Shown here: piece by piece, positions 1-64,000 of the stretch | Layout of the letters: the number at the start of each line of letters is the position of its first letter | Position numbering within the stretch: the first letter of the stretch is position 1 | Origin: Klenkia brasiliensis | Lineage (GTDB): Bacteria > Actinomycetota > Actinomycetes > Mycobacteriales > Geodermatophilaceae | Assembly: GCF_900100695.1 (NCBI RefSeq) | Contig: NZ_FNCF01000003.1 | Span: 124,001-188,000, forward strand | Reading direction: 5' to 3' | DNA length: 64,000 bases | Translations under genes and position numbers: made by a program | Notes under the pieces: generated by a model | The model's input: the letters and a program-made list of their open reading frames with translations, nothing else | The model's database searches: none | Told to the model about the DNA's origin: nothing

Positions 1-1
1 G

Positions 2-202
2 ACGTCACCTCACGAGACGCCCGAGCCGTTGACAACCACCGGACCGCTCACACCCGCCGAGCTCTCCGTCATCACCGAGCGCGTGCGGGCAGGCTGCGAG
101 CAGCGACTAGCCGGCGTGGCGCGCAACCCTGACTACCACTGGCTACAGGCAGTGCTCCGCCAGCAGCCCGAGGCGACCAGCCATCGAGTCGGCGCGGATT
201 GA
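2..202 (+). CDS. C-terminal fragment of an unidentified protein (runs off left edge)
   Basis: An open frame enters from the left edge and stops with TGA at 200-202, giving the last 66 residues of a protein whose start lies outside the window. The tail contains PELT-like proline/threonine residues followed by a probable helix with charged residues (ITERVRAGCEQRLAG). I do not recognise the family. Codons mostly end in G or C, which favours a real gene, but the length is too short to be sure. It would be part of the same low-GC segment as the next two genes, which run in the opposite direction. Confidence 0.4.
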   Translation, partial: TSPHETPEPLTTTGPLTPAELSVITERVRAGCEQRLAGVARNPDYHWLQAVLRQQPEATSHRVGAD

Positions 203-313
203 TCCACAACTCTCCGCTACCCGAGGTCTGACTGCGCGGGGCGTGCGGCTGGTCTGCTGGGCGGCGCGGTACGCAACGCCGTCGGCTTGGCGCCAGGGCT
301 CCGGGGAACGCGG

Positions 314-1309
314 TCATGTGTCGAGGAAGTCCCACTCGCTCCCGAGGACCCAGCGCAGGGCCGAAAGCTTGCCGTTGAGCATCCCGAGCTCGAAATCCGT
401 GTACGGGCCGAGCTGACCAGGCTCTTTGTAGAGACCCTCAACACGTCGGCGCCCTGGCCCTGCGATCGTGATTAGGCGCTCTAGTTCGGCGTCGTCCCCA
501 GCGTCCTCAAGCCGGTACTCGTGCTGGAGGGAGCGGTGGTACCAGATGCGGTTGAACAACTCCCCTTCGGCCTCCACGATCTCGTCCAGCCGTCGGGGCT
601 CCTCCTCGAAGTAGGTCTCCGCGAACAGCTCCTCGATCTCGTCGCCGAAATAATCCAGGAGGACCTGATTGAGGCCATCGACTCCCAGCCCGTAGGTCGA
701 CCCCTCCGCCGCGAACAAACTGGCGAGGTCGGGATGCGGCCGCCGCGCGTCTCCAACGGGCAGGGAGAAGTCGTCGCTGTTGCTCGTGATGAACGCGTGC
801 GGCTCCTGGTGCAGGTCGACCCCGCGGACAGTCGTCTTGTAGAGCTCGATGAGCAAGGCGTCGGCGACACTGTTGCGAGAGCGGTGGAACGGCGCCTGCT
901 TCGAAAGCCCGCGCTCGACCACCCCGCGCTTCTCTTCGTCCCCTGGCTCCAGGGCATGGCCGGCTCGGAGCTGGTCCAGCACCTCGTCGAAGTTGCGGGT
1001 CGTCATCGCTCCAATGAGCGGGACATGACGCGCAAGGTCCGTGATGACCTTGAGGGCCTCTTCTTGGTTCGAGCCGCCATAGTCATCGAGATCTTGCTTG
1101 ATGAGCTTGAACCGCTGGGCGATGCTCGCCGTCATCGACGTCTCAACCCGATCTCGGTTCCGCTCGAACTCGTCGATGACGAGTCGAGGAACGAGTACCT
1201 CGACCTGCCCCTGGTTAGCGAGTACCCGGAGCGCGACGATCCAGCGCTGCCCGTCGCGGCGCTTGCACAGGTCCAGCCAGGTGGAGGTATCAACGAGCAG
1301 ATGGAGCAC
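314..1309 (-). CDS. PIN-domain protein (DUF4935-like)
   Basis: The N-terminus reads HLLVDTSTWLDL, the hallmark first strand and first acidic residue of a PIN ribonuclease domain. It is followed by RLVIDEFERN (second acidic residue) and SVADALLIEL with ITSNSDDF near residues 150-190 (further acidic residues), so the usual metal-binding Asp/Glu set appears present. The C-terminal 120 residues are not recognised. I place the start at the GTG at 1309, just before the PIN strand; the frame stays open to an ATG at 1381, which would add a low-complexity Pro/Thr-rich stretch. It lies 89-160 bp downstream of the nuclease-like gene in the same direction. A free-standing long PIN protein on an island could be an RNase effector of a defence system or a toxin; no adjacent small antitoxin is visible. 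Confidence 0.7.
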   Translation of the reverse strand: MLHLLVDTSTWLDLCKRRDGQRWIVALRVLANQGQVEVLVPRLVIDEFERNRDRVETSMTASIAQRFKLIKQDLDDYGGSNQEEALKVITDLARHVPLIGAMTTRNFDEVLDQLRAGHALEPGDEEKRGVVERGLSKQAPFHRSRNSVADALLIELYKTTVRGVDLHQEPHAFITSNSDDFSLPVGDARRPHPDLASLFAAEGSTYGLGVDGLNQVLLDYFGDEIEELFAETYFEEEPRRLDEIVEAEGELFNRIWYHRSLQHEYRLEDAGDDAELERLITIAGPGRRRVEGLYKEPGQLGPYTDFELGMLNGKLSALRWVLGSEWDFLDT

Positions 1310-1470
1310 GACCAGACCGTATGGCGTACCCGGAGGCGTTCCGGTTGGCGCCTCCGTAGGCAGCACCACCGGACGGGGCATACAGGACGGTCGACGCAGG
1401 ACGCCCCTACCTGACCTCCATCAATCCCGTCGAGGGTTCCCGTTGCCCGCGTCCACTGGGACGCCACGCG

Positions 1471-2367
1471 CTAGGGCCACTCCTCTTTGAACGCCTCGTC
1501 GTCGCGATAGATGAGGCCGACGTCGTACACCCAAAGAAGCCGCACGACCTCATCACCAGGTCTGCCGGGAAGCAGGACGGCGATGCGGTCGTCTGGGCCA
1601 AGCTGATCGAGCGAGCGGTAGTACATGGCCTGGCCCATGCCATGCGCCACCATGACGTCGTCGCGGTGGTTCGCCTTGGCCTCGATGATGACTTGCCGCT
1701 CGCGGTCGTACAGGTCCGCCTCACGCCCGTTCGTGAACAAATGCTTGCGAACGTCTCGGCGGTCTAGCCAGGCGACGTAGTCATTGACCAGGTCGTGTTC
1801 CAGCTCGCGCTCGAGCTCTGCACGCTCCTCGATGGTGAGAGTTGGGTCGGCGAGCACGGCTTCAACATTTTTGAGCAACATCCAGTTGCGGCGGACCACG
1901 CGTAGCCGGTTGCCCTTGAGGTACTTGTGCATTGCCCAGTAGACGTCGCAGTGGCGGTACTGGCCGTTGAGCGCCAGGAAGCACTCATGGATCGAGCGGC
2001 TGGGTTTGTGCCCGGGACTTGGCCAGCCCAAGGACCACACCGCCTCTGCCACTCGGCGAAGGGCGTCCGGCGGAACCGGAATCGGGTCGCTCGGCTGGCC
2101 TGCGCGACGGAAGTGATCCCCTTCATAGACGACTACACCAGTCCACTCAAGATCGAGCTCAGCGGTAAGGAACGCGTCCTGGACTGCCGCGCGCTCGCGG
2201 TCGAGCACCAGGCTGAGCCCCAAATGGTCCGCTAGCCGCTGAGAGATGGTGTCCCAGCTCGGGAGCTCGTCGATGGAGGCCTCGATGACCTTGGTTGCCA
2301 CCGACACGCGGTGTTCCTTGTCCTGGCTGTAGGCATGAGGACCATCGGGCGGGTAGGGAACAGCCAT
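1471..2367 (-). CDS. PD-(D/E)XK nuclease-like protein
   Basis: The protein is 298 residues. Its last third contains EADLYDRERQVIIEAKA followed by GMGQAMYYRSL. A conserved Asp at the end of one strand, then an E-x-K strand and a downstream helix with Gln/Tyr are typical of the PD-(D/E)XK restriction-endonuclease fold. The first 190 residues are not recognised. The start is taken at ATG 2367; a GTG at 2307 (VSVATKV) is a plausible alternative. It is transcribed toward the PIN-domain gene, probably as a two-gene unit. The family call rests on motif reading only. Confidence 0.55.
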   Translation of the reverse strand: MAVPYPPDGPHAYSQDKEHRVSVATKVIEASIDELPSWDTISQRLADHLGLSLVLDRERAAVQDAFLTAELDLEWTGVVVYEGDHFRRAGQPSDPIPVPPDALRRVAEAVWSLGWPSPGHKPSRSIHECFLALNGQYRHCDVYWAMHKYLKGNRLRVVRRNWMLLKNVEAVLADPTLTIEERAELERELEHDLVNDYVAWLDRRDVRKHLFTNGREADLYDRERQVIIEAKANHRDDVMVAHGMGQAMYYRSLDQLGPDDRIAVLLPGRPGDEVVRLLWVYDVGLIYRDDEAFKEEWP

Positions 2368-2670
2368 CTCAGCGCCGCCAGCAACCCGCGAACTCTGTCA
2401 CGCCGTCGTCCGACCACATCACTTGAGCAGCGTGGCAGATGGGACCTGCCGAGCGGTACAGATTCACGCCATGAAGGACAACGAACAGAGCAGCCCAGGA
2501 CTGGACCCCGGCCCCTAACGGCCGCCGTTCGTGATACTGATCTTGATACTGCAGGCCGGGAATCTCGGTGCACCTGAACGTACCAGAATGTCGGAGTCAC
2601 CCTGTACCACGATGCCGAACGTGCAGCTCAACGCCACGTAGAGCCTCCAGATGCCTATCGGACCTGCTGA

Positions 2671-2692
2671 GTTCAAGTCCCCCCTCGGACAC
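2671..2692 (+). other. probable attR: 3' end of a tRNA-Leu-like gene
   Basis: The sequence starts GTTCAAGTCCCCCCTCGGAC: a T-loop (TTCAAGT), the 3' half of a T-stem (CCCCC) and an acceptor-type 3' strand ending in GGACAC. The 5' half of the T-stem and the rest of a tRNA are missing; upstream bases cannot pair with CCCCC. This is what a phage or ICE attachment site in a tRNA-Leu 3' end looks like on the side distal to the intact tRNA. The matching intact tRNA and attL would lie left of the window. Confidence 0.55.
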
Positions 2693-2695
2693 TCT

Positions 2696-2736
2696 CGAAG
2701 CCCCGTGTTCCTGCTGGTCAGGAGCGCGGGGCTTCG
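2696..2736 (+). terminator. tRNA-type terminator hairpin downstream of the attR fragment
   Basis: A perfect 10-bp stem, CGAAGCCCCG (2696-2705) with CGGGGCTTCG (2727-2736), encloses a 21-nt loop that contains its own 5-bp stem (TCCTG/CAGGA). It begins four bases after the tRNA-like end, as terminators of tRNA genes do. This supports the idea that the host tRNA gene originally ended here. Confidence 0.6.
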
Positions 2737-2767
2737 TCGTCCGCGCGACCCGGGCCAGGATGGGGGC

Positions 2768-3277
2768 GTGCGCCACGTGGCCTTCGTCCGCAACCTCAAC
2801 CAGGGGCAGCGCGGGCACGCGACCACGGCCGACCTGCTCGCCGCCTTCGCCGACGCCGGCTGCCGGCACCCGCACGCCTTCCGCAGCAACGGCACCGTGG
2901 TGCTCGAGGGCGACCCCCGGTCGGCCCTCGACGCGATGGACCTCCTCGCCGCGCGCACGGGCGTGGCGCGCGAGGTCTTCGTGCTGCCGCTGGACCAGGT
3001 CGCCGCCGTCGTGGCCGAGCACGGCGACGCCCCGGACGCCGCCCGGCGCGAGTTCACCCTGCACGCGCCGGTGACGATCGACCTCGACGAGCGCACCCGC
3101 CAGCAGGCGGCCCGTCGCCGCTGCCGCATCCTCCAGACCGGGCACGGGTGGGCGGTCACGGTGAACGAGCGCGACCGGGAGTCCCACGCCACGCCCGTGG
3201 TCGAGCGGCTCACCGGGGCCCCGGCGTCCTCCCGGGGCCTGCCCACCCTCGTCGGGCTGGTCGACCGGTTCGGCTAG
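2768..3277 (+). CDS. DUF1697 family protein
   Basis: The product is 169 residues, normal for the family. The N-terminus (VAFVRNLNQG) matches the conserved opening of DUF1697 proteins, followed by a region with SNGTVVLEG and then a basic stretch. DUF1697 is widespread in actinobacteria and has no established biochemical role. The GTG at 2768 is chosen because a CAGGAT hexamer sits six bases upstream, which fits a leaderless transcript. It is the first gene of the GC-rich chromosome after the island junction and overlaps the convergent epimerase gene by four bases. Confidence 0.75.
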   Translation: MRHVAFVRNLNQGQRGHATTADLLAAFADAGCRHPHAFRSNGTVVLEGDPRSALDAMDLLAARTGVAREVFVLPLDQVAAVVAEHGDAPDAARREFTLHAPVTIDLDERTRQQAARRRCRILQTGHGWAVTVNERDRESHATPVVERLTGAPASSRGLPTLVGLVDRFG

Positions 3278-4161
3278 GACCGGTCGGCGAGGCCCTCCCG
3301 CAGCTCGGTCAGCGCCTGGTCGAGGCCCACCTGCGGGTGCCAGCCCCAGCGGCGGGCGCGGTCGGTGCGCAGCTGCCCGGTCCACGCCGGCTCGTCGGTC
3401 CACTCCGGCTCGGCGCCCACGGCCTCGCCGACGGCGCCGAGGTAGTCGCCCCACGTCGCCGGCTCCCCCGCCACCAGCACCGGCGTCGTCCCGCCGGCGA
3501 CCGGGCCCTGCTCGGGGTCCTCGGACGTGGGGACGGCGCCCACCGCGACGTCGGCGATGAGCGCGGCCAGGTCCGACACGTGCACCCAGGGCCAGCTCTT
3601 CGCCGGGTTGACGCTGCGGTCGCCGTCGACGAAGGCCTGCGGCCGCAGCGTGTTCCACACCGAGGTCGAGCCGGCCCCGGCGATCGCCGGCGGGCGCACC
3701 AGCACCGTCGTCAGCCCCTCGACCTGCGCGAGCGCCGCGTCGGCGGCGTTCTTGGTGTCCGGGTAGTCACCGCTCCCCTCCGGCAGCAGGGCCGCGTCCT
3801 CGGCGAGGTCGCCCAGCCCGGCGGAGCGGTCGTGGACCCCGGCGGTCGAGACGTGCACCAGCCGCGGCACCCCGGCGTCCCGGGCCGCCCGGGCCTGCCG
3901 TGCGGTGCCCTCGACGCCCACCTCGTGCTGCACCTCCCGCGAGGAACCCATCGGGTGCACGGTGGTGACCAGGGCGTCGGCACCGGACAGCACGTCCGCG
4001 ACGTCCCCGACGTGCTCGGTGACGCCCGCGGGCGACGGGGCGGTGCCCGCCCGGCGGACGACGGCGCGCACCTGCGCACCCCGGTCGGCGAGCGCGCGGC
4101 AGACCGCGGCACCGACCAGACCGTTCGCACCGGTGACCACGACGACGGGAGAGGAGCTCAT
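3274..4161 (-). CDS. NAD-dependent epimerase/dehydratase-like (atypical SDR)
   Basis: The protein is 295 residues. It opens with VVVVTGANGLVGAAVC, a GxxGxxG Rossmann motif for NAD(P), and continues with a short D-V pair (VGDVADVLSGADALV) and VHVSTAGVHD at the position of the catalytic Ser/Thr. A YxxxK-like element is seen as YPDTKNAAD. The C-terminal part is substrate-binding. Substrate is not predictable from sequence; relatives act on nucleotide sugars or serve as NmrA-like or reductase proteins. The ATG at 4161 has GAG-rich bases upstream (revcomp of tcctctcccg region). Confidence 0.8.
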   Translation of the reverse strand: MSSSPVVVVTGANGLVGAAVCRALADRGAQVRAVVRRAGTAPSPAGVTEHVGDVADVLSGADALVTTVHPMGSSREVQHEVGVEGTARQARAARDAGVPRLVHVSTAGVHDRSAGLGDLAEDAALLPEGSGDYPDTKNAADAALAQVEGLTTVLVRPPAIAGAGSTSVWNTLRPQAFVDGDRSVNPAKSWPWVHVSDLAALIADVAVGAVPTSEDPEQGPVAGGTTPVLVAGEPATWGDYLGAVGEAVGAEPEWTDEPAWTGQLRTDRARRWGWHPQVGLDQALTELREGLADRS

Positions 4162-4233
4162 GCCCCCACCCTGCGGCGGGGACCGTGCGCGCGCAGCCCG
4201 GCGCAGGAGCCGACGGGCTGGTTCACTCCCGGC

Positions 4234-4395
4234 ATGGTCGCCCCGATGCCCGGTCCCCTGGACCCCAGCCAGCCGATCCCCGACGACCCGGGCGAGCTGC
4301 TGCCCGACACGCCGGACACCCTGCCCCCGGCGCCGGTGGAGCCCACCCCCGAGGACCCGGGCGGCGACCCCGGTGGGGTTCCCGAGCCCGCCTGA
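4234..4395 (+). CDS. small proline/aspartate-rich protein
   Basis: A 53-residue open frame starts at ATG 4234 (or ATG 4249). It consists of repeated PDDPGELLPDTPDTLPP-like acidic, proline-rich segments with no hydrophobic core. Such low-complexity acidic peptides occur in related actinobacteria, but I know of no function. It lies between the divergent epimerase gene and the UBP zinc-finger gene, 18 bp upstream of the latter's start. The regular codon pattern supports it, but short length and low complexity keep confidence low. Confidence 0.4.
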   Translation: MVAPMPGPLDPSQPIPDDPGELLPDTPDTLPPAPVEPTPEDPGGDPGGVPEPA

Positions 4396-4413
4396 GCGCG
4401 GCAGGCTGGCCCG

Positions 4414-4761
4414 GTGACCGACACCGGCATCGACCCCTCCGTCCCGCCCAGCGGCCCCGGCTGCGTCGAGTGCGAGGCCAGCTCCTCGTGGTGGTTCCAC
4501 CTGCGCCGCTGCGCGCAGTGCGGCCACGTCGGCTGCTGCGACGACTCGCTGGGCAAGCACGCCACCGCGCACGCCGAGGAGTCCGGTCACCCGGTCATCC
4601 AGAGCTTCGAGCCCGGCGAGGACTGGTTCTACGACTACCGCTCTCAGGACGGCTTCGACGGCCCCGAGCTCGCCGCGCCCGGCAGCCACCCGGCCGACCA
4701 GCCGGTCCCCGGACCGGCCGGCCGGGTCCCGGCCGACTGGGTCGCCCGGCTGGGCGGCTAG
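4414..4761 (+). CDS. UBP-type zinc finger domain protein
   Basis: The 115-residue protein carries the Cys/His pattern of a UBP (ZnF_UBP) finger: CVECEASSSWWFHLRRC, then CAQCGHVGCCDD, then KHATAHAEESGHPVIQSF. This matches the actinobacterial free-standing UBP-finger proteins, which bind zinc and whose partner is unknown because these bacteria lack classical ubiquitin. The tail ends in a typical WF-D-Y segment. GTG 4414 follows a CAGGCT hexamer by six bases, suggesting a leaderless start. The 3' end overlaps the convergent dienelactone hydrolase gene by four bases. Confidence 0.85.
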   Translation: MTDTGIDPSVPPSGPGCVECEASSSWWFHLRRCAQCGHVGCCDDSLGKHATAHAEESGHPVIQSFEPGEDWFYDYRSQDGFDGPELAAPGSHPADQPVPGPAGRVPADWVARLGG

Positions 4762-5522
4762 CCGACGACCTCGCCCAGGAAGTCCTGCAGGGCCCGCCAG
4801 GACCGCCGGTCGGCGGTCTCCTGGTAGGCCGCACCGTGCTCGGGGGCATCCACCCCGGGGACGGCGAAGGCGTGCAGCGCGCCGCTGTAGGTGACCACCT
4901 GCCAGTCGGGAGCACCCGCCGCCCGCAGCTCGTCCTCGAACTCCTGCACGGCCGAGATCGGGACCATCGGGTCGTCGGCGCCGGTGAGCACCAGCACCGA
5001 CCCGGTGATGCTGCCCGGCTCGGCGGGCGCCCCGGTGCCCAGGCCACCGTGGAAGGACACGACCCCGGCGACGTCGGCGCCGGCCCGCGCGGCCTCCAGC
5101 GCACCGCTGCCGCCGAAGCAGTAGCCCATGACGACCACCCGCGACGGGTCCACCCGCGGGTCGGCCCTGAGCGCCTCCAGGTTGGCCAGCACCCGCTCGC
5201 GGAACAGCGGCACGTCGCCGTAGAAGCGGCCGGCGAGCTGCTGCGACTCGCCCTGGTCGGCCGGCTGGTGGTCCCGGCCGAACACGTCGCCGGCCAGCGC
5301 GACGTGGCCCAGCCGGGCCAGCATCTGGGCGCGCACCCGCACGTGGTCGGTCATCCCGGCCCAGTCGTGCAGCACCAGCACGCCCGGCCGCCGTCCCTCC
5401 GCCCCGGCGGGCGCGGCCAGGTAGCCCTCGAGGTCGGTGCCGCCCGAGGTCAGCCGGACGGTGCCGGTCTCGACGTCGGCGGCGGGGACGGTGTCCAGCA
5501 GACGCTGCAGTTCCGGAGTCAT
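4758..5522 (-). CDS. dienelactone hydrolase family protein
   Basis: This 254-residue alpha/beta hydrolase has VLVLHDWAGMTDHVR near the N-terminus, the nucleophile elbow GYCFGGSGAL with cysteine as nucleophile, Asp in GADDPMVP and His in SGALHAF. This is the Cys-Asp-His triad of dienelactone hydrolases. The true substrate is uncertain, since most members outside chloroaromatic pathways are uncharacterised. It starts at ATG 5522, 23 bp downstream of the beta-lactamase stop codon, and is likely co-transcribed with it. Confidence 0.85.
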   Translation of the reverse strand: MTPELQRLLDTVPAADVETGTVRLTSGGTDLEGYLAAPAGAEGRRPGVLVLHDWAGMTDHVRVRAQMLARLGHVALAGDVFGRDHQPADQGESQQLAGRFYGDVPLFRERVLANLEALRADPRVDPSRVVVMGYCFGGSGALEAARAGADVAGVVSFHGGLGTGAPAEPGSITGSVLVLTGADDPMVPISAVQEFEDELRAAGAPDWQVVTYSGALHAFAVPGVDAPEHGAAYQETADRRSWRALQDFLGEVVG

Positions 5523-5545
5523 GGCCGCAAGCTACGCCCGCCGCC

Positions 5546-6469
5546 TCAGCGGGCGAGCTGGTCCACCACGAGGCGGGTGGCGTCGGCCAGCAGGCCGTCG
5601 TCGGCATCGGCGTCGGGCACCCCGCGGTCGGTGAGCAGGACGACGACCAGCGGTGCGCCGCCGTCGTCGGGCTGCACCACGGCGACGTCGTTGCGGGTGC
5701 CGTAGCCGCCGCTGCCGGTCTTGTCCCCCACCTCCCAGCCCTCGGGCACGCCGGCCCGGATCGCGGCGTCCCCCGTGGTGTTCTCGCGCAGCCACTGCTG
5801 CAGCAGCGCCCGCCGGTCGGGGGCGAGGACGTCGCCGAGGACCAGCTGCTGCACCGTCGCGCCGAGGTCGGCCGGGGTGCTGGTGTCGCGGGGGTCGCCG
5901 GGGAGGGCCTCGTTGAGGTCCGGCTCGACCCGGTCGACGCGGGTGGTCGGGTTGCCCAGCTCCCGCAGCGCCGCCTGCACCTGCGCGGGGCCGCCCAGCC
6001 GTGCCACGAGCAGGTTGGCCGCGGTGTTGTCGCTGACCGTGATGGCCGCGGCCATCAGCTCGCGCAGCGGCAGGCCCGTGCCGACGTGCTGCGAGGTGAC
6101 CGGCGCGTACTCGAGCACGTCGTCCGCCCCGATCGGCACGACGGCGTCCAGCTCGGCGTCGGGCACCCGGTCCAGCAGCAGCCCGACCAGCAGGAGCTTC
6201 AGCGTCGAGGCGTGCGCGAACCGCTCGTCGGCCCGGTGCTCCAGGACCTGCCCGGTGCCGGTGTCCAGCGCCCACACCCCCACCCGGGCTGCGTAGGCCG
6301 CCTCCAGCGCGTCCACCCCGGCCAGCTCCGCGGCCGCCGGCGCCGCGGACGACGACGAGGGGGTCGACGACGAGCGTCCGGACGACGGCGGGCCCGGCGA
6401 CGTCGCCGCCGGTGCGCCGCACCCGGCCAGCGCGAGGACCACCGCGCAGACCAGCGGTGCCGCCCTCAC
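5546..6469 (-). CDS. class A beta-lactamase, lipoprotein type
   Basis: The product is 307 residues. The N-terminus has a hydrophobic segment ending in a lipobox (ALAGC), followed by a Ser/Pro-rich linker, so it is predicted to be a membrane-anchored extracytoplasmic lipoprotein. All class A active-site motifs are present: STLK (Ser70-x-x-Lys73), SDN (130 loop), EPDLNEALPGDPRDTSTP (omega loop with Glu166) and KTG in VGDKTGSGGYGTRND. It should hydrolyse beta-lactams, although spectrum cannot be read from sequence. The GTG at 6469 is chosen because it directly precedes the signal sequence; an ORF extension to 6610 would overlap the upstream membrane protein gene. Confidence 0.9.
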   Translation of the reverse strand: MRAAPLVCAVVLALAGCGAPAATSPGPPSSGRSSSTPSSSSAAPAAAELAGVDALEAAYAARVGVWALDTGTGQVLEHRADERFAHASTLKLLLVGLLLDRVPDAELDAVVPIGADDVLEYAPVTSQHVGTGLPLRELMAAAITVSDNTAANLLVARLGGPAQVQAALRELGNPTTRVDRVEPDLNEALPGDPRDTSTPADLGATVQQLVLGDVLAPDRRALLQQWLRENTTGDAAIRAGVPEGWEVGDKTGSGGYGTRNDVAVVQPDDGGAPLVVVLLTDRGVPDADADDGLLADATRLVVDQLAR

Positions 6470-6479
6470 CGCAGCGCCC

Positions 6480-7118
6480 TCACAGCACCGCCACGAGCGC
6501 CAGGAAGCCACCGATCCCGAGCACCAGCGCGGGCGCCAGCCAGCGCAGCACCGCACCCCACTGCCGGTCGTGCGCGCCCAGCCCGGCCAGCAGCGCCAGC
6601 CCGACCGCACCGGACACCGCGGCCGAGTCCCAGTGCCGCAGCACCGCGCCGAGCAGGACCAGCGCCTCGGTCAGCCAGACGGCGACCAGCAGCGCCGCAC
6701 CGGCCCCGCGCCACCGCCCCGCCCCCGACCACCCCGCCCCCGACCACCACGCCCACCCTGCCAGCCCGAGCACAGCGCCGCCGACCAGCCCCGCGACCGT
6801 CCACGAGAGGACCCACGGCGTGCTCGCGGCGAACCCGCGTGCCGCGGAGACCAGGTAGTAGCCGGGTACCTGCGCCGTGCAGGCCAGGACACCGGCCAGG
6901 ACGGCGACCTGCGGTGACCGGGCGCGGGCGCCGAGGACGAAGGGCGCCAGCAGCCACGGCCCGACCGCGTTCACCAACCCGCCCAGCGCGGTGCCGCCGA
7001 GCAGCGTCTGCCCCGGCGAGGTCAGGGCGCCGACGGCCAGGCCGGCCGCGACGGCGGCCAGCAGCAGACGGGCCGGCACGGTCACGGGGCGGGGACGGGG
7101 CAGCACGGAGGCGGTCAC
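6480..7118 (-). CDS. multi-pass membrane protein (DUF6518-like)
   Basis: The 212-residue product has about six hydrophobic segments (for example LLLAAVAAGLAVGALTS, WLLAPFVLGARA, VLSWTVAGLVGGAVLGLAGW, LVAVWLTEALVLLGAVL and ALVLGIGGFLALVAVL) separated by short basic loops. It resembles actinobacterial DUF6518 membrane proteins, a resemblance I recall rather than can test. It sits just upstream of the beta-lactamase (10 bp gap) and could be translated from the same message. The start is placed at GTG 7118; an ATG at 7154 is possible. Confidence 0.65.
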   Translation of the reverse strand: MTASVLPRPRPVTVPARLLLAAVAAGLAVGALTSPGQTLLGGTALGGLVNAVGPWLLAPFVLGARARSPQVAVLAGVLACTAQVPGYYLVSAARGFAASTPWVLSWTVAGLVGGAVLGLAGWAWWSGAGWSGAGRWRGAGAALLVAVWLTEALVLLGAVLRHWDSAAVSGAVGLALLAGLGAHDRQWGAVLRWLAPALVLGIGGFLALVAVL

Positions 7119-7212
7119 GGCGTCGATGGTGGGTGCCGGCCGGCCCGAGCACATCGGCCCGGGGACCGATCCTGGGTCCGCCCCCGGGTGGAGCACGGGG
7201 CACACTCGCCCG

Positions 7213-8106
7213 GTGCCCAGTGCCGTGAGCCGAGTCCTGCCCCCGCTGCTCCGCCTGCTGCGCTTCAAGCGCACCTTCGCCACCCCCGAGGGCATGCGGG
7301 AGCGGCTGGCCGAGGTCGCGCTGCGGCCCGAGGCCTACGGGCCGCCCGCCCGGCTGCGCGGGGTGCGGGTCACCGTCGACCACGCCTCGGGGTGGCCGGT
7401 GTACGTGGTCGCACCCGAGGGCCCGGCGTCCGGCCAGCACGCCCTGTACGCGCACGGCGGCGCCTGGGCGTTCGAGATCAGCCCGTTCCACTGGCGGCTG
7501 GTCGCCCACCTGGTCCGCCACAGCGGGGTGACGGTGACCGTGCCGATCTACCCGCTGACCCCGGTCGGCACCGCGGGCGTCGTCGTCCCCGCCGTGGCCG
7601 ACCTGCTCGCCGGGCTGGTGGAGCAGCACGGCGCGGAGCGGGTGACCGCGATGGGCGACTCGGCGGGTGGGCAGATCGCACTGTCGGCGGCCCTGCTGCT
7701 GCGCGACCGGGGCACGCCGCCGCTGCGCCGCACCGTGCTCATCTCCCCCGCGCTCGACCTGTCCCTGGCCAACCCCGAGATCGACCGGGTCGAGCCCACC
7801 GACCCCTGGCTGGCGCGCCCCGGCACCCGGGTGGCCATCGACCTCTGGCGGGACGGCCTGGCCCTGGACGACCCGCTGGTCAGCCCGCTGGCCGGGGACC
7901 TGGCGGGCCTGGGCCCGCTGACGGTGTTCGGCGGCTCGCTGGACATCACCCACCCCGACGTCCGGCTGCTGGTCGAGCGGGCGCGGGCCGCCGGCGTGGA
8001 CGTCGACGACCAGGACGGCCCAGGGATGGTGCACGTCTGGCCGCTGCTGCCGATCCCGGAGGGCGCCGCGGCGCGGCGGCACCTGGTCGACCTGCTGCGC
8101 GGCTGA
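7213..8106 (+). CDS. alpha/beta hydrolase (HSL-type esterase)
   Basis: The 297-residue protein has the oxyanion-hole motif HGGAW and the nucleophile elbow GDSAGG, with Asp and His provided by FGGSLDITHPD and GMVHVW. This is the arrangement of hormone-sensitive-lipase-family esterases, which hydrolyse short acyl esters. No signal peptide is evident (SAVSRVLPPLLRLLRF is amphipathic). The GTG at 7213 lies a few bases after a CACACT element. It is divergent from the membrane protein gene and upstream of an alcohol dehydrogenase in the same direction with its own leader. Confidence 0.8.
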   Translation: MPSAVSRVLPPLLRLLRFKRTFATPEGMRERLAEVALRPEAYGPPARLRGVRVTVDHASGWPVYVVAPEGPASGQHALYAHGGAWAFEISPFHWRLVAHLVRHSGVTVTVPIYPLTPVGTAGVVVPAVADLLAGLVEQHGAERVTAMGDSAGGQIALSAALLLRDRGTPPLRRTVLISPALDLSLANPEIDRVEPTDPWLARPGTRVAIDLWRDGLALDDPLVSPLAGDLAGLGPLTVFGGSLDITHPDVRLLVERARAAGVDVDDQDGPGMVHVWPLLPIPEGAAARRHLVDLLRG

Positions 8107-8205
8107 CCCGGCACCGGACCCGCCGGTCCGGGCATGCGGTGGGTGCGGCCGGGTAGGTCGTGTGCAACGGGGTGCATGCGGTGCCCCACCCACGAGGAGC
8201 GTGCG

Positions 8206-9204
8206 ATGCGAGCAGTGCAGGTGCCGGCGGCCGAGGCCGACTTCGAGGTCGTGGAGCGGGACCGGCCGGAGCCCGGGCGCGGGCAGGTGCTGGTGCGGGT
8301 GACCGCCAACGGCGTGTGCCACAGCGACGCCTGGGCCCAGGGCGGCATGGCCAGCGAGTACCCGCGGGTGCCCGGCCACGAGGCGGCCGGGGTGGTGGAG
8401 GCGGTCGGCGAGGGCGTGGAGCAGTGGCAGCCGGGCACCCGGGTCGGCGTCGGCTGGTTCGGCGGCGCCTGCCACGTCTGCGACCCGTGCCGGCGCGGCG
8501 ACTTCATCTCCTGCCAGCGGATGGGCGTCACCGGCCTGAGCGCCGACGGCGGGTACGCCGACTACCTGGTCGCCCCCGCCGACGCGCTGGCCGCGATCCC
8601 GCAGGGCCTGTCCGACACCGACGCCGCCCCGCTGATGTGCGCCGGCGTCACCACCTTCCACGGCCTCCGCGAGAGCGGCGCCCGGATCGGTGACCTGGTC
8701 GCCGTCCTCGGCCTGGGCGGCCTGGGGCACCTGGGTGTGCAGTTCGCGTCCAAGCTGGGCTTCGAGACCGTGGCCATCGCGCGCGGCGCCGAGAAGGGCG
8801 AGTTCGCGCACCAGCTCGGCGCGCACCACTACCTCGACAGCACCGCCGTCGACGTCGGCGAGGAGCTGACCAAGCTCGGCGGGGCCAGCGCGGTGCTGGC
8901 CACGGTCACCGACGCGGCCGCGATGGCCGCGACCATCCCGGGTCTGGCGCCCCGCGGCCGGCTCGTCGTGCTCGGCGCCCCCGGCGAGCCGCTGTCGCTG
9001 CCCGCACCCGACCTCATCTCGGCCAGCCGGGTGGTCGCCGGGCACGCGTCGGGCACCGCGAAGGACTCCGAGGACACCCTGCGGGTGGCCGCCCGGCTCG
9101 GTGTCCGGCCGATGGTCGAGACCGCCCCGCTGGAGGAGGCCGCCACCGCGTTCCGCCGGATGATGGACGGCCAGGCCCGGTTCCGGATGGTGCTGACCAC
9201 CTGA
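8206..9204 (+). CDS. zinc-dependent alcohol dehydrogenase (MDR family)
   Basis: The product is 332 residues. It carries the catalytic zinc ligands in VCHSDAW (Cys), PGHEAAG (His-Glu) and MCAGVTTF (Cys), the structural four-cysteine lobe CHVCDPCRRGDFISC, and a Rossmann motif GLGGLGHLG for NAD(P). These match propanol-preferring or Rxn-type alcohol dehydrogenases that oxidise primary alcohols or reduce aldehydes. ATG 8206 follows GAGGAGCGTGCG, a good ribosome-binding site. The 3' end is followed within 9 bp by a large palindrome that may terminate transcription. Confidence 0.88.
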   Translation: MRAVQVPAAEADFEVVERDRPEPGRGQVLVRVTANGVCHSDAWAQGGMASEYPRVPGHEAAGVVEAVGEGVEQWQPGTRVGVGWFGGACHVCDPCRRGDFISCQRMGVTGLSADGGYADYLVAPADALAAIPQGLSDTDAAPLMCAGVTTFHGLRESGARIGDLVAVLGLGGLGHLGVQFASKLGFETVAIARGAEKGEFAHQLGAHHYLDSTAVDVGEELTKLGGASAVLATVTDAAAMAATIPGLAPRGRLVVLGAPGEPLSLPAPDLISASRVVAGHASGTAKDSEDTLRVAARLGVRPMVETAPLEEAATAFRRMMDGQARFRMVLTT

Positions 9205-9212
9205 GCCGGACC

Positions 9213-9279
9213 GATCATGCAGGACGACAACGGGGACACGCCGGCACGCGGCGTGTCTCCGTTGTCGTCCTGCATGATC
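9213..9279. repeat. large near-perfect palindrome (REP-like or terminator)
   Basis: Two 30-base arms (9213-9242 and 9250-9279), beginning GATCATGCAGGACGACAACG and its complement, pair with a single mismatch around a 7-base loop. It lies between the convergent alcohol dehydrogenase and VanZ genes, so it can act as a bidirectional terminator. Its length and exactness are more like a dispersed palindromic element than a simple terminator. Confidence 0.75.
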
Positions 9280-9772
9280 AGTGTCGCGAGGGAGCCCGGA
9301 CGGCCCGGCGCAGCGTCAGGCCGAGGACGGCGAGGCCCACCCCGGCCGCGGCGCCGAGGGTGTTCGACGACCAGTCGGTGGTGTCGCAGGCGCGGCCGAT
9401 GCCCGGGACCACCGCCTGCAGTGCCTCGACGGCCGCGGACAGGCCGGACCCGGCCAGCAGCACCGGCCACGGACAGCGGCTCGCGACGGTGGCCAGCAGC
9501 GTCGGCGGCACGAAGAGCAGCACGTTGGCCAGCAGCTCCACCCGGGTGAGGGTGGGCAGCGCCCACTGCACGGTGCAGCGCACGTCCTCGACCGTGCCCG
9601 GCCCGGGCGACAGGGTGAGCACGGCGACGGGGACCAGGGCGAGAGCCGCCAGCCACCAGGCCGCGCGCGGCCGGCCGGCCAGCCCGGCCGCGACGAGCGG
9701 GCCGGCGACGAGCAGGGTCACCAGCCCGGCCGTGGTCGCCCACGGGTGGTCGAGCAGCCAGTTGGTGATCAC
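9278..9772 (-). CDS. VanZ family membrane protein
   Basis: The 164-residue protein has four to five transmembrane segments and the VanZ landmarks: LSPG after TM2, a loop with RVELLANVLLFVPP, and CDTTDWSSNTLGAAAG near the C-terminus. VanZ-like proteins are named after the teicoplanin-resistance protein, but most are of unknown function. The GTG at 9772 gives a natural N-terminus (VITNWLLDHPW); an in-frame ATG at 9808 would add 12 residues. Its stop codon just touches the palindrome shared with the convergent dehydrogenase. Confidence 0.8.
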   Translation of the reverse strand: MITNWLLDHPWATTAGLVTLLVAGPLVAAGLAGRPRAAWWLAALALVPVAVLTLSPGPGTVEDVRCTVQWALPTLTRVELLANVLLFVPPTLLATVASRCPWPVLLAGSGLSAAVEALQAVVPGIGRACDTTDWSSNTLGAAAGVGLAVLGLTLRRAVRAPSRH

Positions 9773-9847
9773 GGCCCGAGCATGACGGAGCGGGCCCGCC
9801 CCGGGCATCCACCCGGGGTCGGACCCGCCTCGTCCTGCGGTCGCGGA

Positions 9848-9958
9848 TCAGTGCCCGTGGTCGCGCACCCTGCGCTTGGCGTAGGGGACGCCGACCTTGG
9901 ACAGGGCCTTGACCACGACCCAGCCGACGGCGGCGAGGGCGTTCTTCTTGGCGGCCAT
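9848..9958 (-). CDS. 36-residue basic small protein coupled to aquaporin
   Basis: The start codon overlaps the aquaporin stop codon as TGATG, so it should be translated by coupling. The sequence begins MAAKKNALAAVGWVVVKALS and ends in a basic tail with KRRVRD. It has one short hydrophobic helix flanked by positive charges, so it may be a small membrane-associated peptide. I recognise no family. The tight coupling argues that it is real. Confidence 0.5.
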   Translation of the reverse strand: MAAKKNALAAVGWVVVKALSKVGVPYAKRRVRDHGH

Positions 9959-10767
9959 CAGCGGGCACCTGCCTTCGTGGTGGGGTCGGGCGTGGCGACG
10001 GCTGCGGTGACGGAGTGGCCGGCGTCGGCACTCCACAGCACCCGGTGCAGCAGCGCACCGATCACCGCACCGACCAGCGGGACGACGATGAACAGCCAGA
10101 CCTGCGACAGCGCGGTCCCGCTGGAGATCAGCGCCGGGCCCAGCGAGCGGGCCGGGTTGACGGAGGTGCCGTCGACCGGGATGGCGACCAGGTGCGCCAC
10201 GACCAGGACCAGGCCGATCGGGATGCCGGCGACGGCGGCGTTGGAGCTGCGCGCGGTGGCGGCCAGCACGACCATCACCAGCAGGGCGGTGAAGACCAGC
10301 TCGACGGTGATCGCCGCGCCGATGCCGTAGCCGCCGGTGGACGCCTCGCCCCAGCCGTTGGCGCCGAGGCCATCGGTGGCCAGGTCGAAGGTCGGGTTCG
10401 CCGAGCGGAAGGCGTAGACCACGCCGGCGCCGGCCAGGCCACCCAGCAGCTGGGCGACGACGTAGGCACCGGCCGCGGCGGGCTCGATGCGCTTGGCGAT
10501 CAGTGCGCCGAGGGTGACGGCCGGGTTGACGTGGGCGCCGGAGACCGGACCGATGGTGTAGGCCAGGACCAGCAGGCTCAGGCCGAAGGCGAGGGCGATG
10601 CCGACGGTGCCGGTCTCGGGAGCGGCGACCGCGGTGCCGACACCGCCGATCACCAGCAGGGCGGTGCCCAGGAACTCCGCGAGCGCCCGGATGGGCAGCG
10701 GCGGCTGCGCCGGTGCCGGCGCCGGAGCGGCGGGGGTGGTTCGGGGCGTGCGGGCGGCGGTGGCCAT
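9958..10767 (-). CDS. aqpZ: MIP family channel (aquaporin)
   Basis: The 269-residue protein has six transmembrane segments and both NPA boxes: SGAHVNPAVT after TM2 and GTSVNPARS after TM5, the latter with the Arg of the selectivity filter. The segment preceding the second box (IPVDGTSVNPARSLGP) resembles aquaporin Z, so water conduction is the likely role, although glycerol or other small solutes cannot be excluded. An Ala/Pro-rich N-terminal extension of about 30 residues precedes TM1. ATG 10767 is preceded by AGAAGAGGAGCC, a strong ribosome-binding site; the upstream in-frame ATG at 10791 lacks one. Confidence 0.88.
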   Translation of the reverse strand: MATAARTPRTTPAAPAPAPAQPPLPIRALAEFLGTALLVIGGVGTAVAAPETGTVGIALAFGLSLLVLAYTIGPVSGAHVNPAVTLGALIAKRIEPAAAGAYVVAQLLGGLAGAGVVYAFRSANPTFDLATDGLGANGWGEASTGGYGIGAAITVELVFTALLVMVVLAATARSSNAAVAGIPIGLVLVVAHLVAIPVDGTSVNPARSLGPALISSGTALSQVWLFIVVPLVGAVIGALLHRVLWSADAGHSVTAAVATPDPTTKAGAR

Positions 10768-10940
10768 GGCTCCTCTTCTCGGGGCGGACATTGGTTGCGG
10801 GCCACCATGTGACCACCCACGTAACGCCGTAAACCTTCGACCCCCGATCTCCCCGGCACCTTCCCGGCACGCCGCCCGGGCGGCGTAGTCTCGAGTTCGG
10901 GTGAGCCACTCCCGCGCCGTCGTCGGCAGGAGGGGTGGTC

Positions 10941-11924
10941 GTGCGCGCGGTCGTGCACCGGACGTCGTTCGTCTCGCGCGACGAGGACGAGGTGACCGGC
11001 TTCATCGGCCGGGTCTACGCCGAGCACCGCTCCCGCTTCGCCCCCGTGACCCGTGGGGCCACGTTCTCCGCGCTGACGCACGACGCCCTGGTGGACGACG
11101 CGCCGGCCGTGGGCGCGGACCGCCTGCGCACCAGCATCGACTACACCGGCACCAGCGAGGCCGGGTTCACCGACTACGTCTTCTTCGTCGTCCACGCCGG
11201 CAGCGTGCAGATGGGCAACGCCGGCGCGGTCACCACAGCCGTCAGCGGCGACACCGCCTTCTACCCCCTGCACGTCGCGGTCGACTTCGACATGCAGCAC
11301 TACGACGTGACGACCCTGCGGCTGCCCGCCCACCGCCTGGACCAGGTCGCGGAGGAGGCGGCCGGCGTCCCGCTCGGCGGGCTGCGCTTCCACGACGTCG
11401 TGCCGGTGTCCGCAGCGGCGAAGCGGCGGTGGCGGTCCCTGGTCGAGCTGGTCAGCGGTGCGCTGGCCGACCGGCACGGCCCGCCCACCTCACCGCTGCT
11501 GGCCGAGGAGATGGCCCGCACCGCTGCGGTGGCCGCCCTGCACACCTTCCCGAACACCGCCCTGACGCGCCAGCACGTGCCCGGCGCCGGCCAGGTGGCC
11601 CCCGCCGCGGTCCGCCGGGCGGTGGCGCACATCGAGGCCCACGCCGACCGGCCCCTGACGCTGACCGGGATCGCCGAGGCCGCCGGCACCGGCGCACGGG
11701 CCCTGCAGCAGGGGTTCCGCCGCCACCTCGGCACCACCCCGCTCGGGTACCTGCGCCGGGTCCGCCTGGAACGGGCCCACCGCGACCTGCAGCAGGCCGA
11801 CCCCGCCGGCCCGGACGGCGTCGCCGGCATCGCCGCGCGGTGGGGTTTCCGCGACCCCGGCCGGTTCGCCACCGCCTACCGGGCCGCCTACGGCCGCTCA
11901 CCCGCTGCGACCCTGCTGGACTGA
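10941..11924 (+). CDS. AraC family transcriptional regulator
   Basis: The 327-residue protein has an N-terminal AraC-binding-like sensor domain (residues 1-190) and a C-terminal double helix-turn-helix (from VRRAVAHIEAHADRP to the end), with FRRHLGTTPLGYLRRVRLERAH and WGFRDPGRFATAYRAAYGRSP as landmarks. The ligand is unknown. The GTG at 10941 is seven bases after AGGAGG and is preferred over GTG 10935, which would be too close. The next gene, one base after the stop codon, is a second AraC regulator with a closely similar C-terminus. Confidence 0.88.
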   Translation: MRAVVHRTSFVSRDEDEVTGFIGRVYAEHRSRFAPVTRGATFSALTHDALVDDAPAVGADRLRTSIDYTGTSEAGFTDYVFFVVHAGSVQMGNAGAVTTAVSGDTAFYPLHVAVDFDMQHYDVTTLRLPAHRLDQVAEEAAGVPLGGLRFHDVVPVSAAAKRRWRSLVELVSGALADRHGPPTSPLLAEEMARTAAVAALHTFPNTALTRQHVPGAGQVAPAAVRRAVAHIEAHADRPLTLTGIAEAAGTGARALQQGFRRHLGTTPLGYLRRVRLERAHRDLQQADPAGPDGVAGIAARWGFRDPGRFATAYRAAYGRSPAATLLD

Positions 11925-11925
11925 C

Positions 11926-12870
11926 GTGCACCAGCCCGTCCGGAGCCGCCTGACCACCGACGACCCGGCGCGCGCCGCCGAGCACCTGGCGCTGGCCCAC
12001 CCCGGCCACCGGCTCCGCCCGGGCAGCGCCGGCGGGCCGGCGGGCTTCGCGTACGAACGCACCGAGGCCTGCGGGGTCCGGCTCGACCGGCTGCGCCTCG
12101 GGGCGCCGGCCCGGTGGACCGCTGCGCCGACCGGGTCCCTGCTGGTGGTCCGGGTCGAGGCCGGGCAGGTGCTCTCGACGACGCAGGGCGCAGCGCGCCG
12201 GCTCGCCGCCGGCGACGTCTGGCTGCTCGCCCACCCGGACGCCGGGGCGGTCACCGAGCTGAGCGGGGACGTCGCGCTCTCCCTCGTCCCCCTCGACCCG
12301 GCGGTGCTGCACCAGCTCGACGCACCGGCCGGCACCGCGGACCTGCGGCTCACCGCGCTGCCGGCACCCGGCGCCCACCGCTGGGTGCGGACCGTCGAGC
12401 ACGCCCGGTCGCTGCTGGACCCCACCGGCGACGGCGGCCCCGGGCCGCTGGTGCTCGACGCCTGCCGCCGGCTCCTCGCCGCGACCGCGCTGGAGCTCCT
12501 CGCCCCCGGTCGCGCCCCGGCCGCCGGACCCGGCGGGGCGGGTCCCTGGCCGACGCCGCTGCAGCGCGCGGTGGCCCACATCGACGCCTCCGCCGACCTG
12601 GAGACCACCCTGGACGACATCGCCGCAGCGGCCGGGGTCAGCGCCCGGGCGCTGCAGTTGGCCTTCCGCAGGCACCTGCGCACCACCCCGCTGGGGCACC
12701 TGCGCCGGGTCCGCCTCGGCCGGGCCCACCGCGACCTGCTCGCCGCCGACCCCTCCCTCGACACCGTCGCCCGGGTCGCCGGTCGCTGGGGCTTCACCGA
12801 CGCCGGCCGCTTCGCCCGGGCCTACCAGGAGGTCTACGGCCAACCGCCCAGCCGCACCCTGCACAGCTGA
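11926..12870 (+). CDS. AraC family transcriptional regulator (tandem paralogue)
   Basis: The 314-residue product has a divergent N-terminal domain and a C-terminal AraC HTH domain, with LQRAVAHIDASADLE, FRRHLRTTPLGHLRRVRLGRAH and WGFTDAGRFARAYQEVYGQPP. This C-terminal half is strongly similar to that of the preceding gene, indicating tandem duplication followed by sensor divergence. The GTG at 11926 starts one base after the previous stop, so the two are almost certainly co-transcribed. The target genes are not evident; the downstream signalling phosphatase has its own leader. Confidence 0.87.
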   Translation: MHQPVRSRLTTDDPARAAEHLALAHPGHRLRPGSAGGPAGFAYERTEACGVRLDRLRLGAPARWTAAPTGSLLVVRVEAGQVLSTTQGAARRLAAGDVWLLAHPDAGAVTELSGDVALSLVPLDPAVLHQLDAPAGTADLRLTALPAPGAHRWVRTVEHARSLLDPTGDGGPGPLVLDACRRLLAATALELLAPGRAPAAGPGGAGPWPTPLQRAVAHIDASADLETTLDDIAAAAGVSARALQLAFRRHLRTTPLGHLRRVRLGRAHRDLLAADPSLDTVARVAGRWGFTDAGRFARAYQEVYGQPPSRTLHS

Positions 12871-12990
12871 GGCGGCTGTCCCCGGGGGTGCCGTTAGGGT
12901 GGCGCCCGCCCGGGATCGGCGACCGCGCTCGGCGCGGGCGCGCAGCTCGTAGCCCTCGAGCGACGGACCCGGCCGACCAGGGAGACCACT

Positions 12991-15096
12991 GTGCCCGCCG
13001 ACGAGCCCGGGGTCCGCGACCCCGTCGACGACCGCCGTCCGCCGACGGCGGCCGCCGAGCTCGCCCTGGCCGTGGCGGCCGGGGGCGTGGGCGTCTTCGA
13101 CTGGGACCTCACCAGTGACGCGATGTCGTGGAACCCGGCCCTGCAGGAGATGTTCGGGTACACGGCGGCGGACTTCCGGCCCACCACCGAGTCCTTCTTC
13201 CGCCGGCTGCACCCCGAGGACCGCGACCGGGTGACCCGGGCGGTGGACGCCGCCGTCCGCGCGCGCGGACGGTTCGTCGCCGAGTACCGGGTCGTGCTCC
13301 CCGACGGGCGGACCCGGTGGGTGCAGGGCCGCGGCCGGGTGCTCGCCGACGGCACCGGCGCGCCCGTCCGGTTCGTCGGCACCGCCTACGACACCACCGA
13401 GGTGCACACCGACGACGTCCGCACCGGCCGCCTGCTGGCCACGATGCCGTGGGGCTTCGTCGTGCTGGACCACGACTGGCGGTTCACCGTGGTCAACCCC
13501 GCCGCGGAGGCGCTGCTGCGGCAGCCGGCCGACCAGCTGGTGGGCCGGACCGTCTGGGAGGCGTTCCCCGCCGTGCTCGGCGGGGAGCTGGAGACCGCGT
13601 TCCGCACCGCGGTCTCGACCCAGCAGGCGCAGACCCTGACCGCGCACCACCCGGCACCGGTGGACATCTGGTTCGACGTCTCCTGCTGGCCGTCGCCCGA
13701 GGGGCTCACCCTGTTCTTCGCCGACGCGACCGAGCGCGCCCTCGCCGACCGGCGAGCCGCGGCCACCGCCGGGCGGCTCGCCCTGCTGGCCGAGGTCGCC
13801 GACGCGCTGGTCACCACCCCTGACGTCGCCGACGTGCTCGACGCCCTGCCCCGGCTGCTCGTCCCCCTCACCGCCGACGCCTGCATCGTCACCGTCCTGG
13901 GCCCCGACGGCCGGGCGCGGGACGTGAGCTCCTGGCACGCCGACCCCGACAAGCGCGCCGACCTGGCCGGGTACGCCACCACCCGGCTGGTCGACCTGCC
14001 CGGCACCACCCCGTTCGCGCAGGTGGTGCACACCGGGGTGCTGCGGCACGTCACCGCGGAGCAGATCGCCGCCCTCCCCCTGCACCCGACGGCCCGGGCG
14101 CTCCTGGACAGCCTCGGCCCGGTCCGGGCGTCGATCGTCCCGCTGCGCACCCACGGCCGCGTGCTGGGGGCCCTCACCCTGCTCAGCGCCGCCGACCGCC
14201 CCCGCGACCCCGACACCGAGCGGGTGGTGGTGGACATCGCCGACCGCGTCGCGACGGCCCTCGACGCCGACCGGCTGCGCCGGGCGCGGGCGCAGCTGAC
14301 CGAGGACCTGCAGCGCAGCCTGCTCACCGCCCCGCCCGAGCCCGACCACGCCGAGGTCGTCGTCCGCTACCAGCCGGCCGCCGAGGCCGCCCGGGTGGGC
14401 GGTGACTGGTACGACGCCTTCCTGCAGCCCGACGGCACCACGATGGTGGTGATCGGGGACGTCGTCGGGCACGACACCGCCGCGGCCGCGGCGATGGGGC
14501 AGCTGCGCGGACTGCTGCGCGGGATCGCGACCTACTCCGACGGCGGCCCGGCCGAGGTGCTGCGCGGCCTGGACGCCGCCGTGGAGGTGCTGCAGGTCGG
14601 GGCGCTGGCCACCGCGGCGGTCGCCCGGTTCGAGCAGACCGCCGACGAGGTGGAGCTCGGGGTGACCCGGGTGGTCTGGTCCAACGCCGGCCACCCGCCG
14701 CCGCTGGTGCTGCACCCCGACGGCCGGGTGGAGCTCCTCGAGCGCCGGCCGGAGCTCATGCTCGGGGTGGACCCCACCGCGCGGCGCACCGAGCACGTCG
14801 CGGTGCTGGAGCGGGGGTCGACGGTGCTGCTGCACACCGACGGGCTCGTCGAGCGGCGCGGCGCCGACCTCGACGAGGGGACGGTCCGGCTGACCGCGGC
14901 CGTCGCCCGGCTCGGGCACCTCCCGCTGTCGCGGCTGTGCGACGGCCTGCTGCGCGAGCTCGTCGACGGCCGGCCGGAGGACGACATCGCGCTGGTCGCC
15001 GTCCGCCTGCACCGGCAGGACCGGCCCCGCCCGGCCGAGGCCGGACCCCGCGTCGTCCCGCCGGGTGTGCCCGCACCGGCCCACCCGGCGCAGTGA
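12991..15096 (+). CDS. PAS-PAS-GAF-SpoIIE serine phosphatase
   Basis: The 701-residue protein has a first PAS domain (about residues 25-135, FDWDLTSDAMSWNPALQEMFGY type), a second PAS (about 148-250), a GAF domain (about 265-430) and a C-terminal PP2C-like SpoIIE/RsbU phosphatase (about 450-670). The phosphatase metal-binding motifs are intact: GGDWYDAF, IGDVVGHD and PEDDIALVAV. Proteins of this architecture dephosphorylate anti-sigma-factor antagonists in actinobacterial general stress signalling, switched by ligand, redox or light sensing in the PAS/GAF part. No antagonist or anti-sigma gene is adjacent. GTG 12991 follows CAGGGAG; a TAGGGT hexamer lies about 90 bp upstream. Confidence 0.9.
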   Translation: MPADEPGVRDPVDDRRPPTAAAELALAVAAGGVGVFDWDLTSDAMSWNPALQEMFGYTAADFRPTTESFFRRLHPEDRDRVTRAVDAAVRARGRFVAEYRVVLPDGRTRWVQGRGRVLADGTGAPVRFVGTAYDTTEVHTDDVRTGRLLATMPWGFVVLDHDWRFTVVNPAAEALLRQPADQLVGRTVWEAFPAVLGGELETAFRTAVSTQQAQTLTAHHPAPVDIWFDVSCWPSPEGLTLFFADATERALADRRAAATAGRLALLAEVADALVTTPDVADVLDALPRLLVPLTADACIVTVLGPDGRARDVSSWHADPDKRADLAGYATTRLVDLPGTTPFAQVVHTGVLRHVTAEQIAALPLHPTARALLDSLGPVRASIVPLRTHGRVLGALTLLSAADRPRDPDTERVVVDIADRVATALDADRLRRARAQLTEDLQRSLLTAPPEPDHAEVVVRYQPAAEAARVGGDWYDAFLQPDGTTMVVIGDVVGHDTAAAAAMGQLRGLLRGIATYSDGGPAEVLRGLDAAVEVLQVGALATAAVARFEQTADEVELGVTRVVWSNAGHPPPLVLHPDGRVELLERRPELMLGVDPTARRTEHVAVLERGSTVLLHTDGLVERRGADLDEGTVRLTAAVARLGHLPLSRLCDGLLRELVDGRPEDDIALVAVRLHRQDRPRPAEAGPRVVPPGVPAPAHPAQ

Positions 15097-15106
15097 GCGC
15101 GCCGGC

Positions 15107-15913
15107 TCAGGTCTGGCAGCGCGGGCACCACCAGGTGTGCCGCACCCCCGGCTCGTTCGGGATCTCCGGGCTGAACTGCAGCTTCGTGCCGCAGCGACGG
15201 CACGGCTCGCCGGTGCGGCCGTAGACGTAGTACCGCTCGCCGGGCCGGGTGTTGCCGGTGGTGACCCGCCCGGGCCCGCCGGGCTTCACCGCGAAGCGCA
15301 TCGCGCGCACCGCCAGCCGGACCAGCGGCTCGACCTCGACCCGGCCGACCGGGGTGAAGGGCAGGTGGCCGCGCAGGAACGCCAGCTCGTTGACCCACAC
15401 GTTGCCCAGCCCGAGCACCAGCCGCTGGTCCAGCAGCGCCGACACCAGCGGCCGGTCGGGCTGGGCCTCCAGGTTCGCGGTCGCCTCGGTGATGACCTCC
15501 AGCGCCGGCCGGGTGTCGTCGAGCAGGTCCGGGCCCAGGTGCCCGACGACGGTGTGCTCGGCCTCGGTGGGCAGCAGCTCGACCACCGGCAGCCGCAGCC
15601 CGATCGCGGTGGGCCCGCTGGTGGCCAGCACCAGCCGGGCGTCGCCCATCATCCGGCGCGGCAGCAGCTTGCCGTGCCCGACGATGCTCCACTCGCCGTC
15701 CATCTCCAGGTGGGTGTGCAGCGTGACCGCCCGCCCGGCGTGGTCGAAGCGGGTGAGCATGTGCTTGCCCCGCGGGACCAGCGACAGCACCCGGGCCCCG
15801 GACAGGTCGGCGGTGGCGAAGCGGGGCACGCGGAAGTCGCTGCTCTCGACCTCGGTGCCGACGAGGGACTGCATGCGGCGCGCGAGCCGGTAGATCGTGT
15901 CACCTTCGGGCAT
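15107..15913 (-). CDS. nei2: Fpg/Nei family DNA glycosylase (Nei2-like)
   Basis: The 268-residue protein begins MPEGDTIYR, giving the catalytic Pro2-Glu3 of the Fpg/Nei family, with GD typical of endonuclease VIII proteins. It contains the helix-two-turn-helix segment (LGLGNVWVNELAFLRG) and a C-terminal zinc finger CRRCGTKLQF...CPRC. It excises oxidised pyrimidines and cleaves the AP site. The gene converges with the phosphatase gene, leaving ten bases between stop codons. It starts at ATG 15913. Confidence 0.92.
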   Translation of the reverse strand: MPEGDTIYRLARRMQSLVGTEVESSDFRVPRFATADLSGARVLSLVPRGKHMLTRFDHAGRAVTLHTHLEMDGEWSIVGHGKLLPRRMMGDARLVLATSGPTAIGLRLPVVELLPTEAEHTVVGHLGPDLLDDTRPALEVITEATANLEAQPDRPLVSALLDQRLVLGLGNVWVNELAFLRGHLPFTPVGRVEVEPLVRLAVRAMRFAVKPGGPGRVTTGNTRPGERYYVYGRTGEPCRRCGTKLQFSPEIPNEPGVRHTWWCPRCQT

Positions 15914-15934
15914 GAGGGCCCCACCGTAACCACC

Positions 15935-16630
15935 TCACCGGTGGGTCGCCGGGGTGTCGCCGTGCCGGGCGGCCGGCGTGCGCTCGACCAGCCCGGCGAG
16001 CCGGGCCAGCAGCGCCGACGCGGCGCGCGCCCCGGGCAGGCCGGCACGGGCGTCGAGGTGGTCGCGCCCGCGATCCAGCACCGACAGCGGCAGCCCGGAC
16101 AGCGCGTTGCCGGGGGGACGGCGGGCCACCGTCGGGTGCGGCCGGGTCGGGGACACCCGGGCGACGACCGCCCACGCCCACCCCAGCCGGCGCAGCGCCC
16201 GGTCGTCCAGGCGCTCCCGCAACCGGGGGAAGAGCTCGTCCTCCTCGTCGCGGACGTCCTCGCGCAGCACCGTCACCAGCCGGTCCAGCAGCGCCGTCCG
16301 GCGGGGGTCGTCGTCCGGGGTGCGCTCGAGCTCGGCGATCAGGTCGTTGACCTCCTGGTGCTCGCGCTCCACCTGGGTGGTCAGCTCCGCGCCGTCGGGC
16401 AGCACCCGGCGCAGCACCGGCCACAGCACGACCTCCTCGGCGAAGGCGTGGCTGAAGACCAGCCGGTCGACCCGCCGCAGCACCGCGCGCTGCGCGTCCC
16501 CGGTCGTGCCGTCGAGCTCGTGCAGCAGCTGGTCCAGCCGGGTGTGGTCGGCGATCTGCCGGACCAGCACGCTGCGGCGGCCGCCCAGCTCGGTCGCGGG
16601 GCGGTCGGCGATGGTGGACGGATGGGTCAC
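15935..16630 (-). CDS. hemerythrin HHE domain protein
   Basis: The 231-residue protein carries hemerythrin-like helices: IADHTRLDQLLHEL, VFSHAFAEEVVLWPVL, EREHQEVNDLI and VRDEEDELFPRL, which supply most of the His/Glu ligands of a di-iron centre. The fourth helix has DEEDELFP where HxxxE is often seen, as in many actinobacterial members. The C-terminal 80 residues are low-complexity and unrecognised. Likely roles are oxygen or NO sensing or iron handling. GTG 16630 follows GAGGAGCCACC, a clear ribosome-binding site. Confidence 0.82.
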   Translation of the reverse strand: MTHPSTIADRPATELGGRRSVLVRQIADHTRLDQLLHELDGTTGDAQRAVLRRVDRLVFSHAFAEEVVLWPVLRRVLPDGAELTTQVEREHQEVNDLIAELERTPDDDPRRTALLDRLVTVLREDVRDEEDELFPRLRERLDDRALRRLGWAWAVVARVSPTRPHPTVARRPPGNALSGLPLSVLDRGRDHLDARAGLPGARAASALLARLAGLVERTPAARHGDTPATHR

Positions 16631-16714
16631 GGTGGCTCCTCGGACGGCGCGTCGGCCGCCGGCTGGACCGCCCGCACCCTGCCCGCTGCGCCCCCCGGCC
16701 AACCACCCGGGCCC

Positions 16715-17554
16715 CTACAGAGCGCGCCCGGCCACGACCGACAGCAGCTGCAGCTTCTCGTGCGCCTCGCTGCCGGGGACGGCGGTGTAGACCAGCAGCG
16801 TGTGGCCCTGCAGCGGGTCCTGCAGGGTCTGGCACTGCAGCTCCATCAGCCCGACCTCGGGGTGCACCAGCCGCTTGCCCTCGGCCGGCCGCAGGCCGAC
16901 CTCGTGCCGCTCCCACACCCGCCGGAACTCCTCGCTGCGGCCCAGCAGGTCCTCGGCCATCACGGCCGCCCGGGACCGCGGCCCCCGGACGGCGACCACC
17001 GACCGCAGCGCCGAGGCCCACACCCGGCCCATGTGCTCGTGGTCGTCGGGGTGGTAGCGGCGGCGCACCTCGGGGTCGGTGAACCACCGGTACCCCAGGC
17101 TGCGCGCGGGCCCGGTGCGCAGCGACGCGTCGCCCAGCAGCGCGACGCCCATCGGGGTCTGCCGCAGCGTCTCCCCCAGCTCGGTGACCACCTCGGCGGG
17201 GGTGTCCTGCAGCCGGTCGAGGATGCGCAGCATGCCGGGCTCGACGTGCGTGCCGTCCGCGCCGCGGGGCGGGGGGCGGTGCCCGGCCAGCCGGAACAGG
17301 TGGTCGCGCTGGTCCAGCGACAGGTGCAGCCCCTGCGCGATGGCGGCCACCATCGACTCCGAGGGCTGCGGCCCGCGCTCGCGCTCGAGCCGGGAGTAGT
17401 AGTCCGGCGACATGTGCGCCAGCGCGGCGACCTCCTCGCGGCGCAGGCCCGCGGTGCGGCGCCGCTGCCCGCGGGGCAGGCCGACGTCCTCGGGCTGCAG
17501 GGACTCCCGGCAGCGGCGCAGGAAGTCGGCCAGGCCGGCCCGGTCGATGTCCAC
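16715..17554 (-). CDS. XRE-type regulator with MmyB-like ligand domain
   Basis: The 279-residue protein has an N-terminal helix-turn-helix with the signature [30 protein letters not shown] (motif at about residues 30-60) and a C-terminal MmyB-like domain ending in [17 protein letters not shown] and [19 protein letters not shown]. This is a common actinobacterial regulator class in which the C-terminal PAS-like domain binds a fatty acid-type ligand. It typically represses an adjacent divergent dehydrogenase gene, as found here. GTG 17554 lies six bases after a CAGGAT hexamer, so a leaderless start is likely. Confidence 0.88.
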
Positions 17555-17597
17555 GCCGTGATCCTGCCCGGGGCCGCCGGGCCGATCCAGGGCCCAG

Positions 17598-17618
17598 CCT
17601 GGGCCTGGCGATCCCAGG
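17598..17618. promoter_or_regulatory. candidate operator dyad in the MmyB-regulator/SDR intergenic region
   Basis: CCTGGG (17598-17603) and CCCAGG (17613-17618) form an inverted repeat with nine bases between them, in the 134-bp gap between the divergent regulator and SDR genes. Position and symmetry fit a repressor operator. A partly overlapping second CCAGGGCCCAGCCTGG dyad lies just upstream. Confidence 0.4.
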
Positions 17619-17688
17619 ACGAGCGGGTCGTGGTGCGCGGCGGGCGGGCGGCGCAGCGTGGGGACCACACCGACCCGAGGAGACCCCG

Positions 17689-18633
17689 ATGGCCCGCACC
17701 ACCACCCCCGCGCCCCTCCCCGACCTGACCGGCCGCCGCGCCGTCGTCACCGGCGCCAGCGACGGCATGGGCCGGGTCATCGCGACCCGGCTGGCCGCCG
17801 CGGGCGCCGAGGTGGTGTTGCCGGTCCGCAACCCCGCCAAGGGGGAGGCCGCCCTGGCCGCCGTCCGCGCCGCCGTCCCCGGGGCCGACGTGTCCCTGCG
17901 GGAGCTGGACCTGTCCTCGCTGGCCTCGGTCGCGGCCCTCGGCGACGCCCTGCGGTCGGAGGACCGGCCGGTGCACCTGCTGGTGGCCAACGCCGGGGTG
18001 ATGACCCCGCCGCAGCGGCAGACCACCGCCGACGGCCACGAGCTGCAGTGGGGCACCAACCACCTGGGCCACGTCGCCCTGGTCGGCCACCTCCTGCCGC
18101 TGCTGCTCGCCGGCCGCGCCCGGGTCGTGTCCCAGCTCAGCGTGGCCGCCGCCCGCGGCACCGTGCAGGAGGACGACCCGGACTCCCGGCGCTCCTACGA
18201 CGGCATGCGCGCCTACCGGTCGTCGAAGATCGCGCTGGGCCTGTTCGGCCTGGAGCTGCAGCGGCGCAGCACCGCGGGCGGCTGGGGCATCACCAGCGCG
18301 CTGTCCCACCCCGGGGTGGCGCCGACCAACCTGCTCGCCGCCCGGCCCGAGGTCGGCCGGGCCTCCGACACCCTCGGCCGCCGGGTGATCCGGTTCCTGT
18401 CCGCCCGCGGCCTGCTGGTGGGCACGGTCGAGAGCGCCGCCGAGCCGGCCCTGCTCGCGGCCACCGCCCCCGACGCCGGCGGCGCGTTCTTCGGGCCCGC
18501 CGGGCCGGGGCACGTGGGCGGTCCGCCCGCCCGGCAGGAGCTCTACCGCACCCTCACCGACACCGACGCCGCCCGCCGGGTGTGGGAGCTGTCCGTCGCC
18601 CAGGCCGGGGTGCCGGTGGACGTCCGTCGCTGA
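17689..18633 (+). CDS. short-chain dehydrogenase/reductase
   Basis: The 314-residue protein has the classical SDR cofactor motif [15 protein letters not shown] in LLVANAGV, an Asn in WGTNHLGH, Ser in VVSQLSVAA and YRSSK as the catalytic YxxxK. NADP preference is suggested by VRNP after strand 2. It resembles the retinol-dehydrogenase-like SDRs common next to MmyB-type regulators; the substrate is unknown. ATG 17689 follows CGAGGAGACCCCG, a good ribosome-binding site. Confidence 0.88.
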
Positions 18634-18649
18634 TCGAACACGTGTTCGA
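18634..18649. promoter_or_regulatory. perfect LexA (SOS) box
   Basis: The sequence TCGAACACGTGTTCGA is a perfect 16-bp palindrome matching the actinobacterial/Bacillus-type LexA operator (CGAAC-N4-GTTCG). It begins right after the upstream SDR stop codon and ends 21 bases before the GTG of the small gene at 18671. A CATGCT hexamer lies between box and start, so the box overlaps the promoter of that gene. Confidence 0.85.
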
Positions 18650-18670
18650 CCACCGTGGCATGCTGTCCGG

Positions 18671-18958
18671 GTGGCGGGTCGGACGGGTGAGCCGCCGGAG
18701 GGCGTCTCGACGCCCGTCCGGCCGGCGCAGCACTGCTGGGTGACCGGCATGCCCGGCCAGCTCGACGACGCCTGGCCGGCCATCCTGCTCGGCTGGGGCC
18801 GCGACGGCGACGGCCGCTGGTGGGGCCGGGTGGCCTACACCGTGCCCCAGGGGCTGGGCCCGGCGGTGATCGACACCTGGGTGCAGGCGGGCTACCTGCG
18901 GCGGTTGGAGCCCGAACCCCGCCGGCCGTCCCCCAGCCGCCGGCGGTTCCCCAACTGA
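18671..18958 (+). CDS. small conserved protein under LexA control
   Basis: The 95-residue protein contains QHCWVTGMPGQLDDAWPAIL and GWGRDGDGRWWGRVAYTVPQ, followed by an Arg/Pro-rich tail. Tryptophan-rich proteins of this type are found in other high-GC actinobacteria, sometimes near translesion-synthesis genes as I recall, but the function is unknown. GTG 18671 is six bases after a CATGCT hexamer and 21 bases after the LexA box, which indicates a leaderless, DNA-damage-inducible transcript. The neighbours (SDR, Kup) are unrelated to repair, so this is a free-standing SOS gene here. Confidence 0.75.
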   Translation: MAGRTGEPPEGVSTPVRPAQHCWVTGMPGQLDDAWPAILLGWGRDGDGRWWGRVAYTVPQGLGPAVIDTWVQAGYLRRLEPEPRRPSPSRRRFPN

Positions 18959-19004
18959 GCGCGTCGAGGTGTGCCGCACAGGGCCACGGGGTTCACTGCC
19001 GGTC

Positions 19005-21005
19005 GTGACCGAGCAGATCGCCACCGCACCGGCGCACGACGGGCCCGCCGGCCGCGGCCGGGTGCGCCCCGAGGGTGCCTCCCCCACCCGGGCAGCCCTC
19101 ACCCTCGGCGCGCTCGGCGTCGTCTTCGGCGACATCGGCACCAGCCCGATCTACACGCTGCAGACGCTGTTCAGCCCCGACGACCCGCACCCGGTCCCGC
19201 TGACCGAGGCCAACCTGCTCGGCCTGCTCTCGTTGATCTTCTGGTCGGCCACGATCGTGGTCACCGGGCTCTACGTCGGGGTCGTGCTGCACGCGGACAA
19301 CCACGGCGAGGGCGGCATCATGTCGCTGATCACCCTGGTCGGGCGCCGCGGCCGCGACGGGCGCCGGCTGCCCCCGACGGTGGTCCGCCGGCTCGCGCTG
19401 GCCGGCATCGCCGGGGCCGCGCTCTTCCTCGCCGACAGCATGATCACCCCGGCCATCTCGGTGCTGTCGGCGGTCGAGGGCGTCACCGTGGTCGACCCGG
19501 CCCTCGGGGACTTCGTCGTCCCCGCCGTGCTGGTCATCGTGGTGGCGCTGTTCGTCGTGCAGCGGTTCGGCACCGCCAAGGTGGGTGCGGCGTTCGGGCC
19601 GGTGATGGTGCTGTGGTTCCTCGTCATCGGCCTGGGCGGGCTGTCCCGGGTGGTGGCCGAGCCCGGCGTGCTGCGCGCGTTGTCGCCCACCTACGCGATC
19701 GGCTTCTTCGTCGAGCAGCCCGGCACCGCCTTCTTCGCCCTGGCCGCGGTGGTGCTGGTCATCACCGGCGCCGAGGCGCTCTACGCCGACCTCGGCCACT
19801 TCGGCCGGGCCCCGATCACCCGGGCCTGGCTGTTCCTGGTCTACCCGGCCTGCATGCTGTCCTACTACGGGCAGGGCGCGCTGGTCATCGGCGACCTGTC
19901 CCCCGACGGCCCCATCACCGCACCGTTCTTCCGGGTCGTCCCGGGCTGGGCGCTGGTGCCGCTGGTCGTGCTGGCCACCCTCGCCACGGTCATCGCCTCC
20001 CAGGCGGTCATCACCGGTGCGTTCTCCGTCGTCCGGCAGGCCGTGCAGCTGGGCTACCTGCCGCGGCTGCGGATCGTGCACACCTCCGCGCACACCATCG
20101 GCCAGGTCTACGTGCCCTACGTCAACTACGGGCTGATGGTCGCCGTCGTCCTGCTGGTGCTGTCCTTCCGCAGCTCGGCCGCGCTGGCGTTCGCCTACGG
20201 CATGGCGGTGACCTGCACCGTGCTGGTGACCATCGTGCTGACCTCCGTCGTCGCGGTGCACCGCTGGGGCCGGCCCCGGCCGCTGGTGCTGGCCGGGGGC
20301 GGGTTCGTCGGGCTGGTGATGCTCGGCTTCCTGGCCGCGAACCTGACCAAGCTCGCCCACGGCGCGTGGGTGCCGCTGGTCATCGGCCTGCTGCTGTTCA
20401 CCGTGATGACGACCTGGTTCCGCGGCCGGCTGCTGGTGACCAAGCGCCGGCACGAGCAGGAGGGTCCGCTGGACGACGTGCTGCACGACGCCTGCGACCC
20501 CGGCTCGCCGCTGGTCCGGGTGCCGGGCACGGCGGTCTACCTCAACCGGGCCACCAAGGGCGAGCCCACCGCGCCGCTGGCGCTGCGCTCCACGGTCGAG
20601 CACCTGCACGCCCTGCACGAGCGGGTGCTGGTGGTCTCGCTGACCACCGCGCTGAGCCCGTGGGTGGTCGACGAGGAGATCGGCACCGTGACCGTCCCCG
20701 AGGGCAGCGACGGCTCGGTGGTGCTGGTGACCCTGCACTTCGGCTACCGGCAGCGCACCGACGTCCCGGCGGCCCTGGCCCGCGCGCTGGCCGCGGCCGA
20801 CCTCGACGTCGACCTGGACGAGGCGTCCTGGTTCCTGTCCACCATCGACGTCAGCCGCTCCCCCGGCCACCACCGGCCCGGTGAGCTGCCGCGCTGGCGC
20901 CGGGCGGTCTTCACCGCGACCTCGCACCTGACCACCGACGCGGCGCGCTCCTTCGAGCTGCCCAAGGACCGCACCGTGGTGATGGGCGCGCGGATCGAGG
21001 TCTGA
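19005..21005 (+). CDS. kup: KUP-type potassium uptake protein
   Basis: The 666-residue protein starts with the KUP signature GALGVVFGDIGTSPIYTLQT and has about twelve transmembrane segments (for example VLVITGAEALYADLGHFGR and YYGQGALV), followed by a cytoplasmic domain of about 170 residues with RVPGTAVYLN. This matches the low-affinity K+/H+ symporters of the KUP/HAK family. GTG 19005 is 46 bp after the small SOS gene. No c-di-AMP riboswitch is seen upstream. Its stop codon lies one base from the convergent amidase gene. Confidence 0.93.
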   Translation: MTEQIATAPAHDGPAGRGRVRPEGASPTRAALTLGALGVVFGDIGTSPIYTLQTLFSPDDPHPVPLTEANLLGLLSLIFWSATIVVTGLYVGVVLHADNHGEGGIMSLITLVGRRGRDGRRLPPTVVRRLALAGIAGAALFLADSMITPAISVLSAVEGVTVVDPALGDFVVPAVLVIVVALFVVQRFGTAKVGAAFGPVMVLWFLVIGLGGLSRVVAEPGVLRALSPTYAIGFFVEQPGTAFFALAAVVLVITGAEALYADLGHFGRAPITRAWLFLVYPACMLSYYGQGALVIGDLSPDGPITAPFFRVVPGWALVPLVVLATLATVIASQAVITGAFSVVRQAVQLGYLPRLRIVHTSAHTIGQVYVPYVNYGLMVAVVLLVLSFRSSAALAFAYGMAVTCTVLVTIVLTSVVAVHRWGRPRPLVLAGGGFVGLVMLGFLAANLTKLAHGAWVPLVIGLLLFTVMTTWFRGRLLVTKRRHEQEGPLDDVLHDACDPGSPLVRVPGTAVYLNRATKGEPTAPLALRSTVEHLHALHERVLVVSLTTALSPWVVDEEIGTVTVPEGSDGSVVLVTLHFGYRQRTDVPAALARALAAADLDVDLDEASWFLSTIDVSRSPGHHRPGELPRWRRAVFTATSHLTTDAARSFELPKDRTVVMGARIEV

Positions 21006-21006
21006 G

Positions 21007-22566
21007 CTACAGCGACCGGTCCCACCCGGCGAGCAGGCCGGTCAGCGCGGTGTCGGCGCCGGGCGCGCCGATGACCGCCACGCCCACCGGGTGGCCCTCC
21101 ACCAGGCCGGCGGGGGCCACCGCCGAGGGCAGCCCGCCGAGCCCGGCCAGGCAGGTCAGCCGCAGGGTTGCCCCGCGCAGCGCGGCCTTCTCCGCGGCCG
21201 GGGCGACCACCGGCGGCGCCGTGGTGCTGGTGGCCGGGGCCAGGACGGCGACGCCCTCGCCGATCCGCTCCCGCAGCGCCGTCCGGGCCTCCCCCACCAC
21301 GTCGGCGGCGTGGGCGGCCTCCCCGGCGGTGACCGTGGCGGCGTCGGCGAAGCGCTGCGCGATGCCCGGGCCCAGGGTGCCGCCGTGGGCGGTCACCCAC
21401 TCCCCGTGCGCGGCCCACGCCTGCGCGCCCTGCGCGGTGCGGAACGCGGCGAACCACGTCTCGTGCTCCTCGCCCGCCATCAACCGCTCGCTGCGCACGG
21501 GCAACCCGGACGCCGCGGCCACCGCCCGGACCAGGTCGGCCACCGGCGGGGCCGCCAGCTCCAGCAGGTCCTCGGCGAGCACCAGCTCGGTGACCGGGGC
21601 GGACGGCGGCAGCAGCAGCTGCGCCGTCCGGTGCAGCAGGCCGGCGTCGCGGGTCAGCCAGCCCACGACGTCGAAGCCGGGGGCCAGCGGCGCGACGCCG
21701 TCCAGCGGCAGCGCGCCGTGGGTGGGCCGCAGGCCGTGCAGCCCGCACCAGGACGCCGGCACCCGGATCGACCCGGCGGTGTCGGTGCCCAGCCCCAGGT
21801 CGGCCAGGCCGCGGGCGACCGCGCTGGCCGGCCCGCTGGTGGAGCCGCCGACGGCCAGGCCGGCACCCCACGGGTTGGCCGGGCTGCCGGTGTGCACGTT
21901 GGTGCCGGAGATGCTGTAGGCCAGCTCGTCGGTGGTGGCGATGCCCCGCACGTGCGCGCCGGCCGCGAGCAGCGCGGCCAGCACCGGCGCGTGCGCGGGT
22001 TCGGTGCGGGCCAGCGCGAGCTTCGCCGGGTTGCCCGCCCCCACCCGCTGCCCGGCGACGGCGACCAGGTCCTTGACCGCGACCGACACCCCGTCGAGCG
22101 GCCCGCTGCCGGTGGGTGCCACCAGCGGGGACCCGAGCACCCGCCAGGTCGTCGGGTCCTCGACCGGGTCCAGCGGCTGCGGGCCCGAGCTGACGTGCGC
22201 GACCCGGACCTGCCACCCGGCCGGCCCGCGCTCCCAGACCTGGGTCTGCAGGCCGCGGGTGCCGTCGGGGCGCCGGGTCTCCGCGACCGCGGTCGCCAGG
22301 TCGGCCGTGTGCGCCACGACGTGCAGCGCGACGACGGTGCGGGCCGGGGCGCCCCCGCGCCCGCGGCGGTAGTCGCTGATCGCGGTGTGCGAGACCAGCA
22401 CGCCGGCGGCGTCGGCCCGCAGGGTGTCCTCCCCCGGGGCGAACAGCGCGTCGAGCTCGGCCAGGTCGTCGGCGGCCAACGCCGCCTCGTACCGGGCGAC
22501 GGCCGCCCGGACCTCCTCGACGACGGTCGACGCGGTGGTGGCTGCGGTGGTGGCTGCGCCGGTCAC
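21007..22566 (-). CDS. amidase with N-terminal AtzH-like (DUF3225) domain
   Basis: The 519-residue protein is a fusion. Residues about 15-130 form a SnoaL/NTF2-like AtzH-type domain (FAPGEDTLRADAAGV; SDYRRGRGG; VWERGPAGWQVRVAHVS). Residues about 150-519 are an amidase-signature enzyme with an intact Ser-cisSer-Lys triad: VAVKDLVAVAG (Lys), GGSTSGPAS (cis-Ser) and DTAGSIRVPA (Ser nucleophile). AtzH and AtzE/AtzF-type amidases act on carboxylated ureas in cyanuric acid breakdown, so a carboxyurea or ureide substrate is plausible but unproven. The start GTG overlaps the cupin stop as GTGA. It is the last gene of a five-gene coupled operon. Confidence 0.85.
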   Translation of the reverse strand: MTGAATTAATTASTVVEEVRAAVARYEAALAADDLAELDALFAPGEDTLRADAAGVLVSHTAISDYRRGRGGAPARTVVALHVVAHTADLATAVAETRRPDGTRGLQTQVWERGPAGWQVRVAHVSSGPQPLDPVEDPTTWRVLGSPLVAPTGSGPLDGVSVAVKDLVAVAGQRVGAGNPAKLALARTEPAHAPVLAALLAAGAHVRGIATTDELAYSISGTNVHTGSPANPWGAGLAVGGSTSGPASAVARGLADLGLGTDTAGSIRVPASWCGLHGLRPTHGALPLDGVAPLAPGFDVVGWLTRDAGLLHRTAQLLLPPSAPVTELVLAEDLLELAAPPVADLVRAVAAASGLPVRSERLMAGEEHETWFAAFRTAQGAQAWAAHGEWVTAHGGTLGPGIAQRFADAATVTAGEAAHAADVVGEARTALRERIGEGVAVLAPATSTTAPPVVAPAAEKAALRGATLRLTCLAGLGGLPSAVAPAGLVEGHPVGVAVIGAPGADTALTGLLAGWDRSL

Positions 22567-23000
22567 GCGGCGGTGAGGACGGCGCCCAGCACCGCGGCGT
22601 CGGCGTCGTCCAGGAAGGCCTCCGGGCCGGTGAGGATGAGGTCGGCGAAGCCGCCGTCGTTCTCCATCACGGTGATCGTGTACAGCCGTTCGGTCGCCGA
22701 GGTGTTGACGATGTGGTGCACCGACGTCGCCGGCAGCACGATGACGTCGCCCGGGCCGAGCTCGGTGACGTGCTCGTCGCTGTGCGCCCGGGCGGTGCCG
22801 CGCAGCACCACGAAGGTCTCGGTGGAGGCCTCGTGCGAGTTGTCCGGCTGCGAGCCGCCGGGCTCCCAGATCTCCAGCACCACCGTCGTGGAGGACCCGT
22901 CGGCCGGGCCGGACAGCACGGCCAGCCGCACCGTGCGGTTGTCACCGATGTAGTGCGGGGTGATGTCGGACAGCGACTTGACGACGGGGGCGGTGGCCAT
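22563..23000 (-). CDS. cupin domain protein
   Basis: The 145-residue single-domain cupin has the two conserved motifs: NSHEASTETFVVLRGTARAH (His/Glu ligands) and PGDVIVLPATSVHHIVN (second-motif His). It could be a metal-dependent isomerase, hydrolase or oxygenase, or a small-molecule binder. Its start codon overlaps the stop codon of the isochorismatase-like gene (TGATG) and its stop codon overlaps the amidase start, so it belongs to the same translationally coupled operon. Its role in the pathway is unknown. Confidence 0.82.
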   Translation of the reverse strand: MATAPVVKSLSDITPHYIGDNRTVRLAVLSGPADGSSTTVVLEIWEPGGSQPDNSHEASTETFVVLRGTARAHSDEHVTELGPGDVIVLPATSVHHIVNTSATERLYTITVMENDGGFADLILTGPEAFLDDADAAVLGAVLTAA

Positions 23001-23779
23001 CAGGGCTCCTGGGTGTCGAGGCCGGCCCGCAGGTCGGCCGAGGTGGTGGTGAAGCCGAAGCACTGGCGCACGTTGTAGAGCGTCGCGTCGGTGCAGAAGC
23101 CCGGGGACGTGGTGCCGCACAGGTCCTCGACCAGGACGACGTCGTAGCCCAGGTTCGCCGCGTCGACGAGGGTGGCGTAGACGCACTGGTCGGTGTTCAC
23201 CCCGGCGAACAGCAGGGTGTCCACCCGCAGGTTGCGCAGCACGGCGTCCAGCACGGTGCCGGGGAACCCGCTCATCCGGTGCTTGGCGACGTGCAGGTCA
23301 CCGGGCTCGGGCACCAGTTCGTCGACCAGGCCGGCCGACCACGACCCCAGCTCGAGCACCCGGGAACCGCCGGGCAGCGGGTCGCCGATGCCGGTCGAGG
23401 CGCCGTCGGGGTCGTACACGTGCCGGACGCCGGGCGGCAGGTCGGCGCGGTCGGGCCGGTTGCCCCAGTTGAGCCAGACGACGGGGACGCCGGCGGCGCG
23501 CAGCCCCGGCAGCGCCGACGCCAGGGCCGCGATCGGCGCCGCGGCGCCGGAGACGTCCACGCCGATGGAGGCCAGCCAGCCGTCGGGGTGGCAGAAGTCG
23601 TTCTGCAGGTCCACGGCGACCAGCGCGGTGCGGGCCAGGTCGAGGGTCAGCCGCTGGGGCAGCGCGCCGATCTCCACGGGCCGCGGCTTGCGGACCGGGC
23701 GACGCAGGTCGACGTGGTCAGCGCTGAGGGTCCAGGTGTTGCGGGCCCAGGTGTTGCGGGTCCCGGTGTTGCGGGTCAA
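23000..23779 (-). CDS. isochorismatase-family cysteine hydrolase
   Basis: The 259-residue protein has the triad of isochorismatase-like amidohydrolases: Asp in VAVDLQNDFCHP, Lys in VAKHRMSGF and nucleophilic Cys in GVNTDQCVYATLVDAANLG. Related enzymes hydrolyse N-carbamoyl and ureidoacrylate amides (for example RutB, N-carbamoylsarcosine amidohydrolase), releasing ammonia and CO2. The likely start is TTG 23779, which overlaps the SDR stop as TTGA; no ATG or GTG is available before the conserved domain. The first 20 residues are encoded by a 15-bp tandem repeat and are probably dispensable. Confidence 0.87.
   Translation of the reverse strand: MTRNTGTRNTWARNTWTLSADHVDLRRPVRKPRPVEIGALPQRLTLDLARTALVAVDLQNDFCHPDGWLASIGVDVSGAAAPIAALASALPGLRAAGVPVVWLNWGNRPDRADLPPGVRHVYDPDGASTGIGDPLPGGSRVLELGSWSAGLVDELVPEPGDLHVAKHRMSGFPGTVLDAVLRNLRVDTLLFAGVNTDQCVYATLVDAANLGYDVVLVEDLCGTTSPGFCTDATLYNVRQCFGFTTTSADLRAGLDTQEP
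23731..23775 (-). repeat. three 15-bp tandem repeats inside the cysteine hydrolase N-terminus
   Basis: Three adjacent units (23731-23745, 23746-23760, 23761-23775) share CCAGGTGTTGCGGG with one or two changes. Translated on the minus strand, they give RNTGT-RNTWA-RNTWT. Length in multiples of three preserves the frame, so copy number could vary between strains without inactivating the gene. Confidence 0.85.
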
Positions 23780-24531
23780 TGCGTGACCATCCCGCCGGCC
23801 ACGTTGATCGCCTCGCCGGTCAGGTAGTCCGAGTCCGCGCTGGCCAGGAAGAGCGCGGCGCGGGCGACGTCCTCGGGCTGGCCGAGCCGGCCCAGCGGCG
23901 ACCTCGCCGACCAGCGGGCGACGTCGGCGTCGGTGCGGGTGCCGGCGCCCATCTCGGTCAGCACGTACCCGGGGCACAGGCAGGTGGCCGTGATGCCCAG
24001 CGGGCCCAGCTCCTCCGCGGCGGCCCGGGTCAGCCCGATGACCGCGGCCTTGGACGCGGCGTAGTGCGCCTGGCCCGCGCCCCCGGCCTTGCCGCCCATC
24101 GAGGCGGTGTTGACCACCTTGCCCACCACGTCGCCCGGGAAGGCCGGGGCCCGCTGCGCCACCATCGCGGTGACCGCGACCTGGGTGGTCACCAGCATCG
24201 CGCGGACGTTGACCGCGAAGACCTCGTCCCACTCGAAGGGCTCGATGTCCAGCAGCGGGGCGAAGCGCAGGATGCCGGCGTTGTTGACCAGCACGTCGAC
24301 CCCGCCGAGCGCGTCGACGGCGGTCTGGGTGGCCGCGCGGGTGGCGGCGACGTCGGCCAGGTCGACCTCCACGGCGTGCCCGCCCACCTCGGCGGCGAGC
24401 TTGCCCGCCTCCTCGGCCAGCACGTCCAGCACCGCGACCGCGGCGCCCTCGGCGGCGAAGGTGCGCACCATCGCCGCGCCGATGCCGCGCGCGCCGCCGG
24501 TGACGACGACGCGCTTGCCGGCCAGCCTCAC
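23776..24531 (-). CDS. SDR family oxidoreductase
   Basis: The 251-residue classical SDR has TGGARGIGAAMV for NAD(P), Asp in LDVLAEE (NAD preference), NNAG, Ser in NTASMGGK, YAASK as catalytic YxxxK and CPGYVLTEMG after the active site. The substrate is unknown; in this setting it may oxidise or reduce a ring-cleavage intermediate. GTG 24531 overlaps the creatininase stop (GTGA), and its stop overlaps the next gene's TTG, so it is a middle member of the coupled operon. Confidence 0.88.
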   Translation of the reverse strand: MRLAGKRVVVTGGARGIGAAMVRTFAAEGAAVAVLDVLAEEAGKLAAEVGGHAVEVDLADVAATRAATQTAVDALGGVDVLVNNAGILRFAPLLDIEPFEWDEVFAVNVRAMLVTTQVAVTAMVAQRAPAFPGDVVGKVVNTASMGGKAGGAGQAHYAASKAAVIGLTRAAAEELGPLGITATCLCPGYVLTEMGAGTRTDADVARWSARSPLGRLGQPEDVARAALFLASADSDYLTGEAINVAGGMVTH

Positions 24532-25307
24532 GCGCGCGGCCCGGGGTCGAACCGGGCGACCTCGGCGAAGGCCTCCCCCAGGTAGGTCAGCATCGCCTCG
24601 GCCTTCTCCTTGCCGTGCTCGGCGGTGGCGGTGCTGGCGTCGCCGATCACGCCGTCGGGGCCGAAGTCGTCCGAGGTCCAGCCGAAGCTGACCGACCCGC
24701 CGAAGCGCACGTGCCGGTACTCGGTCAGCTGCTCGGGCACCCAGCGCTGCGCCTGCTCCATGTCCACCAGCTCGGGGCGCAGGTGCAGCATCAGGGAGGT
24801 CTCCTCGTGCCCGCCGTGGATGCCCAGGCCGAGCTCGCTCTCCGGGCTCTTCCCGCCGTGGTCGGCCGGCAGCGAGGGGTGCATCGTGAAGGTGCGCAGG
24901 CCGTAGGCGATCCGCAGGTCGCGGGCGGCCACCTGCAGCAGCGCGGAGTTGCCGCCGTGCCCGTTGAGGAAGGCCAGCCGTCGGGCCGGGGTCTTGGTGA
25001 TCGAGGACCCCAGGTCGTGCAGCACGCTCATCAGCGTCTGCGCCGAGAGCCAGAAGGTGCCGCAGCTCCAGTGGTGCTCGTTGCTCTTGGTGTAGGCCAG
25101 CGGCGGCAGCAGCCAGAGGTCCAGCTCCTCGCCGAACTCCGCGACCGCCCGCTCGGCCATGCTCTGCGCGGTGATCAGGTCGGTGGCGACCGGCAGGTGC
25201 GGGCCGTGCTGCTCGATCGCGCCGGTCGGCAGGACCAGCACCGAGTCCGGGCCGAGCGCGTCGGCGATGGCGGGGGCGGAGAGCTCGGTGAGCAGTCGGG
25301 CGGTCAC
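24528..25307 (-). CDS. creatininase family protein
   Basis: The 259-residue protein carries the metal site of creatininase-type amidohydrolases: TGAIEQHGPHLPVATD (Glu, His, Asp), FLNGHGGN and HGGHEETSLMLHL (His/Glu). The family opens cyclic amides (creatinine) or removes formyl groups. The GTG at 25307 follows a TAGCGT -10 hexamer by eight bases, indicating a leaderless first gene of the operon, and a GlnR-like box lies 35 bases further upstream. MftE of mycofactocin is in the same family, but no other mft gene is nearby. Confidence 0.88.
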   Translation of the reverse strand: MTARLLTELSAPAIADALGPDSVLVLPTGAIEQHGPHLPVATDLITAQSMAERAVAEFGEELDLWLLPPLAYTKSNEHHWSCGTFWLSAQTLMSVLHDLGSSITKTPARRLAFLNGHGGNSALLQVAARDLRIAYGLRTFTMHPSLPADHGGKSPESELGLGIHGGHEETSLMLHLRPELVDMEQAQRWVPEQLTEYRHVRFGGSVSFGWTSDDFGPDGVIGDASTATAEHGKEKAEAMLTYLGEAFAEVARFDPGPRA

Positions 25308-25342
25308 GCCCGCGGACGCTAGGACCGGGTCGTTGCAGGGCG

Positions 25343-25358
25343 GTGACGGTCGCGTTCC
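25343..25358 (-). promoter_or_regulatory. GlnR-like box in the creatininase/amidohydrolase divergent promoter
   Basis: On the minus strand the sequence reads GGAAC-gcgacc-GTCAC, the GNNAC-N6-GNNAC (AC-N9-AC) arrangement of actinobacterial GlnR sites. It lies 35 bp from the leftward creatininase start and 43 bp from the rightward amidohydrolase start, so it could control both. Confidence 0.5.
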
Positions 25359-25401
25359 AGCCGACACCTGCCCGGAACACACAGCTGCCAGGGTCGGTCC
25401 C

Positions 25402-26691
25402 GTGCTGGACGTGACCGGGGCCGTGGCCGTGCTGGGATCGACCGCCCGGGTGGTCGCCTGCGGGGACGACGGGCGGATCGGCGGGTTCACCGCCGCGGGG
25501 GGCGAGGTGCTGGACGCCACCGGCTGCGTGGTGACACCGGGCCTGGTCAACGCCCACCACCACCTGCTCCAGACCGCGTTCCGCACGCTGCCCGGCACCC
25601 GCGGCGTCCCGATGGCGCAGTGGCTGCCGACCATGGCCGCGGCGTACGGGGCGGTCGGCGTCGACCCCGAGCTGGCGCACGCCGCGGCGTCCGCCGGGTT
25701 GGCCGAGGCGCTGCTGTGCGGGGTGACCACGGTCGCCGACCACCACCTGACCTGGCCGGCGTCGACCGGCGACGGGGTGGGCATCGCCACGGCCGCGGCC
25801 ACGGCGGCCCGCGAGCTGGGCGCGCGGCTGGTCTTCGTGCGCGGTTCGGCCCGGGACGACGCGGCCACCGCCGCCGCATCGGCGGACGCGATCGCCGCGG
25901 CGCTGGTGCCCCCTGGTGGGGTGACCGAGGACGGCGTGCTGCAGGTCGCCGTCGGCCCGGCCGGGGTGCACAGCGACGGCCCGGACACCTTCCGGCTCAT
26001 GGCCGAGGTGGCCGCCGCGCGCGGTCTGCGCCGCCGGACCCAGGCCAACGAGCAGGTGGACGTCGACGTCGCGGCGCAGCGGTACGGACGCCGTCCGCTG
26101 GAGCTGCTGGAGGAGTGGGGCTGGCTGGCCCCCGACGTCACGCTGGCCCACCTGTGCGGGGTCACGGACGCGGAGATCGCGCGGCTGGCCGGTGCAGGGG
26201 TGACCGCGACGCACGCGCCGGGGTGCGACCTGCCGATGGGGTGGGGCATCGCACCGGTGGCCGCGCTGGCCGATGCCGGGGTGCCGGTGGGGCTGGGCAC
26301 CAGCGGCGGCGGGTCCAACGACGCGGGCCACCTGCTGGCCGACGCCCGGCTGGCCATGCAGGTGGCGCCGCTGGTCGGGCGGGTCGTGCCCGCCGAGGAG
26401 GTGCTCGGGTTCGCCACCCGCGGGTCGGCCGACGGGCTGGGCCGGCCGGACCTGGGCCGGCTGGAGGTGGGCGCCCGGGCCGACCTGGTCTGCTGGGACG
26501 TCACCGGGGTGGCCGACGCCGGGGTGGCCGACCCGGTGGCGGGGCTGCTGTGGGGCTCCCCCGGCCGGCGCCCGAAGCACGTCGTGGTCGGCGGTCGGGT
26601 GGTCGTGCGGGACGGCCGGCTGGTCACCCGCGAGGAGACCGACGTCGCCACCGACCTGCGCCGCCTGCTCGCCTCCCGGTCGGCGCGCTGA
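25402..26691 (+). CDS. amidohydrolase of the 8-oxoguanine deaminase/AtzB type, with altered active site
   Basis: The 429-residue protein follows the TrzA/AtzB/8-oxoguanine deaminase pattern: PGLVNAHHHLLQT (HxH of strand 1), VADHHLTWP and ALLCGVTT. However, where active relatives have HTHLAE on strand 5 it has RTQANE, and where they have GVDGSASND (catalytic Asp of strand 8) it has GTSGGGSND. Thus one metal-binding His and the catalytic Asp appear replaced by Gln and Ser. It may be catalytically different or non-catalytic. GTG 25402 follows CAGGGT by seven bases (leaderless). Confidence 0.82.
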   Translation: MLDVTGAVAVLGSTARVVACGDDGRIGGFTAAGGEVLDATGCVVTPGLVNAHHHLLQTAFRTLPGTRGVPMAQWLPTMAAAYGAVGVDPELAHAAASAGLAEALLCGVTTVADHHLTWPASTGDGVGIATAAATAARELGARLVFVRGSARDDAATAAASADAIAAALVPPGGVTEDGVLQVAVGPAGVHSDGPDTFRLMAEVAAARGLRRRTQANEQVDVDVAAQRYGRRPLELLEEWGWLAPDVTLAHLCGVTDAEIARLAGAGVTATHAPGCDLPMGWGIAPVAALADAGVPVGLGTSGGGSNDAGHLLADARLAMQVAPLVGRVVPAEEVLGFATRGSADGLGRPDLGRLEVGARADLVCWDVTGVADAGVADPVAGLLWGSPGRRPKHVVVGGRVVVRDGRLVTREETDVATDLRRLLASRSAR

Positions 26692-26720
26692 CGGCCCGGC
26701 CACTCCTTCTCCCCCGAGCT

Positions 26721-26816
26721 CGTGCCCTGCCCACCCCACGGGGGCAAGGGGCACCTGCCCACCCCACGTGGGCAGCGCGTCGTGACCTGCCCACGCAGCG
26801 GGGGCAGGCCACGACG
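26721..26816. terminator. cluster of three hairpins between convergent genes
   Basis: Three consecutive inverted repeats share CTGCCCAC. The first is an imperfect one at 26722-26754, the second an 8-bp stem with 5-nt loop at 26755-26775, and the third has 15-base arms with one mismatch at 26778-26792/26802-26816. They sit between the ends of the convergent amidohydrolase and 2OG-oxygenase genes and probably terminate transcription from both sides. Confidence 0.6.
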
Positions 26817-26888
26817 TCGGCCGGGAGACCCCTCAGCGGCCCGGCCGCGGCGCGGCCGCGCCCGCCAGGTCCTCCCGCGTGTCCGGGG

Positions 26889-27872
26889 TCAGCCGACCGG
26901 CTCGGCGTAGCTGTTGACCAGCACGTACTCCTTCATGAACTGCTCCTGCCAGTCGTAGGCGGTGATCGGCAGGTAGCGGGCGCCCTCGGCGCCGACCATC
27001 GTCTCCACGGGGGCGACGACCTGGTCGATGTTGGGCAGGAAGAACATCGCGATCGACTGCCGCTGCGCCGACGTGTCCGGGCCGGCCACCACCCGGTGCA
27101 CGGTGGCCGGGAAGCGTCCGTTGGTCCACCGCGACATCAGGTGCCCGATGTTGATCACGAAGGCGTCCTCCCGCAGGGGCACGGTGACCCACCCGGCCGC
27201 GGCGTCGCGCACCTGCAGGCCCTCGTAGCTGCCGCGCTGGTGCAGCACGGTCAACCCGCCGGAGTCCGCGTGCGGGTTCAGGATCACCTCCTCGTGGTAG
27301 TCGTCGTCCACCGGCTGCGGCGGGTAGAGGTTGACGCTGAAGAGCGTGACGTCCTTGCTGAACGGCTCGGCGAAGAAGTGCCGCGGCAGGCCCATGGCCA
27401 GGGCGAACAGCCCCATGAGCGTGCTCGCGAGCGACCGGGTCGCGGCGTCGTAGGCCTTCCAGGTGGTGCGGAAGCCGGGCAGCTGCTCGGGCCAGACGTT
27501 GGGCACGAAGTAGTCCGGGTGCCCACCCACCGCGTCGTCGGCCTCGGCGGCGGCCAGGTCGTCGTACTTCATGAACTGCAGGGCCCGGTTCAGCACGCGG
27601 CCGCGCTCGTCGATCTCCTCGAACAGCCCCCGCGAACTGGCCCGCGGCCGGACCAGGGCCCGCCGCTCCGCCTCGGGCATCTCGGCGATCCGGTCCATCG
27701 CGGCGTAGGCGGCGTCGACGACCGCGGGGTCGACGCGGTGGCCCACCACCTGCAGGAAACCGACCTCGGTCAGGGCGTGGCGCAGCTGCGCGACGCAGGC
27801 GGCCAGGGCCGCGGGGTCGTCGCCGAAGGCCGGGGACACGTCGACGACGGGGATGCTGGGGGTGCTGGACAC
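26889..27872 (-). CDS. 2-oxoglutarate/Fe(II) dioxygenase (DIOX_N/IPNS-like)
   Basis: The 327-residue protein has the non-haem oxygenase N-terminal domain (IPVVDVSPAF; VGFLQVVGHRV) and the double-stranded beta-helix core with iron ligands HxD in NPHADSGGLTVLHQ and His in PATVHRVV, plus Arg-x-Ser in QRQSIAMFF for 2-oxoglutarate. Relatives hydroxylate or demethylate small molecules, including nucleobases such as thymine 7-hydroxylase. GTG 27872 is preceded by GAGGAAGG. It is divergent from the FAD-oxidoreductase gene, with a GlnR-like box in between, and it stands alone on its transcript. Confidence 0.85.
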   Translation of the reverse strand: MSSTPSIPVVDVSPAFGDDPAALAACVAQLRHALTEVGFLQVVGHRVDPAVVDAAYAAMDRIAEMPEAERRALVRPRASSRGLFEEIDERGRVLNRALQFMKYDDLAAAEADDAVGGHPDYFVPNVWPEQLPGFRTTWKAYDAATRSLASTLMGLFALAMGLPRHFFAEPFSKDVTLFSVNLYPPQPVDDDYHEEVILNPHADSGGLTVLHQRGSYEGLQVRDAAAGWVTVPLREDAFVINIGHLMSRWTNGRFPATVHRVVAGPDTSAQRQSIAMFFLPNIDQVVAPVETMVGAEGARYLPITAYDWQEQFMKEYVLVNSYAEPVG

Positions 27873-27974
27873 GGGTGGCGTGCCTTCCTCGTACCCGGCG
27901 ACAGGGTGGCCGCATCGGGGAGTGCGGCGATCCTCACCGCACCCGGTGGCCGCCGTCCAGAGCTGCACGCAGAC

Positions 27975-27990
27975 GTAACCCAGACGTCAC
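27975..27990 (+). promoter_or_regulatory. GlnR-like box upstream of the FAD oxidoreductase and 2OG oxygenase genes
   Basis: The sequence GTAAC-ccagac-GTCAC matches GNNAC-N6-GNNAC. It ends 22 bases before the ATG of the rightward gene, where a CACCGT hexamer is a possible -10, and lies about 100 bases from the leftward oxygenase start. Confidence 0.5.
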
Positions 27991-28012
27991 GCCGCCCCGG
28001 CACCGTGCCCGC

Positions 28013-29572
28013 ATGGCGACGGTCGCGGTGGTCGGGGGCGGGCACAACGGCCTGGTCTGCGCGGCCTACCTCGCCCGCGCCGGCCACGACGTGACGGTGC
28101 TCGAGGCGGGTCCGGACACCGGCGGCTGCGCCGCGACGGTCGACGCGCTCGGCGCCCGGGTGAACATCTGCAACTGCGACCACACGATGGTCCGCACCAC
28201 CGCGATCGCCGACGAGCTCGACCTCGCCGCGCACGGCCTGCGCTACCTCGACGTCGACCCGCAGGCCCTGCACGTGGGTTGGGACGACGCCGCCGGCCCC
28301 GCGTTCGTGCAGTTCAAGGATGTCGACCGCACGCTCGACGCGCTGGCCCGCACCCACCCCTCCCAGGTCGAGGGCTACCGCCGCTACCTGGCCGACGCCA
28401 CCCCCGTCGCCCGGCTGCTCACCGAGCTCACCGCCACCCCGCCGACCCCGGGGCGGGTGGTCCGGAAGCTCGCCGACCGTCGGGTGACCGCCCTCCCCCG
28501 GCTGCTGGACTGGTCGCGCCGCAGCGTCGGCGACGTCCTCGGCAGGTACCTGACCGACCCCTTCCTGGTGGCCGGGGCCTTCACCACCGGCCCGGCCGTC
28601 TGGGGCGTCGCGCCGTCCACGCCCGGCACCGGCCTCGGCGCGGTCGGCATCGCGATGCGGCACCTGGTGGGCATCGGCCGGCCGGTGGGCGGGTCGGGCG
28701 CGCTGCCCACGGCGCTGCGGTCGGCGCTGGAGTCAGCCGGCGGCCGGGTCCGCACCGGGGCCCGGGTGAGCCGCGTGCTGGCGGAGGGTGCCGCGACGAG
28801 GGGGGTGCTGCTGGACACCGGCGAGGAGGTCCGCGCCGACGTCGTGGTCAGCTCGGTCGACCCGCGGACGACGGTCGTGGACTGGCTGGGCCCGCACCCC
28901 CCGGCCGGCGCCGGGTCGATGGTGGCCCGGTGGCGGGCGCGCACCACCCCCGACGGCTACGAGTCCAAGCTGGACGCCGTGGTGGGCGCCCTGCCGGTGT
29001 TCCCGCAGGTGCAGCGGCTGCAGGAGCTGGTCGGCCCGTTCGACCAGCACGCCTCCACGGTGACCATCGCCCCGGGCACCGCGGCGATCGAGCGCGCGCA
29101 CGCCGCGCTGCGCCGCGGCGAGGTCGCCGCCCGGCCGATGGCGCTGGTCAACACGCCCTCGGCGCTGGACCCCACGATGCGGGTGGGTGCGGACCACGTG
29201 CTCTCGCTGGAGGTGCTCTGGACGCCGTACGCCCTGCCCGGCGGCTGGGCGGCGTCGGCCGAGCCGCGGCGCTGGCTGGACCTGCTGTCCGCGCAGGTCG
29301 GTGCCGGGTTCGCCGCCGGGGTGCGGCGGTGGCGGGTGGTGACCCCGGAGGACTACGAGCGCGACCTCGGCATGCCCCGCGGGTGGGCGCCGTCCTTCTC
29401 CGGCGGACCGCTGGCCGCGCTCGTGGGCCGCGACCGCGAGCTCACCCGCTACGCGACCCCGGTGCGCGGCCTGTACCTCACCGGCGCGGGCACCTTCCCC
29501 GGCGCCGGCGTGTGGGGCGCGGCGGGCCGCAACGCCGCCGCCGTCGTCCGAGCCGACCTGGAACGGGGCTGA
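28013..29572 (+). CDS. NAD(P)/FAD-dependent oxidoreductase (phytoene desaturase-like fold)
   Basis: The 519-residue protein begins with an FAD-binding GxGxxG: VAVVGGGHNGLVCAAYLARAG, with Glu at the end of the second strand (LEAGPDTGG). It ends with the second FAD motif GLYLTGAGTFPGAGVWGAAG. This is the amine-oxidase/CrtI-type fold. No carotenoid genes are nearby, and the neighbours argue for an oxidase or desaturase acting on a pathway intermediate. It is the first gene of a rightward run with the Rieske oxygenase, an amidohydrolase and formamidase. ATG 28013 is only 22 bases after the GlnR-like box. Confidence 0.83.
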   Translation: MATVAVVGGGHNGLVCAAYLARAGHDVTVLEAGPDTGGCAATVDALGARVNICNCDHTMVRTTAIADELDLAAHGLRYLDVDPQALHVGWDDAAGPAFVQFKDVDRTLDALARTHPSQVEGYRRYLADATPVARLLTELTATPPTPGRVVRKLADRRVTALPRLLDWSRRSVGDVLGRYLTDPFLVAGAFTTGPAVWGVAPSTPGTGLGAVGIAMRHLVGIGRPVGGSGALPTALRSALESAGGRVRTGARVSRVLAEGAATRGVLLDTGEEVRADVVVSSVDPRTTVVDWLGPHPPAGAGSMVARWRARTTPDGYESKLDAVVGALPVFPQVQRLQELVGPFDQHASTVTIAPGTAAIERAHAALRRGEVAARPMALVNTPSALDPTMRVGADHVLSLEVLWTPYALPGGWAASAEPRRWLDLLSAQVGAGFAAGVRRWRVVTPEDYERDLGMPRGWAPSFSGGPLAALVGRDRELTRYATPVRGLYLTGAGTFPGAGVWGAAGRNAAAVVRADLERG

Positions 29573-29658
29573 AACCGGGCCGCAACGACCGCCCGGCAGC
29601 GTGCACCGCGGGGCCGCGCGAACGGCGCGAGCGGCCCGCGTCACCACCGGGAACCACC

Positions 29659-30759
29659 ATGACCGCCCTGCAGGAGCCCCGCACCACCCGCCATGCCGGA
29701 CCCGAGCACCTCGTGCTGTCCGAGCACCCCGTCTTCCGCCGCTTCTGGTACGCCGTGTGCGCCGTCGACGACGTGCGCACCGACGTCGAGCCCGGCCGGC
29801 GCGGCGCCGCCCCGCTGCACCGCACGGTGCTCGGCACCGACCTCGTCGTCTGGCGCCCCGACCCCACCGGCCCGGTCAGCGTCGCCCACGACCGGTGCGC
29901 CCACCGCGACGCCCCGCTGTCGATGGGCTGGGTCGCCGACTGCCACCTGGTCTGCCCGTACCACGGCTGGGAGTGGGACCGCGACGGCCTGACCCAGCGG
30001 ATCCCGCAGTTCCCGGACTCCCCGCACCCCACCAAGTCGGGCCTGACGATGGTCCGCAGCACCGAGCGGTACGGCCTGGTCTGGGTCTGCCTGGCCACCG
30101 ACGCCGAGGGCGGTCCGCTCGCCGACATCCCCGAGGTCGTGGAGTGGGACGACCCCGCCTGGCGGCAGGTGCCCGAGGGCTCGTGGGACTTCGACTGCAC
30201 CGCGATGCACCTGGTCGAGAACAACATCGACCCCGGCCACGTGGCCTTCGTGCACATGAACAGCTTCGGCAACCCCGACAACCCCGAGCTCACCGACCAG
30301 AACGTGCAGCGCACCCCCTACGGGCTCATCACCTGGACCGACGTCCCGGTCGAGGGCCGCCCGGGCGAGGACGGCGCGACGGTGCGGCACACCTGGAGCC
30401 AGGTGCACCTGCCCTTCTTCATGCACCTGCTCATCCGCTACCCCGACGGCCTGGGCCACGTGATGCTCAAGGCCATCACCCCGGTCGACGACCGCCGCTG
30501 CACCATCCACCAGGTCGTGCTGCGCACCGACACCGAGGCCGACCGCCCGGCCGCCGACATCCGGGCCTTCGACCACCAGGTCGAGCTCGAGGACAAGGCG
30601 CTGCTGGACCGGCTGCCCGACGAGTTCCCGCTGGCCCAGCACCTCAACGCCCACGCCAAGGCGGACAAGAACAGCCTGCTGCTGCGCCGGATGTACACCG
30701 AGCTCGTCACCGGCGCCTGGATCCCGGCGCCGCACCCGACCACCGCCGTGGAAGCGTGA
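29659..30759 (+). CDS. Rieske non-haem iron oxygenase, alpha subunit
   Basis: The 366-residue protein has the Rieske [2Fe-2S] ligands CAHRDAPLSMG and CPYHGWEW (C-x-H ... C-x2-H, residues about 88-111) and the mononuclear iron site in ENNIDPGHVAFVH. Its length and single-component style match VanA/NdmA/PobA-type monooxygenases, which often remove N- or O-methyl groups as formaldehyde. Electrons probably come from the VanB-type reductase encoded at 41.2-42.2 kb. ATG 29659 is preceded by GGGAACC. The stop overlaps the next start as TGATG. Confidence 0.9.
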   Translation: MTALQEPRTTRHAGPEHLVLSEHPVFRRFWYAVCAVDDVRTDVEPGRRGAAPLHRTVLGTDLVVWRPDPTGPVSVAHDRCAHRDAPLSMGWVADCHLVCPYHGWEWDRDGLTQRIPQFPDSPHPTKSGLTMVRSTERYGLVWVCLATDAEGGPLADIPEVVEWDDPAWRQVPEGSWDFDCTAMHLVENNIDPGHVAFVHMNSFGNPDNPELTDQNVQRTPYGLITWTDVPVEGRPGEDGATVRHTWSQVHLPFFMHLLIRYPDGLGHVMLKAITPVDDRRCTIHQVVLRTDTEADRPAADIRAFDHQVELEDKALLDRLPDEFPLAQHLNAHAKADKNSLLLRRMYTELVTGAWIPAPHPTTAVEA

Positions 30760-32123
30760 TGACCACCCAGCTGCTCGTGCACGGCGCCACCCTGCTCACC
30801 GTCGACCCGGAGCGGCCCGACCCGTTCACGGGCTGGTTCGCCGTCGGGGACGACGGCCGGATCACCGCCGTCGAGCCCGGCGACCCCACGCCGGAGCAGG
30901 TCGCGGAGGCGGCCGAGGTCCTGGACGCGACCGGCACGATCATCGGGCCCGGCTTCGTCTCCGCGCACAGCCACCTGTTCACCTCGGGCAGCCGCGGCCT
31001 GGGCATGGACTCCACGCTGTACGGCTGGATCGAGGCGATGCTGCGCTACGTGCTGCCGGCCTGCCCGGAGGACATGTACTGGTGCACCCGGCACGGCGCC
31101 CAGGACTTCCTGCGCAACGGGATCACCACCGCCTACGACTTCACCGACGGCGGCCTGCAGTTCGACCCGGCGATCGCCAGCTTCGGCGACCGCATCCCGT
31201 CCCTGGACCGCCAGCACGCCCAGCTGCGGGCCAAGACCGATGCCGGGCTGCGCAGCCTGCACTCGGTGATGCTGGCCCAGGGGCACGTGCCCCGGGCCGA
31301 GGCGCTGGCCCACGTCGAGGACACCGTCAAGGCCGCCACGGACGCCGACCCCTCGCTGCTGCTGGGCGTGGCGGTCAGCGGGGCGGTGCAGTGGGCGCCG
31401 ACCCCGGACACCGCCGCGCTGGAGACCGAGGTGATGCGCCGGTACGGGCTGGTCAACCAGGCGCACTTCCTGGAGACCGCCGAGATGCTGGACCTGCAGC
31501 GCTCGAAGTTCGCCTGGTACGCCGAGTCCGGGGCGTTGTCGCCGCAGCTGGTGTTCGGCCACTTCATCCAGACGACGCCGGAGATCATCGCGACCGCGGC
31601 GGCGGCCGGCTGCGCGATGAGCTGGCAGCCGATGAGCAACGGCCGCCTCGCCAGCGGGGTGGCGTCGATCCCGGAGATCCGGGCGGCCGGCATGCGGGTC
31701 GGCATGGGCCTGGACGACCAGTCCTGCACCGACGTCGCCGACCCGTGGAACAACATGCGCACGGGCATCGCGCTGCTGCGCGCGCAGTACAAGGACCCCA
31801 CCGCCGCGCCCGTCGGGGACGTGCTGATGATGCACACCCGCGGCGGCGCGGAGGCCCTGGGCGTGGACGGCGACGTCGGCTCGCTGCGGGTCGGCCGGTA
31901 CGCCGACTTCTGCGTGGTGGACCCCCGCCGTCCCGACACCGGGCCGGTCTGGGACGCCGTCGGCACCTACGTGCTGGCCTGCTCGCTGCGCAACCTGCGC
32001 TCGGTGTGGGTCGGCGGCGAGGCCGTGGCGCACGGCGCCGACCTGGTCGACCCGCAGGCCGGCGAGGTGGAGTCCCAGGTGCACGAGCGGCTGGCCCGGA
32101 TCGCCGCCGACCTCGCCGCGTGA
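30759..32123 (+). CDS. amidohydrolase family protein (AtzB/TrzA-like deaminase)
   Basis: The 454-residue metal-dependent hydrolase has a complete site: HxH in VSAHSHLFTSG, His/Glu in NQAHFLETAE, His in FGHFIQTT and Asp in GLDDQSCTD. MSNGRLASGVA is similar to the SNMRLASG loop of hydroxyatrazine- and S-adenosylhomocysteine-deaminase-type enzymes. It probably removes an amino group from an aromatic N-heterocycle. It is coupled to the Rieske gene (TGATG) and to the formamidase gene (GTGA). In contrast to the relative at 25.4 kb, all expected catalytic residues are present. Confidence 0.88.
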   Translation: MTTQLLVHGATLLTVDPERPDPFTGWFAVGDDGRITAVEPGDPTPEQVAEAAEVLDATGTIIGPGFVSAHSHLFTSGSRGLGMDSTLYGWIEAMLRYVLPACPEDMYWCTRHGAQDFLRNGITTAYDFTDGGLQFDPAIASFGDRIPSLDRQHAQLRAKTDAGLRSLHSVMLAQGHVPRAEALAHVEDTVKAATDADPSLLLGVAVSGAVQWAPTPDTAALETEVMRRYGLVNQAHFLETAEMLDLQRSKFAWYAESGALSPQLVFGHFIQTTPEIIATAAAAGCAMSWQPMSNGRLASGVASIPEIRAAGMRVGMGLDDQSCTDVADPWNNMRTGIALLRAQYKDPTAAPVGDVLMMHTRGGAEALGVDGDVGSLRVGRYADFCVVDPRRPDTGPVWDAVGTYVLACSLRNLRSVWVGGEAVAHGADLVDPQAGEVESQVHERLARIAADLAA

Positions 32124-33199
32124 GGGTCCTGCAGCCGGGCACCGGCCCGGTGGTGGGCGACGTCCACCTGCCCGCGTCGCCCGAGCACGTGCTGTGGGGC
32201 CGGCTGCCGTGCGCGGCCGACGAGCCGGTGCTGGAGGTGGAACCGGGCACCGCGGTCACCTTCGACACGATCAGCCACGAGGGGATCCTGGAGGACCAGG
32301 GCCGCGACCCGGCGGCGTTCTTCAGCGCGCACGGGGTGACCGAGGTGCTCGCCGACGCCGTAGCGCTGGCCGCCAGCGAGCACCCGCACCGGTTCGGGGT
32401 GGACGGCCCGCACGTGGTGAGCCGGCCGGTCGCGGTCGCCGGCGCCCAGGTCGGGGACCTGCTGGCGATGACGCTGCTGGACGCGACCCCGCGGGTGCCC
32501 TACGGGGTCATCTCCAACCGCCACGGCAAGGGGGTGCTGGTCGGCGAGCACCCCCTGGGCGGGGCGCCGGTCTTCAGCGCGTTCGCCACCGTCAGCGAGG
32601 ACGGCGGGCACGGCCTGCTCCCGCTGACCCCGGGTGCGCAGCCGACCGTGGCCTTCCCGCTGCGGCCCTTCCTCGGCGTGATGGGCGTGGCGGTGGCCGG
32701 GTCGCAGCGGCCGCACTCCGTGCCGCCGGGCCGGCACGGCGGGAACGTCGACATCGCACTGCTGACCGCGGGGTCCACGCTGTACCTGCCGGTGCAGGCC
32801 GACGGTGGGCTGGCCTACGTCGGCGACCCGCACTTCGCGCAGGGGGACGGCGAGGTGTCGCTGACCGCGATGGAGGCGAGCCTGCGGGCCACGGTGCGGC
32901 TGGACGTGGTGGCCCGGGAGGACGCCCTGGCCCGGTTCGGCGAGCTGGCCGGGCCGCTGGCGGAGACGGCGGAGTTCCTGGTGCCCACCGGGATGGACGA
33001 GGACCTCGACCTGGCCGTCGCCGACTGCGTGCGCGCCGCCGTCGCCCTGCTGCAGGCCCGGTTCGGCATGGACGCCTCGCTGGCCTACGCCTACCTGTCG
33101 GCGGCGACCGACTTCCGGATCAGCCAGGTGGTCGACGTGGTCAAGGGCGTGCACGCCACCATCCGCAAGGCCGACTTCACCAGCCGGGCGGGCGGCTGA
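32120..33199 (+). CDS. acetamidase/formamidase family protein
   Basis: The 359-residue protein matches FmdA_AmdA enzymes: TFDTISHEGILEDQG near residue 40, GPHVVSRPVAVAGAQVGDLLAM, GVISNRHGKG, RPHSVPPGRHGGNVD and a late VPTGMDEDLDLA. These zinc-dependent amidases release ammonia from formamide, acetamide or larger amides. GTG 32120 overlaps the preceding stop codon. The 3' end overlaps the convergent amidase gene by 23 bases. Hydrolysis of a ring-derived formamide would fit the pathway. Confidence 0.9.
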   Translation: MRVLQPGTGPVVGDVHLPASPEHVLWGRLPCAADEPVLEVEPGTAVTFDTISHEGILEDQGRDPAAFFSAHGVTEVLADAVALAASEHPHRFGVDGPHVVSRPVAVAGAQVGDLLAMTLLDATPRVPYGVISNRHGKGVLVGEHPLGGAPVFSAFATVSEDGGHGLLPLTPGAQPTVAFPLRPFLGVMGVAVAGSQRPHSVPPGRHGGNVDIALLTAGSTLYLPVQADGGLAYVGDPHFAQGDGEVSLTAMEASLRATVRLDVVAREDALARFGELAGPLAETAEFLVPTGMDEDLDLAVADCVRAAVALLQARFGMDASLAYAYLSAATDFRISQVVDVVKGVHATIRKADFTSRAGG

Positions 33200-34589
33200 A
33201 GGCGACGAGCCCGGCCTGCTCGGCGAGGCACGCGACCGCCAGCGGAGTGCGGTCCTCCAGGTAGGGCCCCAGCAGCTGCGCACCGACGGGCAGCCCGCTG
33301 ACCTCGCCCGGCCCCAGCGGGACGACGGTGGCGGGCAGCCGGCCCAGGCTGGACAGCCGTGCCCAGTCGCAGACGCTGTCGATGGGCACCGCGCGCCCGT
33401 CGACCAGCACCGTCCCCGGCGCGGTCATGTCGGCGGTGTAGCTGGTGGCCACCCGGGAGACCGCGGGGCACAGCACGACGTCCACGCCGGTGAACGTCCG
33501 CGCCCACCGGGCGGTGGCGGCGCGCTGGGCCTCCAGGTCGCGCAGCGCCGCCCACACCGACTGGTGGTACCGCTCGTCGGCGGCGGCAAGGTCGTCGGCG
33601 TCGAACCCGTGCACGATCTCCGCCGACTGCAGCCGCAGGTACAGCGCCAGGTCGTCGGCCCCGCCCACCGGCGGGTCGGCCAGCTCGGCGACGTGGGCGC
33701 CGGCCCCGGCCAGGGCGTCGGCGAAGCCGCGGATGGCCGTCGTCACCTCGGGGTCGACCGGGGCGACGGGGTCGGTGAGCCACACGCCGACCCGCAGGCC
33801 GGTCAGCGAGGTGACCCGGGGCGGGGGCAGCCGCAGCTGCCAGCCCACGGCCTCGATCCCCTCCGCGCCGAGGAGCACCTCGCTGAAGGCCGCGGCGTCG
33901 GCGGCGGAGCGGGCGAACGGGCCGATCGCGCTCACCATCGGCTCCAGCAGGCCGCCGTCCGGCCACGGCAGGTTGCCCAGCTTGGACACCGCACCGTTGC
34001 TGGGCCGGTGGCCGAACAGGCCGCACCAGGCGGCCGGCACGCGCAGCGAGCCGGCCAGGTCGCTGCCCAGGTCGGCGACGCCAAGGCCGGCGGCGACCGC
34101 GGCCGAGGACCCGCCGCTGGAGCCGCCGCTGGAGCGGGTCGGGTCCCACGGGTTGACCGTCGCGCCGAAGAGCGCGTTCTCGCTGTGCATGCTGGCCAGC
34201 CACACCGGCACGTTGGTCTTGCCCAGCACCACGCAGCCGGCCTCCCGCAGCCGGCGCACGGCCGGCGCGTCCGCGGTGGCCACCCGCCGGTCGTCCGGGC
34301 GGCCGTGCGAGCTGGGCAGGCCGAGCGCGTCGACGGAGTCCTTGACCGTGATCGGCAGACCGGCCAGCGGGCCCAGCGGCCGGCCCGCCGCGCGGTCGGC
34401 GTCCAGGGCGCGGGCGGTGGCCAGCGCGCCGTCGGCGTCGACCGCGACGAGCGCGTTGACCGCCGCGCCCGGGCCGGCGATCCGGTCCAGGTGGGCCCGG
34501 GTGAGCTCCTCGGCCGACACGTCGCCGGCGGCGAGGGCCGCCAGCATGGTGGTGCCGTCGACCATCGTGTCCAGCGCGGTCGAGGTCAC
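33177..34589 (-). CDS. amidase signature enzyme
   Basis: The 470-residue protein contains the triad and glycine/serine-rich signature: ITVKDSVDALG (Lys), RSSGGSSGGSSAAVA (cis-Ser) and SDLAGSLRVPAAWCG (Ser nucleophile). The exact amide is unknown. GTG 34589 overlaps the LLM monooxygenase stop as GTGA, so the two are co-translated. A second, AtzH-fused amidase in the locus (21.0 kb) suggests two successive amide hydrolysis steps. Confidence 0.9.
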   Translation of the reverse strand: MTSTALDTMVDGTTMLAALAAGDVSAEELTRAHLDRIAGPGAAVNALVAVDADGALATARALDADRAAGRPLGPLAGLPITVKDSVDALGLPSSHGRPDDRRVATADAPAVRRLREAGCVVLGKTNVPVWLASMHSENALFGATVNPWDPTRSSGGSSGGSSAAVAAGLGVADLGSDLAGSLRVPAAWCGLFGHRPSNGAVSKLGNLPWPDGGLLEPMVSAIGPFARSAADAAAFSEVLLGAEGIEAVGWQLRLPPPRVTSLTGLRVGVWLTDPVAPVDPEVTTAIRGFADALAGAGAHVAELADPPVGGADDLALYLRLQSAEIVHGFDADDLAAADERYHQSVWAALRDLEAQRAATARWARTFTGVDVVLCPAVSRVATSYTADMTAPGTVLVDGRAVPIDSVCDWARLSSLGRLPATVVPLGPGEVSGLPVGAQLLGPYLEDRTPLAVACLAEQAGLVAFSRPPGW

Positions 34590-35758
34590 GACGGGCCGGT
34601 CATCGTCACGCCCAGACGCGGGGCGACGTCCTCGGCCATCCACGTCAGCTGCTCCTCGATGCTCTCCCGGGTGGTGCCGGGGCCGTCCACGGCGACCGAG
34701 ATCGTCGTCATCCCGAGCTTGGTGCGGTACTCGTCGATGACCTCGGCGACGTCGTCGGCGGTGCCCACCGCCCAGATCCGCTGCCGCACCGACTCCTCCA
34801 GGGTGGGCGCGAAGTCGTGCGGCTTGGAGGTCCAGCCCTCGGGCAGGTCGTAGCTGTTGTAGCGGCCGTAGGGCGCCAGCAGCTTGACGACCTCCTCGTG
34901 GTTGGGCCGGGCGGCGGCCATGGCCTCCTCGCGGGTGCGGCCGATGCACACGTGCAGCACCAGCATCCGCTCCTCCCCCGGCGCCAGGGTGCGCCCGGCG
35001 GCCTCGGCGTGGGCTGCGTGCTCGGCCCAGCGACGGGCCATCGTGTCCGGCGACTGCCAGGCGTAGACGCCGGTGTGGCCGTGCTCGGCGACGTACCGGA
35101 CCGTCGCCGGTGAGGTGCAGGCCTGGTAGACCTCCACCGGCCGCAGCACGTTCGGCACGAGGGTGAGGTCGGTGACCACGCCGCCGCGGTCGGGGATGCC
35201 GGCCGGCGGCAGGGTGAAGTGCTTGCCGGAGTAGGCGAACCGGTCGTTGGCCCAGGCCGTGCGGATGACCTCCATGGCCTCGGCGAAGACCTCGCGGTTG
35301 CGCTGCTCGGCGCCGGTGTCCATGCCGTTGTCGTTGCTCTCGATGCTGGCGCCGAGGGTCTCCATCTCGCGCGGCACGGTGCCCCGGCCGACGCCGAAGC
35401 GCATCCGGCCGCCGGTGAGCAGGTCGGCGGTGGCGAAGTCCTCGGCCAGCCGCAGCGGGTTCCACTGCGGGACGATGTTGAACATCTGGCCGTAGTTCAT
35501 CCGCTGGGTGCGGGCCGCGCACCACAGGCCCAGCAGGATCTGGTTGCCGACGACCTCGTAGCCCTCGTGCTGGAAGTGGTGCTCGGTCCACCACATGGTG
35601 TCGTAGCCGAGCCGGTCCCCGGCCTCGGCGAGGGCGACGAAGTCCTCGTAGGCCGCGGCGACGTCCGCCCGGCCACAGCGCCGCTGCGTCGCCGGCGGGC
35701 CGTCGATCCCGGCGTCGAGCATCTCGACCGCGCCGAGCAGGTTGGTGTCGATCCGCAT
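34586..35758 (-). CDS. LLM-class flavin-dependent monooxygenase
   Basis: The 390-residue protein is a luciferase-like TIM barrel: LGYDTMWWTEHHFQHEGY near residue 65, GGRMRFGVGRGTVPREME and PVEVYQACTSPATVRYVAEHG. It should use FMNH2 or F420. RutA, which opens the uracil ring, is in the same superfamily, but I cannot show closer identity. ATG 35758 has a GAGGAT hexamer seven bases upstream (leaderless) and a GlnR-like box 23 bases upstream. It heads a two-gene operon with the amidase. Confidence 0.88.
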   Translation of the reverse strand: MRIDTNLLGAVEMLDAGIDGPPATQRRCGRADVAAAYEDFVALAEAGDRLGYDTMWWTEHHFQHEGYEVVGNQILLGLWCAARTQRMNYGQMFNIVPQWNPLRLAEDFATADLLTGGRMRFGVGRGTVPREMETLGASIESNDNGMDTGAEQRNREVFAEAMEVIRTAWANDRFAYSGKHFTLPPAGIPDRGGVVTDLTLVPNVLRPVEVYQACTSPATVRYVAEHGHTGVYAWQSPDTMARRWAEHAAHAEAAGRTLAPGEERMLVLHVCIGRTREEAMAAARPNHEEVVKLLAPYGRYNSYDLPEGWTSKPHDFAPTLEESVRQRIWAVGTADDVAEVIDEYRTKLGMTTISVAVDGPGTTRESIEEQLTWMAEDVAPRLGVTMTGPS

Positions 35759-35781
35759 GCCGCCGATCCTCGGACCCGGAC

Positions 35782-35797
35782 GTTTCCCCGACGTTCC
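35782..35797 (-). promoter_or_regulatory. GlnR-like box upstream of the LLM monooxygenase operon
   Basis: The minus strand reads GGAAC-gtcggg-GAAAC, matching GNNAC-N6-GAAAC, including the GAAAC half-site of the Streptomyces GlnR consensus. It ends 23 bases before the ATG at 35758. GGAAC alone also resembles an ECF sigma -35, but no matching -10 follows. Confidence 0.55.
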
Positions 35798-35861
35798 GGT
35801 CGCGCAACGCACCGGCGCCCGCCACCCCGGGTGGGGTGACGGGCGCCGGGTGTGCGGTGGA

Positions 35862-37037
35862 TCAGCTGGACGGGACCGCGATGGAGTCGTCGATGAACTC
35901 GTTGGTGACGAGGTCGTCGGCGGTCAGGCCGGACTTCGGCGGGGTGCCCTGCTCGGTGAAGATCGGCGTGGTCTGCTCGATCAGGGTGTCGACCCGGTCG
36001 GTGTCGAAGTTGCCGTGGGTGTCGTCGGGGCCGTTGCCCACCAGGCCGAGCTCCTTCTGGGTCTCGACCGAGTAGTCGGCGACGCCCTGGGAGTAGACCC
36101 AGCCGGTGTCGTACTGCTGCACCAGGTCCAGGATGATGTCGTTCACCCGCGAGGGGTCGGCGAGGTAGTCCACGTCGGCCTGCTGCATGAGCGGGACGAG
36201 CGCGGTGAGGCAGCCCGACATCGACTCCAGGTCACCGGAGCGCACCGAGATCGAGGACTGGTAGGGCTGGAAGCCGGCGTCGTAGACGAGCTGGTACTTC
36301 ACGTCCTTGCCCCAGGCCTCGACCTCGTTCTTGTAGATGTAGGGCTCGGCGGAGGCGAAGCCCTGCTGGGCGACCTCGCCGGCGGCGGCCACGAACCCCG
36401 ACGGGGTGCCGTCGTAGGACCCGTCGATCTGGTCGGTGTTGAGGATCCCCGCGCCGGTCAGGTAGGCCATGTAGGCCGAGCCCTCGAAGTACCGCACGGT
36501 GACGCCCTCGGTGCCCAGGTCGGCGATGGACTCCACGTCGGGGTAGGTCGAGGGGTCCCACATGATCATGGTGGGCGACTTCTCCAGCGGGGCCAGCACC
36601 GCGGTGGTGGGCTGGGTGTCCGAGAGCTGGATGGCCTCGTCGGTGGCGATGTAGCCCAGGTTGATGTCGGTGTCGGCGTACATCTGCGAGGTGACCGTCT
36701 GGAAGCCGATGGCCGGGCCGCCGGCACGGATCTCCAGGGTGACGCCGGTGGAGTCGCCGTTGCTGTCGATGAGCGTGCCCTTCACCGACTTGCTGCCGGC
36801 GTCGACCACGTAGTCGTCACCCAGGGACTCGTAGAGGCCACCGTGCTCGGCCTCGGGGTTCCAGTCGGTCTGCACCACGATGTTGCTGGGGCAGCCGGCG
36901 GCGGCCAGGTCGTTGCTGCCGACCTCGCCGGAGGGACCGGCGGCGGCCGAGCCACCGTCGTCGCTGCCGCAGGCGGACAGCGTCAGCGCCAGCACGGCGG
37001 TGGCCGCGAGGGCCGTCGTGGAACGGGTGATGCGCAC
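35862..37037 (-). CDS. ABC transporter substrate-binding lipoprotein (NMT1/THI5-like)
   Basis: The 391-residue protein has a lipoprotein signal (LALTLSACG) followed by a Gly/Ser linker and an NMT1/THI5-type periplasmic fold (VVQTDWNPEAEHGGLYESLG; DINLGYIATDEAI). Relatives bind pyrimidine thiamine precursors, riboflavin, taurine or nitrate-type ligands. With the adjacent permease and ATPase genes it forms an importer, probably for the substrate of this locus. GTG 37037 follows AGGAGCACGT. It is the last of the three transporter genes, 122 bp after the permease gene. Confidence 0.88.
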   Translation of the reverse strand: MRITRSTTALAATAVLALTLSACGSDDGGSAAAGPSGEVGSNDLAAAGCPSNIVVQTDWNPEAEHGGLYESLGDDYVVDAGSKSVKGTLIDSNGDSTGVTLEIRAGGPAIGFQTVTSQMYADTDINLGYIATDEAIQLSDTQPTTAVLAPLEKSPTMIMWDPSTYPDVESIADLGTEGVTVRYFEGSAYMAYLTGAGILNTDQIDGSYDGTPSGFVAAAGEVAQQGFASAEPYIYKNEVEAWGKDVKYQLVYDAGFQPYQSSISVRSGDLESMSGCLTALVPLMQQADVDYLADPSRVNDIILDLVQQYDTGWVYSQGVADYSVETQKELGLVGNGPDDTHGNFDTDRVDTLIEQTTPIFTEQGTPPKSGLTADDLVTNEFIDDSIAVPSS

Positions 37038-37159
37038 ACGTGCTCCTGGGGATGGGTCGGGCCGGCACCTCGGGTTCGGGGTGACGGTGACCGGGGCGGA
37101 CGGCGACGGACGCCCCGGGTGGTGCGGTCTGGGAGAGGGGGCTGCGCTGAGGGACGGGC

Positions 37160-38074
37160 TCAGCGGTCGCGGGACTGGTCGTACCAGCTGCCGACGACGA
37201 GCTTGGACAGCCAGCCGAAGAGGAAGAACACCGCGAAGCCCAGCGCGGCGGTGACCACGATGGTGAAGAACAGCGGGGCGCCCTGCAGGCGGGAGCTGAA
37301 GTTCGACAGCAGGATGCCCAGGCCGGGCTCGCCCTGCTTGAAGAACAGGTCGCCGACGATCGCACCGACCACCGAGAGGCCGGCGGAGATGCGGAACCCG
37401 GCGAAGATGGCCGGCAGGGCCGCGGGCAGCTGCAGCTTCAGCAGCCGGGTGAGGCGGCTGGCCTTGTGCAGGGTGAACAGCTCGTGGTGCCCGCGGTCCA
37501 CCGACTGGATGCCGAACAGGGTGTTCGACACGATCGGGAACAGCGCGATCATCACGCAGACGATGACCCGCGACGGGAAGCCGAAGCCGAACCAGAACCC
37601 GATCAGCGGCACCAGGGCCAGGATCGGGATGCACTGCAGCGCGACGGCGTAGGGGTACAGCGAGCTCTCGACGGCCTTGCTCTGGCTCATCGCGATCGCC
37701 CACAGCATGCCGATCACGATCGCGATCGCCAGGCCGGTGAAGGTGACCACGATGGAGCGCCCCAGGGCCGGCCACACCTTCTCGGTGATGGTGGGGTCCA
37801 GCAGCGCGTCGGTGATCAGCGTGTGCGGGGCCGGCATGAGGAACCGCCGGCCCGGGTCCAGCACGAGGTAGGTGATGGCGTACCAGACCCCGATGAGGGC
37901 GGCGAACACGACGACCGGCAGGGCCAGGTTCATCGCCCTGCGGCCGCGGCGGCGCCGGACGACGGGCGCCGGGGTCGTGCCGGTGGCGACCGCCTCGGCG
38001 GTCGGGCTCTCCAGGGTGGAGGTCACGGCGGTCTCCTCGGAGGGGGTGGTCTGACCGGGCAGGGTGGCGGTCAC
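37160..38074 (-). CDS. ABC transporter permease (SsuC/ThiX type)
   Basis: The 304-residue protein has a roughly 50-residue cytoplasmic N-terminus, then six transmembrane segments. The coupling-helix motif is visible as LFTLHKASRLTRLLKLQLPAALPAIFAGFRISAGL (the EAA loop, about residues 200-235). It belongs to the BPD_transp_1 family used by nitrate/taurine/pyrimidine importers. GTG 38074 overlaps the ATPase stop codon as GTGA. Confidence 0.9.
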   Translation of the reverse strand: MTATLPGQTTPSEETAVTSTLESPTAEAVATGTTPAPVVRRRRGRRAMNLALPVVVFAALIGVWYAITYLVLDPGRRFLMPAPHTLITDALLDPTITEKVWPALGRSIVVTFTGLAIAIVIGMLWAIAMSQSKAVESSLYPYAVALQCIPILALVPLIGFWFGFGFPSRVIVCVMIALFPIVSNTLFGIQSVDRGHHELFTLHKASRLTRLLKLQLPAALPAIFAGFRISAGLSVVGAIVGDLFFKQGEPGLGILLSNFSSRLQGAPLFFTIVVTAALGFAVFFLFGWLSKLVVGSWYDQSRDR

Positions 38075-38883
38075 GAGTGGCCCTCGCGCAGCGCGTGGGA
38101 GACCTCGCCGGCGAGCTTGGCGAACTCGGGGGTGAACCGGAGCTCCGGTGTGCGGTCCGGGCCGAAGGGCACCTGGAAGGACTCCACGATGTGCCCCGGC
38201 CGCCCGCTCATGACCAGCACGCGGGTCGACATGTAGACCGCCTCGGACACCGAGTGCGTGATGAACAGCGCCCCGAAGCCCTTGGTCACGAACAGCCGGA
38301 TCAGCTCGTCGTTGAGGCGCTCGCGGGTGATCTCGTCCAGCGCGCCGAAGGGCTCGTCGAAGAGGAACAGGTCCGGGTCGAGGGTGAGCGAGCGGGCCAG
38401 CGAGGCGCGCATCTTCATGCCGCCGGACAGCGCCCGGGGCAGCTTCTTCTCGTGGCCCCGCAGCCCGACCAGCTCGATGGCGTCCAGGGCGGCCTGGTTG
38501 GTGGCAGTCTTGCTCATGCCGTGCAGCTCGGCGAGCAGCTCGACGTTCTTCTTGACGCTGCGCCAGGGCAGCAGGGTGGCGTCCTGGAAGACGTAGCCGA
38601 TGCGCTGCGCGTCGACCCGGGCGGTGCCGGCGCTGGCGGCGTCCAGGCCCGAGGCGATCCGCAGCAGGGTGGACTTGCCGCAGCCGGACGGGCCGACGAC
38701 GGTGACGAACTCACCGCGGTCGATGGTCAGGTGCACGCCCTCGAGCGCGACGGTGCCGTCGGGGAACTGGCGGGCCACGTCCGTGAACTCCAGGACCCGG
38801 GTGGCGGGGGCCGTCGTCGCGGTGGACGGGGCGGCGGGCGCAGGTGCGCTCACGGTCACCTCCGGTGCGTTCTGCGGGGGCAC
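38071..38883 (-). CDS. ABC transporter ATP-binding protein (SsuB/TauB type)
   Basis: The 270-residue ATPase has Walker A GPSGCGKST, Q-loop VFQDATLLPW, signature LSGGMKMRASLARSL, Walker B DLFLFDEPFGALDE and switch His in ITHSVSEAVY. It is the energy subunit of the importer with the following permease and binding protein. The start at GTG 38883 gives a Pro/Ala-rich leader of about 30 residues; a later GTG (VTVSAPAP) is possible. A GlnR-like box lies 73 bases upstream. Confidence 0.92.
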   Translation of the reverse strand: MPPQNAPEVTVSAPAPAAPSTATTAPATRVLEFTDVARQFPDGTVALEGVHLTIDRGEFVTVVGPSGCGKSTLLRIASGLDAASAGTARVDAQRIGYVFQDATLLPWRSVKKNVELLAELHGMSKTATNQAALDAIELVGLRGHEKKLPRALSGGMKMRASLARSLTLDPDLFLFDEPFGALDEITRERLNDELIRLFVTKGFGALFITHSVSEAVYMSTRVLVMSGRPGHIVESFQVPFGPDRTPELRFTPEFAKLAGEVSHALREGHS

Positions 38884-38956
38884 CGGTCCGCGCGGTGGGA
38901 CCGGTCCCGTCGCCCGGTGGCTCTCCCGGGCGACGCAGTCACGATGGGCGCGGTCT

Positions 38957-38972
38957 GTTTCGCCTGCGTCTC
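38957..38972 (-). promoter_or_regulatory. GlnR-like box upstream of the ABC importer operon
   Basis: On the minus strand the sequence reads GAGAC-gcaggc-GAAAC, a GNNAC-N6-GAAAC element in the 117-bp gap between the cytosine-deaminase-like gene and the ATPase gene. The first half-site deviates (GAGAC rather than GTNAC), so it is the weakest of the five. Confidence 0.4.
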
Positions 38973-39000
38973 CCGTCGGTGAACGCGACCGACTGCTTGG

Positions 39001-40236
39001 TCACGACTGGGCCACGACCCTCCCCGGGAACACCCGCTGCACCTGCGTGCTCGCGACCACCCGTCCGCGGGAGACCACGACGCGGTCGGTGCCGGCCCCG
39101 GCGACCGCGGCGTCCAGGCTCTCGGCGCGCACAGCCAGGAACTCCGCGACCGACCCGGGGACGGCGGTGGGCACGGGCAGGCCCATGCAGCGGCGGGCAC
39201 CGGCGCTCACGGCGTCCCAGGCCTCCCGGGTGGACAGGTGCCCGGAGGTGACCAGCAGCGACGCCGCCTCGCACGCGTCGGCCCGGCCCATCGGGTTGAA
39301 CGGGTCGCGCAGGTTGTCCCCGCCGGCGCCGAGCACGGCGCCGGCGTCCAGCAGCGCCCGGACGGCGGTCAGCCCCCGCGGGGTGGCCACGGTGGACTCC
39401 CGGCCCTGCAGGTACAGGTTGGTCTGCGGCAGCGCGACGACGCCGACGCCGGCGGCGGCCACCTCGGCGGAGGTGGCCCGGGCGACCTCGAGCGGGTGCA
39501 CGCCGAGGGAGACGCAGTGGCTGGCGGTGGCGCCGTGGCCGAAGCCGGTGGCCCGCACCCGCTGGGCCAGGTGCAGCAGGCCCTGCGCGGTCGGGTCCAG
39601 CGTCTCGTCGGTGTGCAGGTCCAGCGGCAGGCCGCGGCGCTGCGCGACGTCGAAGGAGAGGTCCAGACCGGCGGTGCGGTCGGGCCACATGTGCGGCGCG
39701 CCGCCCACGAGGTCGACGCCCAGGTCGACCGCCTCCTCCAGCAGCCGGCCGTTGTCCCGGGCGTCCTCCGGGGTCCACGGCGCGCTGCACAGGGCCACCA
39801 CCTGGACGTCGACCAGGCCGGCGAGGGCGTCGCGGACCTCCAGCAGCGCGCGGACGTGCCGGAGGCCGGTGTGCGCGCCCAGGTCGGCGTGGGTGCGGAT
39901 CGCGGTGGTGCCGTTGGCCAGGTACTCGTGCGCGGCGCGGGTGGCCCGGTCGACCAGGTCGGCGTGGGTGAAACCGGCCGAGATGGCCCGGATCGCCTCG
40001 ATCGCGCCGGCCAGGTCGCCGGTGCGGTTGGGTGCCCGGTGGCTGGTGAGCGCCTTGTCCAGGTGGGCGTGCGGCTCGGCCGGGGCGGGCAGCAGGTGGA
40101 ACCCGGCGAGCTCGCGCACCTCGTCGTCCGGCGCGGGGGCCAGCACCGGGGCGACGTCGGCGACGGTGCCGTCGGCGCAGCGGACGTCGACGACGTCGCC
40201 GTCGACGGTGGTGACCGAGCGCAGCAGCAGGCTCAT
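39001..40236 (-). CDS. cytosine deaminase-like amidohydrolase
   Basis: The 411-residue protein resembles CodA-type deaminases: HxH in EPHAHLDKAL, RTHADLG, His/Glu in LDLHTDETLDP, His in ASHCVSLG and Asp in GGDNLRDPFNPMGRAD. All expected metal and catalytic residues are present. Cytosine, isoguanine, creatinine or another cyclic imine could be the substrate. ATG 40236 overlaps the stop of the MTHFR-like gene (ATGA), so it is translated from the same leftward operon as the reductase gene. Confidence 0.87.
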   Translation of the reverse strand: MSLLLRSVTTVDGDVVDVRCADGTVADVAPVLAPAPDDEVRELAGFHLLPAPAEPHAHLDKALTSHRAPNRTGDLAGAIEAIRAISAGFTHADLVDRATRAAHEYLANGTTAIRTHADLGAHTGLRHVRALLEVRDALAGLVDVQVVALCSAPWTPEDARDNGRLLEEAVDLGVDLVGGAPHMWPDRTAGLDLSFDVAQRRGLPLDLHTDETLDPTAQGLLHLAQRVRATGFGHGATASHCVSLGVHPLEVARATSAEVAAAGVGVVALPQTNLYLQGRESTVATPRGLTAVRALLDAGAVLGAGGDNLRDPFNPMGRADACEAASLLVTSGHLSTREAWDAVSAGARRCMGLPVPTAVPGSVAEFLAVRAESLDAAVAGAGTDRVVVSRGRVVASTQVQRVFPGRVVAQS

Positions 40237-41231
40237 CCGAGGGCTCTCCCGATCTCCGCGAGGGCCGCGGCGGTGGTGGGTTCGGTGCCGGGTGCGGCGA
40301 CCCCGGACAGGTCGACCCCGCGCACCCCGGGGACGGCGAGGTAGGCCTCCGCCAGCTCGACGGCCGCGGCGACCCCGGCGCGGCGGGGGTCGCGGGCGGA
40401 CTCGATGGCGGCCAGGTAGCCGGCGGGCAGCCGCAGCCCGGTGAAGCGGCGCAGCTCGGCGACCGAGCCGGGATCGGTGGCCACCGCGACGCAGGCGACG
40501 AAGGGCACGTCGGCGCCCGCGTCGGTGGCCGCGGCGACGAAGTCGGCCAGCTCGGCCGGGCCGCCGGCGTGGTCGACGAAGCAGACCTCGGCGCCGGCCC
40601 GCACCTTCTCCACCAGCCGTTGCGGGCGGCGGTCGGCGGGCGGGCCGTGCGGGGTCTCCCCCACCGAGACCAGCAGGCCGGCGGCGCGGGAAGCGGCGGC
40701 CAGCTGCGTGGAGTCCAGGTCGAAGACCGGCTGGGCGTCGGGCCGGTCGCCGGTGGCGGTGTGGTCGCCGGTCACGCAGTGCACCGCGCCGACGCCGAGG
40801 TCGGCCAGCGCGGCCAGCTCGCCCTCCAGCGCGACCCGGTTGCGGTCCCGGCAGTTCAGCCCCTGCCAGACGGGGACGCCGCGGGACTGCACCAGCGCGG
40901 CCCGGTAGGCCGGCGGGAACTGCACCCGGGCGGCCGCGTGGTCGCCCAGCAGGACGGCGTCCACCCGGCCGGCGACCAGGTCGGTGCAGCGCTCCAGCGA
41001 CCCGCGGGACAGCGCGACGGCGGGCAGGTCGGCGACCACCACGGGCCGCTGCCGCATGAGGGCGAGCAGGCGCGGCTCGGGTCCGGGACGGCTCTCCCGC
41101 TCACGGGGCCAACGCACCGTGGGCAGCGGCAGGAAGGCGCACGGGTCGGGGGCGACCTCGCAGCTGCCGTCCTCGGCCACCCCGCCGCACGGCCCGTAGG
41201 TCATCGCCTTCGGGCAGGCGGGGGCGCTCAC
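40233..41231 (-). CDS. MTHFR-like protein with N-terminal Cys-rich MTHFR_C domain
   Basis: The 332-residue protein opens with CPKAMTYGPCGGV, then DGSCEV and a further Cys, the pattern of the so-called MTHFR C-terminal domain (PF12225 type), here at the N-terminus. It continues into a barrel resembling methylenetetrahydrofolate reductase (VPVWQGLNCRDRNRVALEGE; VHCVTGDHTATGDRP; VCFVDHAGG; VPFVACVAV). It may carry or reduce a one-carbon unit on folate, which would fit methyl groups released by the Rieske enzyme. GTG 41231 starts 10 bp after the ferredoxin reductase stop. Confidence 0.78.
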   Translation of the reverse strand: MSAPACPKAMTYGPCGGVAEDGSCEVAPDPCAFLPLPTVRWPRERESRPGPEPRLLALMRQRPVVVADLPAVALSRGSLERCTDLVAGRVDAVLLGDHAAARVQFPPAYRAALVQSRGVPVWQGLNCRDRNRVALEGELAALADLGVGAVHCVTGDHTATGDRPDAQPVFDLDSTQLAAASRAAGLLVSVGETPHGPPADRRPQRLVEKVRAGAEVCFVDHAGGPAELADFVAAATDAGADVPFVACVAVATDPGSVAELRRFTGLRLPAGYLAAIESARDPRRAGVAAAVELAEAYLAVPGVRGVDLSGVAAPGTEPTTAAALAEIGRALG

Positions 41232-41241
41232 CGGGACGCGG

Positions 41242-42198
41242 TCACAGGTCGAGCACCAGCCGGGGGCCGGCGGCGCGGGACACGCAGACCATCATCGCGG
41301 TGCCGTCGGCCTGCTCGCCGGGGCTGAGCACGGAGTCGCGGTGCTCGACCTCGCCCTCCAGCACCGGCGTCTCGCAGGTGCCGCAGGTGCCCACCCGGCA
41401 GGAGGACAGCACATCGACCCCCTCGGCGGCCAGGGCGTCGAGCACCGAGGTGCCGGGCTCGACGACGACGGTCGTGCCGGTGAGCGCCAGCTCCACCTCG
41501 AAGGGGTCCGGCCACACGGGGGCACCGAACTCCTTGGCCTCGAACCGCTCCACGTGCAGGGTGCCCGCCCAACCCGCGGCGGCGGCCTCGAGCGCGTCGA
41601 GCAGCTTCGCCGGCCCGCAGGCGTAGACGGCGGTGGCCGCGTCGACGTCCAGCGCCGCCACGTCGAGCCGGTCGCCCTCGTCGCCGACGTGCAGCCGCAC
41701 CCGGCCGGGGTGGGCGGCGGCCAGCTCGGCGGCGAAGGCCATCCGCGCCCGCGAGCGGCCGGCGTACTCCAGGGTCCACTCCGCCCCGGCCGCGTCGGCG
41801 GCGGCGAGCATCGCGCGCAGCGGGGTGATGCCGATGCCACCGGCCACGAAGACGTACCGGGTGCCGGGGGTGACCTCGAACGGGAAGTGGTTGCGCGGCC
41901 CGCGCACCCGCAGCCGCTGGCCCACCTCGACCTCGTCGTGCAGCGCCCGCGACCCTCCCCCGCCGTCGGCCTCGCGCAGCACCGCGACCCGCCAGGTGGC
42001 CCGGTCGCCGACGTCCCCGCACAGCGAGTACTGCCGCTCCAGACCCGGGCGCACGAGGAGGTCCAGGTGCGAGCCGGGCGTCCACGCGGGCAGGTCGCGA
42101 CCGTTGTGGGAGACCAGGTCCAGGCCCAGCACGCCGTCGGCGAGCGGGGTGCGACCGGCCACCACCAGGTCGCGTTCGACGTCGGAGAAGAAGCTCAC
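41242..42198 (-). CDS. VanB/PDR-type oxygenase reductase
   Basis: The 318-residue protein has the order typical of phthalate-dioxygenase-reductase-type proteins: flavin domain (RQYSLCGD), NAD domain (FVAGGIGITPLRAML; YACGPAKLLDAL) and a C-terminal plant-type [2Fe-2S] ferredoxin (SSCRVGTCGTCETPVLEGE). It should pass electrons from NAD(P)H to the Rieske oxygenase encoded 12 kb away. GTG 42198 is six bases after AGGA. It heads the leftward operon and is divergent from the FAD-binding oxidoreductase, sharing a promoter region with a GlnR-like box. Confidence 0.9.
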   Translation of the reverse strand: MSFFSDVERDLVVAGRTPLADGVLGLDLVSHNGRDLPAWTPGSHLDLLVRPGLERQYSLCGDVGDRATWRVAVLREADGGGGSRALHDEVEVGQRLRVRGPRNHFPFEVTPGTRYVFVAGGIGITPLRAMLAAADAAGAEWTLEYAGRSRARMAFAAELAAAHPGRVRLHVGDEGDRLDVAALDVDAATAVYACGPAKLLDALEAAAAGWAGTLHVERFEAKEFGAPVWPDPFEVELALTGTTVVVEPGTSVLDALAAEGVDVLSSCRVGTCGTCETPVLEGEVEHRDSVLSPGEQADGTAMMVCVSRAAGPRLVLDL

Positions 42199-42248
42199 CG
42201 GCCGATCCTGCACACGTCGGGCCCGCCGGGTGCAGATGACGCAGAAGG

Positions 42249-42264
42249 GTCACACGGATGTAAC
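42249..42264 (+). promoter_or_regulatory. GlnR-like box in the reductase/FAD-oxidoreductase divergent promoter
   Basis: The sequence GTCAC-acggat-GTAAC lies 23 bases upstream of the rightward GTG at 42288 and 50 bases from the leftward GTG at 42198. It has the AC-N9-AC spacing. It closely resembles the element at 27975 in reversed half-site order. Confidence 0.55.
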
Positions 42265-42287
42265 CGCGGTGCGGTTCCGTCCACGGC

Positions 42288-43622
42288 GTGACGACGACGG
42301 CCGCCCCCACCGCCCTGTCCCAGCTGGAGACCGAGCTCGCCGCGCTGCTCGGCGAGCGCAACGTCAGCAGCGAGCTGCGGGTGCGCGAGCGGGTGTCGGT
42401 CGACGGGGCGCGGATGAGCCCGATCATCAGCGAGCTGCTGCCCCTGGGGGTCGCCGACCTGGTCGCCTTCCCCACCACCGCCGAGCTCGCCGCCCAGGCG
42501 GTGGCCGCCGCCGTCCGGCTGGGCGTGCCGGTCACCCCGCGCGGCAAGGGCACCGGCAACTACGGCCAGGGCATCCCGATGGCCGGCGGCCTGGTGCTGG
42601 ACCTCTCCCGCGCCCGCGCGGTCGTGGAGGTCACCGACGGCCTGCTCACCGCCGAGGCGGGGACGCCGATGGTGACCTGCGAGCGGGCCGCGCAGGCCAC
42701 CGGGCAGCAGCTGTGGATGTACCCGTCCACCGTGCAGAGCTCGCTCGGCGGGTTCCTGGCCGGCGGGTCGGGTGGCACCGGCAGCATCGTGCACGGCACC
42801 AACGACGCCGGCTTCGTCGCCGCGCTGGACGTCGTGCACGCCGACGGCTCCGGCGACCTGGTGCACGTCGAGGGCGAGGAGGCGCAGGCCTACGTGCACA
42901 ACTACGGGACGGCGGGGGTCATCGCCCGCGCCACCGTGCGGTTGGAGCCGCTGCAGGAGTGGGTGGGCTTCTACGCCAGCTGCGACGACTTCCGCACCGC
43001 GCAGGCCGTGATGGTCGCCCTGGGGGAGCTGGAGCCCACGCCCCGGCTGGTCTCCGCCGACACCCCCGAGATCACCGCGGCGCTGCCCGAGGACCCCGCC
43101 TTCCCGGCCGGGCGGGCCAGCGTGCGCGGCATCCTGGAGGCCTCCACCGTCGAGGCCGCCCGCGCGGTCGTGGCGGCCGCGGGCGGGCGGGTCGAGGACG
43201 TGCGCGAGGGCCCGCAGGTGCCGCTGAGCCTGAGCGTGCTCAGCTACAACCACCCCATCGAGTGGCTGCAGAAGAGCGCCCCGGGCGTGTACTTCCACCT
43301 CGAGGTCGGCGGCCAGGCGCTGGTCGACCGGGTCGACGAGGTGCACCAGGTGTTCGAGGGCGCGCTGCTGCACAACGAGGTCGGCCACTCCGGTCCGATC
43401 GGCATGCTGGCCGGGGTCTACCGCAGCCCGGAGCAGGTGCGCGAGGGCATCGCCGCGCTGGAGGCCCTCGGCGTGGGCGTGCACGACCCGCACCAGTGGA
43501 ACGTGGACTTCCAGCTGGCCCGCACGGTCGAGACCGCCCGGCGCACCGACCCCCGCGGCCTGCTCAACCCGGGCAAGCTGAACCCCGACTACGGCGGGCC
43601 CACCAAGGGCGCCGTGCGGTGA
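42288..43622 (+). CDS. FAD-binding (PCMH/VAO-type) oxidoreductase
   Basis: The 444-residue protein has the PCMH FAD domain: ELLPLGVADLVAFPTTAELAAQ, PVTPRGKGTGNYGQ, LDLSRAR and GGFLAGGSGGTGSIVHGTN. It ends with DPRGLLNPGKL, as glycolate-oxidase- and lactate-dehydrogenase-type flavoproteins do. The substrate is probably a hydroxy acid or a ring carbinol. GTG 42288 lies 23 bases downstream of the GlnR-like box, suggesting a leaderless transcript. The stop overlaps the next start (GTGA). Confidence 0.87.
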   Translation: MTTTAAPTALSQLETELAALLGERNVSSELRVRERVSVDGARMSPIISELLPLGVADLVAFPTTAELAAQAVAAAVRLGVPVTPRGKGTGNYGQGIPMAGGLVLDLSRARAVVEVTDGLLTAEAGTPMVTCERAAQATGQQLWMYPSTVQSSLGGFLAGGSGGTGSIVHGTNDAGFVAALDVVHADGSGDLVHVEGEEAQAYVHNYGTAGVIARATVRLEPLQEWVGFYASCDDFRTAQAVMVALGELEPTPRLVSADTPEITAALPEDPAFPAGRASVRGILEASTVEAARAVVAAAGGRVEDVREGPQVPLSLSVLSYNHPIEWLQKSAPGVYFHLEVGGQALVDRVDEVHQVFEGALLHNEVGHSGPIGMLAGVYRSPEQVREGIAALEALGVGVHDPHQWNVDFQLARTVETARRTDPRGLLNPGKLNPDYGGPTKGAVR

Positions 43623-44209
43623 TCGACCTGCAGGCCGACGCCGACCCCGGCGACGACCCGTGGGTGCTGGTCGCCGACTGGCTGCCCGCCGACGACGACC
43701 CCGAGCGGCCCCAGGCGGTGCTGGCCACCGCGGGCACCGACGGCTACCCCGACGCGCGCACCGTGCTGGTCAGCGCGGCCGACCGCACCGGGTTCGCGTT
43801 CCACACCCACCGGTCCAGCCGCAAGGTCACCGAGATCGCCGTCCTCCCCCGGGCGGCGCTGGTGCTCACCTGGCCCGGGTTCACCCGCCAGCTGGTCGTG
43901 CGGGGCGACGCCGTCCCCGACACCGAGGCGTCCGCGGCGCGGGTGTGGGCGGCCCGGTCGGACCACCTGCGGCGGCTGGCCTGGCTCAACGACGACGACC
44001 TGGCCGCGCGCGACCGCGCCGGCCGGGTGGCGGGCTGGGCCGCCGACGTGCGCACCGACGGCGGGTCGCCGCCGGCGCCGTCCTGGGTCGGGTTCCGGGT
44101 GGCCCCCGTGGAGCTGACGTTCTGGGCCGGCGGGGCGGACACCGCCAGCCGCCGGCTGCAGTACCGCCGCGGCCAGGCGGGCTGGACCCGCCGCTGGCTG
44201 GCCGGCTGA
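43619..44209 (+). CDS. pyridoxamine 5'-phosphate oxidase-like flavoprotein
   Basis: The 196-residue protein resembles PdxH/PPOX: AVLATAGTDGYPDARTVLVSAADRTGFAFHTHRSSRK (FMN-binding strand order), LVLTWPGFTRQLVVRG and a C-terminal RLQYRRGQAGWTRRWLAG in place of the usual LxP end. It may be an FMN-dependent oxidase or reductase for a pathway intermediate rather than true PNPO. It is translationally coupled to the FAD oxidoreductase and closes the catabolic locus. Confidence 0.82.
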   Translation: MIDLQADADPGDDPWVLVADWLPADDDPERPQAVLATAGTDGYPDARTVLVSAADRTGFAFHTHRSSRKVTEIAVLPRAALVLTWPGFTRQLVVRGDAVPDTEASAARVWAARSDHLRRLAWLNDDDLAARDRAGRVAGWAADVRTDGGSPPAPSWVGFRVAPVELTFWAGGADTASRRLQYRRGQAGWTRRWLAG

Positions 44210-44215
44210 GCAGGG

Positions 44216-46183
44216 TCAGGCCCGGCGGCGCCGGGCCAGGGTGAGGGCGGCGGTGCCCGCGCCGAGCAGCACCAGCGCGGCCCCGGTCCAGCGGGTGCCG
44301 TCGACGCCGGTGGTCGGCAGGTCCGCGACCTGCGGGGTGCGGGCCACGACCAGCGGCACGCTGCCCTGCGCGGTCGCGAGGACCGGTGCGGCGGCGCCCG
44401 GCGGCAGGCCCGACGCGGTGCCCGAGCCGGCGGCGGCACCGGCCGCGCGGTCGGCGTCGGTGAGGACGACGTCGAGGGTGCAGGTGGTGGCCGCACCCGG
44501 CCCGAGCACGGTCACCGGGCAGCTCGCCGCGGTGGCCCCCGGCCCGGTGACGCCCACCTCGTGCAGGGTGACCGTGCCGGTGTTGGTGACCAGGTAGGTC
44601 CAGCGCACGCGGTCACCGACCCGGCTGCCGGTCGCGGTCAGGGTCAGCGCCGGTGCCGCGGGCACGGCCACGGCCGCCGACGCCGGTACGGCCTGCAGGG
44701 TGGCGCCGCCGCGGGTGGCACGGGCCGCGGACGCCCCGGTCAGGGTGCCGGCGTCGACGTCGGCCTGCGCCGCGGTGCTCGTGGAGGTGCACGAGGTGGT
44801 GGCACCGGGCGCCAGCGAGGTGGTCGGGCAGCTCACCGCACCGCCGTCGGGCCGGGTGACGACGAGCCCGGTGAGCGCGGCGCGGCCGGTGTTGGTGACC
44901 TGGTGGGTCCAGGCCACCTGCTCGCCGGCGCGGCCCACGGGGGTGCCGGTCTGGGTCAGGGCGAGGTCGGCGACCGGGTTGTCGGTGCACGTCGGGGAGC
45001 TAGGCGCGCAGGTGGTCGGCACCGGGGTGCCGAAGGGCACCGCCAGCGCACGCAGCAGGTGGTCGCCGGTCCCCGACGGGGTCACCCGGACCCGCAGGGT
45101 GACCGTGGCGGTGGTGCCGGGCCGGAGCAGCCCGCCGACCTCGATGCGCCCGCCGGTGAGCGGGGAGACCTGGAGCCCGGAGCCCGCGGACGCGGTGGCC
45201 GGCACGTCGACGGCGGCGTCGTCGAGGACGCCGTCCAGCACGAGCACGGTGTCCACCTGCGCGGCGGCCGCGCCGTCGGTGTTGTCCAGGGTGAGCGTGT
45301 AGGTCGCTGTGCCGCCGGCGTCGACGACCGCGCCGTCGACCGGGGACACCGACAGGTCGGTGACCAGGTCGGCGCAGAGGCCGGCGTCGCCGACGGACGT
45401 GGCGCCGTAGAGCGTCGTCCCGGTCGCCACCACATCGGTGGTCGGCAGCGGGGCGGTCGACGCCGCCGTCGGCAGGGCGTCGACCCGGCGGACGGTGCCG
45501 TCGCTGCCGGCCAGGTAGACCTGCCCGCCGGACTGCATCGCGCCCCAGGACTCGGGCACGGTGCCGATCACCGTCGTCGTCCCGTCGGGGTGGATGCGGG
45601 CCAGCGCGTCGCCGGTGCTGCCCTCCACCACGGCCAGCACGTCGTCGTCGGGGTCGTCGGCGAGGGTGAGGAAGTCACCGGCGGACGTCCAGCCGGCCGG
45701 GAGCGTCGCCGCCGGGGTCGTCGCGCCGGTGGCCGGGTCCAGCCGCAGGACCTCGTCGTCGGCGTAGGCCCCCAGCAGCAGGCTGCCGTCGGGGGCGGCG
45801 GTCAGCGCGTTGTACATGCGGCCGGGCGGACCGCTGATGGGCACCGTGGCCGTCTCGGCGCCGGTGGCCAGGTCGATCCGGTACAGGGTGTCCGAGCCGT
45901 TGTCGAGGTCGACGCCGTAGAGGGTGCCGTCGGGCAGGACGGCGACGTCGCCGTAGGGGCGCTGGGCCTGGACCGAGGCGCGCAGCCGGCCGGTCGGGTC
46001 GTACCGCAGCAGCCGCTCGTCGCCGGACAGGGTCCCGGTGTTGACCAGCAGGTGCGCCTGCTGGCAGGACGGGGCGGCCGACGCCGGCGCCGGGTGGGTC
46101 CAGTACAGCACCGTGGCCGCCGCCGCCGTCAGCGCCAGGCCACCGGCGACGGGGCGCCGGGGGCTGCGACGCGGTCCTGCCAT
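44216..46183 (-). CDS. LPXTG-anchored surface protein with beta-propeller-like and DUF11-like repeats
   Basis: The 655-residue protein has a signal peptide (LALTAAAATVLYW ... ASAAP) and an N-terminal half with PQQ/NHL-like repeats (LPDGTLYGVDL; APDGSLLLGAY; LARIHPDGTT). At least three DUF11/CARDB-type Ig-like domains follow (TNTGRAALTGLVV; TNTGTVTLHEVGV). It ends in a sortase signal LPTTG, a hydrophobic segment and RRRR. It is expected to be covalently attached to the cell wall. ATG 46183 directly precedes the basic n-region of the signal peptide. No sortase gene is nearby. Confidence 0.85.
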   Translation of the reverse strand: MAGPRRSPRRPVAGGLALTAAAATVLYWTHPAPASAAPSCQQAHLLVNTGTLSGDERLLRYDPTGRLRASVQAQRPYGDVAVLPDGTLYGVDLDNGSDTLYRIDLATGAETATVPISGPPGRMYNALTAAPDGSLLLGAYADDEVLRLDPATGATTPAATLPAGWTSAGDFLTLADDPDDDVLAVVEGSTGDALARIHPDGTTTVIGTVPESWGAMQSGGQVYLAGSDGTVRRVDALPTAASTAPLPTTDVVATGTTLYGATSVGDAGLCADLVTDLSVSPVDGAVVDAGGTATYTLTLDNTDGAAAAQVDTVLVLDGVLDDAAVDVPATASAGSGLQVSPLTGGRIEVGGLLRPGTTATVTLRVRVTPSGTGDHLLRALAVPFGTPVPTTCAPSSPTCTDNPVADLALTQTGTPVGRAGEQVAWTHQVTNTGRAALTGLVVTRPDGGAVSCPTTSLAPGATTSCTSTSTAAQADVDAGTLTGASAARATRGGATLQAVPASAAVAVPAAPALTLTATGSRVGDRVRWTYLVTNTGTVTLHEVGVTGPGATAASCPVTVLGPGAATTCTLDVVLTDADRAAGAAAGSGTASGLPPGAAAPVLATAQGSVPLVVARTPQVADLPTTGVDGTRWTGAALVLLGAGTAALTLARRRRA

Positions 46184-46358
46184 GCCCCGAATAACGGACG
46201 CTGCAGTTCCTCCGTGCACCCCGCCGCGGTCCCCCTCACCCGTCCGGGGTGCGCCGGCGCACAGCGCGGACCCAGGAACGGTTGCGCGTCACCGTTCGTT
46301 GGGCGGCGCGACGGCGGGCCCGGGTCCGCCGTCGTCCCGTCCCCGAGCAGGAAGAGCC

Positions 46359-46415
46359 ATGGCCGACAGCCACAGACCCGTGACCGCCGACCCCCACCGC
46401 AGGACGACCCGGTGA
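46359..46415 (+). CDS. 18-residue leader peptide coupled to the CBS membrane protein gene
   Basis: ATG 46359 is preceded by GCAGGAAGAGCC, a good ribosome-binding site. The peptide MADSHRPVTADPHRRTTR ends with a TGA that overlaps the GTG of the next gene (GTGA). The next gene has no clear ribosome-binding site of its own, so translation of the leader probably feeds it. It is rich in His/Arg/Thr/Pro but lacks the run of one residue expected of an attenuator. Confidence 0.4.
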   Translation: MADSHRPVTADPHRRTTR

Positions 46416-47797
46416 CCGCCGCCGTCCTGACCCTGCTCCTCGGCGTGCTGGTGGTGATCGCCATCACCGCGGCCACGGCGTACTTCGTGGCCCAGGAGTT
46501 CGCCTACATGTCGGTGGACCGGTCCCGGCTGGGCGCGCTGGCCCAGGCCGGCGACGGCGCAGCCCAACGCGCCCTGCAGGTCACCCGCCGCACGTCCTTC
46601 ATGCTCTCGGGCGCCCAGCTGGGCATCACCGTCACCGGGCTGCTGGTCGGCTACACCGCCGAGCCGCTGATCGGCCAGAGCGTGGGCACCCTGCTCGGCG
46701 GGGTCGGCGTCCCGACCGCGGTGGGCGTGGCCATCGGGGCGGTCGGTGCCCTGGTGCTGTCCACCCTGGTGCAGATGCTGCTGGGCGAGCTGTTCCCCAA
46801 GAACCTGGCCATCGCCCGGCCCGAGCCGGTGTCGCGCTGGCTGGCCACCTCGACGGTGGTCTACCTCAAGGTGTTCGGCTGGCTGATCTGGTTCTTCGAC
46901 CAGTCCTCCAACCTGCTGCTGCGCGCGCTGCGCATCGAGCCGGTGCACGACGTCGAGCACTCCGCGACCGCGCGCGACCTGGACAGCATCGTGGCCGACT
47001 CCCGGGCCAGCGGTGACCTGCCGCCGGAGCTGTCGGTGCTGCTGGACCGGATCATCGACTTCCCCGAGCAGGACGCCGAGCACGCGATGATCCCCCGCCA
47101 CCGGGTGGACACCGTGACCGAGGCCGACACCCTGGGCCGGCTGCGCGAGCTGATGGCCACCGGCCACTCCCGCTACCCGGTGCTGTCGGCCGCCGACGGC
47201 GACGTCACCGGCGTGGTGCACCTGGCCGACCTCCTCACCACCACCGAGGACGACGACGCCCCGGTGCGCGCGATCGCCCGGCCGGCGCTGGTGGTCTCCC
47301 ACCTGACGCCGCTGCCCGGTGTCCTCGCCGAGCTCGCGGCCACCCGCAACCAGCTGGCCTGCGTCGTCGACGAGTACGGCGGCCTGGCCGGCGTCATCAC
47401 CGTCGAGGACCTCGCCGAGGAGCTGGTCGGGGAGATCACCGACGAGCACGACCCCGAACTGGTCGGCGAGCCCGTCGACGCCGGCGGGGGCTGGGAGATG
47501 GCCGGCGACGTCCCGGTGGACGAGGTCGAGCGCGCGGTCGGCGTGGACCTGCCGCGCGGTGACTACGAGACCGTCGCCGGGCTGGTCATCGCCGCCCGCG
47601 GCGGGCTGCCCGCCGAGGGCGACCGGGTGCGGGTCGAGCTGCCCCCGGACCCCGCCGAGCTGGTGCACGAGGACGAGCCGGCGGTCCGGCACGCCGAGGT
47701 CGAGGTGCTGGAGGTGGAACGGCACGTGCCCTCGCGGGTGCGCGTCCACCTGCCCGCGACCGAGCCGGCCGCCGCTGCCGTGGAGGAGACCCGATGA
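46412..47797 (+). CDS. CNNM/CorC-type membrane protein with CBS pair (hemolysin C family)
   Basis: The 461-residue protein has a DUF21/CNNM transmembrane domain (four hydrophobic segments, GAQLGITVTGLLVGYTAEPLI, LLGELFPKNLAIARPEPV). It is followed by a CBS pair (MIPRHRVDTV; HSRYPVLSAADGDVTGVVHLADLL; VVDEYGGLAGVITVEDLAEELVGEI) and a CorC_HlyC C-terminal domain. The family is linked to Mg2+ efflux or ion homeostasis. It is coupled to the next gene, a second family member, by an ATGA overlap. Confidence 0.9.
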   Translation: MTAAVLTLLLGVLVVIAITAATAYFVAQEFAYMSVDRSRLGALAQAGDGAAQRALQVTRRTSFMLSGAQLGITVTGLLVGYTAEPLIGQSVGTLLGGVGVPTAVGVAIGAVGALVLSTLVQMLLGELFPKNLAIARPEPVSRWLATSTVVYLKVFGWLIWFFDQSSNLLLRALRIEPVHDVEHSATARDLDSIVADSRASGDLPPELSVLLDRIIDFPEQDAEHAMIPRHRVDTVTEADTLGRLRELMATGHSRYPVLSAADGDVTGVVHLADLLTTTEDDDAPVRAIARPALVVSHLTPLPGVLAELAATRNQLACVVDEYGGLAGVITVEDLAEELVGEITDEHDPELVGEPVDAGGGWEMAGDVPVDEVERAVGVDLPRGDYETVAGLVIAARGGLPAEGDRVRVELPPDPAELVHEDEPAVRHAEVEVLEVERHVPSRVRVHLPATEPAAAAVEETR

Positions 47798-48807
47798 GCG
47801 CCAACCCCTGGGTGGTCGTCCCGGCCACCGTCGTGATCGTCGCGCTGAGCGCGTTCTTCGTCGCCGTGGAGTTCGCCGCGCTGGCGGCCAAGCGGCACCG
47901 CCTGGAGGAGCAGGCGGTCAGCAGCCGCCCGGCCCGCGCCGCGCTGCGCAACTCCGCCGAGCTGACCCTGGTGCTGGCCGGCGCGCAGCTGGGCATCACC
48001 GCCTGCGTGCTGGCGCTCGGCGCGCTGAGCAAGCCCGCCGTCGACGCCTGGCTGACCCCGGCGTTCGAGTCGGTGGGCCTGCCGGCGGTGGCCGCGGACG
48101 TCACCGGCTTCGTGGTCTCGCTGTTCGTGGTCACCTTCATCCACCTGGTGGTGGGCGAGATGGCCCCGAAGTCGTGGGCAATCGCGCACCCGGAGCGGTC
48201 CTCGGTGCTGCTGGCCCCGGCCATGCGGGTGTTCATGTGGGTCTTCCGGCCGGCGCTCAAGGCGATGAACGGCAGCGCCAACTGGATGCTGCGCCGGGTC
48301 GGTGTTGAGCCGGTCGACGAGGTCGCCGCCGGGCACAGCCCGGACACCCTGCGGGTGCTGGTCGAGCACTCGGTGGAGGTCGGCGCACTGGAGCAGGGCT
48401 TCTCCAGCCAGATCGCCGGCGCCCTGCAGCTGCAGGAGCTCACCGTCGCCGACCTGGTCGACTCCCGCCCGGTGGCGTCGGTGCCGGCGTCGGCCACCGC
48501 GGGCGACGTCCGCGCCGCCACCCGGGCCAGCGGGCACCTGCGGATCCTGCTCGGCGACGGTGACCGGCTGGGCACCGTCGTCCACGTGCGGGACACCCTG
48601 GTGCTGCCCGACGACGCCCCGGCCGCACCGGTCGGGCGACCGGTGTTCGCGCTGGAGGCCACCACCCCGGTGGCCACCGCGCTGCAGCGGATGCGGGAGA
48701 CCCGCAACCACCTGGCCGTGGTCACCGACGGCGACCGGGTGGCCGGCGTGGTCACCCTCGCCGACGTGCTCCGCCGGCTGTTCCCCCAGCCCGAACCGGT
48801 CGCCTGA
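47794..48807 (+). CDS. CNNM/CorC-type membrane protein (second copy)
   Basis: The 337-residue protein has the same DUF21 membrane domain (VEFAALAAKRHRLEEQAVSS; GAQLGITACVLALGALS; VVGEMAPKSWAIAHPE) and a CBS pair (DLVDSRPVASV; TRNHLAVVTDGDRVAGVVTLADVLRRLF). It lacks the CorC_HlyC domain of its partner. The two-gene arrangement, long form followed by short form, is common in actinobacteria and suggests a heteromeric membrane complex. ATG 47794 overlaps the previous stop. Confidence 0.9.
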   Translation: MSANPWVVVPATVVIVALSAFFVAVEFAALAAKRHRLEEQAVSSRPARAALRNSAELTLVLAGAQLGITACVLALGALSKPAVDAWLTPAFESVGLPAVAADVTGFVVSLFVVTFIHLVVGEMAPKSWAIAHPERSSVLLAPAMRVFMWVFRPALKAMNGSANWMLRRVGVEPVDEVAAGHSPDTLRVLVEHSVEVGALEQGFSSQIAGALQLQELTVADLVDSRPVASVPASATAGDVRAATRASGHLRILLGDGDRLGTVVHVRDTLVLPDDAPAAPVGRPVFALEATTPVATALQRMRETRNHLAVVTDGDRVAGVVTLADVLRRLFPQPEPVA

Positions 48808-48914
48808 CCCCCGCCCGCCCGGGTACCGGCGCCGCCGCCTGAGCAGGTGGCCGCACATCCCTGACGGTGGGCGCGCAGAGCGGAGTGCGCAGACCGTGGG
48901 GGCTGTCGGGCCAC

Positions 48915-48996
48915 CCGTCGGGTGGGAGGCATTCGCCGACGGTGGGAGGTGGTTGCAACCGCCTCCCACCGTCCAGGATGACCTCCCACCCGACGG
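48915..48996. repeat. nested inverted repeats built from a GTGGGAGG motif
   Basis: An outer inverted repeat with perfect 15-bp arms (48915-48929 CCGTCGGGTGGGAGG and 48982-48996) encloses a second, 36-bp near-perfect palindrome (48938-48973, centre GGTTGCAACC). The GTGGGAGG core occurs four times, twice in each orientation. It lies downstream of the CBS gene and may terminate transcription, but four copies are more than a terminator needs. Confidence 0.7.
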
Positions 48997-49004
48997 CGGA
49001 TGGG

Positions 49005-49361
49005 TCAGCTCGTATTCAGTGGTCCCCCAAGCGACCGCGCTCGGGCAGTGGGGTGGAGTTCCCCGTGTCCAAGAGAGCTCCGGGTGGAGGCGGGCGCGTC
49101 GACCCCTCGGCTCGCCTTCGGTCGGTGCGCAGCCCGCGGCAGAGCCGACCATGTGGGCGTCCGGTCGTCCGGCCCGTCTCCGGCGATGGCAGCCAGGGCG
49201 TCGAGGAACCGGTCGGGGGTCGCGTTTCCCCCACTCGGGGTGACCCTGGTTCGGAGGTCGGCCTGCATGCGCCGCACGACGTCCGCGAGGTCCTTCCTGA
49301 TCAGCACACCTTGCACGCGGCGGTGGCTGACATCGGCGAACCGGGCCGTCTGCCGTGCCAC
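49005..49361 (-). CDS. hypothetical protein
   Basis: The 118-residue frame begins VARQTARFADVSHRRVQGVL and has a basic N-terminal half with helix-forming character (LIRKDLADVVRRMQADL); the C-terminal half is unstructured and codon use there is less biased. It may be a real gene whose 3' part has decayed. It follows the next entry in the same direction with a gap of 41 bases. I recognise no family. The region has lower GC than its surroundings. Confidence 0.4.
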   Translation of the reverse strand: MARQTARFADVSHRRVQGVLIRKDLADVVRRMQADLRTRVTPSGGNATPDRFLDALAAIAGDGPDDRTPTWSALPRAAHRPKASRGVDAPASTRSSLGHGELHPTARARSLGGPLNTS

Positions 49362-49402
49362 GACCCAAGGGTCCGGGCAGCCCCCTCGTCGACCAGCACC
49401 TG

Positions 49403-49693
49403 TTACTCCACGACGAGGACGACGGCTCGGCGTCCGTCAGGCAACCGCAGGTGACGGATGTCCCCGGCAGTGTCGCAGTCCGTGCCCTCCGCGCGGCGGA
49501 TCCGCTCGGCGACCTCGGCACGACCATCGCCCACGACCCAGTCGACCGGCGAGCCGCAGAGCTGGACCCCGAGGAGCGTGCTCGACCGTCTGACCCACGG
49601 ACGGGCCTCTCGGCAGGTCAGCTGGGCAACCCGTTCCAGGGGTTCGCCACCGGGACCCCGCACCGCAAGGGTCCCGTCGTCCTCCAGCTCCAC
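49403..49693 (-). CDS. hypothetical protein
   Basis: The 96-residue frame starts at GTG 49693 (VELEDDGTLAVRGPG) and includes RVAQLTCREARPWVRRSS, a GSPVDWVVGDGRAEV segment and IRHLRLPDGRRAVVLVVE at the end, which suggests alternating strands and helices. A TACCGT hexamer lies about eight bases before the GTG, consistent with a leaderless transcript. No family recognised. With the gene at 49005 it could form a small two-gene unit, possibly of the toxin-antitoxin kind, but nothing in the sequence proves that. Confidence 0.45.
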   Translation of the reverse strand: MELEDDGTLAVRGPGGEPLERVAQLTCREARPWVRRSSTLLGVQLCGSPVDWVVGDGRAEVAERIRRAEGTDCDTAGDIRHLRLPDGRRAVVLVVE

Positions 49694-49746
49694 GGTGGGG
49701 ACGGTAGCCCGGCGGGGGCACCGGGCCGGGCCGTAGCGTCGTGGGG

Positions 49747-51051
49747 GTGGGGACGCCGGTGACCGTGCAGACGCCGGCGGGGGTGTTCCGGGCCCGTCGG
49801 GAGGGCGACCTGGTCCGGGCGACCGGGATCCGGTACGCCCGCGCGGAGCGGTTCCGCGCCCCGGTGGACGAGCCCGTGGCCGACGGCCCGGTCGACGCCA
49901 CCCGGCTCGCGCCCGCCTGCCCGCAGAACCCGACCCCGCTGCTGGACGACCTGCTCGTGGACCCGATGGGCGACCTGGTGGTGGACGAGGACTGCCTGCG
50001 GCTGTCGGTCACCGCCCCGGCCGGCGCGCAGGGCGCCCCGGTGATGGTGTTCCTGCACGGCGGGTCCTACCGCGCCGGCGCCGGGGACTCCCCCGTGTTC
50101 GACCCCCGCCCGCTGGTCCGCGAGCAGGGCGTGGTGCTGGTCGCGGTCACCTACCGGCTCGGCCTGCTCGGCTACCTCGGTGGCGGCCCGCGTCAGGCCA
50201 ACCTCGGCCTGCTCGACCAGCTGTCGGCGCTGCGCTGGGTCCAGCGGGCGATCGAGGGCTTCGGCGGCGACCCGGCCGCCGTCACCGTCTTCGGGCACTC
50301 CGCCGGCGGGGACGCCGTGGCCCACCTGATGGCGGCCGACGGCGCCCGCGGTCTCTTCCGGCGGGCGGTCGTGCAGAGCGCACCGCTGGGCATCAGCCGC
50401 GGCCGGGCCCGGATGTCGGCGGCCATGGACGCCGCCGCCGGGGACCTGGACGCCGGGACGCCGCTCGAGGAGGTGCTGGCCGCCGAGGCCCGCGTCGAGG
50501 CCGCCGCCGCCCCCTTCGGCCTGGTGGCGGCGATGCCGTTCGGCACCCGCTACGGCCACCCGCCGCTGCCGGCCGAGGACGCCGTCGGCGACGCCTGGTC
50601 GGCCGCCGCGCCGCACGTCGACCTGCTCGTCGGCAGCACCGCCCGCGAGGTGGCGCTCTTCCTGCCGGGCCTGCCCGAGCGGTTCGCCGTCGTCCGGCGG
50701 GTCCCGCTGCTCACCCGGGCCGCGGTCGCGCTGGCCAGCTGGGTGGTCTACGGCCGGGCCGTGCGGTCATTGGCCCGGCGGCACGCCCGGGCCGGCGGCC
50801 GGGCGGCCACCTACCGGCTGGACTGGGGTGCCCCCGGGTCGCCGCTGCGGGCGGCGCACTGCACCGACCTGCCGCTGCTGTTCGGTTCGCCGGAGGCCTG
50901 GCGCGGTGCCCCGCTGCTGGCGGGTGTGCCCTGGGCCGAGGTCGAGGCACGCGGCAGGCAGCTGCGTGCCCTGTGGGCCGGGTTCGCCCGCACCGGCACG
51001 GTGCCGCAGGTCGACGTCCCCGGGTTCCTCCGCACCCGCCGGGCCCGCTGA
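49747..51051 (+). CDS. type-B carboxylesterase
   Basis: The 434-residue protein has the carboxylesterase-B motifs EDCLRLSV, FLHGGSYRAG (oxyanion hole), VTVFGHSAGGDAV (Ser nucleophile) and AHCTDLPLLFG (His). The Glu/Asp of the triad is likely in VGSTAREVALF, the position where GxxxxE is found. No signal peptide. GTG 49747 follows TAGCGT by seven bases, indicating a leaderless start; GTG 49741 would be too close to that hexamer. Confidence 0.88.
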   Translation: MGTPVTVQTPAGVFRARREGDLVRATGIRYARAERFRAPVDEPVADGPVDATRLAPACPQNPTPLLDDLLVDPMGDLVVDEDCLRLSVTAPAGAQGAPVMVFLHGGSYRAGAGDSPVFDPRPLVREQGVVLVAVTYRLGLLGYLGGGPRQANLGLLDQLSALRWVQRAIEGFGGDPAAVTVFGHSAGGDAVAHLMAADGARGLFRRAVVQSAPLGISRGRARMSAAMDAAAGDLDAGTPLEEVLAAEARVEAAAAPFGLVAAMPFGTRYGHPPLPAEDAVGDAWSAAAPHVDLLVGSTAREVALFLPGLPERFAVVRRVPLLTRAAVALASWVVYGRAVRSLARRHARAGGRAATYRLDWGAPGSPLRAAHCTDLPLLFGSPEAWRGAPLLAGVPWAEVEARGRQLRALWAGFARTGTVPQVDVPGFLRTRRAR

Positions 51052-51166
51052 GCCCGGTCGACACCGTCCCGGGCACCGGCCCCCGGTTGTGGGGGGTGTT
51101 CCCCCGGCCCGTTCCGCAGTGCACTTCGGGTGCGTCGGGTCCGTCCCCCAGGCGCCGGAGGTCCCC

Positions 51167-51625
51167 GTGACCGCACCCCGTCCCCGGGTCGTCCTGCTCG
51201 CTGCCGCACTGCTCGCACCGGTCGTGACCGGCTGCTCGGCGCAGGACGGCGCGGCGACCGCCGACCCGTCGTCCGCGTCGGCGGGCAGCGTGTCGTCGAG
51301 CAGCGCGCCGTCCGGTGCCACCGGGTCCTCCGCCGCCGACGCCGCCGGGCCCACCGAGGTCGACGTCTCGGCCACCGAGTTCGCCTTCACCCTCTCCCAG
51401 CAGGAGTTCGCGCCCGGGGAGTACACGTTCGTGCTCTCCGACGACGGGTCGGCCCCGCACGCCCTCACCATCACCGGGCCGGGCGTGGACGAGACCTCCG
51501 ACGACGTCCGGCCCGGCGACAGCGCCGAGCTGACCGTCACCCTGCAGCCCGGCGACTACGAACTGCTGTGCCCGGTCGGTGACCACACCGCCCGCGGGAT
51601 GCGGATGACCATCACGGTCGGCTGA
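51167..51625 (+). CDS. cupredoxin-domain lipoprotein
   Basis: The 152-residue protein has a lipoprotein signal (LLAPVVTGCS) and a Ser/Ala linker, followed by a plastocyanin-like domain with type 1 copper ligands: His in APHALTI, and Cys, His and Met in LLCPVGDHTARGM. It is anchored outside the membrane and probably binds copper for electron transfer. GTG 51167 follows GGAGGTCCCC. It precedes the WrbA gene by 71 bp in the same direction. Confidence 0.85.
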   Translation: MTAPRPRVVLLAAALLAPVVTGCSAQDGAATADPSSASAGSVSSSSAPSGATGSSAADAAGPTEVDVSATEFAFTLSQQEFAPGEYTFVLSDDGSAPHALTITGPGVDETSDDVRPGDSAELTVTLQPGDYELLCPVGDHTARGMRMTITVG

Positions 51626-51656
51626 CCGGGTTGCGGGGGTCCGACACCTCCCCGAG

Positions 51657-51672
51657 GGTTGAACGTGCAACC
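51657..51672. promoter_or_regulatory. candidate operator dyad upstream of wrbA
   Basis: The sequence GGTTGaacgtgCAACC is an inverted repeat with 5-bp arms and six bases between, 24 bases before the wrbA start. It could be a redox-regulator operator. Confidence 0.35.
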
Positions 51673-51696
51673 ACTTCCTCGACCCGGGAGGTCCCC

Positions 51697-52296
51697 GTGA
51701 CCAACATCGTCGTCGTCTACTACTCCTCGACCGGCAACACCCACCAGCTCGCGCAGGCCGTCGCCGAGGGCGCGCAGGAGGCCGGCGCCGACGTCCGGCT
51801 GCGCCGCGTGCCCGAGACCGCCCCCGACGCCGCCATCGACAGCAACCCGGCGTGGCGGGCCCACCTCGACGACGTCTCCGGCGTCGAGATCGCCACCCCC
51901 GACGACCTGGCCTGGGCCGACGGCTACGCCTTCGGCACCCCGACCCGCTTCGGGACGCCGTCCGCCCAGCTGAAGGCCTACATCGACACCCTCGGCGGGC
52001 TGTGGTTCAACGGCACCCTGGCCAACAAGGGCGCCACCGCCTTCACCAGCGCGCAGAACACCCACGGCGGCAACGAGTCGACGATCCTCACGCTGTTCAA
52101 CGTGTTCTCGCACTTCGGCGCGGTCATCGTGCCGCCCGGCTACACCGACCCGCTGCTGTTCGCCGCCGGCGGCAACCCCTACGGCACGTCGGTGCCCTCG
52201 GCCGGCAACTCCGCCGCGGCCAGCGACGAGGCGCTCACCGCGGCCCGCTACCAGGGCAAGCGGCTCGCGGAGATCACCGCGAAGATCCGCGGCTGA
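51697..52296 (+). CDS. wrbA: NAD(P)H:quinone oxidoreductase WrbA
   Basis: The 199-residue flavodoxin-like protein has the FMN phosphate loop YYSSTGNTHQLAQAV, FGTPTRFGTPSAQLKAYID (typical WrbA) and HGGNESTILTLFNVFSHFGAVIVPPGY. This is the full-length WrbA pattern of two-electron quinone reductases that protect against oxidative stress. GTG 51697 follows GGGAGGTCCCC, a clear ribosome-binding site. It may be expressed with the cupredoxin gene or from its own promoter, which carries a dyad. Confidence 0.93.
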   Translation: MTNIVVVYYSSTGNTHQLAQAVAEGAQEAGADVRLRRVPETAPDAAIDSNPAWRAHLDDVSGVEIATPDDLAWADGYAFGTPTRFGTPSAQLKAYIDTLGGLWFNGTLANKGATAFTSAQNTHGGNESTILTLFNVFSHFGAVIVPPGYTDPLLFAAGGNPYGTSVPSAGNSAAASDEALTAARYQGKRLAEITAKIRG

Positions 52297-52339
52297 CACC
52301 CGACCCGGGGACGGCGGCGACCGCCGTCCCCGGGACCGG

Positions 52340-54460
52340 TCAGGCGGGCTGCGCCCGCAGCGCGTCCACCAGCAGCGCGACCAGCGCCTCCAGCTGCACG
52401 TCGCCGGTGGCCGCGACCTCCTCGTCCGACCCGTCCAGCGCGCGGGCGGCGAGCCCGGCCTTGGAGCCGATCAGCTCGGCGATCCGGGAGTCGATGGTCT
52501 GCGCGGCGATGATCCGCCACGCGGTGACCGGCTCGGTCTGCCCGATCCGGTGGCTGCGGTCGATGGCCTGGGTCTGCTCGGCGTCGGTCCAGGACAGCTC
52601 GGCGAGGACGACGTTCGAGGCCACCTGCAGGTTCAGCCCGACACCGGCCGCGGTCAGCGAGCAGACGGCGACCTGCACCGACGGGTCGTTGACGAAGGCG
52701 TCGACCTCCTTCTGCCGGACCGAGGGCGTCTGGTCGCCGCGGATGGAGGAGAAGCTCACCCCGGCCTTCTCGAAGGAGGCCTCGGCGGCGTCCATGACCG
52801 CGATGTGCTTGGCGAAGAAGACGACCTTGCCGGCGCTGCGGGCCAGCTGCGCGGCGTAGTCGGCGGCCAGCTCCGCCTTGGCCAGGCCGATCCGGCGCAT
52901 CATCGAGAACACGTTCTCGCCGGTCTGGCGGGTCATCGCGTCCTTGAGCTCGCTCTTGGCCACCCGGCGCACCAGGTCCATGTCCAGCTCGTCGTCCACG
53001 ACGTCGCGGTAGGACAGCGCCGACCGGTACTGCGCCACCATCCGCTGCGCCAGCTCGCGCTCGGCGGCCCGGATGGAGCGGCCCACGGCGCCGTCCAGCT
53101 CGACCGGCAGGTCGGCGATCCGGCGGGCGGGGATGTCGGCGGCGACGTCGACCTTGCGGCGGCGCACGATGCCCATGTCGACGACGCACCGGCGGGCGGC
53201 CTCGTAGAACTCCCGGTCGGCCGGGACGTAGCCGGTGGCCTCGAGGCACTCGGTGAGCTGGGCCAGCGGCTTGGTCTCGTCGACCCAGCCCAGGAAGCGC
53301 CAGATGGCCCGGAAGTCGTCGACGTCGTTGATCAGCGGGGTACCGGTCAGCGCCATCAGCAGCGGCTTGGCGGTGCGCACCCGCAGGCCGGCCGACAGCG
53401 CCAGCACGTGCTGGGAGCGCTGGGAGGTGACGTTCTTGATGAAGTGCGCCTCGTCGACGACCATGCCGCGGAAGCCGAACTCCTCCAGCCACCCGCGGTG
53501 CCGGTCGAGCACCTCGTAGTTGACGACGACGATGTCGGCGAACCCGTCGACGTTGTCCCCGTCGCCCTGCACGACGGTGGCCGGCCGGTGCGGGGTCCAC
53601 AGCGCGGCCTCCCGCGCCCAGTTCGTCTTCACGACGTTGGGGACGACGACCAGCAGCGGGTAGGCCATCGCGGCCTCGGCGGCCAGCAGCGCCTGCGCGG
53701 TCTTGCCCAGGCCGGGCTCGTCGGCGAGCAGGAAGCTGCGGTGGCCCTCGGCGACGGCGGCGACCAGCTGGCCCTGGTGCGGCATGAGCTCCAGGCCCGC
53801 CGGGGTGAACCGCTGGGTCGGGAACGGCAGCGACATGCAGGCCGGTGCCCCGCCGCCGGCCCGCTCGAAGGAGGCCAGCAGCGGGCCCATCAGCTCCCAG
53901 CCGGCCAGCCGGCCGGGCCGGGGACCGCGCTGGGCCGCGCCGGCGTCGTAGTCCGGGGCTAGGAAGGGGTTGGCGAGCTGGCGGGCGGCGACCGACTGCG
54001 GGACGACGCGGCGGGGGGCCTCGACGGGCGCGACGGCGACCGGCTCGGGCTCGGGCTCCTCCTCCACCTCGACGCCGAGGTCGCGTTTCATGTCCTTGGC
54101 GATGCGGCGGGCGGCCTCGGAGGGCACCGCCTCGTCGGCGAGCAGGGCCAGCAGGCCGGCGTCGCGGACCGCGGTGGTGGCCATGATCGTGGCCAGGCCC
54201 TCCAGCCGCTTGAGCTGCTCGGTGCGGTGGCTGTCGCTGACCGCCGCCGTGCGCACCCGCGCGCGCTCCTCGCGCAGCAGCAGCGCGACGGCCTGGAAGG
54301 TCGCCCGCACCGTGGGGGTCACCCGGTTGCGCTTGGCCGCGGCCTCGACGTCGCGGACGGCCCGGGCGAGCTCGGCGACCAGGTCACCGTTGCGCGGCCG
54401 GTGGCCACCCCGACCGGCGGTGCGGCGAGCGCCGTCACGACGCTGGCCTGCTCGAGCCAC
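52340..54460 (-). CDS. SNF2-family DEAD/DEAH helicase
   Basis: The 706-residue protein has a roughly 200-residue basic/acidic N-terminus with an EEEPEPEPVAVAP linker, then a SNF2 helicase: Walker A in DEPGLGKTAQ, motif II DEAH in VVDEAHFIKN, LTGTPLIND (motif III) and C-lobe motifs GLNLQVASNVVLAE and AIDRSHRIGQ (motif VI). It translocates on duplex DNA; no restriction or methylase partner is adjacent. GTG 54460 lies five bases after AGGAGGT. A long GC-rich leader of about 170 nt precedes it. Confidence 0.9.
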   Translation of the reverse strand: MARAGQRRDGARRTAGRGGHRPRNGDLVAELARAVRDVEAAAKRNRVTPTVRATFQAVALLLREERARVRTAAVSDSHRTEQLKRLEGLATIMATTAVRDAGLLALLADEAVPSEAARRIAKDMKRDLGVEVEEEPEPEPVAVAPVEAPRRVVPQSVAARQLANPFLAPDYDAGAAQRGPRPGRLAGWELMGPLLASFERAGGGAPACMSLPFPTQRFTPAGLELMPHQGQLVAAVAEGHRSFLLADEPGLGKTAQALLAAEAAMAYPLLVVVPNVVKTNWAREAALWTPHRPATVVQGDGDNVDGFADIVVVNYEVLDRHRGWLEEFGFRGMVVDEAHFIKNVTSQRSQHVLALSAGLRVRTAKPLLMALTGTPLINDVDDFRAIWRFLGWVDETKPLAQLTECLEATGYVPADREFYEAARRCVVDMGIVRRRKVDVAADIPARRIADLPVELDGAVGRSIRAAERELAQRMVAQYRSALSYRDVVDDELDMDLVRRVAKSELKDAMTRQTGENVFSMMRRIGLAKAELAADYAAQLARSAGKVVFFAKHIAVMDAAEASFEKAGVSFSSIRGDQTPSVRQKEVDAFVNDPSVQVAVCSLTAAGVGLNLQVASNVVLAELSWTDAEQTQAIDRSHRIGQTEPVTAWRIIAAQTIDSRIAELIGSKAGLAARALDGSDEEVAATGDVQLEALVALLVDALRAQPA

Positions 54461-54713
54461 TCACTACCTCCTGGAGACGTGCTGCGCCGCCGCGCACACG
54501 GCGGCGCGCCCTGCGGGCGGAGCGGCGCGACCGGCGATCCGGTCGGGCGAGCCCGATCACTGCGGGCCCCGGCGGCGTGCGGTGCGTCGACGCCGGTGCA
54601 GCGGGTGCCGCCGGTCTGGTCCGGCCGCAGGGCACCCAGCCTACCCACCCGCACCGACGGCGTCGTGGATCGGCACCGCCGTCCGCCGGACGGGTCCACC
54701 ACGAACACCCGGT
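54461..54713. other. non-coding region holding the SNF2 gene leader and a divergent promoter
   Basis: A TAGGCT hexamer on the minus strand (54638-54643) could start the helicase message about 170 nt before its GTG. The intervening leader can form GC-rich hairpins (for example GCGCCGCC with GGCGGCGC around 54486-54512). The rightward esterase promoter must also lie here. I see no protein-coding frame. Confidence 0.35.
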
Positions 54714-55505
54714 GTGCCCCTCCTCCGCCGACGAACCCTGCTGCAGCTGACCGCCTGGGGCACACTCGGCGCGGTGACCGCCGGCTGCTCGCGTCCTCCC
54801 GCTCCTGGCTCCCGCACCGCCTACGGCGACGACCCCAGCCAGTGGGCCGAGCTCTACCGGCCCGAGGGCACCCCCCGCGGGGTCGTGGTGGTCATCCACG
54901 GCGGGTTCTGGCGGGCGCAGTACGACGCGTCGCTGGGCGCGCCGCTGGCGCAGGCGCTGGCCGACGAGGGCTGGGCGGCCTGGAACCTGGAGTACCGGCG
55001 GGTGGGCGACGGCGGCGGGGTGCCGGCCACGCTGGACGACGTCGCCGCCGGCATCGACGCGCTGGCCACCACCGACCTCGACCTCTCCACGGTGCTGGCG
55101 CTCGGCCACTCCGCGGGCGGGCACCTGGCGGTGTGGGCAGCCGGGCGGTCGGGTGCGCGGGTGCCGCTGACCGGCGCGGTGTCGCAGGCCGGGGTGCTGG
55201 ACCTGCGCGGCGCGGAGGCCGAGGACCTGGGCGCCGGTGCGGTGCAGGCCTTCGTCGGCGGCCCGGTGGACGCCGCGGTCGACCCGCTGCAGCAGGTGCC
55301 CCTCAGCGTCCCCGTGCGGTGCGTGCACGGCCGGGCCGACACCAACGTGCCGCTGTCGCAGTCGCAGACCTACGTGCAGGCGGCCACCGCGGCCGGTGCC
55401 GACGCCACGCTGACCGAGGTCGACGGCGACCACTTCGTGCTCATCGACCCGTCGTCCCCGGTGTGGCGGACCCAGCTCGACCTCCTGGCCGACCTGGCGG
55501 GCTGA
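54714..55505 (+). CDS. Tat-exported alpha/beta hydrolase lipoprotein
   Basis: The 263-residue protein begins with a twin-arginine signal (LLRRRTLLQLTAWG) that ends in a lipobox (VTAGCS), so it is probably folded in the cytoplasm, exported by Tat and lipid-anchored. The hydrolase domain has HGGFWRAQYD (oxyanion hole), GHSAGGHLAVW (Ser), a GRADTNVPLSQ Asp and DGDHFVLID His. It is similar to BD-FAE/esterase-like carboxylester hydrolases; the substrate is unknown. GTG 54714 gives the signal peptide a normal length. Confidence 0.83.
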   Translation: MPLLRRRTLLQLTAWGTLGAVTAGCSRPPAPGSRTAYGDDPSQWAELYRPEGTPRGVVVVIHGGFWRAQYDASLGAPLAQALADEGWAAWNLEYRRVGDGGGVPATLDDVAAGIDALATTDLDLSTVLALGHSAGGHLAVWAAGRSGARVPLTGAVSQAGVLDLRGAEAEDLGAGAVQAFVGGPVDAAVDPLQQVPLSVPVRCVHGRADTNVPLSQSQTYVQAATAAGADATLTEVDGDHFVLIDPSSPVWRTQLDLLADLAG

Positions 55506-55539
55506 GTCGGGGCGACCCCGGTGTCGGGGAACCCGGGGG

Positions 55540-56154
55540 TCAGCGCGCCGCCACGCTGACCGTGCGGGTGGACGAGACGGTGCCCGTGCCGTTCGACGTC
55601 GCGCCGCCGAGGGTGACCGCCGCGGAGACCGGGCGACTGGTCACCACGGTGAGCGAGCGGCACGGGGTGGACGACGGGCTCGCGCAGTCGGAGCCGCGGG
55701 TGGTGGTGGCCGCGAGCGGGCCGGTGGCGGTGAGCACGGCGCTGACCGTGACGGTCGTCTGCACCTGCGTCGCGCCGCGGTCGGTCCACCCGGACAGCGT
55801 CATCTGCACGGGCGGCAGCGTCGTGCGCCCAAGACCCGGGGTGACGGTGAGGACGTCACCGTCGAGGTCGAGGTAGGCCTCGCCGCCGGTGGCGCAGTCG
55901 CGGGAGGACTCGCACGCCACGACGACCGCGACCTCGCTCCACCGTCCACCGGACGGGCCGCCGCTCGCGTACTCGTCGACGACGACCGAGGCCTGGCGGC
56001 CATCCGCGAGCAGGACCTGCGCTTCGGCGTGGTGGCCGACGACGTAGCCGACGGGCCCGCTCGACGGGGCCGCCTGGGCCGGGGACGCGGTCCCGGCGGC
56101 GACGGCGAGGGCCGCCGGGCCGAGGGCGAGGAGCAGACGGGATCGGGCGCGCAC
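55540..56154 (-). CDS. secreted protein of unknown function
   Basis: The 204-residue protein has a Sec signal peptide (LLLALGPAALAVAAGTASPAQA) and a Thr/Ser/Val-rich mature part that looks all-beta (YLDLDGDVLTVTPGL; VQTTVTVSAVLTATG). Two cysteine pairs (CESSRDC; CASPSSTPC) probably form disulfides outside the cell. I recognise no family. GTG 56154 is seven bases after GGAGG. Confidence 0.75.
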   Translation of the reverse strand: MRARSRLLLALGPAALAVAAGTASPAQAAPSSGPVGYVVGHHAEAQVLLADGRQASVVVDEYASGGPSGGRWSEVAVVVACESSRDCATGGEAYLDLDGDVLTVTPGLGRTTLPPVQMTLSGWTDRGATQVQTTVTVSAVLTATGPLAATTTRGSDCASPSSTPCRSLTVVTSRPVSAAVTLGGATSNGTGTVSSTRTVSVAAR

Positions 56155-56264
56155 AGGAGGACCTCCGGGTCGGGGTACGTCGATGTCCGACGCGGCCCCG
56201 GGACCGTAGGCGACCTTTCCGGTTGTGCACAACCTTCTCCGGGGCGCGCGGGACGCGTGGGTCC

Positions 56265-57341
56265 TCAGCGGCGGAGGGTGAGGCCGAGCCAGTCGGCGAG
56301 GGCGGCGAGCTCGACGTCGACGTCCTCGGTCATGGCCGGGGTGAAGGGCACGTCCTGGTGGACGGCGGCGACGGTGAACGTGCCGGCCTTCCGGTCGGCC
56401 GCGGCGTCGACCTTGCCGACCAGCCGGTCGGCGTGCAGCACCGGCAGCGCGAAGTAGCCCCACCGGCGGGCGGCGGCGGGCTTGTACATCTCCAGCGTGT
56501 AGTCGAAGCCGAACAGCTCCAGGGCCCGGCGGCGGTCGTGCACCAGCCGGTCGAAGGGCGACAGCAGTGCCGTCCGGCCGGTGAACGGGCGGCCCAGCTG
56601 GTCGGGGTCGACCCGCCACTCCCCCGGGACGCCGTCCACCACGGCGGGCTCCCCGGCCTCGCCCACGTCGTTGGCCTCCACCGACGACTGGTCGGTCCGG
56701 GCCCGGGCGATGCCCAGGGCCCGCAGCCGGCGCCGGTCGCGCTCGCGCTCGGCGTCCTCGAAGGGCACCACCTCGACGTCGGCCGGGTAGACCCGCTCGG
56801 CCAGGTCCCACAGCCGCTGCTTGCCCCGCCGTCCGCTGATGGCGACCTCGCCCCGCCCGGCCAGCACCTCCAGCATCTGGGTGACGTTCCGGTTGCCGGT
56901 CCAGCCGGTCGACGCCCACGGCACCGCCGCGGTGTCCGGGATGTCCTTGGACAGCAGCGGCCCGTCGGCGCGCAGCCGGGCGAGCACGTCGGCGGCGAAG
57001 CCCTGGTTGGCGGCCAGCCACTCGCGGGGACGCAGGTACAGGGGCGCGCGCTGCATGCGGGCCCGGAACAGCCGCAGGTCGGCCATCGGCCGCACGCAGG
57101 CATGCAGCTCGAACAGGGTGCGCTCGACGTCGAGGGCCCGGCGCAGCTCCTCGGGCCGGTACCCGGACCCGAGCCGGGTCCAGGCGACCAGGTCGGCGCT
57201 GGGCGCGACGGCGGCCGTGGGGTCCAGCTGCAGGAAGGCGAGCCGCTCGACGACGTGCAGCAGGTCGGCCGGGCGGTCGGCGTCCAGCAGCTGCGCCCGG
57301 ACGGCGACCTGCCGGGCCTCCTCGACGGTCAGCCGGTGCAC
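56265..57341 (-). CDS. YcaQ/AlkZ-family winged-helix DNA glycosylase
   Basis: The 358-residue protein matches the HTH_42 family: LTVEEARQVAVRAQLLD, then FLQLDPTAAVAPSADLVAWTRLG, which contains the QxD catalytic motif of crosslink-unhooking glycosylases (AlkZ and E. coli YcaQ). LLSPFDRLVHDRRRALELFGFDYTLEMY and GKVDAAADRKAGTF follow. It is likely to remove bulky or crosslinked alkyl bases. GTG 57341 is eight bases after TAGGTT, so leaderless translation is likely. Confidence 0.88.
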   Translation of the reverse strand: MHRLTVEEARQVAVRAQLLDADRPADLLHVVERLAFLQLDPTAAVAPSADLVAWTRLGSGYRPEELRRALDVERTLFELHACVRPMADLRLFRARMQRAPLYLRPREWLAANQGFAADVLARLRADGPLLSKDIPDTAAVPWASTGWTGNRNVTQMLEVLAGRGEVAISGRRGKQRLWDLAERVYPADVEVVPFEDAERERDRRRLRALGIARARTDQSSVEANDVGEAGEPAVVDGVPGEWRVDPDQLGRPFTGRTALLSPFDRLVHDRRRALELFGFDYTLEMYKPAAARRWGYFALPVLHADRLVGKVDAAADRKAGTFTVAAVHQDVPFTPAMTEDVDVELAALADWLGLTLRR

Positions 57342-57393
57342 AGCACCCGAACCTAGACCCGGGCTGTCGGAGGGGACCAGCACACTGCGGCCC

Positions 57394-57771
57394 GTGCCCG
57401 CCTTCTTCCTGCCCCGCGCCGAGGACCCCGACCAGGCCGAGCGGCTCTACGAGGCCCTGGCCGAGTTCGCCGGCTGCGCGCCCGCCCCGCCCGGCGAGCG
57501 GATCGCCTCGCTCACCTTCGACGCCGAGGGCGCCACCTGGACCGCGGCGGTCGGCGAGGAGCTGCGCGGCACCCGGACCACCCGGCAGATGCGGCGCGGG
57601 GAGCTGCTGGAGCACACCGTCGAGCTGACGTCGGCGACCCGGGTGCTGGCGGTCTACCCGGGCCGGCCCTGCACGGTCGTCACCGACGCCGCCCCGATCA
57701 CCGGCGCGCCGTCCGAGTGGGCCAACCCCTTCACCGCCGAGCCCGTCGACGTCGTCCTGTTCGATCAGTAG
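57394..57771 (+). CDS. conserved hypothetical protein
   Basis: The 125-residue protein (VPAFFLPRAEDPDQAERLYE at the start; TTRQMRRGELLEHTVELT; PFTAEPVDVVLFDQ at the end) resembles short actinobacterial hypothetical proteins with a beta-rich core. No known function. GTG 57394 follows a CACACT element by seven bases. It is divergent from the glycosylase gene and overlaps the convergent YggT gene by seven bases. Confidence 0.7.
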   Translation: MPAFFLPRAEDPDQAERLYEALAEFAGCAPAPPGERIASLTFDAEGATWTAAVGEELRGTRTTRQMRRGELLEHTVELTSATRVLAVYPGRPCTVVTDAAPITGAPSEWANPFTAEPVDVVLFDQ

Positions 57772-58034
57772 GACAGCAGCACCGACCGGAGGACGACGAC
57801 GGCCAGGAAGACGACCGTGAACGCCAGGTCGATGCCCAGGCCGCCCAGCCGCAGCGGCGGCAGCACCCGGCGCACGGGGGCGATCACCGGTTCGGTGAGG
57901 CCGTGGACGACGCGGCGGACCCCGCCGATGCGGGCGCCGCCGGCCGGGGACAGCACGCCGACCCAGTCGACCACCACGCGGGCGACCAGGACCAGCTGGA
58001 ACAGCAGCAGCACGGTGGCCAGCAACACGATCAC
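57765..58034 (-). CDS. YggT family membrane protein
   Basis: The 89-residue protein has two transmembrane segments (LLATVLLLFQLVLVARVVVDW and DLAFTVVFLAVVVLRSVLL) joined by VVHGLTEPVIAPVRRVLPPLRLGGLGID. This TEPxxxPxRxxLP pattern is the YggT signature. The family is implicated in septum positioning and osmotic adaptation and in actinobacteria often lies near division genes, though none is seen here. ATG 58034 has a GAGG element upstream. Confidence 0.88.
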   Translation of the reverse strand: MIVLLATVLLLFQLVLVARVVVDWVGVLSPAGGARIGGVRRVVHGLTEPVIAPVRRVLPPLRLGGLGIDLAFTVVFLAVVVLRSVLLSY

Positions 58035-58209
58035 GGCATCTCCTCGGGTGGTTCCTGCTTCCCATGGTCACGACCCCACCCCAGCGCGGGCTGTGCGCGA
58101 CCTGGGAGTTGTCCGCACGCCCGGTTTCGGACCCCCTCGGGCGTGGGGAGGGTCGACCGGGCCTGGAGACCACGGGCGCGACCGTTCCGCGCGACCGAGG
58201 GGGATCCCC

Positions 58210-59400
58210 ATGAAGGCAGTGACCTGGCACGGCAAGGGCGACGTCCGGGTGGACGAGGTCCCCGACCCCGTCATCCAGCAGCCGACCGACGCGATCATCC
58301 GCGTCACCACCACCAACATCTGCGGGTCGGACCTGCACCTGGTCGAGCCGCTCGCCCCCTTCATGAGCGTGGGCGACGTGCTGGGCCACGAGACGATGGG
58401 CGAGGTGGTCGAGGTCGGCGGCGAGACCGGTGACCTGCGGGTGGGTGACCGGGTGTCCATCCCGTTCCAGATCTCCTGCGGGCACTGCTGGATGTGCGAC
58501 CGCGGCCTCTACACCCAGTGCGAGACCACCCAGGTGCGCGACCAGGGCTCGGGTGCGGCGCTGTTCGGCTACTCGAAGATGTACGGCTCGGTGCCCGGCG
58601 GACAGGCGGAGTTCCTCCGGGTGCCGCAGGCGCAGTTCACGCACGTGAAGCTGCCCGAGGGCCCGGCCGACGACCGGTTCGCCTACCTGTCGGACATCCT
58701 GCCCACCGCCTGGCAGGCCGTGGCCTACGCGCACGTCCCCGAGGGCGGCACCCTGGTCGTCCTGGGCCTGGGTCCGGTGGGCGACTTCGCCGCCCGCATC
58801 GGCCTGCACAAGGGCTACCGCGTGATCGGCGTCGACCTGGTCCCCGACCGGCTCGAGCGGGCCCGGTCGCGCGGCGTCGAGGTGGTCGACCTGCGCGAGC
58901 ACGAGCACGACCTCGGCGACGCGATCCGCGACCTGACCGACGGCCGCGGCCCGGACTCCGTCGTCGACGCCGTCGGCCTCGAGGCGCACGGCTCCCCCGC
59001 CACCACCTTCGTGCAGAAGGCCGCGGGCCTGCTCCCCGACGTGCTGGCCGCCCCGCTGCAGAAGACCGCCGGGGTCGACCGGCTGGCCGCGCTGTACTCG
59101 GCGATCGACATCGTGCGCCGCGGCGGCACCATCTCGCTGTCGGGCGTCTACGGCGGCGCCGCCGACCCCATCCCGATGCTCACGCTCTTCGACAAGCAGA
59201 TCCAGCTGACGATGGGCCAGTGCAACGTGAAGAAGTGGGTGCCGGAGATCATGCCGCTGCTCACCGACGACGACCCGCTGGGCGTGGACACCTTCGCCTC
59301 GCACCGGCTGCCCATCGACCAGGCCCCCGAGGCGTACAAGAACTTCCGCGCCAAGGAGGAGGGCTGGCAGAAGGTCCTGCTCAAGCCGGCCGGCGTCTGA
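58210..59400 (+). CDS. zinc-dependent alcohol dehydrogenase (formaldehyde-dismutase-like)
   Basis: The 396-residue MDR protein has catalytic zinc ligands in NICGSDLH (Cys) and LGHETMGEV (His-Glu), structural cysteines [15 protein letters not shown] and the cofactor motif [10 protein letters not shown] with acidic GVDLVPDR after it (NAD preference). The length and the insertion at [24 protein letters not shown] resemble glutathione-independent formaldehyde dehydrogenases. ATG 58210 follows GGGGGATCCCC. Confidence 0.88.
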
Positions 59401-59419
59401 GCGTCGTACCGTCGCCGGG

Positions 59420-60856
59420 GTGAGCACCTCCACCGCCGTACGGCTCGAGCACCGCTTCGCCGACGCCCTGCCCGAGCTCTCGGTGCCGTGGCAGGCCGAC
59501 GAGGCCCCCGCGCCGCGCCTGCTCGCCCTCGACGACGCCCTGGCCACCGACCTCGGGCTCGACCCGGCCTGGCTGCGGACGCCGTCCGGCCTGGGGTTCC
59601 TCACCGGGACCCAGGTGCCGGACGGCGCCCGACCGGTGGCGCAGGGGTACGCCGGCCACCAGTTCGGCAACTACTCGCCGCGCCTGGGCGACGGCCGGGC
59701 CCTGCTGCTGGGCGAGCTCGGCGACGTCGACCTGCACCTGAAGGGGTCCGGCCGCACGCCGTGGTCCCGCGGCGGCGACGGGCTGGCCGTGGTGGGCCCG
59801 ATGCTGCGCGAGTTCGTGGTCAGCACCGCGATGCACGCCCTGGGCATCCCGACGACCCGCTCGCTGGCCGTCGTCGGGACCGGCCGCACCGTGCAGCGCG
59901 AGACCGGCCAGCCCGGCGCCGTCCTGGCCCGGACGGCGTCCAGCCACCTGCGCGTGGGGTCCTTCCAGCTGGTCCGCGCCACCGACGACACCGACCTGCT
60001 GCGCCGGCTGCTCGACCACGCGATCGCCCGGCACGCACCCGCCGCCGCCGACGCCGAGGTCCCGGCGCTGGCGCTGTACGAGAACGTGGTCGCCGCGCAG
60101 GCCCAGCTGGTCGCGCAGTGGATGCTCGTCGGGTTCGTGCACGGGGTGATGAACACCGACAACATGACCATCTCCGGCGAGACGATCGACTACGGCCCGT
60201 GCGCCTTCCTCGACGCGCACGACGCCGACACCGTCTTCAGCTCGATCGACTCCGGTGGCCGCTACCGCTACGGCAACCAGCCGCTGGCCGCGCAGTGGAA
60301 CCTGGCCCGCCTGGCCGAGGCGCTGCTGCCGCTGGTGCACCCCGACGTGGACACCGCCATCCCCCAGGCCGTCGCCGTCCTGGAGACGTTCCTGCCCCGG
60401 TACGAGGCGGCCTGGACCGCCGGGATGCGGGCCAAGCTCGGCCTGGGCGAGGACGCCGACGACGCCCTCGTCACGGCCCTGGTCACCGACCTGCAGGCGC
60501 TGCTGGACGCGAACCACCCCGACCACACCGGCTTCTTCCGGGCGCTCGGGGACGCCGCCCGCGGGGACGCCGAGCCGGCCCGGCGGCTGGTGCTCGACCT
60601 GGCCGGGTTCGACGCCTGGGCTGCGCGCTGGCTGGCGGCCGGCCCGGACGCCGACGCGATGGACCGGGTCAACCCGGTCTTCGTGCCGCGTAACCACGTC
60701 GTGGAGGCCGCGCTCACCGCGGCGACCGCGGGTGACCTGGAGCCGGTGCGCGAGCTGGTCGAGGTGCTGCGCGCGCCCTACGACGACCGGCCGGGCCTGG
60801 AGCGCTACCGCACCCCCGGCCCGGCCGGTGCCTACGTGACCTACTGCGGGACGTGA
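59420..60856 (+). CDS. selO: SelO-type protein adenylyltransferase
   Basis: The 478-residue pseudokinase-fold protein has [49 protein letters not shown] and the metal site [22 protein letters not shown], all SelO landmarks. The C-terminus ends YCGT, which retains the redox cysteine near the end where selenocysteine is found in eukaryotes. The enzyme transfers AMP to Ser/Thr/Tyr residues and is linked to redox homeostasis. GTG 59420 is seven bases after TACCGT. Confidence 0.93.
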
Positions 60857-60860
60857 GACC

Positions 60861-61679
60861 TCAGCGGTAGTTCACGTGCACGTGGTCGTAGTGGTTCGCG
60901 GTCGTGCCACCGCGGTCCTCCATCATCACCCACGACCCGCCCGGCGAGGACAGCATCCGCTGGTTCCAGATGAGGTACTCCACGCCGAGCTCGTCCCAGT
61001 GGGCCCGGTGGTAGGCCACGATCGCGTCGCCGAGGGCCTCGTCGGTCAGGACCATGTAGTCCAGGGCGTTGCCCGAGGGGTGCCCGTCGGGGTCGGCCGC
61101 GCTGGGCCGGGTGCCGCCGAGGGTGATCGAGTCCGCGCCGGGCACGTTGCTCACCACGGCGTCCGCGGCGGCCTGCACCCGCGAGGACACCGGGCCGGCG
61201 CTGTTGCGGATCGTCGCGGTGCCGGCGACGGCCGCGGTGGACGTCGAGGCCGACCCGGCCGACGAGGAGGACGACGCGGCGGCGGCGGCAGCGGCCTCCG
61301 CGGCGGCGGCCTCGGCGGCGGCGGCCTCGGCGGCGGCCGCCTCCGCGGCGGCTGCCGCGGCGGCCTGCTGGTCCAGCACCGCCTGGTCGGCGGCGGCCTG
61401 CGACGCGGCGGCCGCGGCCTGCTGGTCCTCGCGGCTGCTGCGGCTGGCCGCGAGGTCGGCGAGCTCGCCGAGGTCGGGGGCGCTCTGCGCGCTCAGGCCC
61501 AGCTCGGCGGCGACGCTGAGCGGCTCGGCCGTGGCGGCCGGGGCCACGGGGCCGGAGCCGACGAGCACGTGGGCCAGCACGGCGCCGGCGGCGGTGACGC
61601 CGAGGGCGGCGGCCGCGCGCTGGCGGCCGCCGGGCACGCGCCGGTGACGGGCGCGCGCGGGAGATGAGGGGGTCGCCAT
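60861..61679 (-). CDS. secreted Ala-rich protein with cell-wall-type C-terminal domain
   Basis: The 272-residue protein has a basic n-region, a hydrophobic segment (AAAALGVTAAGAVLAHVLVG), an Ala/Glu-rich coiled-coil-like linker (AAAEAAAAEAAAAEA) and a C-terminal domain with HPSGNALDYMV and NHYDHVHVNY. The latter resembles the ARB_07466-type domain related to VanY peptidases. It probably acts on or binds peptidoglycan. The c-di-AMP riboswitch directly upstream, a common control of wall hydrolases in actinobacteria, supports this. Confidence 0.8.
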   Translation of the reverse strand: MATPSSPARARHRRVPGGRQRAAAALGVTAAGAVLAHVLVGSGPVAPAATAEPLSVAAELGLSAQSAPDLGELADLAASRSSREDQQAAAAASQAAADQAVLDQQAAAAAAAEAAAAEAAAAEAAAAEAAAAAAASSSSSAGSASTSTAAVAGTATIRNSAGPVSSRVQAAADAVVSNVPGADSITLGGTRPSAADPDGHPSGNALDYMVLTDEALGDAIVAYHRAHWDELGVEYLIWNQRMLSSPGGSWVMMEDRGGTTANHYDHVHVNYR

Positions 61680-61689
61680 GCGGCGGCAC

Positions 61690-61877
61690 TCCAAGAGGTC
61701 TTCCGATGCCGCCTACCGGGTTAGCTGACGGGTTCGGACGGGAAGTCGCCCTACCCCCTCGCGGTCGTGCGCGACCGGTCGGGGGCTGCACCCCAGTGCT
61801 GCGGTTGGGTCCCCGGCTCGCCCTGTGCCTCTCCAGACCAGTGGCGACTCGACGGCGTCCCCCCGGGATGGGCGGAC
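61690..61877 (-). ncRNA. c-di-AMP (ydaO/yuaA) riboswitch
   Basis: Read on the minus strand, the leader of the wall-protein gene contains GGGGTAGGGCGACTTCCCG and then CCGAACCCGTCAGCTAACC followed by CGGTAGGCGG. These are the most conserved elements of the ydaO/yuaA riboswitch 3' half. The 5' end is approximate, based on a TACCGT hexamer at 61884-61889. High c-di-AMP usually turns such genes off. The element ends about ten bases before the start codon. Confidence 0.8.
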
Positions 61878-61976
61878 CCGGCCACGGTAGCCACTCCGCA
61901 CAGCGCGCGCCAAGCAATCGGCGACATTGCGTCACGTGATGTCGCGTGTCCCACACGCTGTGACAGCATCCGCCGG

Positions 61977-63296
61977 GTGACCGAGGACCACCCCGCGGTG
62001 CTGGCCCTGCAGGCGCTCGTCCGGCACCCCACGGTGGCCGACCGCGACCCCGCCCGCACCGACCCCGCACCCTTCACCGCGCTGCGGGCCACGCTGGCCG
62101 AGCACTTCCCGCGGCTGCACGGCCTGGAGCGCCTCGAGGTCGAGCCGCACGCGCTGCTGGTCCGCTGGCCGGGCCGGACACCGGGCGACCCGGTCGTGCT
62201 CATGGCGCACCTGGACGTCGTCCCGGTCGAGGACGGCTGGACCCACCCGCCCTTCGCCGCCGAGATCCACGACGGCGCGGTGTGGGGCCGCGGCACGCTG
62301 GACGACAAGGGCTCCGTCGTCGGCATCTGCGCCGCCGTCGAGGAGCTCCTGGCCGAGGGCTTCGTGCCCAGCCGGGACGTGTGGCTGTCCTTCGGCGCCA
62401 CCGAGGAGGTCTCGGGGACGACGGCGGTCGACGCGGTGGCGCAGCTGCGGGCCCGCGGGGTCGCGCCGTGGTTCGTGCTCGACGAGGGCGGCGCGGTCGC
62501 CTCGGGCGCCTTCCCGATGGTGACCGCGCCCCTGGCGGTCGTCGGGGTGACCGAGAAGGGCGTGACCTCGGTCGAGCTGGTCGCCGAGGGCGCCGGCGGG
62601 CACGCCTCCACCCCCGCGGCGAACGGCCCGACCGCGCGGCTGGCCCGGGCGATCACGGCGCTGGAGCGCAGCCCGCTGCCGGCCCGGGCGCCCGCGCCCA
62701 CCCTCGAGCTGCTGCGCCGGCTGGGCCCGCAGCTGCCCGCGCCGCTGCGGCCGGTGCTCGCCCGGGCCGACCGGCTGGCCCCGGTGCTCACCCGGGTGCT
62801 GCGGGCCGCCGGCGCCGAGGCCGCGGCGATGGTGCGGACGACGGCCGCCGTCACCACGCTGTCCGGTTCGCCCGCGCTCAACGTCATCGCCTCCTCCGCC
62901 CGCGCCGGGGTCAACCTGCGGGTGATGGTCGGCGACACCGTGGACGGGGTGCTGGAGCACGTGCGGGCGACGGTGGGCGACGGAGTCCGGGTGGAGGTGG
63001 TCGAGCGCAACGAGCCCAGCCCGGTCTCCCCCTGGGACGACGACGCGTTCCGGCTGCTGGAACGGGTCACCGGCGAGGTCTTCCCCGAGGCGGTCCCGAC
63101 GCCCTACGTGATGATGGCCGCCACCGACGCCCGGTTCTTCACCGCCATCAGCGACCGGGTGTACCGCTTCACCCCGTTCCGGATGAGCAAGGAGCAGCGC
63201 GCGGCCATCCACGCCGCCGACGAGCGGATCGGCGTGCAGGACCTGCTGGACGGCGTCCGCTGGTACCGCCGGCTGCTGCAGGAGCTGCCGGCGTGA
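61977..63296 (+). CDS. M20 family metallopeptidase (PM20D1/CPS1-like)
   Basis: The 439-residue protein has the M20 zinc site: MAHLDVVPV (His, Asp), GRGTLDDKGS (bridging Asp), SFGATEEVSG (Glu-Glu) and a Glu/Asp in LDEGGAV. A dimerisation lid domain is in the middle. The C-terminal element AATDARFFTAI followed by YRFTPFRM resembles PM20D1/carboxypeptidase S proteins (NTDxRFF). It probably cleaves or forms N-acyl amino acids or dipeptides. GTG 61977 lies seven bases after CAGCAT. Confidence 0.88.
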   Translation: MTEDHPAVLALQALVRHPTVADRDPARTDPAPFTALRATLAEHFPRLHGLERLEVEPHALLVRWPGRTPGDPVVLMAHLDVVPVEDGWTHPPFAAEIHDGAVWGRGTLDDKGSVVGICAAVEELLAEGFVPSRDVWLSFGATEEVSGTTAVDAVAQLRARGVAPWFVLDEGGAVASGAFPMVTAPLAVVGVTEKGVTSVELVAEGAGGHASTPAANGPTARLARAITALERSPLPARAPAPTLELLRRLGPQLPAPLRPVLARADRLAPVLTRVLRAAGAEAAAMVRTTAAVTTLSGSPALNVIASSARAGVNLRVMVGDTVDGVLEHVRATVGDGVRVEVVERNEPSPVSPWDDDAFRLLERVTGEVFPEAVPTPYVMMAATDARFFTAISDRVYRFTPFRMSKEQRAAIHAADERIGVQDLLDGVRWYRRLLQELPA

Positions 63297-64000
63297 ACCG
63301 CAGGGCGCAGACGCTGTTCGCCGTCGTCGGCGCGCTGTCGGTGGTCGAGGTCGCCAGCGGCGTGCTGCAGGGCTTCTACACCCCGGTGTTCACCGACGTG
63401 GCCCGCGCGCTGGGCATCTCCGACGGCGACGTGAACTGGTTCGAGGCCGCCCAGCTCGTCGCGTCCGCCCTGCTGGTGCCGGTGCTGGCGCGGCTGGCCG
63501 ACCTGCACGGCCACCGCCGGGTGCTGCTGGTCTCCACCGCGGTCACCGCGCTGGGCAGCTGGGTCATGGCCGTGGCGCCGGCGACCGGCGCGGCCGGGTT
63601 CGGCGTCTTCGTCGTCGGGTCGGCGCTGCAGGGCGCCTACGTGGTCTGGCTGCCGCTGGAGGTGGCGATCGTGCACCGCCGCGCCGCCGCCGACGACCAC
63701 CGCACCCGCCGGGCCGCCGGCGTCCTGGTGGCGTTCCTGCAGCTCGGTGTGCTCGCGGGCGCGTTGACCAGCGGTGCGCTGGTGGACTCCGTGCCCGTGC
63801 CGGTGCTGCTGGCCATCCCGGCGCTGGTGGTCACCGCCTGCCTGGTCGTCGTCGCCGTCGGCGTGGAGCCCGACCCGCCGCGCGCCCCCGGTCGGCTGGA
63901 CCTGCCGGGCCTGGGGCTGTTGACCGCGGCGCTGCTGCTGGTGATGGCCGGGCTGGTCGCCGTCCGGCTGCTCGGGCCCGGCGCGGTCCTGCCGTGGGTG
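63293..64000 (+). CDS. MFS transporter (truncated by the window edge)
   Basis: The frame starts at GTG 63293, overlapping the peptidase stop (GTGA), and is open to the right edge (236 residues). It encodes at least seven hydrophobic segments and the MFS loop motif LARLADLHGHRRVLLVS between TM2 and TM3. It is probably a drug or solute exporter of the DHA2/14-TM type, based on the weakly conserved layout. Coupling to the peptidase gene suggests a linked substrate. Confidence 0.85.
   Translation, partial: MNRRAQTLFAVVGALSVVEVASGVLQGFYTPVFTDVARALGISDGDVNWFEAAQLVASALLVPVLARLADLHGHRRVLLVSTAVTALGSWVMAVAPATGAAGFGVFVVGSALQGAYVVWLPLEVAIVHRRAAADDHRTRRAAGVLVAFLQLGVLAGALTSGALVDSVPVPVLLAIPALVVTACLVVVAVGVEPDPPRAPGRLDLPGLGLLTAALLLVMAGLVAVRLLGPGAVLPWV

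Follow-up and report, generated by a model that had tools for sequence, protein, structure and literature searches.

A gene cluster of Klenkia brasiliensis with a conserved core, a candidate system for pterin catabolism feeding purine catabolism

Which compound is broken down by a dense block of hydrolase and oxygenase genes in the actinobacterium Klenkia brasiliensis? The window (the whole stretch of DNA that was analysed, 64,000 nucleotides of contig NZ_FNCF01000003.1) carries, between positions 21007 and 44209, what the initial annotation described as about nineteen genes for the breakdown of an unidentified N-heterocycle. Using a codon-usage gene caller, we delimited 21 genes there (Table 1), which is also what the list of families named in that annotation sums to when the importer is counted as three. 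The families themselves were borne out by Pfam (all 21 proteins) and NCBIfam (20 of the 21, the PPOX protein being left out), with two qualifications: the substrate-binding protein had no match in either collection and has a predicted ThiY/TauA/Thi5-like fold, and AH3 had no Pfam match and NCBIfam matches of the cytosine-deaminase type. The motifs expected of the Rieske, 2OG, reductase, creatininase and amidase2 proteins were matched by regular expressions; the residues of the isochorismatase-type protein were recognised by eye, as was the variant GGSTSG of the AtzH-amidase, for which the regular expression gave no match. The statement that most junctions overlap by 1-4 bases holds for those on the same strand (10/15) and not for the whole block (10/20); at the remaining junctions the genes are 10-197 bases apart, except for one convergent pair with a 23-base overlap. 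A gene for a Kup K+ transporter on the left, and genes for a DUF7507 protein and CNNM proteins on the right, look unrelated to the cluster. As a described pathway, this combination of genes was not found in the openly licensed literature searched.

Table 1. Genes of the cluster, with positions in the window; the last column gives the number of loci with a homologue among the best 80 of at least 483 AH1 relatives.
Product	Position	Strand	Placement	Matches and features	Loci
AtzH/HpxZ-like domain + amidase fusion (AtzH-amidase)	21007..22566	-	accessory	PF11533 + PF01425	
Small cupin	22563..23000	-	accessory	PF07883	4/80
Isochorismatase-type amidohydrolase, RutB/BiuH-like	23000..23779	-	accessory	PF00857	3/80
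SDR dehydrogenase	23776..24531	-	accessory	PF13561	19/80
Creatininase-family metallo-amidohydrolase	24528..25307	-	core	PF02633 3e-66; ExH..D and NGHGGN motifs	
AH1, TrzN/8-oxoguanine-deaminase-type amidohydrolase	25402..26691	+	core in Actinobacteria	PF01979; TrzN nearest in PDB	
2OG, 2-oxoglutarate/Fe(II) oxygenase	26889..27872	-	accessory	PF03171, PF14226	2/80
FADcrt, CrtI/CrtO-like FAD oxidoreductase	28013..29572	+	accessory	PF01593	4/80
Rieske oxygenase, VanA-type	29659..30759	+	accessory	PF00355, PF19112	2/80
AH2, COG0402-type amidohydrolase	30756..32123	+		PF01979	11/80
FmdA-type formamidase/acetamidase relative	32120..33199	+	accessory	PF03069; FmdA 66 bits, cut-off 500	
Amidase2, amidase-signature hydrolase	33177..34589	-	accessory	PF01425 2.5e-83	2/80
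LLM, luciferase-like flavin monooxygenase	34586..35758	-	accessory	PF00296	3/80
Substrate-binding protein of importer	35862..37037	-	core	ThiY-like predicted fold; lipobox Cys	
ABC permease	37160..38074	-	core	PF00528	
ABC ATPase	38071..38883	-	core	PF00005	
AH3, CodA-like amidohydrolase, candidate pterin deaminase	39001..40236	-	core	CodA best in PDB	
MTHFR-like protein	40233..41231	-	occasional companion	PF02219 5e-8	6/80
Fer2red, VanB/PDR-type flavin + 2Fe-2S reductase	41242..42198	-	near-core, beside FAD4	PF00111, PF00175	
FAD4, flavin oxygenase of 6v42 family	42288..43622	+	core	phmmer 4.9e-43; Foldseek 2.8e-30	
PNPOx/PPOX split-barrel flavoprotein	43619..44209	+	frequent FAD4 companion	PF01243, PF10590	24/80

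Several proteins fall below the NCBIfam cut-offs of the enzymes that they recall: the AtzH-amidase scores 341 bits with a PRK08310-type model (cut-off 391) and 75 with HpxZ (135), FADcrt 201 with CrtO (1000), and the cupin, weakly like ureidoglycine aminohydrolase, 25 against 350. For the creatininase-family protein, creatinine amidohydrolase proper (101 bits, equivalog cut-off 235) and mycofactocin MftE (128 against 172) were both rejected. The isochorismatase-type gene has an uncertain start codon, with a 15-base repeat at 23728-23777.

It is FAD4 that narrows the substrate. The closest solved relative of this protein is 6v42, by sequence (phmmer, 4.9e-43 and 150.9 bits, against 3.6e-9 and 39.3 bits for the next match) and by fold (Foldseek, rank 1 with 2.8e-30 versus 5.9e-22 for the next; TM 0.82/0.79), nearer by both measures than D-lactate/glycolate oxidases, at an identity of only 27%. 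The folate label of 6v42 is that of its PDB title, a flavin oxygenase "involved in folate catabolism"; no paper describing 6v42/6v43 was found in the openly licensed literature. A Rhizobium operon, present also on pRL12 of strain 3841, encodes an FAD4 that matches 6v42 almost end to end (9.2e-216, residues 6-463), and the FAD4 of Comamonadaceae reaches 4.5e-113; given these matches, 6v42 very probably originates from this type of operon. All belong to one FAD4 family with the motif RGxGTGNYGQ, invariant in 15/15 FAD4 sequences, and the importer, the CodA-like AH3 and the creatininase-family protein accompany both the FAD4 of the window and the close relative of 6v42. Where Rhizobium has an FMN-reductase-type gene, actinobacteria mostly carry a gene for a VanB-type reductase, frequently with one for a PPOX protein as well, and they have AH1 in addition. 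The Rhizobium neighbourhoods are a few sampled from 141 plasmid records matching FAD4. Since FAD4 groups with a flavin oxygenase of folate catabolism, the N-heterocycle of the initial annotation, which stands as such, can be narrowed and points to pterins, and FAD4 itself may oxygenate a pterin or folate product. Our preferred reading, to which we give a probability of roughly 0.55, is that the cluster serves pterin catabolism feeding purine catabolism.

Gene order conserved in related genomes rules out an assembly by chance. All 21 genes are found in the same order in G001 and G006 (same genus; FADcrt is split in two in G006), 19 of the 21 in G003 and G005 (same genus), where 2OG and a close LLM are missing, and 18, plus an 81-residue LLM fragment, within the 20 kb examined of G007. 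Beyond these, a core made of the importer (three genes), AH3, the creatininase-family protein, FAD4 and AH1 recurs across Actinobacteria, with at least six of its seven genes in 50 of the 80 loci, and the core minus AH1 occurs in operons of Rhizobium, Klebsiella, Pantoea and Comamonadaceae. These loci are the best 80 of at least 483 confirmed AH1 relatives, mostly Microbacteriaceae, and homology was counted from 38% identity and above 100 bits, weaker relatives remaining uncounted. As the gene caller, trained on the window, recovered AH1 in just 71/80 loci, presence counts are lower bounds, and as some loci are short contigs, absences may be overstated; the loci are moreover not independent of the genomes denoted G, with which they overlap (L090=G007, L091=G006, L092=G027, L093=G286, L096=G016). 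Among 296 genomes of the class, that of Klenkia brasiliensis included, FAD4 is present in 22 (1e-60), and all five with AH1 (1e-100) have it on the same contig, 4-17 kb away from start to start. The association has exceptions: at 1e-15 no FAD4 was found anywhere in the G016 genome, which carries importer, AH3, creatininase and AH1, nor in G166 (88% complete), and in G004 FAD4 sits on a different contig from the rest of the core. The MTHFR-like gene also occurs in G053, G166, G004, G016 and G275. The Rieske, 2OG, LLM, FADcrt and amidase2 genes were rejected as core members on their counts among the 80 loci (Table 1). The initial proposal of a conserved catabolic system for an N-heterocycle, equipped with a dedicated importer and working by oxidation and successive C-N hydrolyses, is supported.

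The Rieske oxygenase and the VanB-type reductase had been taken as a pair. Both families are present, and the Rieske protein has intact iron-sulfur (CxH-CxxH) and mononuclear-iron (DxxHxxxxH) motifs, but the pairing is doubtful. Among the best 80 of at least 483 AH1 loci, the reductase is found in 44 of the 57 with at least five core genes and missing in 13, no Rieske-motif protein was called in any of the 56 reductase loci, and none in 78/80 loci, by a regular-expression scan of called proteins of 250-520 aa. The stretches examined of Klebsiella and Pantoea encode the reductase and FAD4 and no Rieske protein, and in G004 contig C12 carries both the reductase and FAD4 and C20 the Rieske gene. 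The Rieske homologues of G004 (70%) and G016 (68%) have neighbours other than the core, about 70 kb and 77 kb from the importer. A Rieske gene is found with the core in Nitratireductor, G275 and G166, a Rieske/reductase pair (34%, 37%) some 15 kb from it in Luteimicrobium, and neither type of reductase was seen in the Ruegeria and Roseateles stretches. As the nearest paralogues of the reductase adjoin other Rieske genes, the two could still be partners, and as they stay together in Klenkia and G275, the reductase could serve both oxygenases. The Rieske enzyme is accessory, and probably not the sole partner of the reductase. This suggests that a Rieske gene next to one for a VanB-type reductase does not by itself mark the two products as partners, or as exclusive partners.

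The fold of the importer counts in favour of the pterin reading, and could also suit another class of substrate. The modelled substrate-binding protein (pLDDT 90) matches best the formylaminopyrimidine-binding ThiY (3ix1; Foldseek, 2.3e-15, TM 0.59/0.75), then the thiamin-binding 4nmy, with Thi5 among the next matches; a resemblance of its fold to TauA and SsuA as well speaks against the pterin reading. The protein occurs at 65% identity or more in 16 genomes, its own included, with an invariant lipobox cysteine C23. A thiamin-type or other pyrimidine would suit this fold, and the presence of a RutB/BiuH-like hydrolase and of an LLM enzyme; we nevertheless regard such a substrate as very unlikely, for the hydrolase is far below the cut-offs of RutB (131 against 378 bits) and BiuH (122 against 370), it and the LLM gene are accessory, with three loci each among the best 80 of at least 483, and the relationship of FAD4 would be left unexplained. 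The same RutB score led us to reject the Rut pathway. Likeness to the s-triazine (Atz/Trz) enzymes extends from AH1 to AH3, which also matches AtzC, the AtzH-like domain and the BiuH-like hydrolase; that pathway was rejected, no cyanuric acid hydrolase (AtzD) family being seen among the Pfam and NCBIfam matches listed for the 21 proteins.

AH3 recurs in operons of the FAD4/6v42 type. Its metal site (H56, H58, H208, H240, D307) is invariant in 13/13 sequences, and the motif HxHLDK is present in 29/29 operon-type AH3 rows and in none of three controls. In an unrooted tree of 32 rows chosen by hand, with no characterised pterin deaminase among them and L099 dropped at the coverage filter, proteobacterial operon deaminases, CodA-type controls and actinobacterial AH3 form three separate groups. 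A RidA gene directly follows AH3 in Klebsiella and Pantoea, and a Rid-family gene was found in 8/8 proteobacterial stretches examined (pRL12 not counted apart), whereas none is among the 21 genes of the window. AH2, regular in this family of genomes, retains the usual metal-ligand motifs (alignment of nine). In AH1, by contrast, Gln214 takes the place of the strand-5 histidine carried by TrzN, and Thr300 aligns with a threonine of TrzN, both residues being invariant in 14/14 sequences.

The core has a second association, with purine catabolism. The uricolytic pathway comprises urate oxidase, HIU hydrolase, OHCU decarboxylase, allantoinase and allantoate amidohydrolase, and its genes adjoin the core in Curtobacterium and Luteimicrobium, above NCBIfam cut-offs in two Curtobacterium stretches (L197, L202); elsewhere the aminotransferase, M20 hydrolase, regulators and OHCU/HIU proteins were assigned by eye or by BLAST to our own set, and of the remaining uricolytic names a subset was checked against NCBIfam models. 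Curtobacterium pusillum (L202) has the order AH3, ATPase, permease, substrate-binding protein, FAD4, creatininase, PPOX, allantoinase, formamidase, AtzH-amidase, aminotransferase, allantoate amidohydrolase, a regulator (by eye), XdhC and xanthine dehydrogenase. In Luteimicrobium (L203, L169), uricase, allantoinase, formamidase and AtzH-amidase genes end about 2 kb from the core, this gap being outside the stretches examined, and in Nitratireductor a ureidoglycolate lyase gene adjoins the core. A xanthine dehydrogenase or XdhC gene is present in 34 of the best 80 of at least 483 AH1 loci, nearly all in Microbacteriaceae. In Klenkia brasiliensis itself, uricase is on a different contig and the nearest gene of the xanthine dehydrogenase type on the contig of the cluster is more than 50 kb away. 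Copies of the formamidase (62-71% identical) were found in 8/8 genomes, chosen by hand, and lie near uricolytic genes in 6/8 stretches; formamidase relatives adjoin allantoinase, and AtzH-amidase relatives adjoin formamidase in 7/8 stretches, in uric-acid/allantoin operons.

This neighbourhood could also mean that the substrate is not a pterin and is itself related to purines or urate, as a methylated or oxidised purine such as a methylxanthine or an 8-oxo compound, in a side branch of purine catabolism where the Rieske enzyme and the reductase would N-demethylate. The 8-oxoguanine deaminase model, best for AH1 and second best for AH2 in NCBIfam (both below cut-off), and the Rieske enzyme of the window agree with such a branch, which we consider unlikely since FAD4 groups with a folate-catabolism enzyme, the Rieske protein is as rare among the loci as given above, and AH1 is without the strand-5 histidine of TrzN. 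That neighbouring clusters of differing substrates were brought together, a single pathway being illusory, is in our opinion less probable still: the remote Rieske genes of G004 and G016, the separate contig of FAD4 and reductase in G004 and the uricolytic surroundings of formamidase and AtzH-amidase argue for it, and against it speak the retention of at least 19 of the 21 genes in G001, G003, G005 and G006, the core kept across families and phyla, and the reunion of sub-blocks in purine catabolism in Curtobacterium. The core does not fall into unrelated clusters in relatives, so that the refutation named in the initial annotation fails for it; the locus as a whole is composite, with accessory genes added on.

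For the pterin reading, we propose the following sequence of steps. The ABC importer would take up pterins freed from folate or pterin pigments, AH3 would remove the 2-amino group (pterin to lumazine type), and FAD4 would oxygenate the pyrazine ring or the C6 substituent, with electrons probably from the VanB-type reductase, in the place of which Rhizobium has an FMN-reductase-type gene. The creatininase-family enzyme might then open the lactam ring, or open and reclose it, and the product would enter purine catabolism (xanthine, urate, allantoin, allantoate, oxalurate); there, release of the remaining nitrogens could fall to formamidase and AtzH-amidase, perhaps with help from the isochorismatase-type enzyme. 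Accessory oxidations, perhaps of other pterin-like substrates, may be the task of the FADcrt, Rieske, 2OG and LLM enzymes. What the analysis observed directly is the gene content, the synteny, the conserved core, the family to which FAD4 belongs and, in other genomes, the linkage of the core with uricolytic genes; the substrate, the succession of steps, the electron partner and the purine funnel are deductions from these.

Tetrahydroxypteridine cycloisomerase (EC 5.5.1.3) reportedly converts tetrahydroxypteridine to xanthine-8-carboxylate (McNutt and co-workers), and would connect pterins with xanthine as the gene order suggests. We put forward, as a speculation more likely wrong than right by some way, that the creatininase-family protein is this enzyme, which would open and reclose the lactam ring of an oxidised pterin to yield xanthine-8-carboxylate, that AH1 with its altered metal site would follow with decarboxylation or C-N cleavage, and that folate and pterin nitrogen would thereby reach uric-acid catabolism in bacteria of soil and plant surfaces. 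In the excerpted text of a 2007 survey, EC 5.5.1.3 is among the orphan activities (PMC1940265).

Folic acid degradation by Variovorax sp. F1 is, in the excerpted text of the 2022 study, attributed to carboxypeptidase G and a pterin deaminase, the gene of which is followed by a conserved "endoribonuclease" gene, with genes assigned up to deaminopteroate and later steps left open (PMC9513972). By its description there, this deaminase is a relative of cytosine/creatinine-type deaminases acting on the pterin ring, as proposed for AH3, and on our own reading the "endoribonuclease" may be RidA, as after AH3 in Klebsiella and Pantoea. Unlike Variovorax, as so described, the cluster has no carboxypeptidase G-type gene among its 21.

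The way in which bacteria mineralise the ring of folates and pterins has yet to be worked out. If our reading is true, the core would provide a widespread and concrete gene set for breakdown of the pterin ring, with importer, deaminase, flavin oxygenase and ring-opening enzyme; it would also propose a gene for an orphan enzyme and connect the turnover of pterins with that of purines.

The block lies on contig C7 of the 4.45-Mb genome, and a codon-usage gene caller finds 21 genes between 21007 and 44209, with overlaps of 1-4 bases at 10 of the 20 junctions. The families listed in the initial annotation are all present (Pfam scans of 21/21 proteins, NCBIfam scans of 20/21), and the block is flanked by a Kup K+ transporter on one side and a DUF7507 protein on the other, the copy of which in comparison genome G001 is 78% identical, against 87-98% for cluster proteins. 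A 15-base tandem repeat (3.3 copies) lies at the start of the isochorismatase gene, so its start codon is uncertain and its N-terminus repeated. Elsewhere in the window, which also holds the Kup gene, a c-di-AMP riboswitch (Rfam RF00379, 53.8 bits) precedes a reverse-strand gene, and the low-GC stretch (0.648 against 0.70-0.79 elsewhere in the window) encodes a PIN-like protein, slightly below the Pfam cut-off, and a protein without Pfam match.

Positions of the features discussed, in window coordinates
Feature	Positions	Strand	Remark
Low-GC stretch	1-2000		
Kup K+ transporter	19005-21005		
AtzH-amidase	21007-22566		
Tandem repeat	23728-23777		isochorismatase gene start
AH1	25402-26691		amidohydrolase, TrzN-type
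AH2	30756-32123		amidohydrolase, COG0402-type
Formamidase	32120-33199		
Binding protein	35862-37037		importer
AH3	39001-40236		amidohydrolase, CodA-like
Reductase	41242-42198		VanB-type
FAD4	42288-43622		flavin oxygenase, 6v42 family
DUF7507 + DUF7927 + DUF11 protein	44216-46111	-	adjoins cluster
Gene after riboswitch	60861-61637	-	
c-di-AMP riboswitch	61695-61856	-	RF00379

Comparison of neighbourhoods across related genomes, proposed earlier as a check, showed the system to be conserved, with the whole block in G001 and G006 (21/21 genes in the fetched stretches, order kept) and a smaller core beyond the genus. The named records carrying the block are the Klenkia loci L090 and L091, Klenkia being a genus of Geodermatophilaceae. 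G003 and G005 have 19/21 genes, without the 2-oxoglutarate/Fe(II) oxygenase (2OG) and without a close luciferase-like monooxygenase, and G007 has 18 within the fetched part. Not every genome of the genus has the cluster: in G002 the best matches to the Rieske gene (2e-13) and the binding-protein gene (3e-4) are not close, and FAD4 has none at 1e-15. Genomes from other genera in the family (G218, G020, G286, G009, G237, G027, G194) carry a smaller set comprising the creatininase-family protein, AH1, AH2, the importer, AH3, the VanB-type reductase, FAD4 and the PPOX protein. Among genomes from the order's other families, G053 (binding-protein frame broken by a stop) and G047 retain importer, FAD4, AH3, creatininase and AH1, and G135 retains importer, FAD4 and AH3. 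Much of the core, but no FAD4, is present in G016 and in the incomplete G166.

Genome contigs were scanned with an AH1 alignment, and the best 80 of 483 loci were used, including Klenkia, Modestobacter, Microbacterium, Curtobacterium, Agromyces, Herbiconiux, Gordonia, Rhodococcus, Nocardioides, Amycolatopsis and Kineosporia, among others. The seven genes taken as core (AH1, creatininase, FAD4, three importer genes and AH3) occur together in 41 of these best 80 loci; 50 of the 80 have six or more of them. The simplest arrangement, AH3-ATPase-permease-binding protein-FAD4-creatininase-AH1 in one direction, is that of Nocardioides luteus (L110). In a sample of 296 genomes from the class, the window's own among them, 22 have FAD4 at 1e-60. 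Five have AH1 at 1e-100, and each of these carries FAD4 on the contig that holds AH1, with 4 to 17 kb between the two gene starts.

Beyond Actinobacteria, a core lacking AH1 occurs in Rhizobium leguminosarum, R. johnstonii pRL12, Alloyangia, Nitratireductor, Roseateles, a Comamonadaceae plasmid, Klebsiella and Pantoea, and partially in Ruegeria. Identities between the window proteins and seven of these stretches (Roseateles and pRL12 left out) are 28-32% for FAD4, 32-36% for AH3 and 35-44% for creatininase. A gene of the Rid family, RidA having formerly been named endoribonuclease, is present in 8/8 proteobacterial stretches read, directly after AH3 in Klebsiella and Pantoea, but is missing from the block's 21 genes. 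On the Klebsiella plasmid (L173/L177), a second set divergent from the core encodes a binding protein, a COG0402-like amidohydrolase and a 2OG oxygenase, distant relatives (24-31%) of the window's binding protein, AH1/AH2 and 2OG.

The N-heterocycle had been left unnamed; the conserved catabolic system stands, and its substrate can be narrowed to likely pterins, a label based on one PDB title and family resemblance. The best match of FAD4 among solved structures is 6v42 (4.9e-43; next 3.6e-9), entitled 'flavin oxygenase with cofactor bound involved in folate catabolism', which is also the first Foldseek match of its predicted model (mean pLDDT 82.9; 2.8e-30, TM 0.82/0.79). An operon of this type is very probably the source of the solved enzyme, because the FAD4 proteins of the Rhizobium operon and Comamonadaceae match it at 9.2e-216 (residues 6-463) and 4.5e-113. 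The binding protein has no family match in Pfam or NCBIfam, and its model (pLDDT 90.1) comes closest to ThiY (formylaminopyrimidine-binding) and to a thiamin-binding protein, followed by TauA and Thi5. AH3 retains the metal ligands, and its motif HxHLDK occurs in 29/29 operon-type sequences, the three controls having HLDA or HMDA; in an unrooted tree, proteobacterial operon deaminases, CodA-type controls and actinobacterial AH3 form separate groups. In one paper (PMC9513972), the pterin deaminases Arad3529 and a Variovorax enzyme are described as near predicted cytosine/creatinine-type deaminases, with a conserved 'endoribonuclease' gene next downstream of the Variovorax gene. Together, FAD4, the binding-protein fold, AH3 and the RidA neighbour point to pterins. 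Counting against this reading are the dependence of the label on that title and on family resemblance, the separate groups in the AH3 tree, the FAD4-less cores of G016 and G166, the position of the genome's own uricase and xanthine dehydrogenase genes outside the block, and the lack of a Rid-family gene in it.

AH1 has TrzN as closest solved relative. Its Gln214 aligns with a metal-binding His of TrzN and its Thr300 with a Thr in TrzN too, where other family members have Asp; both residues are invariant in 14/14 sequences (AH1 and 13 orthologues). Being strongly conserved, AH1 is presumably active, but it may differ from a standard zinc deaminase.

The Rieske oxygenase and VanB-type reductase had been read as a pair. 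Both families are present, but the reductase probably serves FAD4, because no Rieske-motif protein lies on the same stretch in any of 56 reductase-bearing loci (from the best 80 of 483), because G004, of the same genus, has reductase and FAD4 together in the window's divergent arrangement (C12:672931-675317) and Rieske gene and importer apart on C20, and because an FMN-reductase-type gene stands beside FAD4 in Rhizobium, with a counterpart annotated as NAD(P)H-dependent oxidoreductase in Alloyangia and Comamonadaceae. The link to FAD4 is weakened by same-family reductases (56-58% identical) adjoining other Rieske genes in G002, G004 and G016, by Rieske genes with the core in Nitratireductor, G275 and G166, by a separate Rieske/reductase pair about 15 kb from the core in Luteimicrobium, by 13 of 57 core loci (best 80 of 483) without such a reductase, and by Ruegeria and Roseateles, with neither reductase type. 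One reductase may serve both oxygenases in Klenkia.

Xanthine dehydrogenase (XDH) or XdhC genes occur in 34 of the best 80 of 483 loci, with the fused dehydrogenase present in 19. By comparison, XDH-type genes occupy seven places in the window's genome (eight rows, of which two belong to a single place), roughly 0.03 per 21 kb; the figure gives scale and no test, the loci being related and those with XDH nearly all Microbacteriaceae. In Curtobacterium pusillum (L202), the core continues directly into allantoinase, formamidase, AtzH-amidase and class V aminotransferase, then allantoate amidohydrolase, a gene recognised by eye as a regulator, XdhC and XDH. Another Curtobacterium (L197) has in a row AH1, XdhC, XDH, allantoinase, formamidase/AtzH-amidase hydrolases, OHCU decarboxylase, HIU hydrolase and urate oxidase. 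Of the L197/L202 proteins compared with NCBIfam models, the cut-offs are reached by allantoinase, allantoate amidohydrolase, OHCU decarboxylase, HIU hydrolase and urate oxidase, and missed by XdhC, XDH, aminotransferase, formamidase and amidase. In Luteimicrobium (L203, L169), formamidase, AtzH-amidase, uricase and allantoinase genes end about 2 kb from the core, the intervening gap being unread; ureidoglycolate lyase adjoins creatininase in Nitratireductor, and a molybdenum hydroxylase set does so in Rhizobium. Copies of the window formamidase (62-71% identical) are found in 8/8 genomes searched, adjoined by AtzH-amidase in 7/8 stretches and near uricolytic genes in 6/8 (exceptions L198, L199), neighbourhoods that suggest a reason for the presence of both genes in the window; the genome's own uricase and XDH genes lie outside the block. 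In L197, L202 and L203 the aminotransferase (checked in L202, others by eye) adjoins allantoate amidohydrolase, formamidase and AtzH-amidase. This neighbourhood suggests a ureidoglycine-to-oxalurate route, with formamidase and AtzH-amidase as candidates for oxalurate breakdown.

The 23-kb block, proposed as one pathway, is real and conserved as a system, but a pterin-type catabolic core with added oxygenases (accessory) and hydrolases of the purine end describes it better. Systems of this kind are partly known, through pterin deaminase and the folate flavin oxygenase, and no description of the whole gene set was found in the literature searched. The substrate would be imported, deaminated by AH3 and oxygenated by flavin-dependent FAD4; the creatininase-family enzyme would hydrolyse a lactam, and the product would enter purine catabolism, with a final amide hydrolysis. 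Creatininase-type enzymes open and close lactam rings, so we propose this protein as a chemically reasonable candidate for tetrahydroxypteridine cycloisomerase (EC 5.5.1.3), which McNutt and colleagues reportedly found to convert tetrahydroxypteridine to xanthine-8-carboxylate, then decarboxylated to xanthine. EC 5.5.1.3 appears as an orphan in a 2007 survey (PMC1940265). If the creatininase-family protein is this cycloisomerase, the gene order beside xanthine and urate genes would follow.
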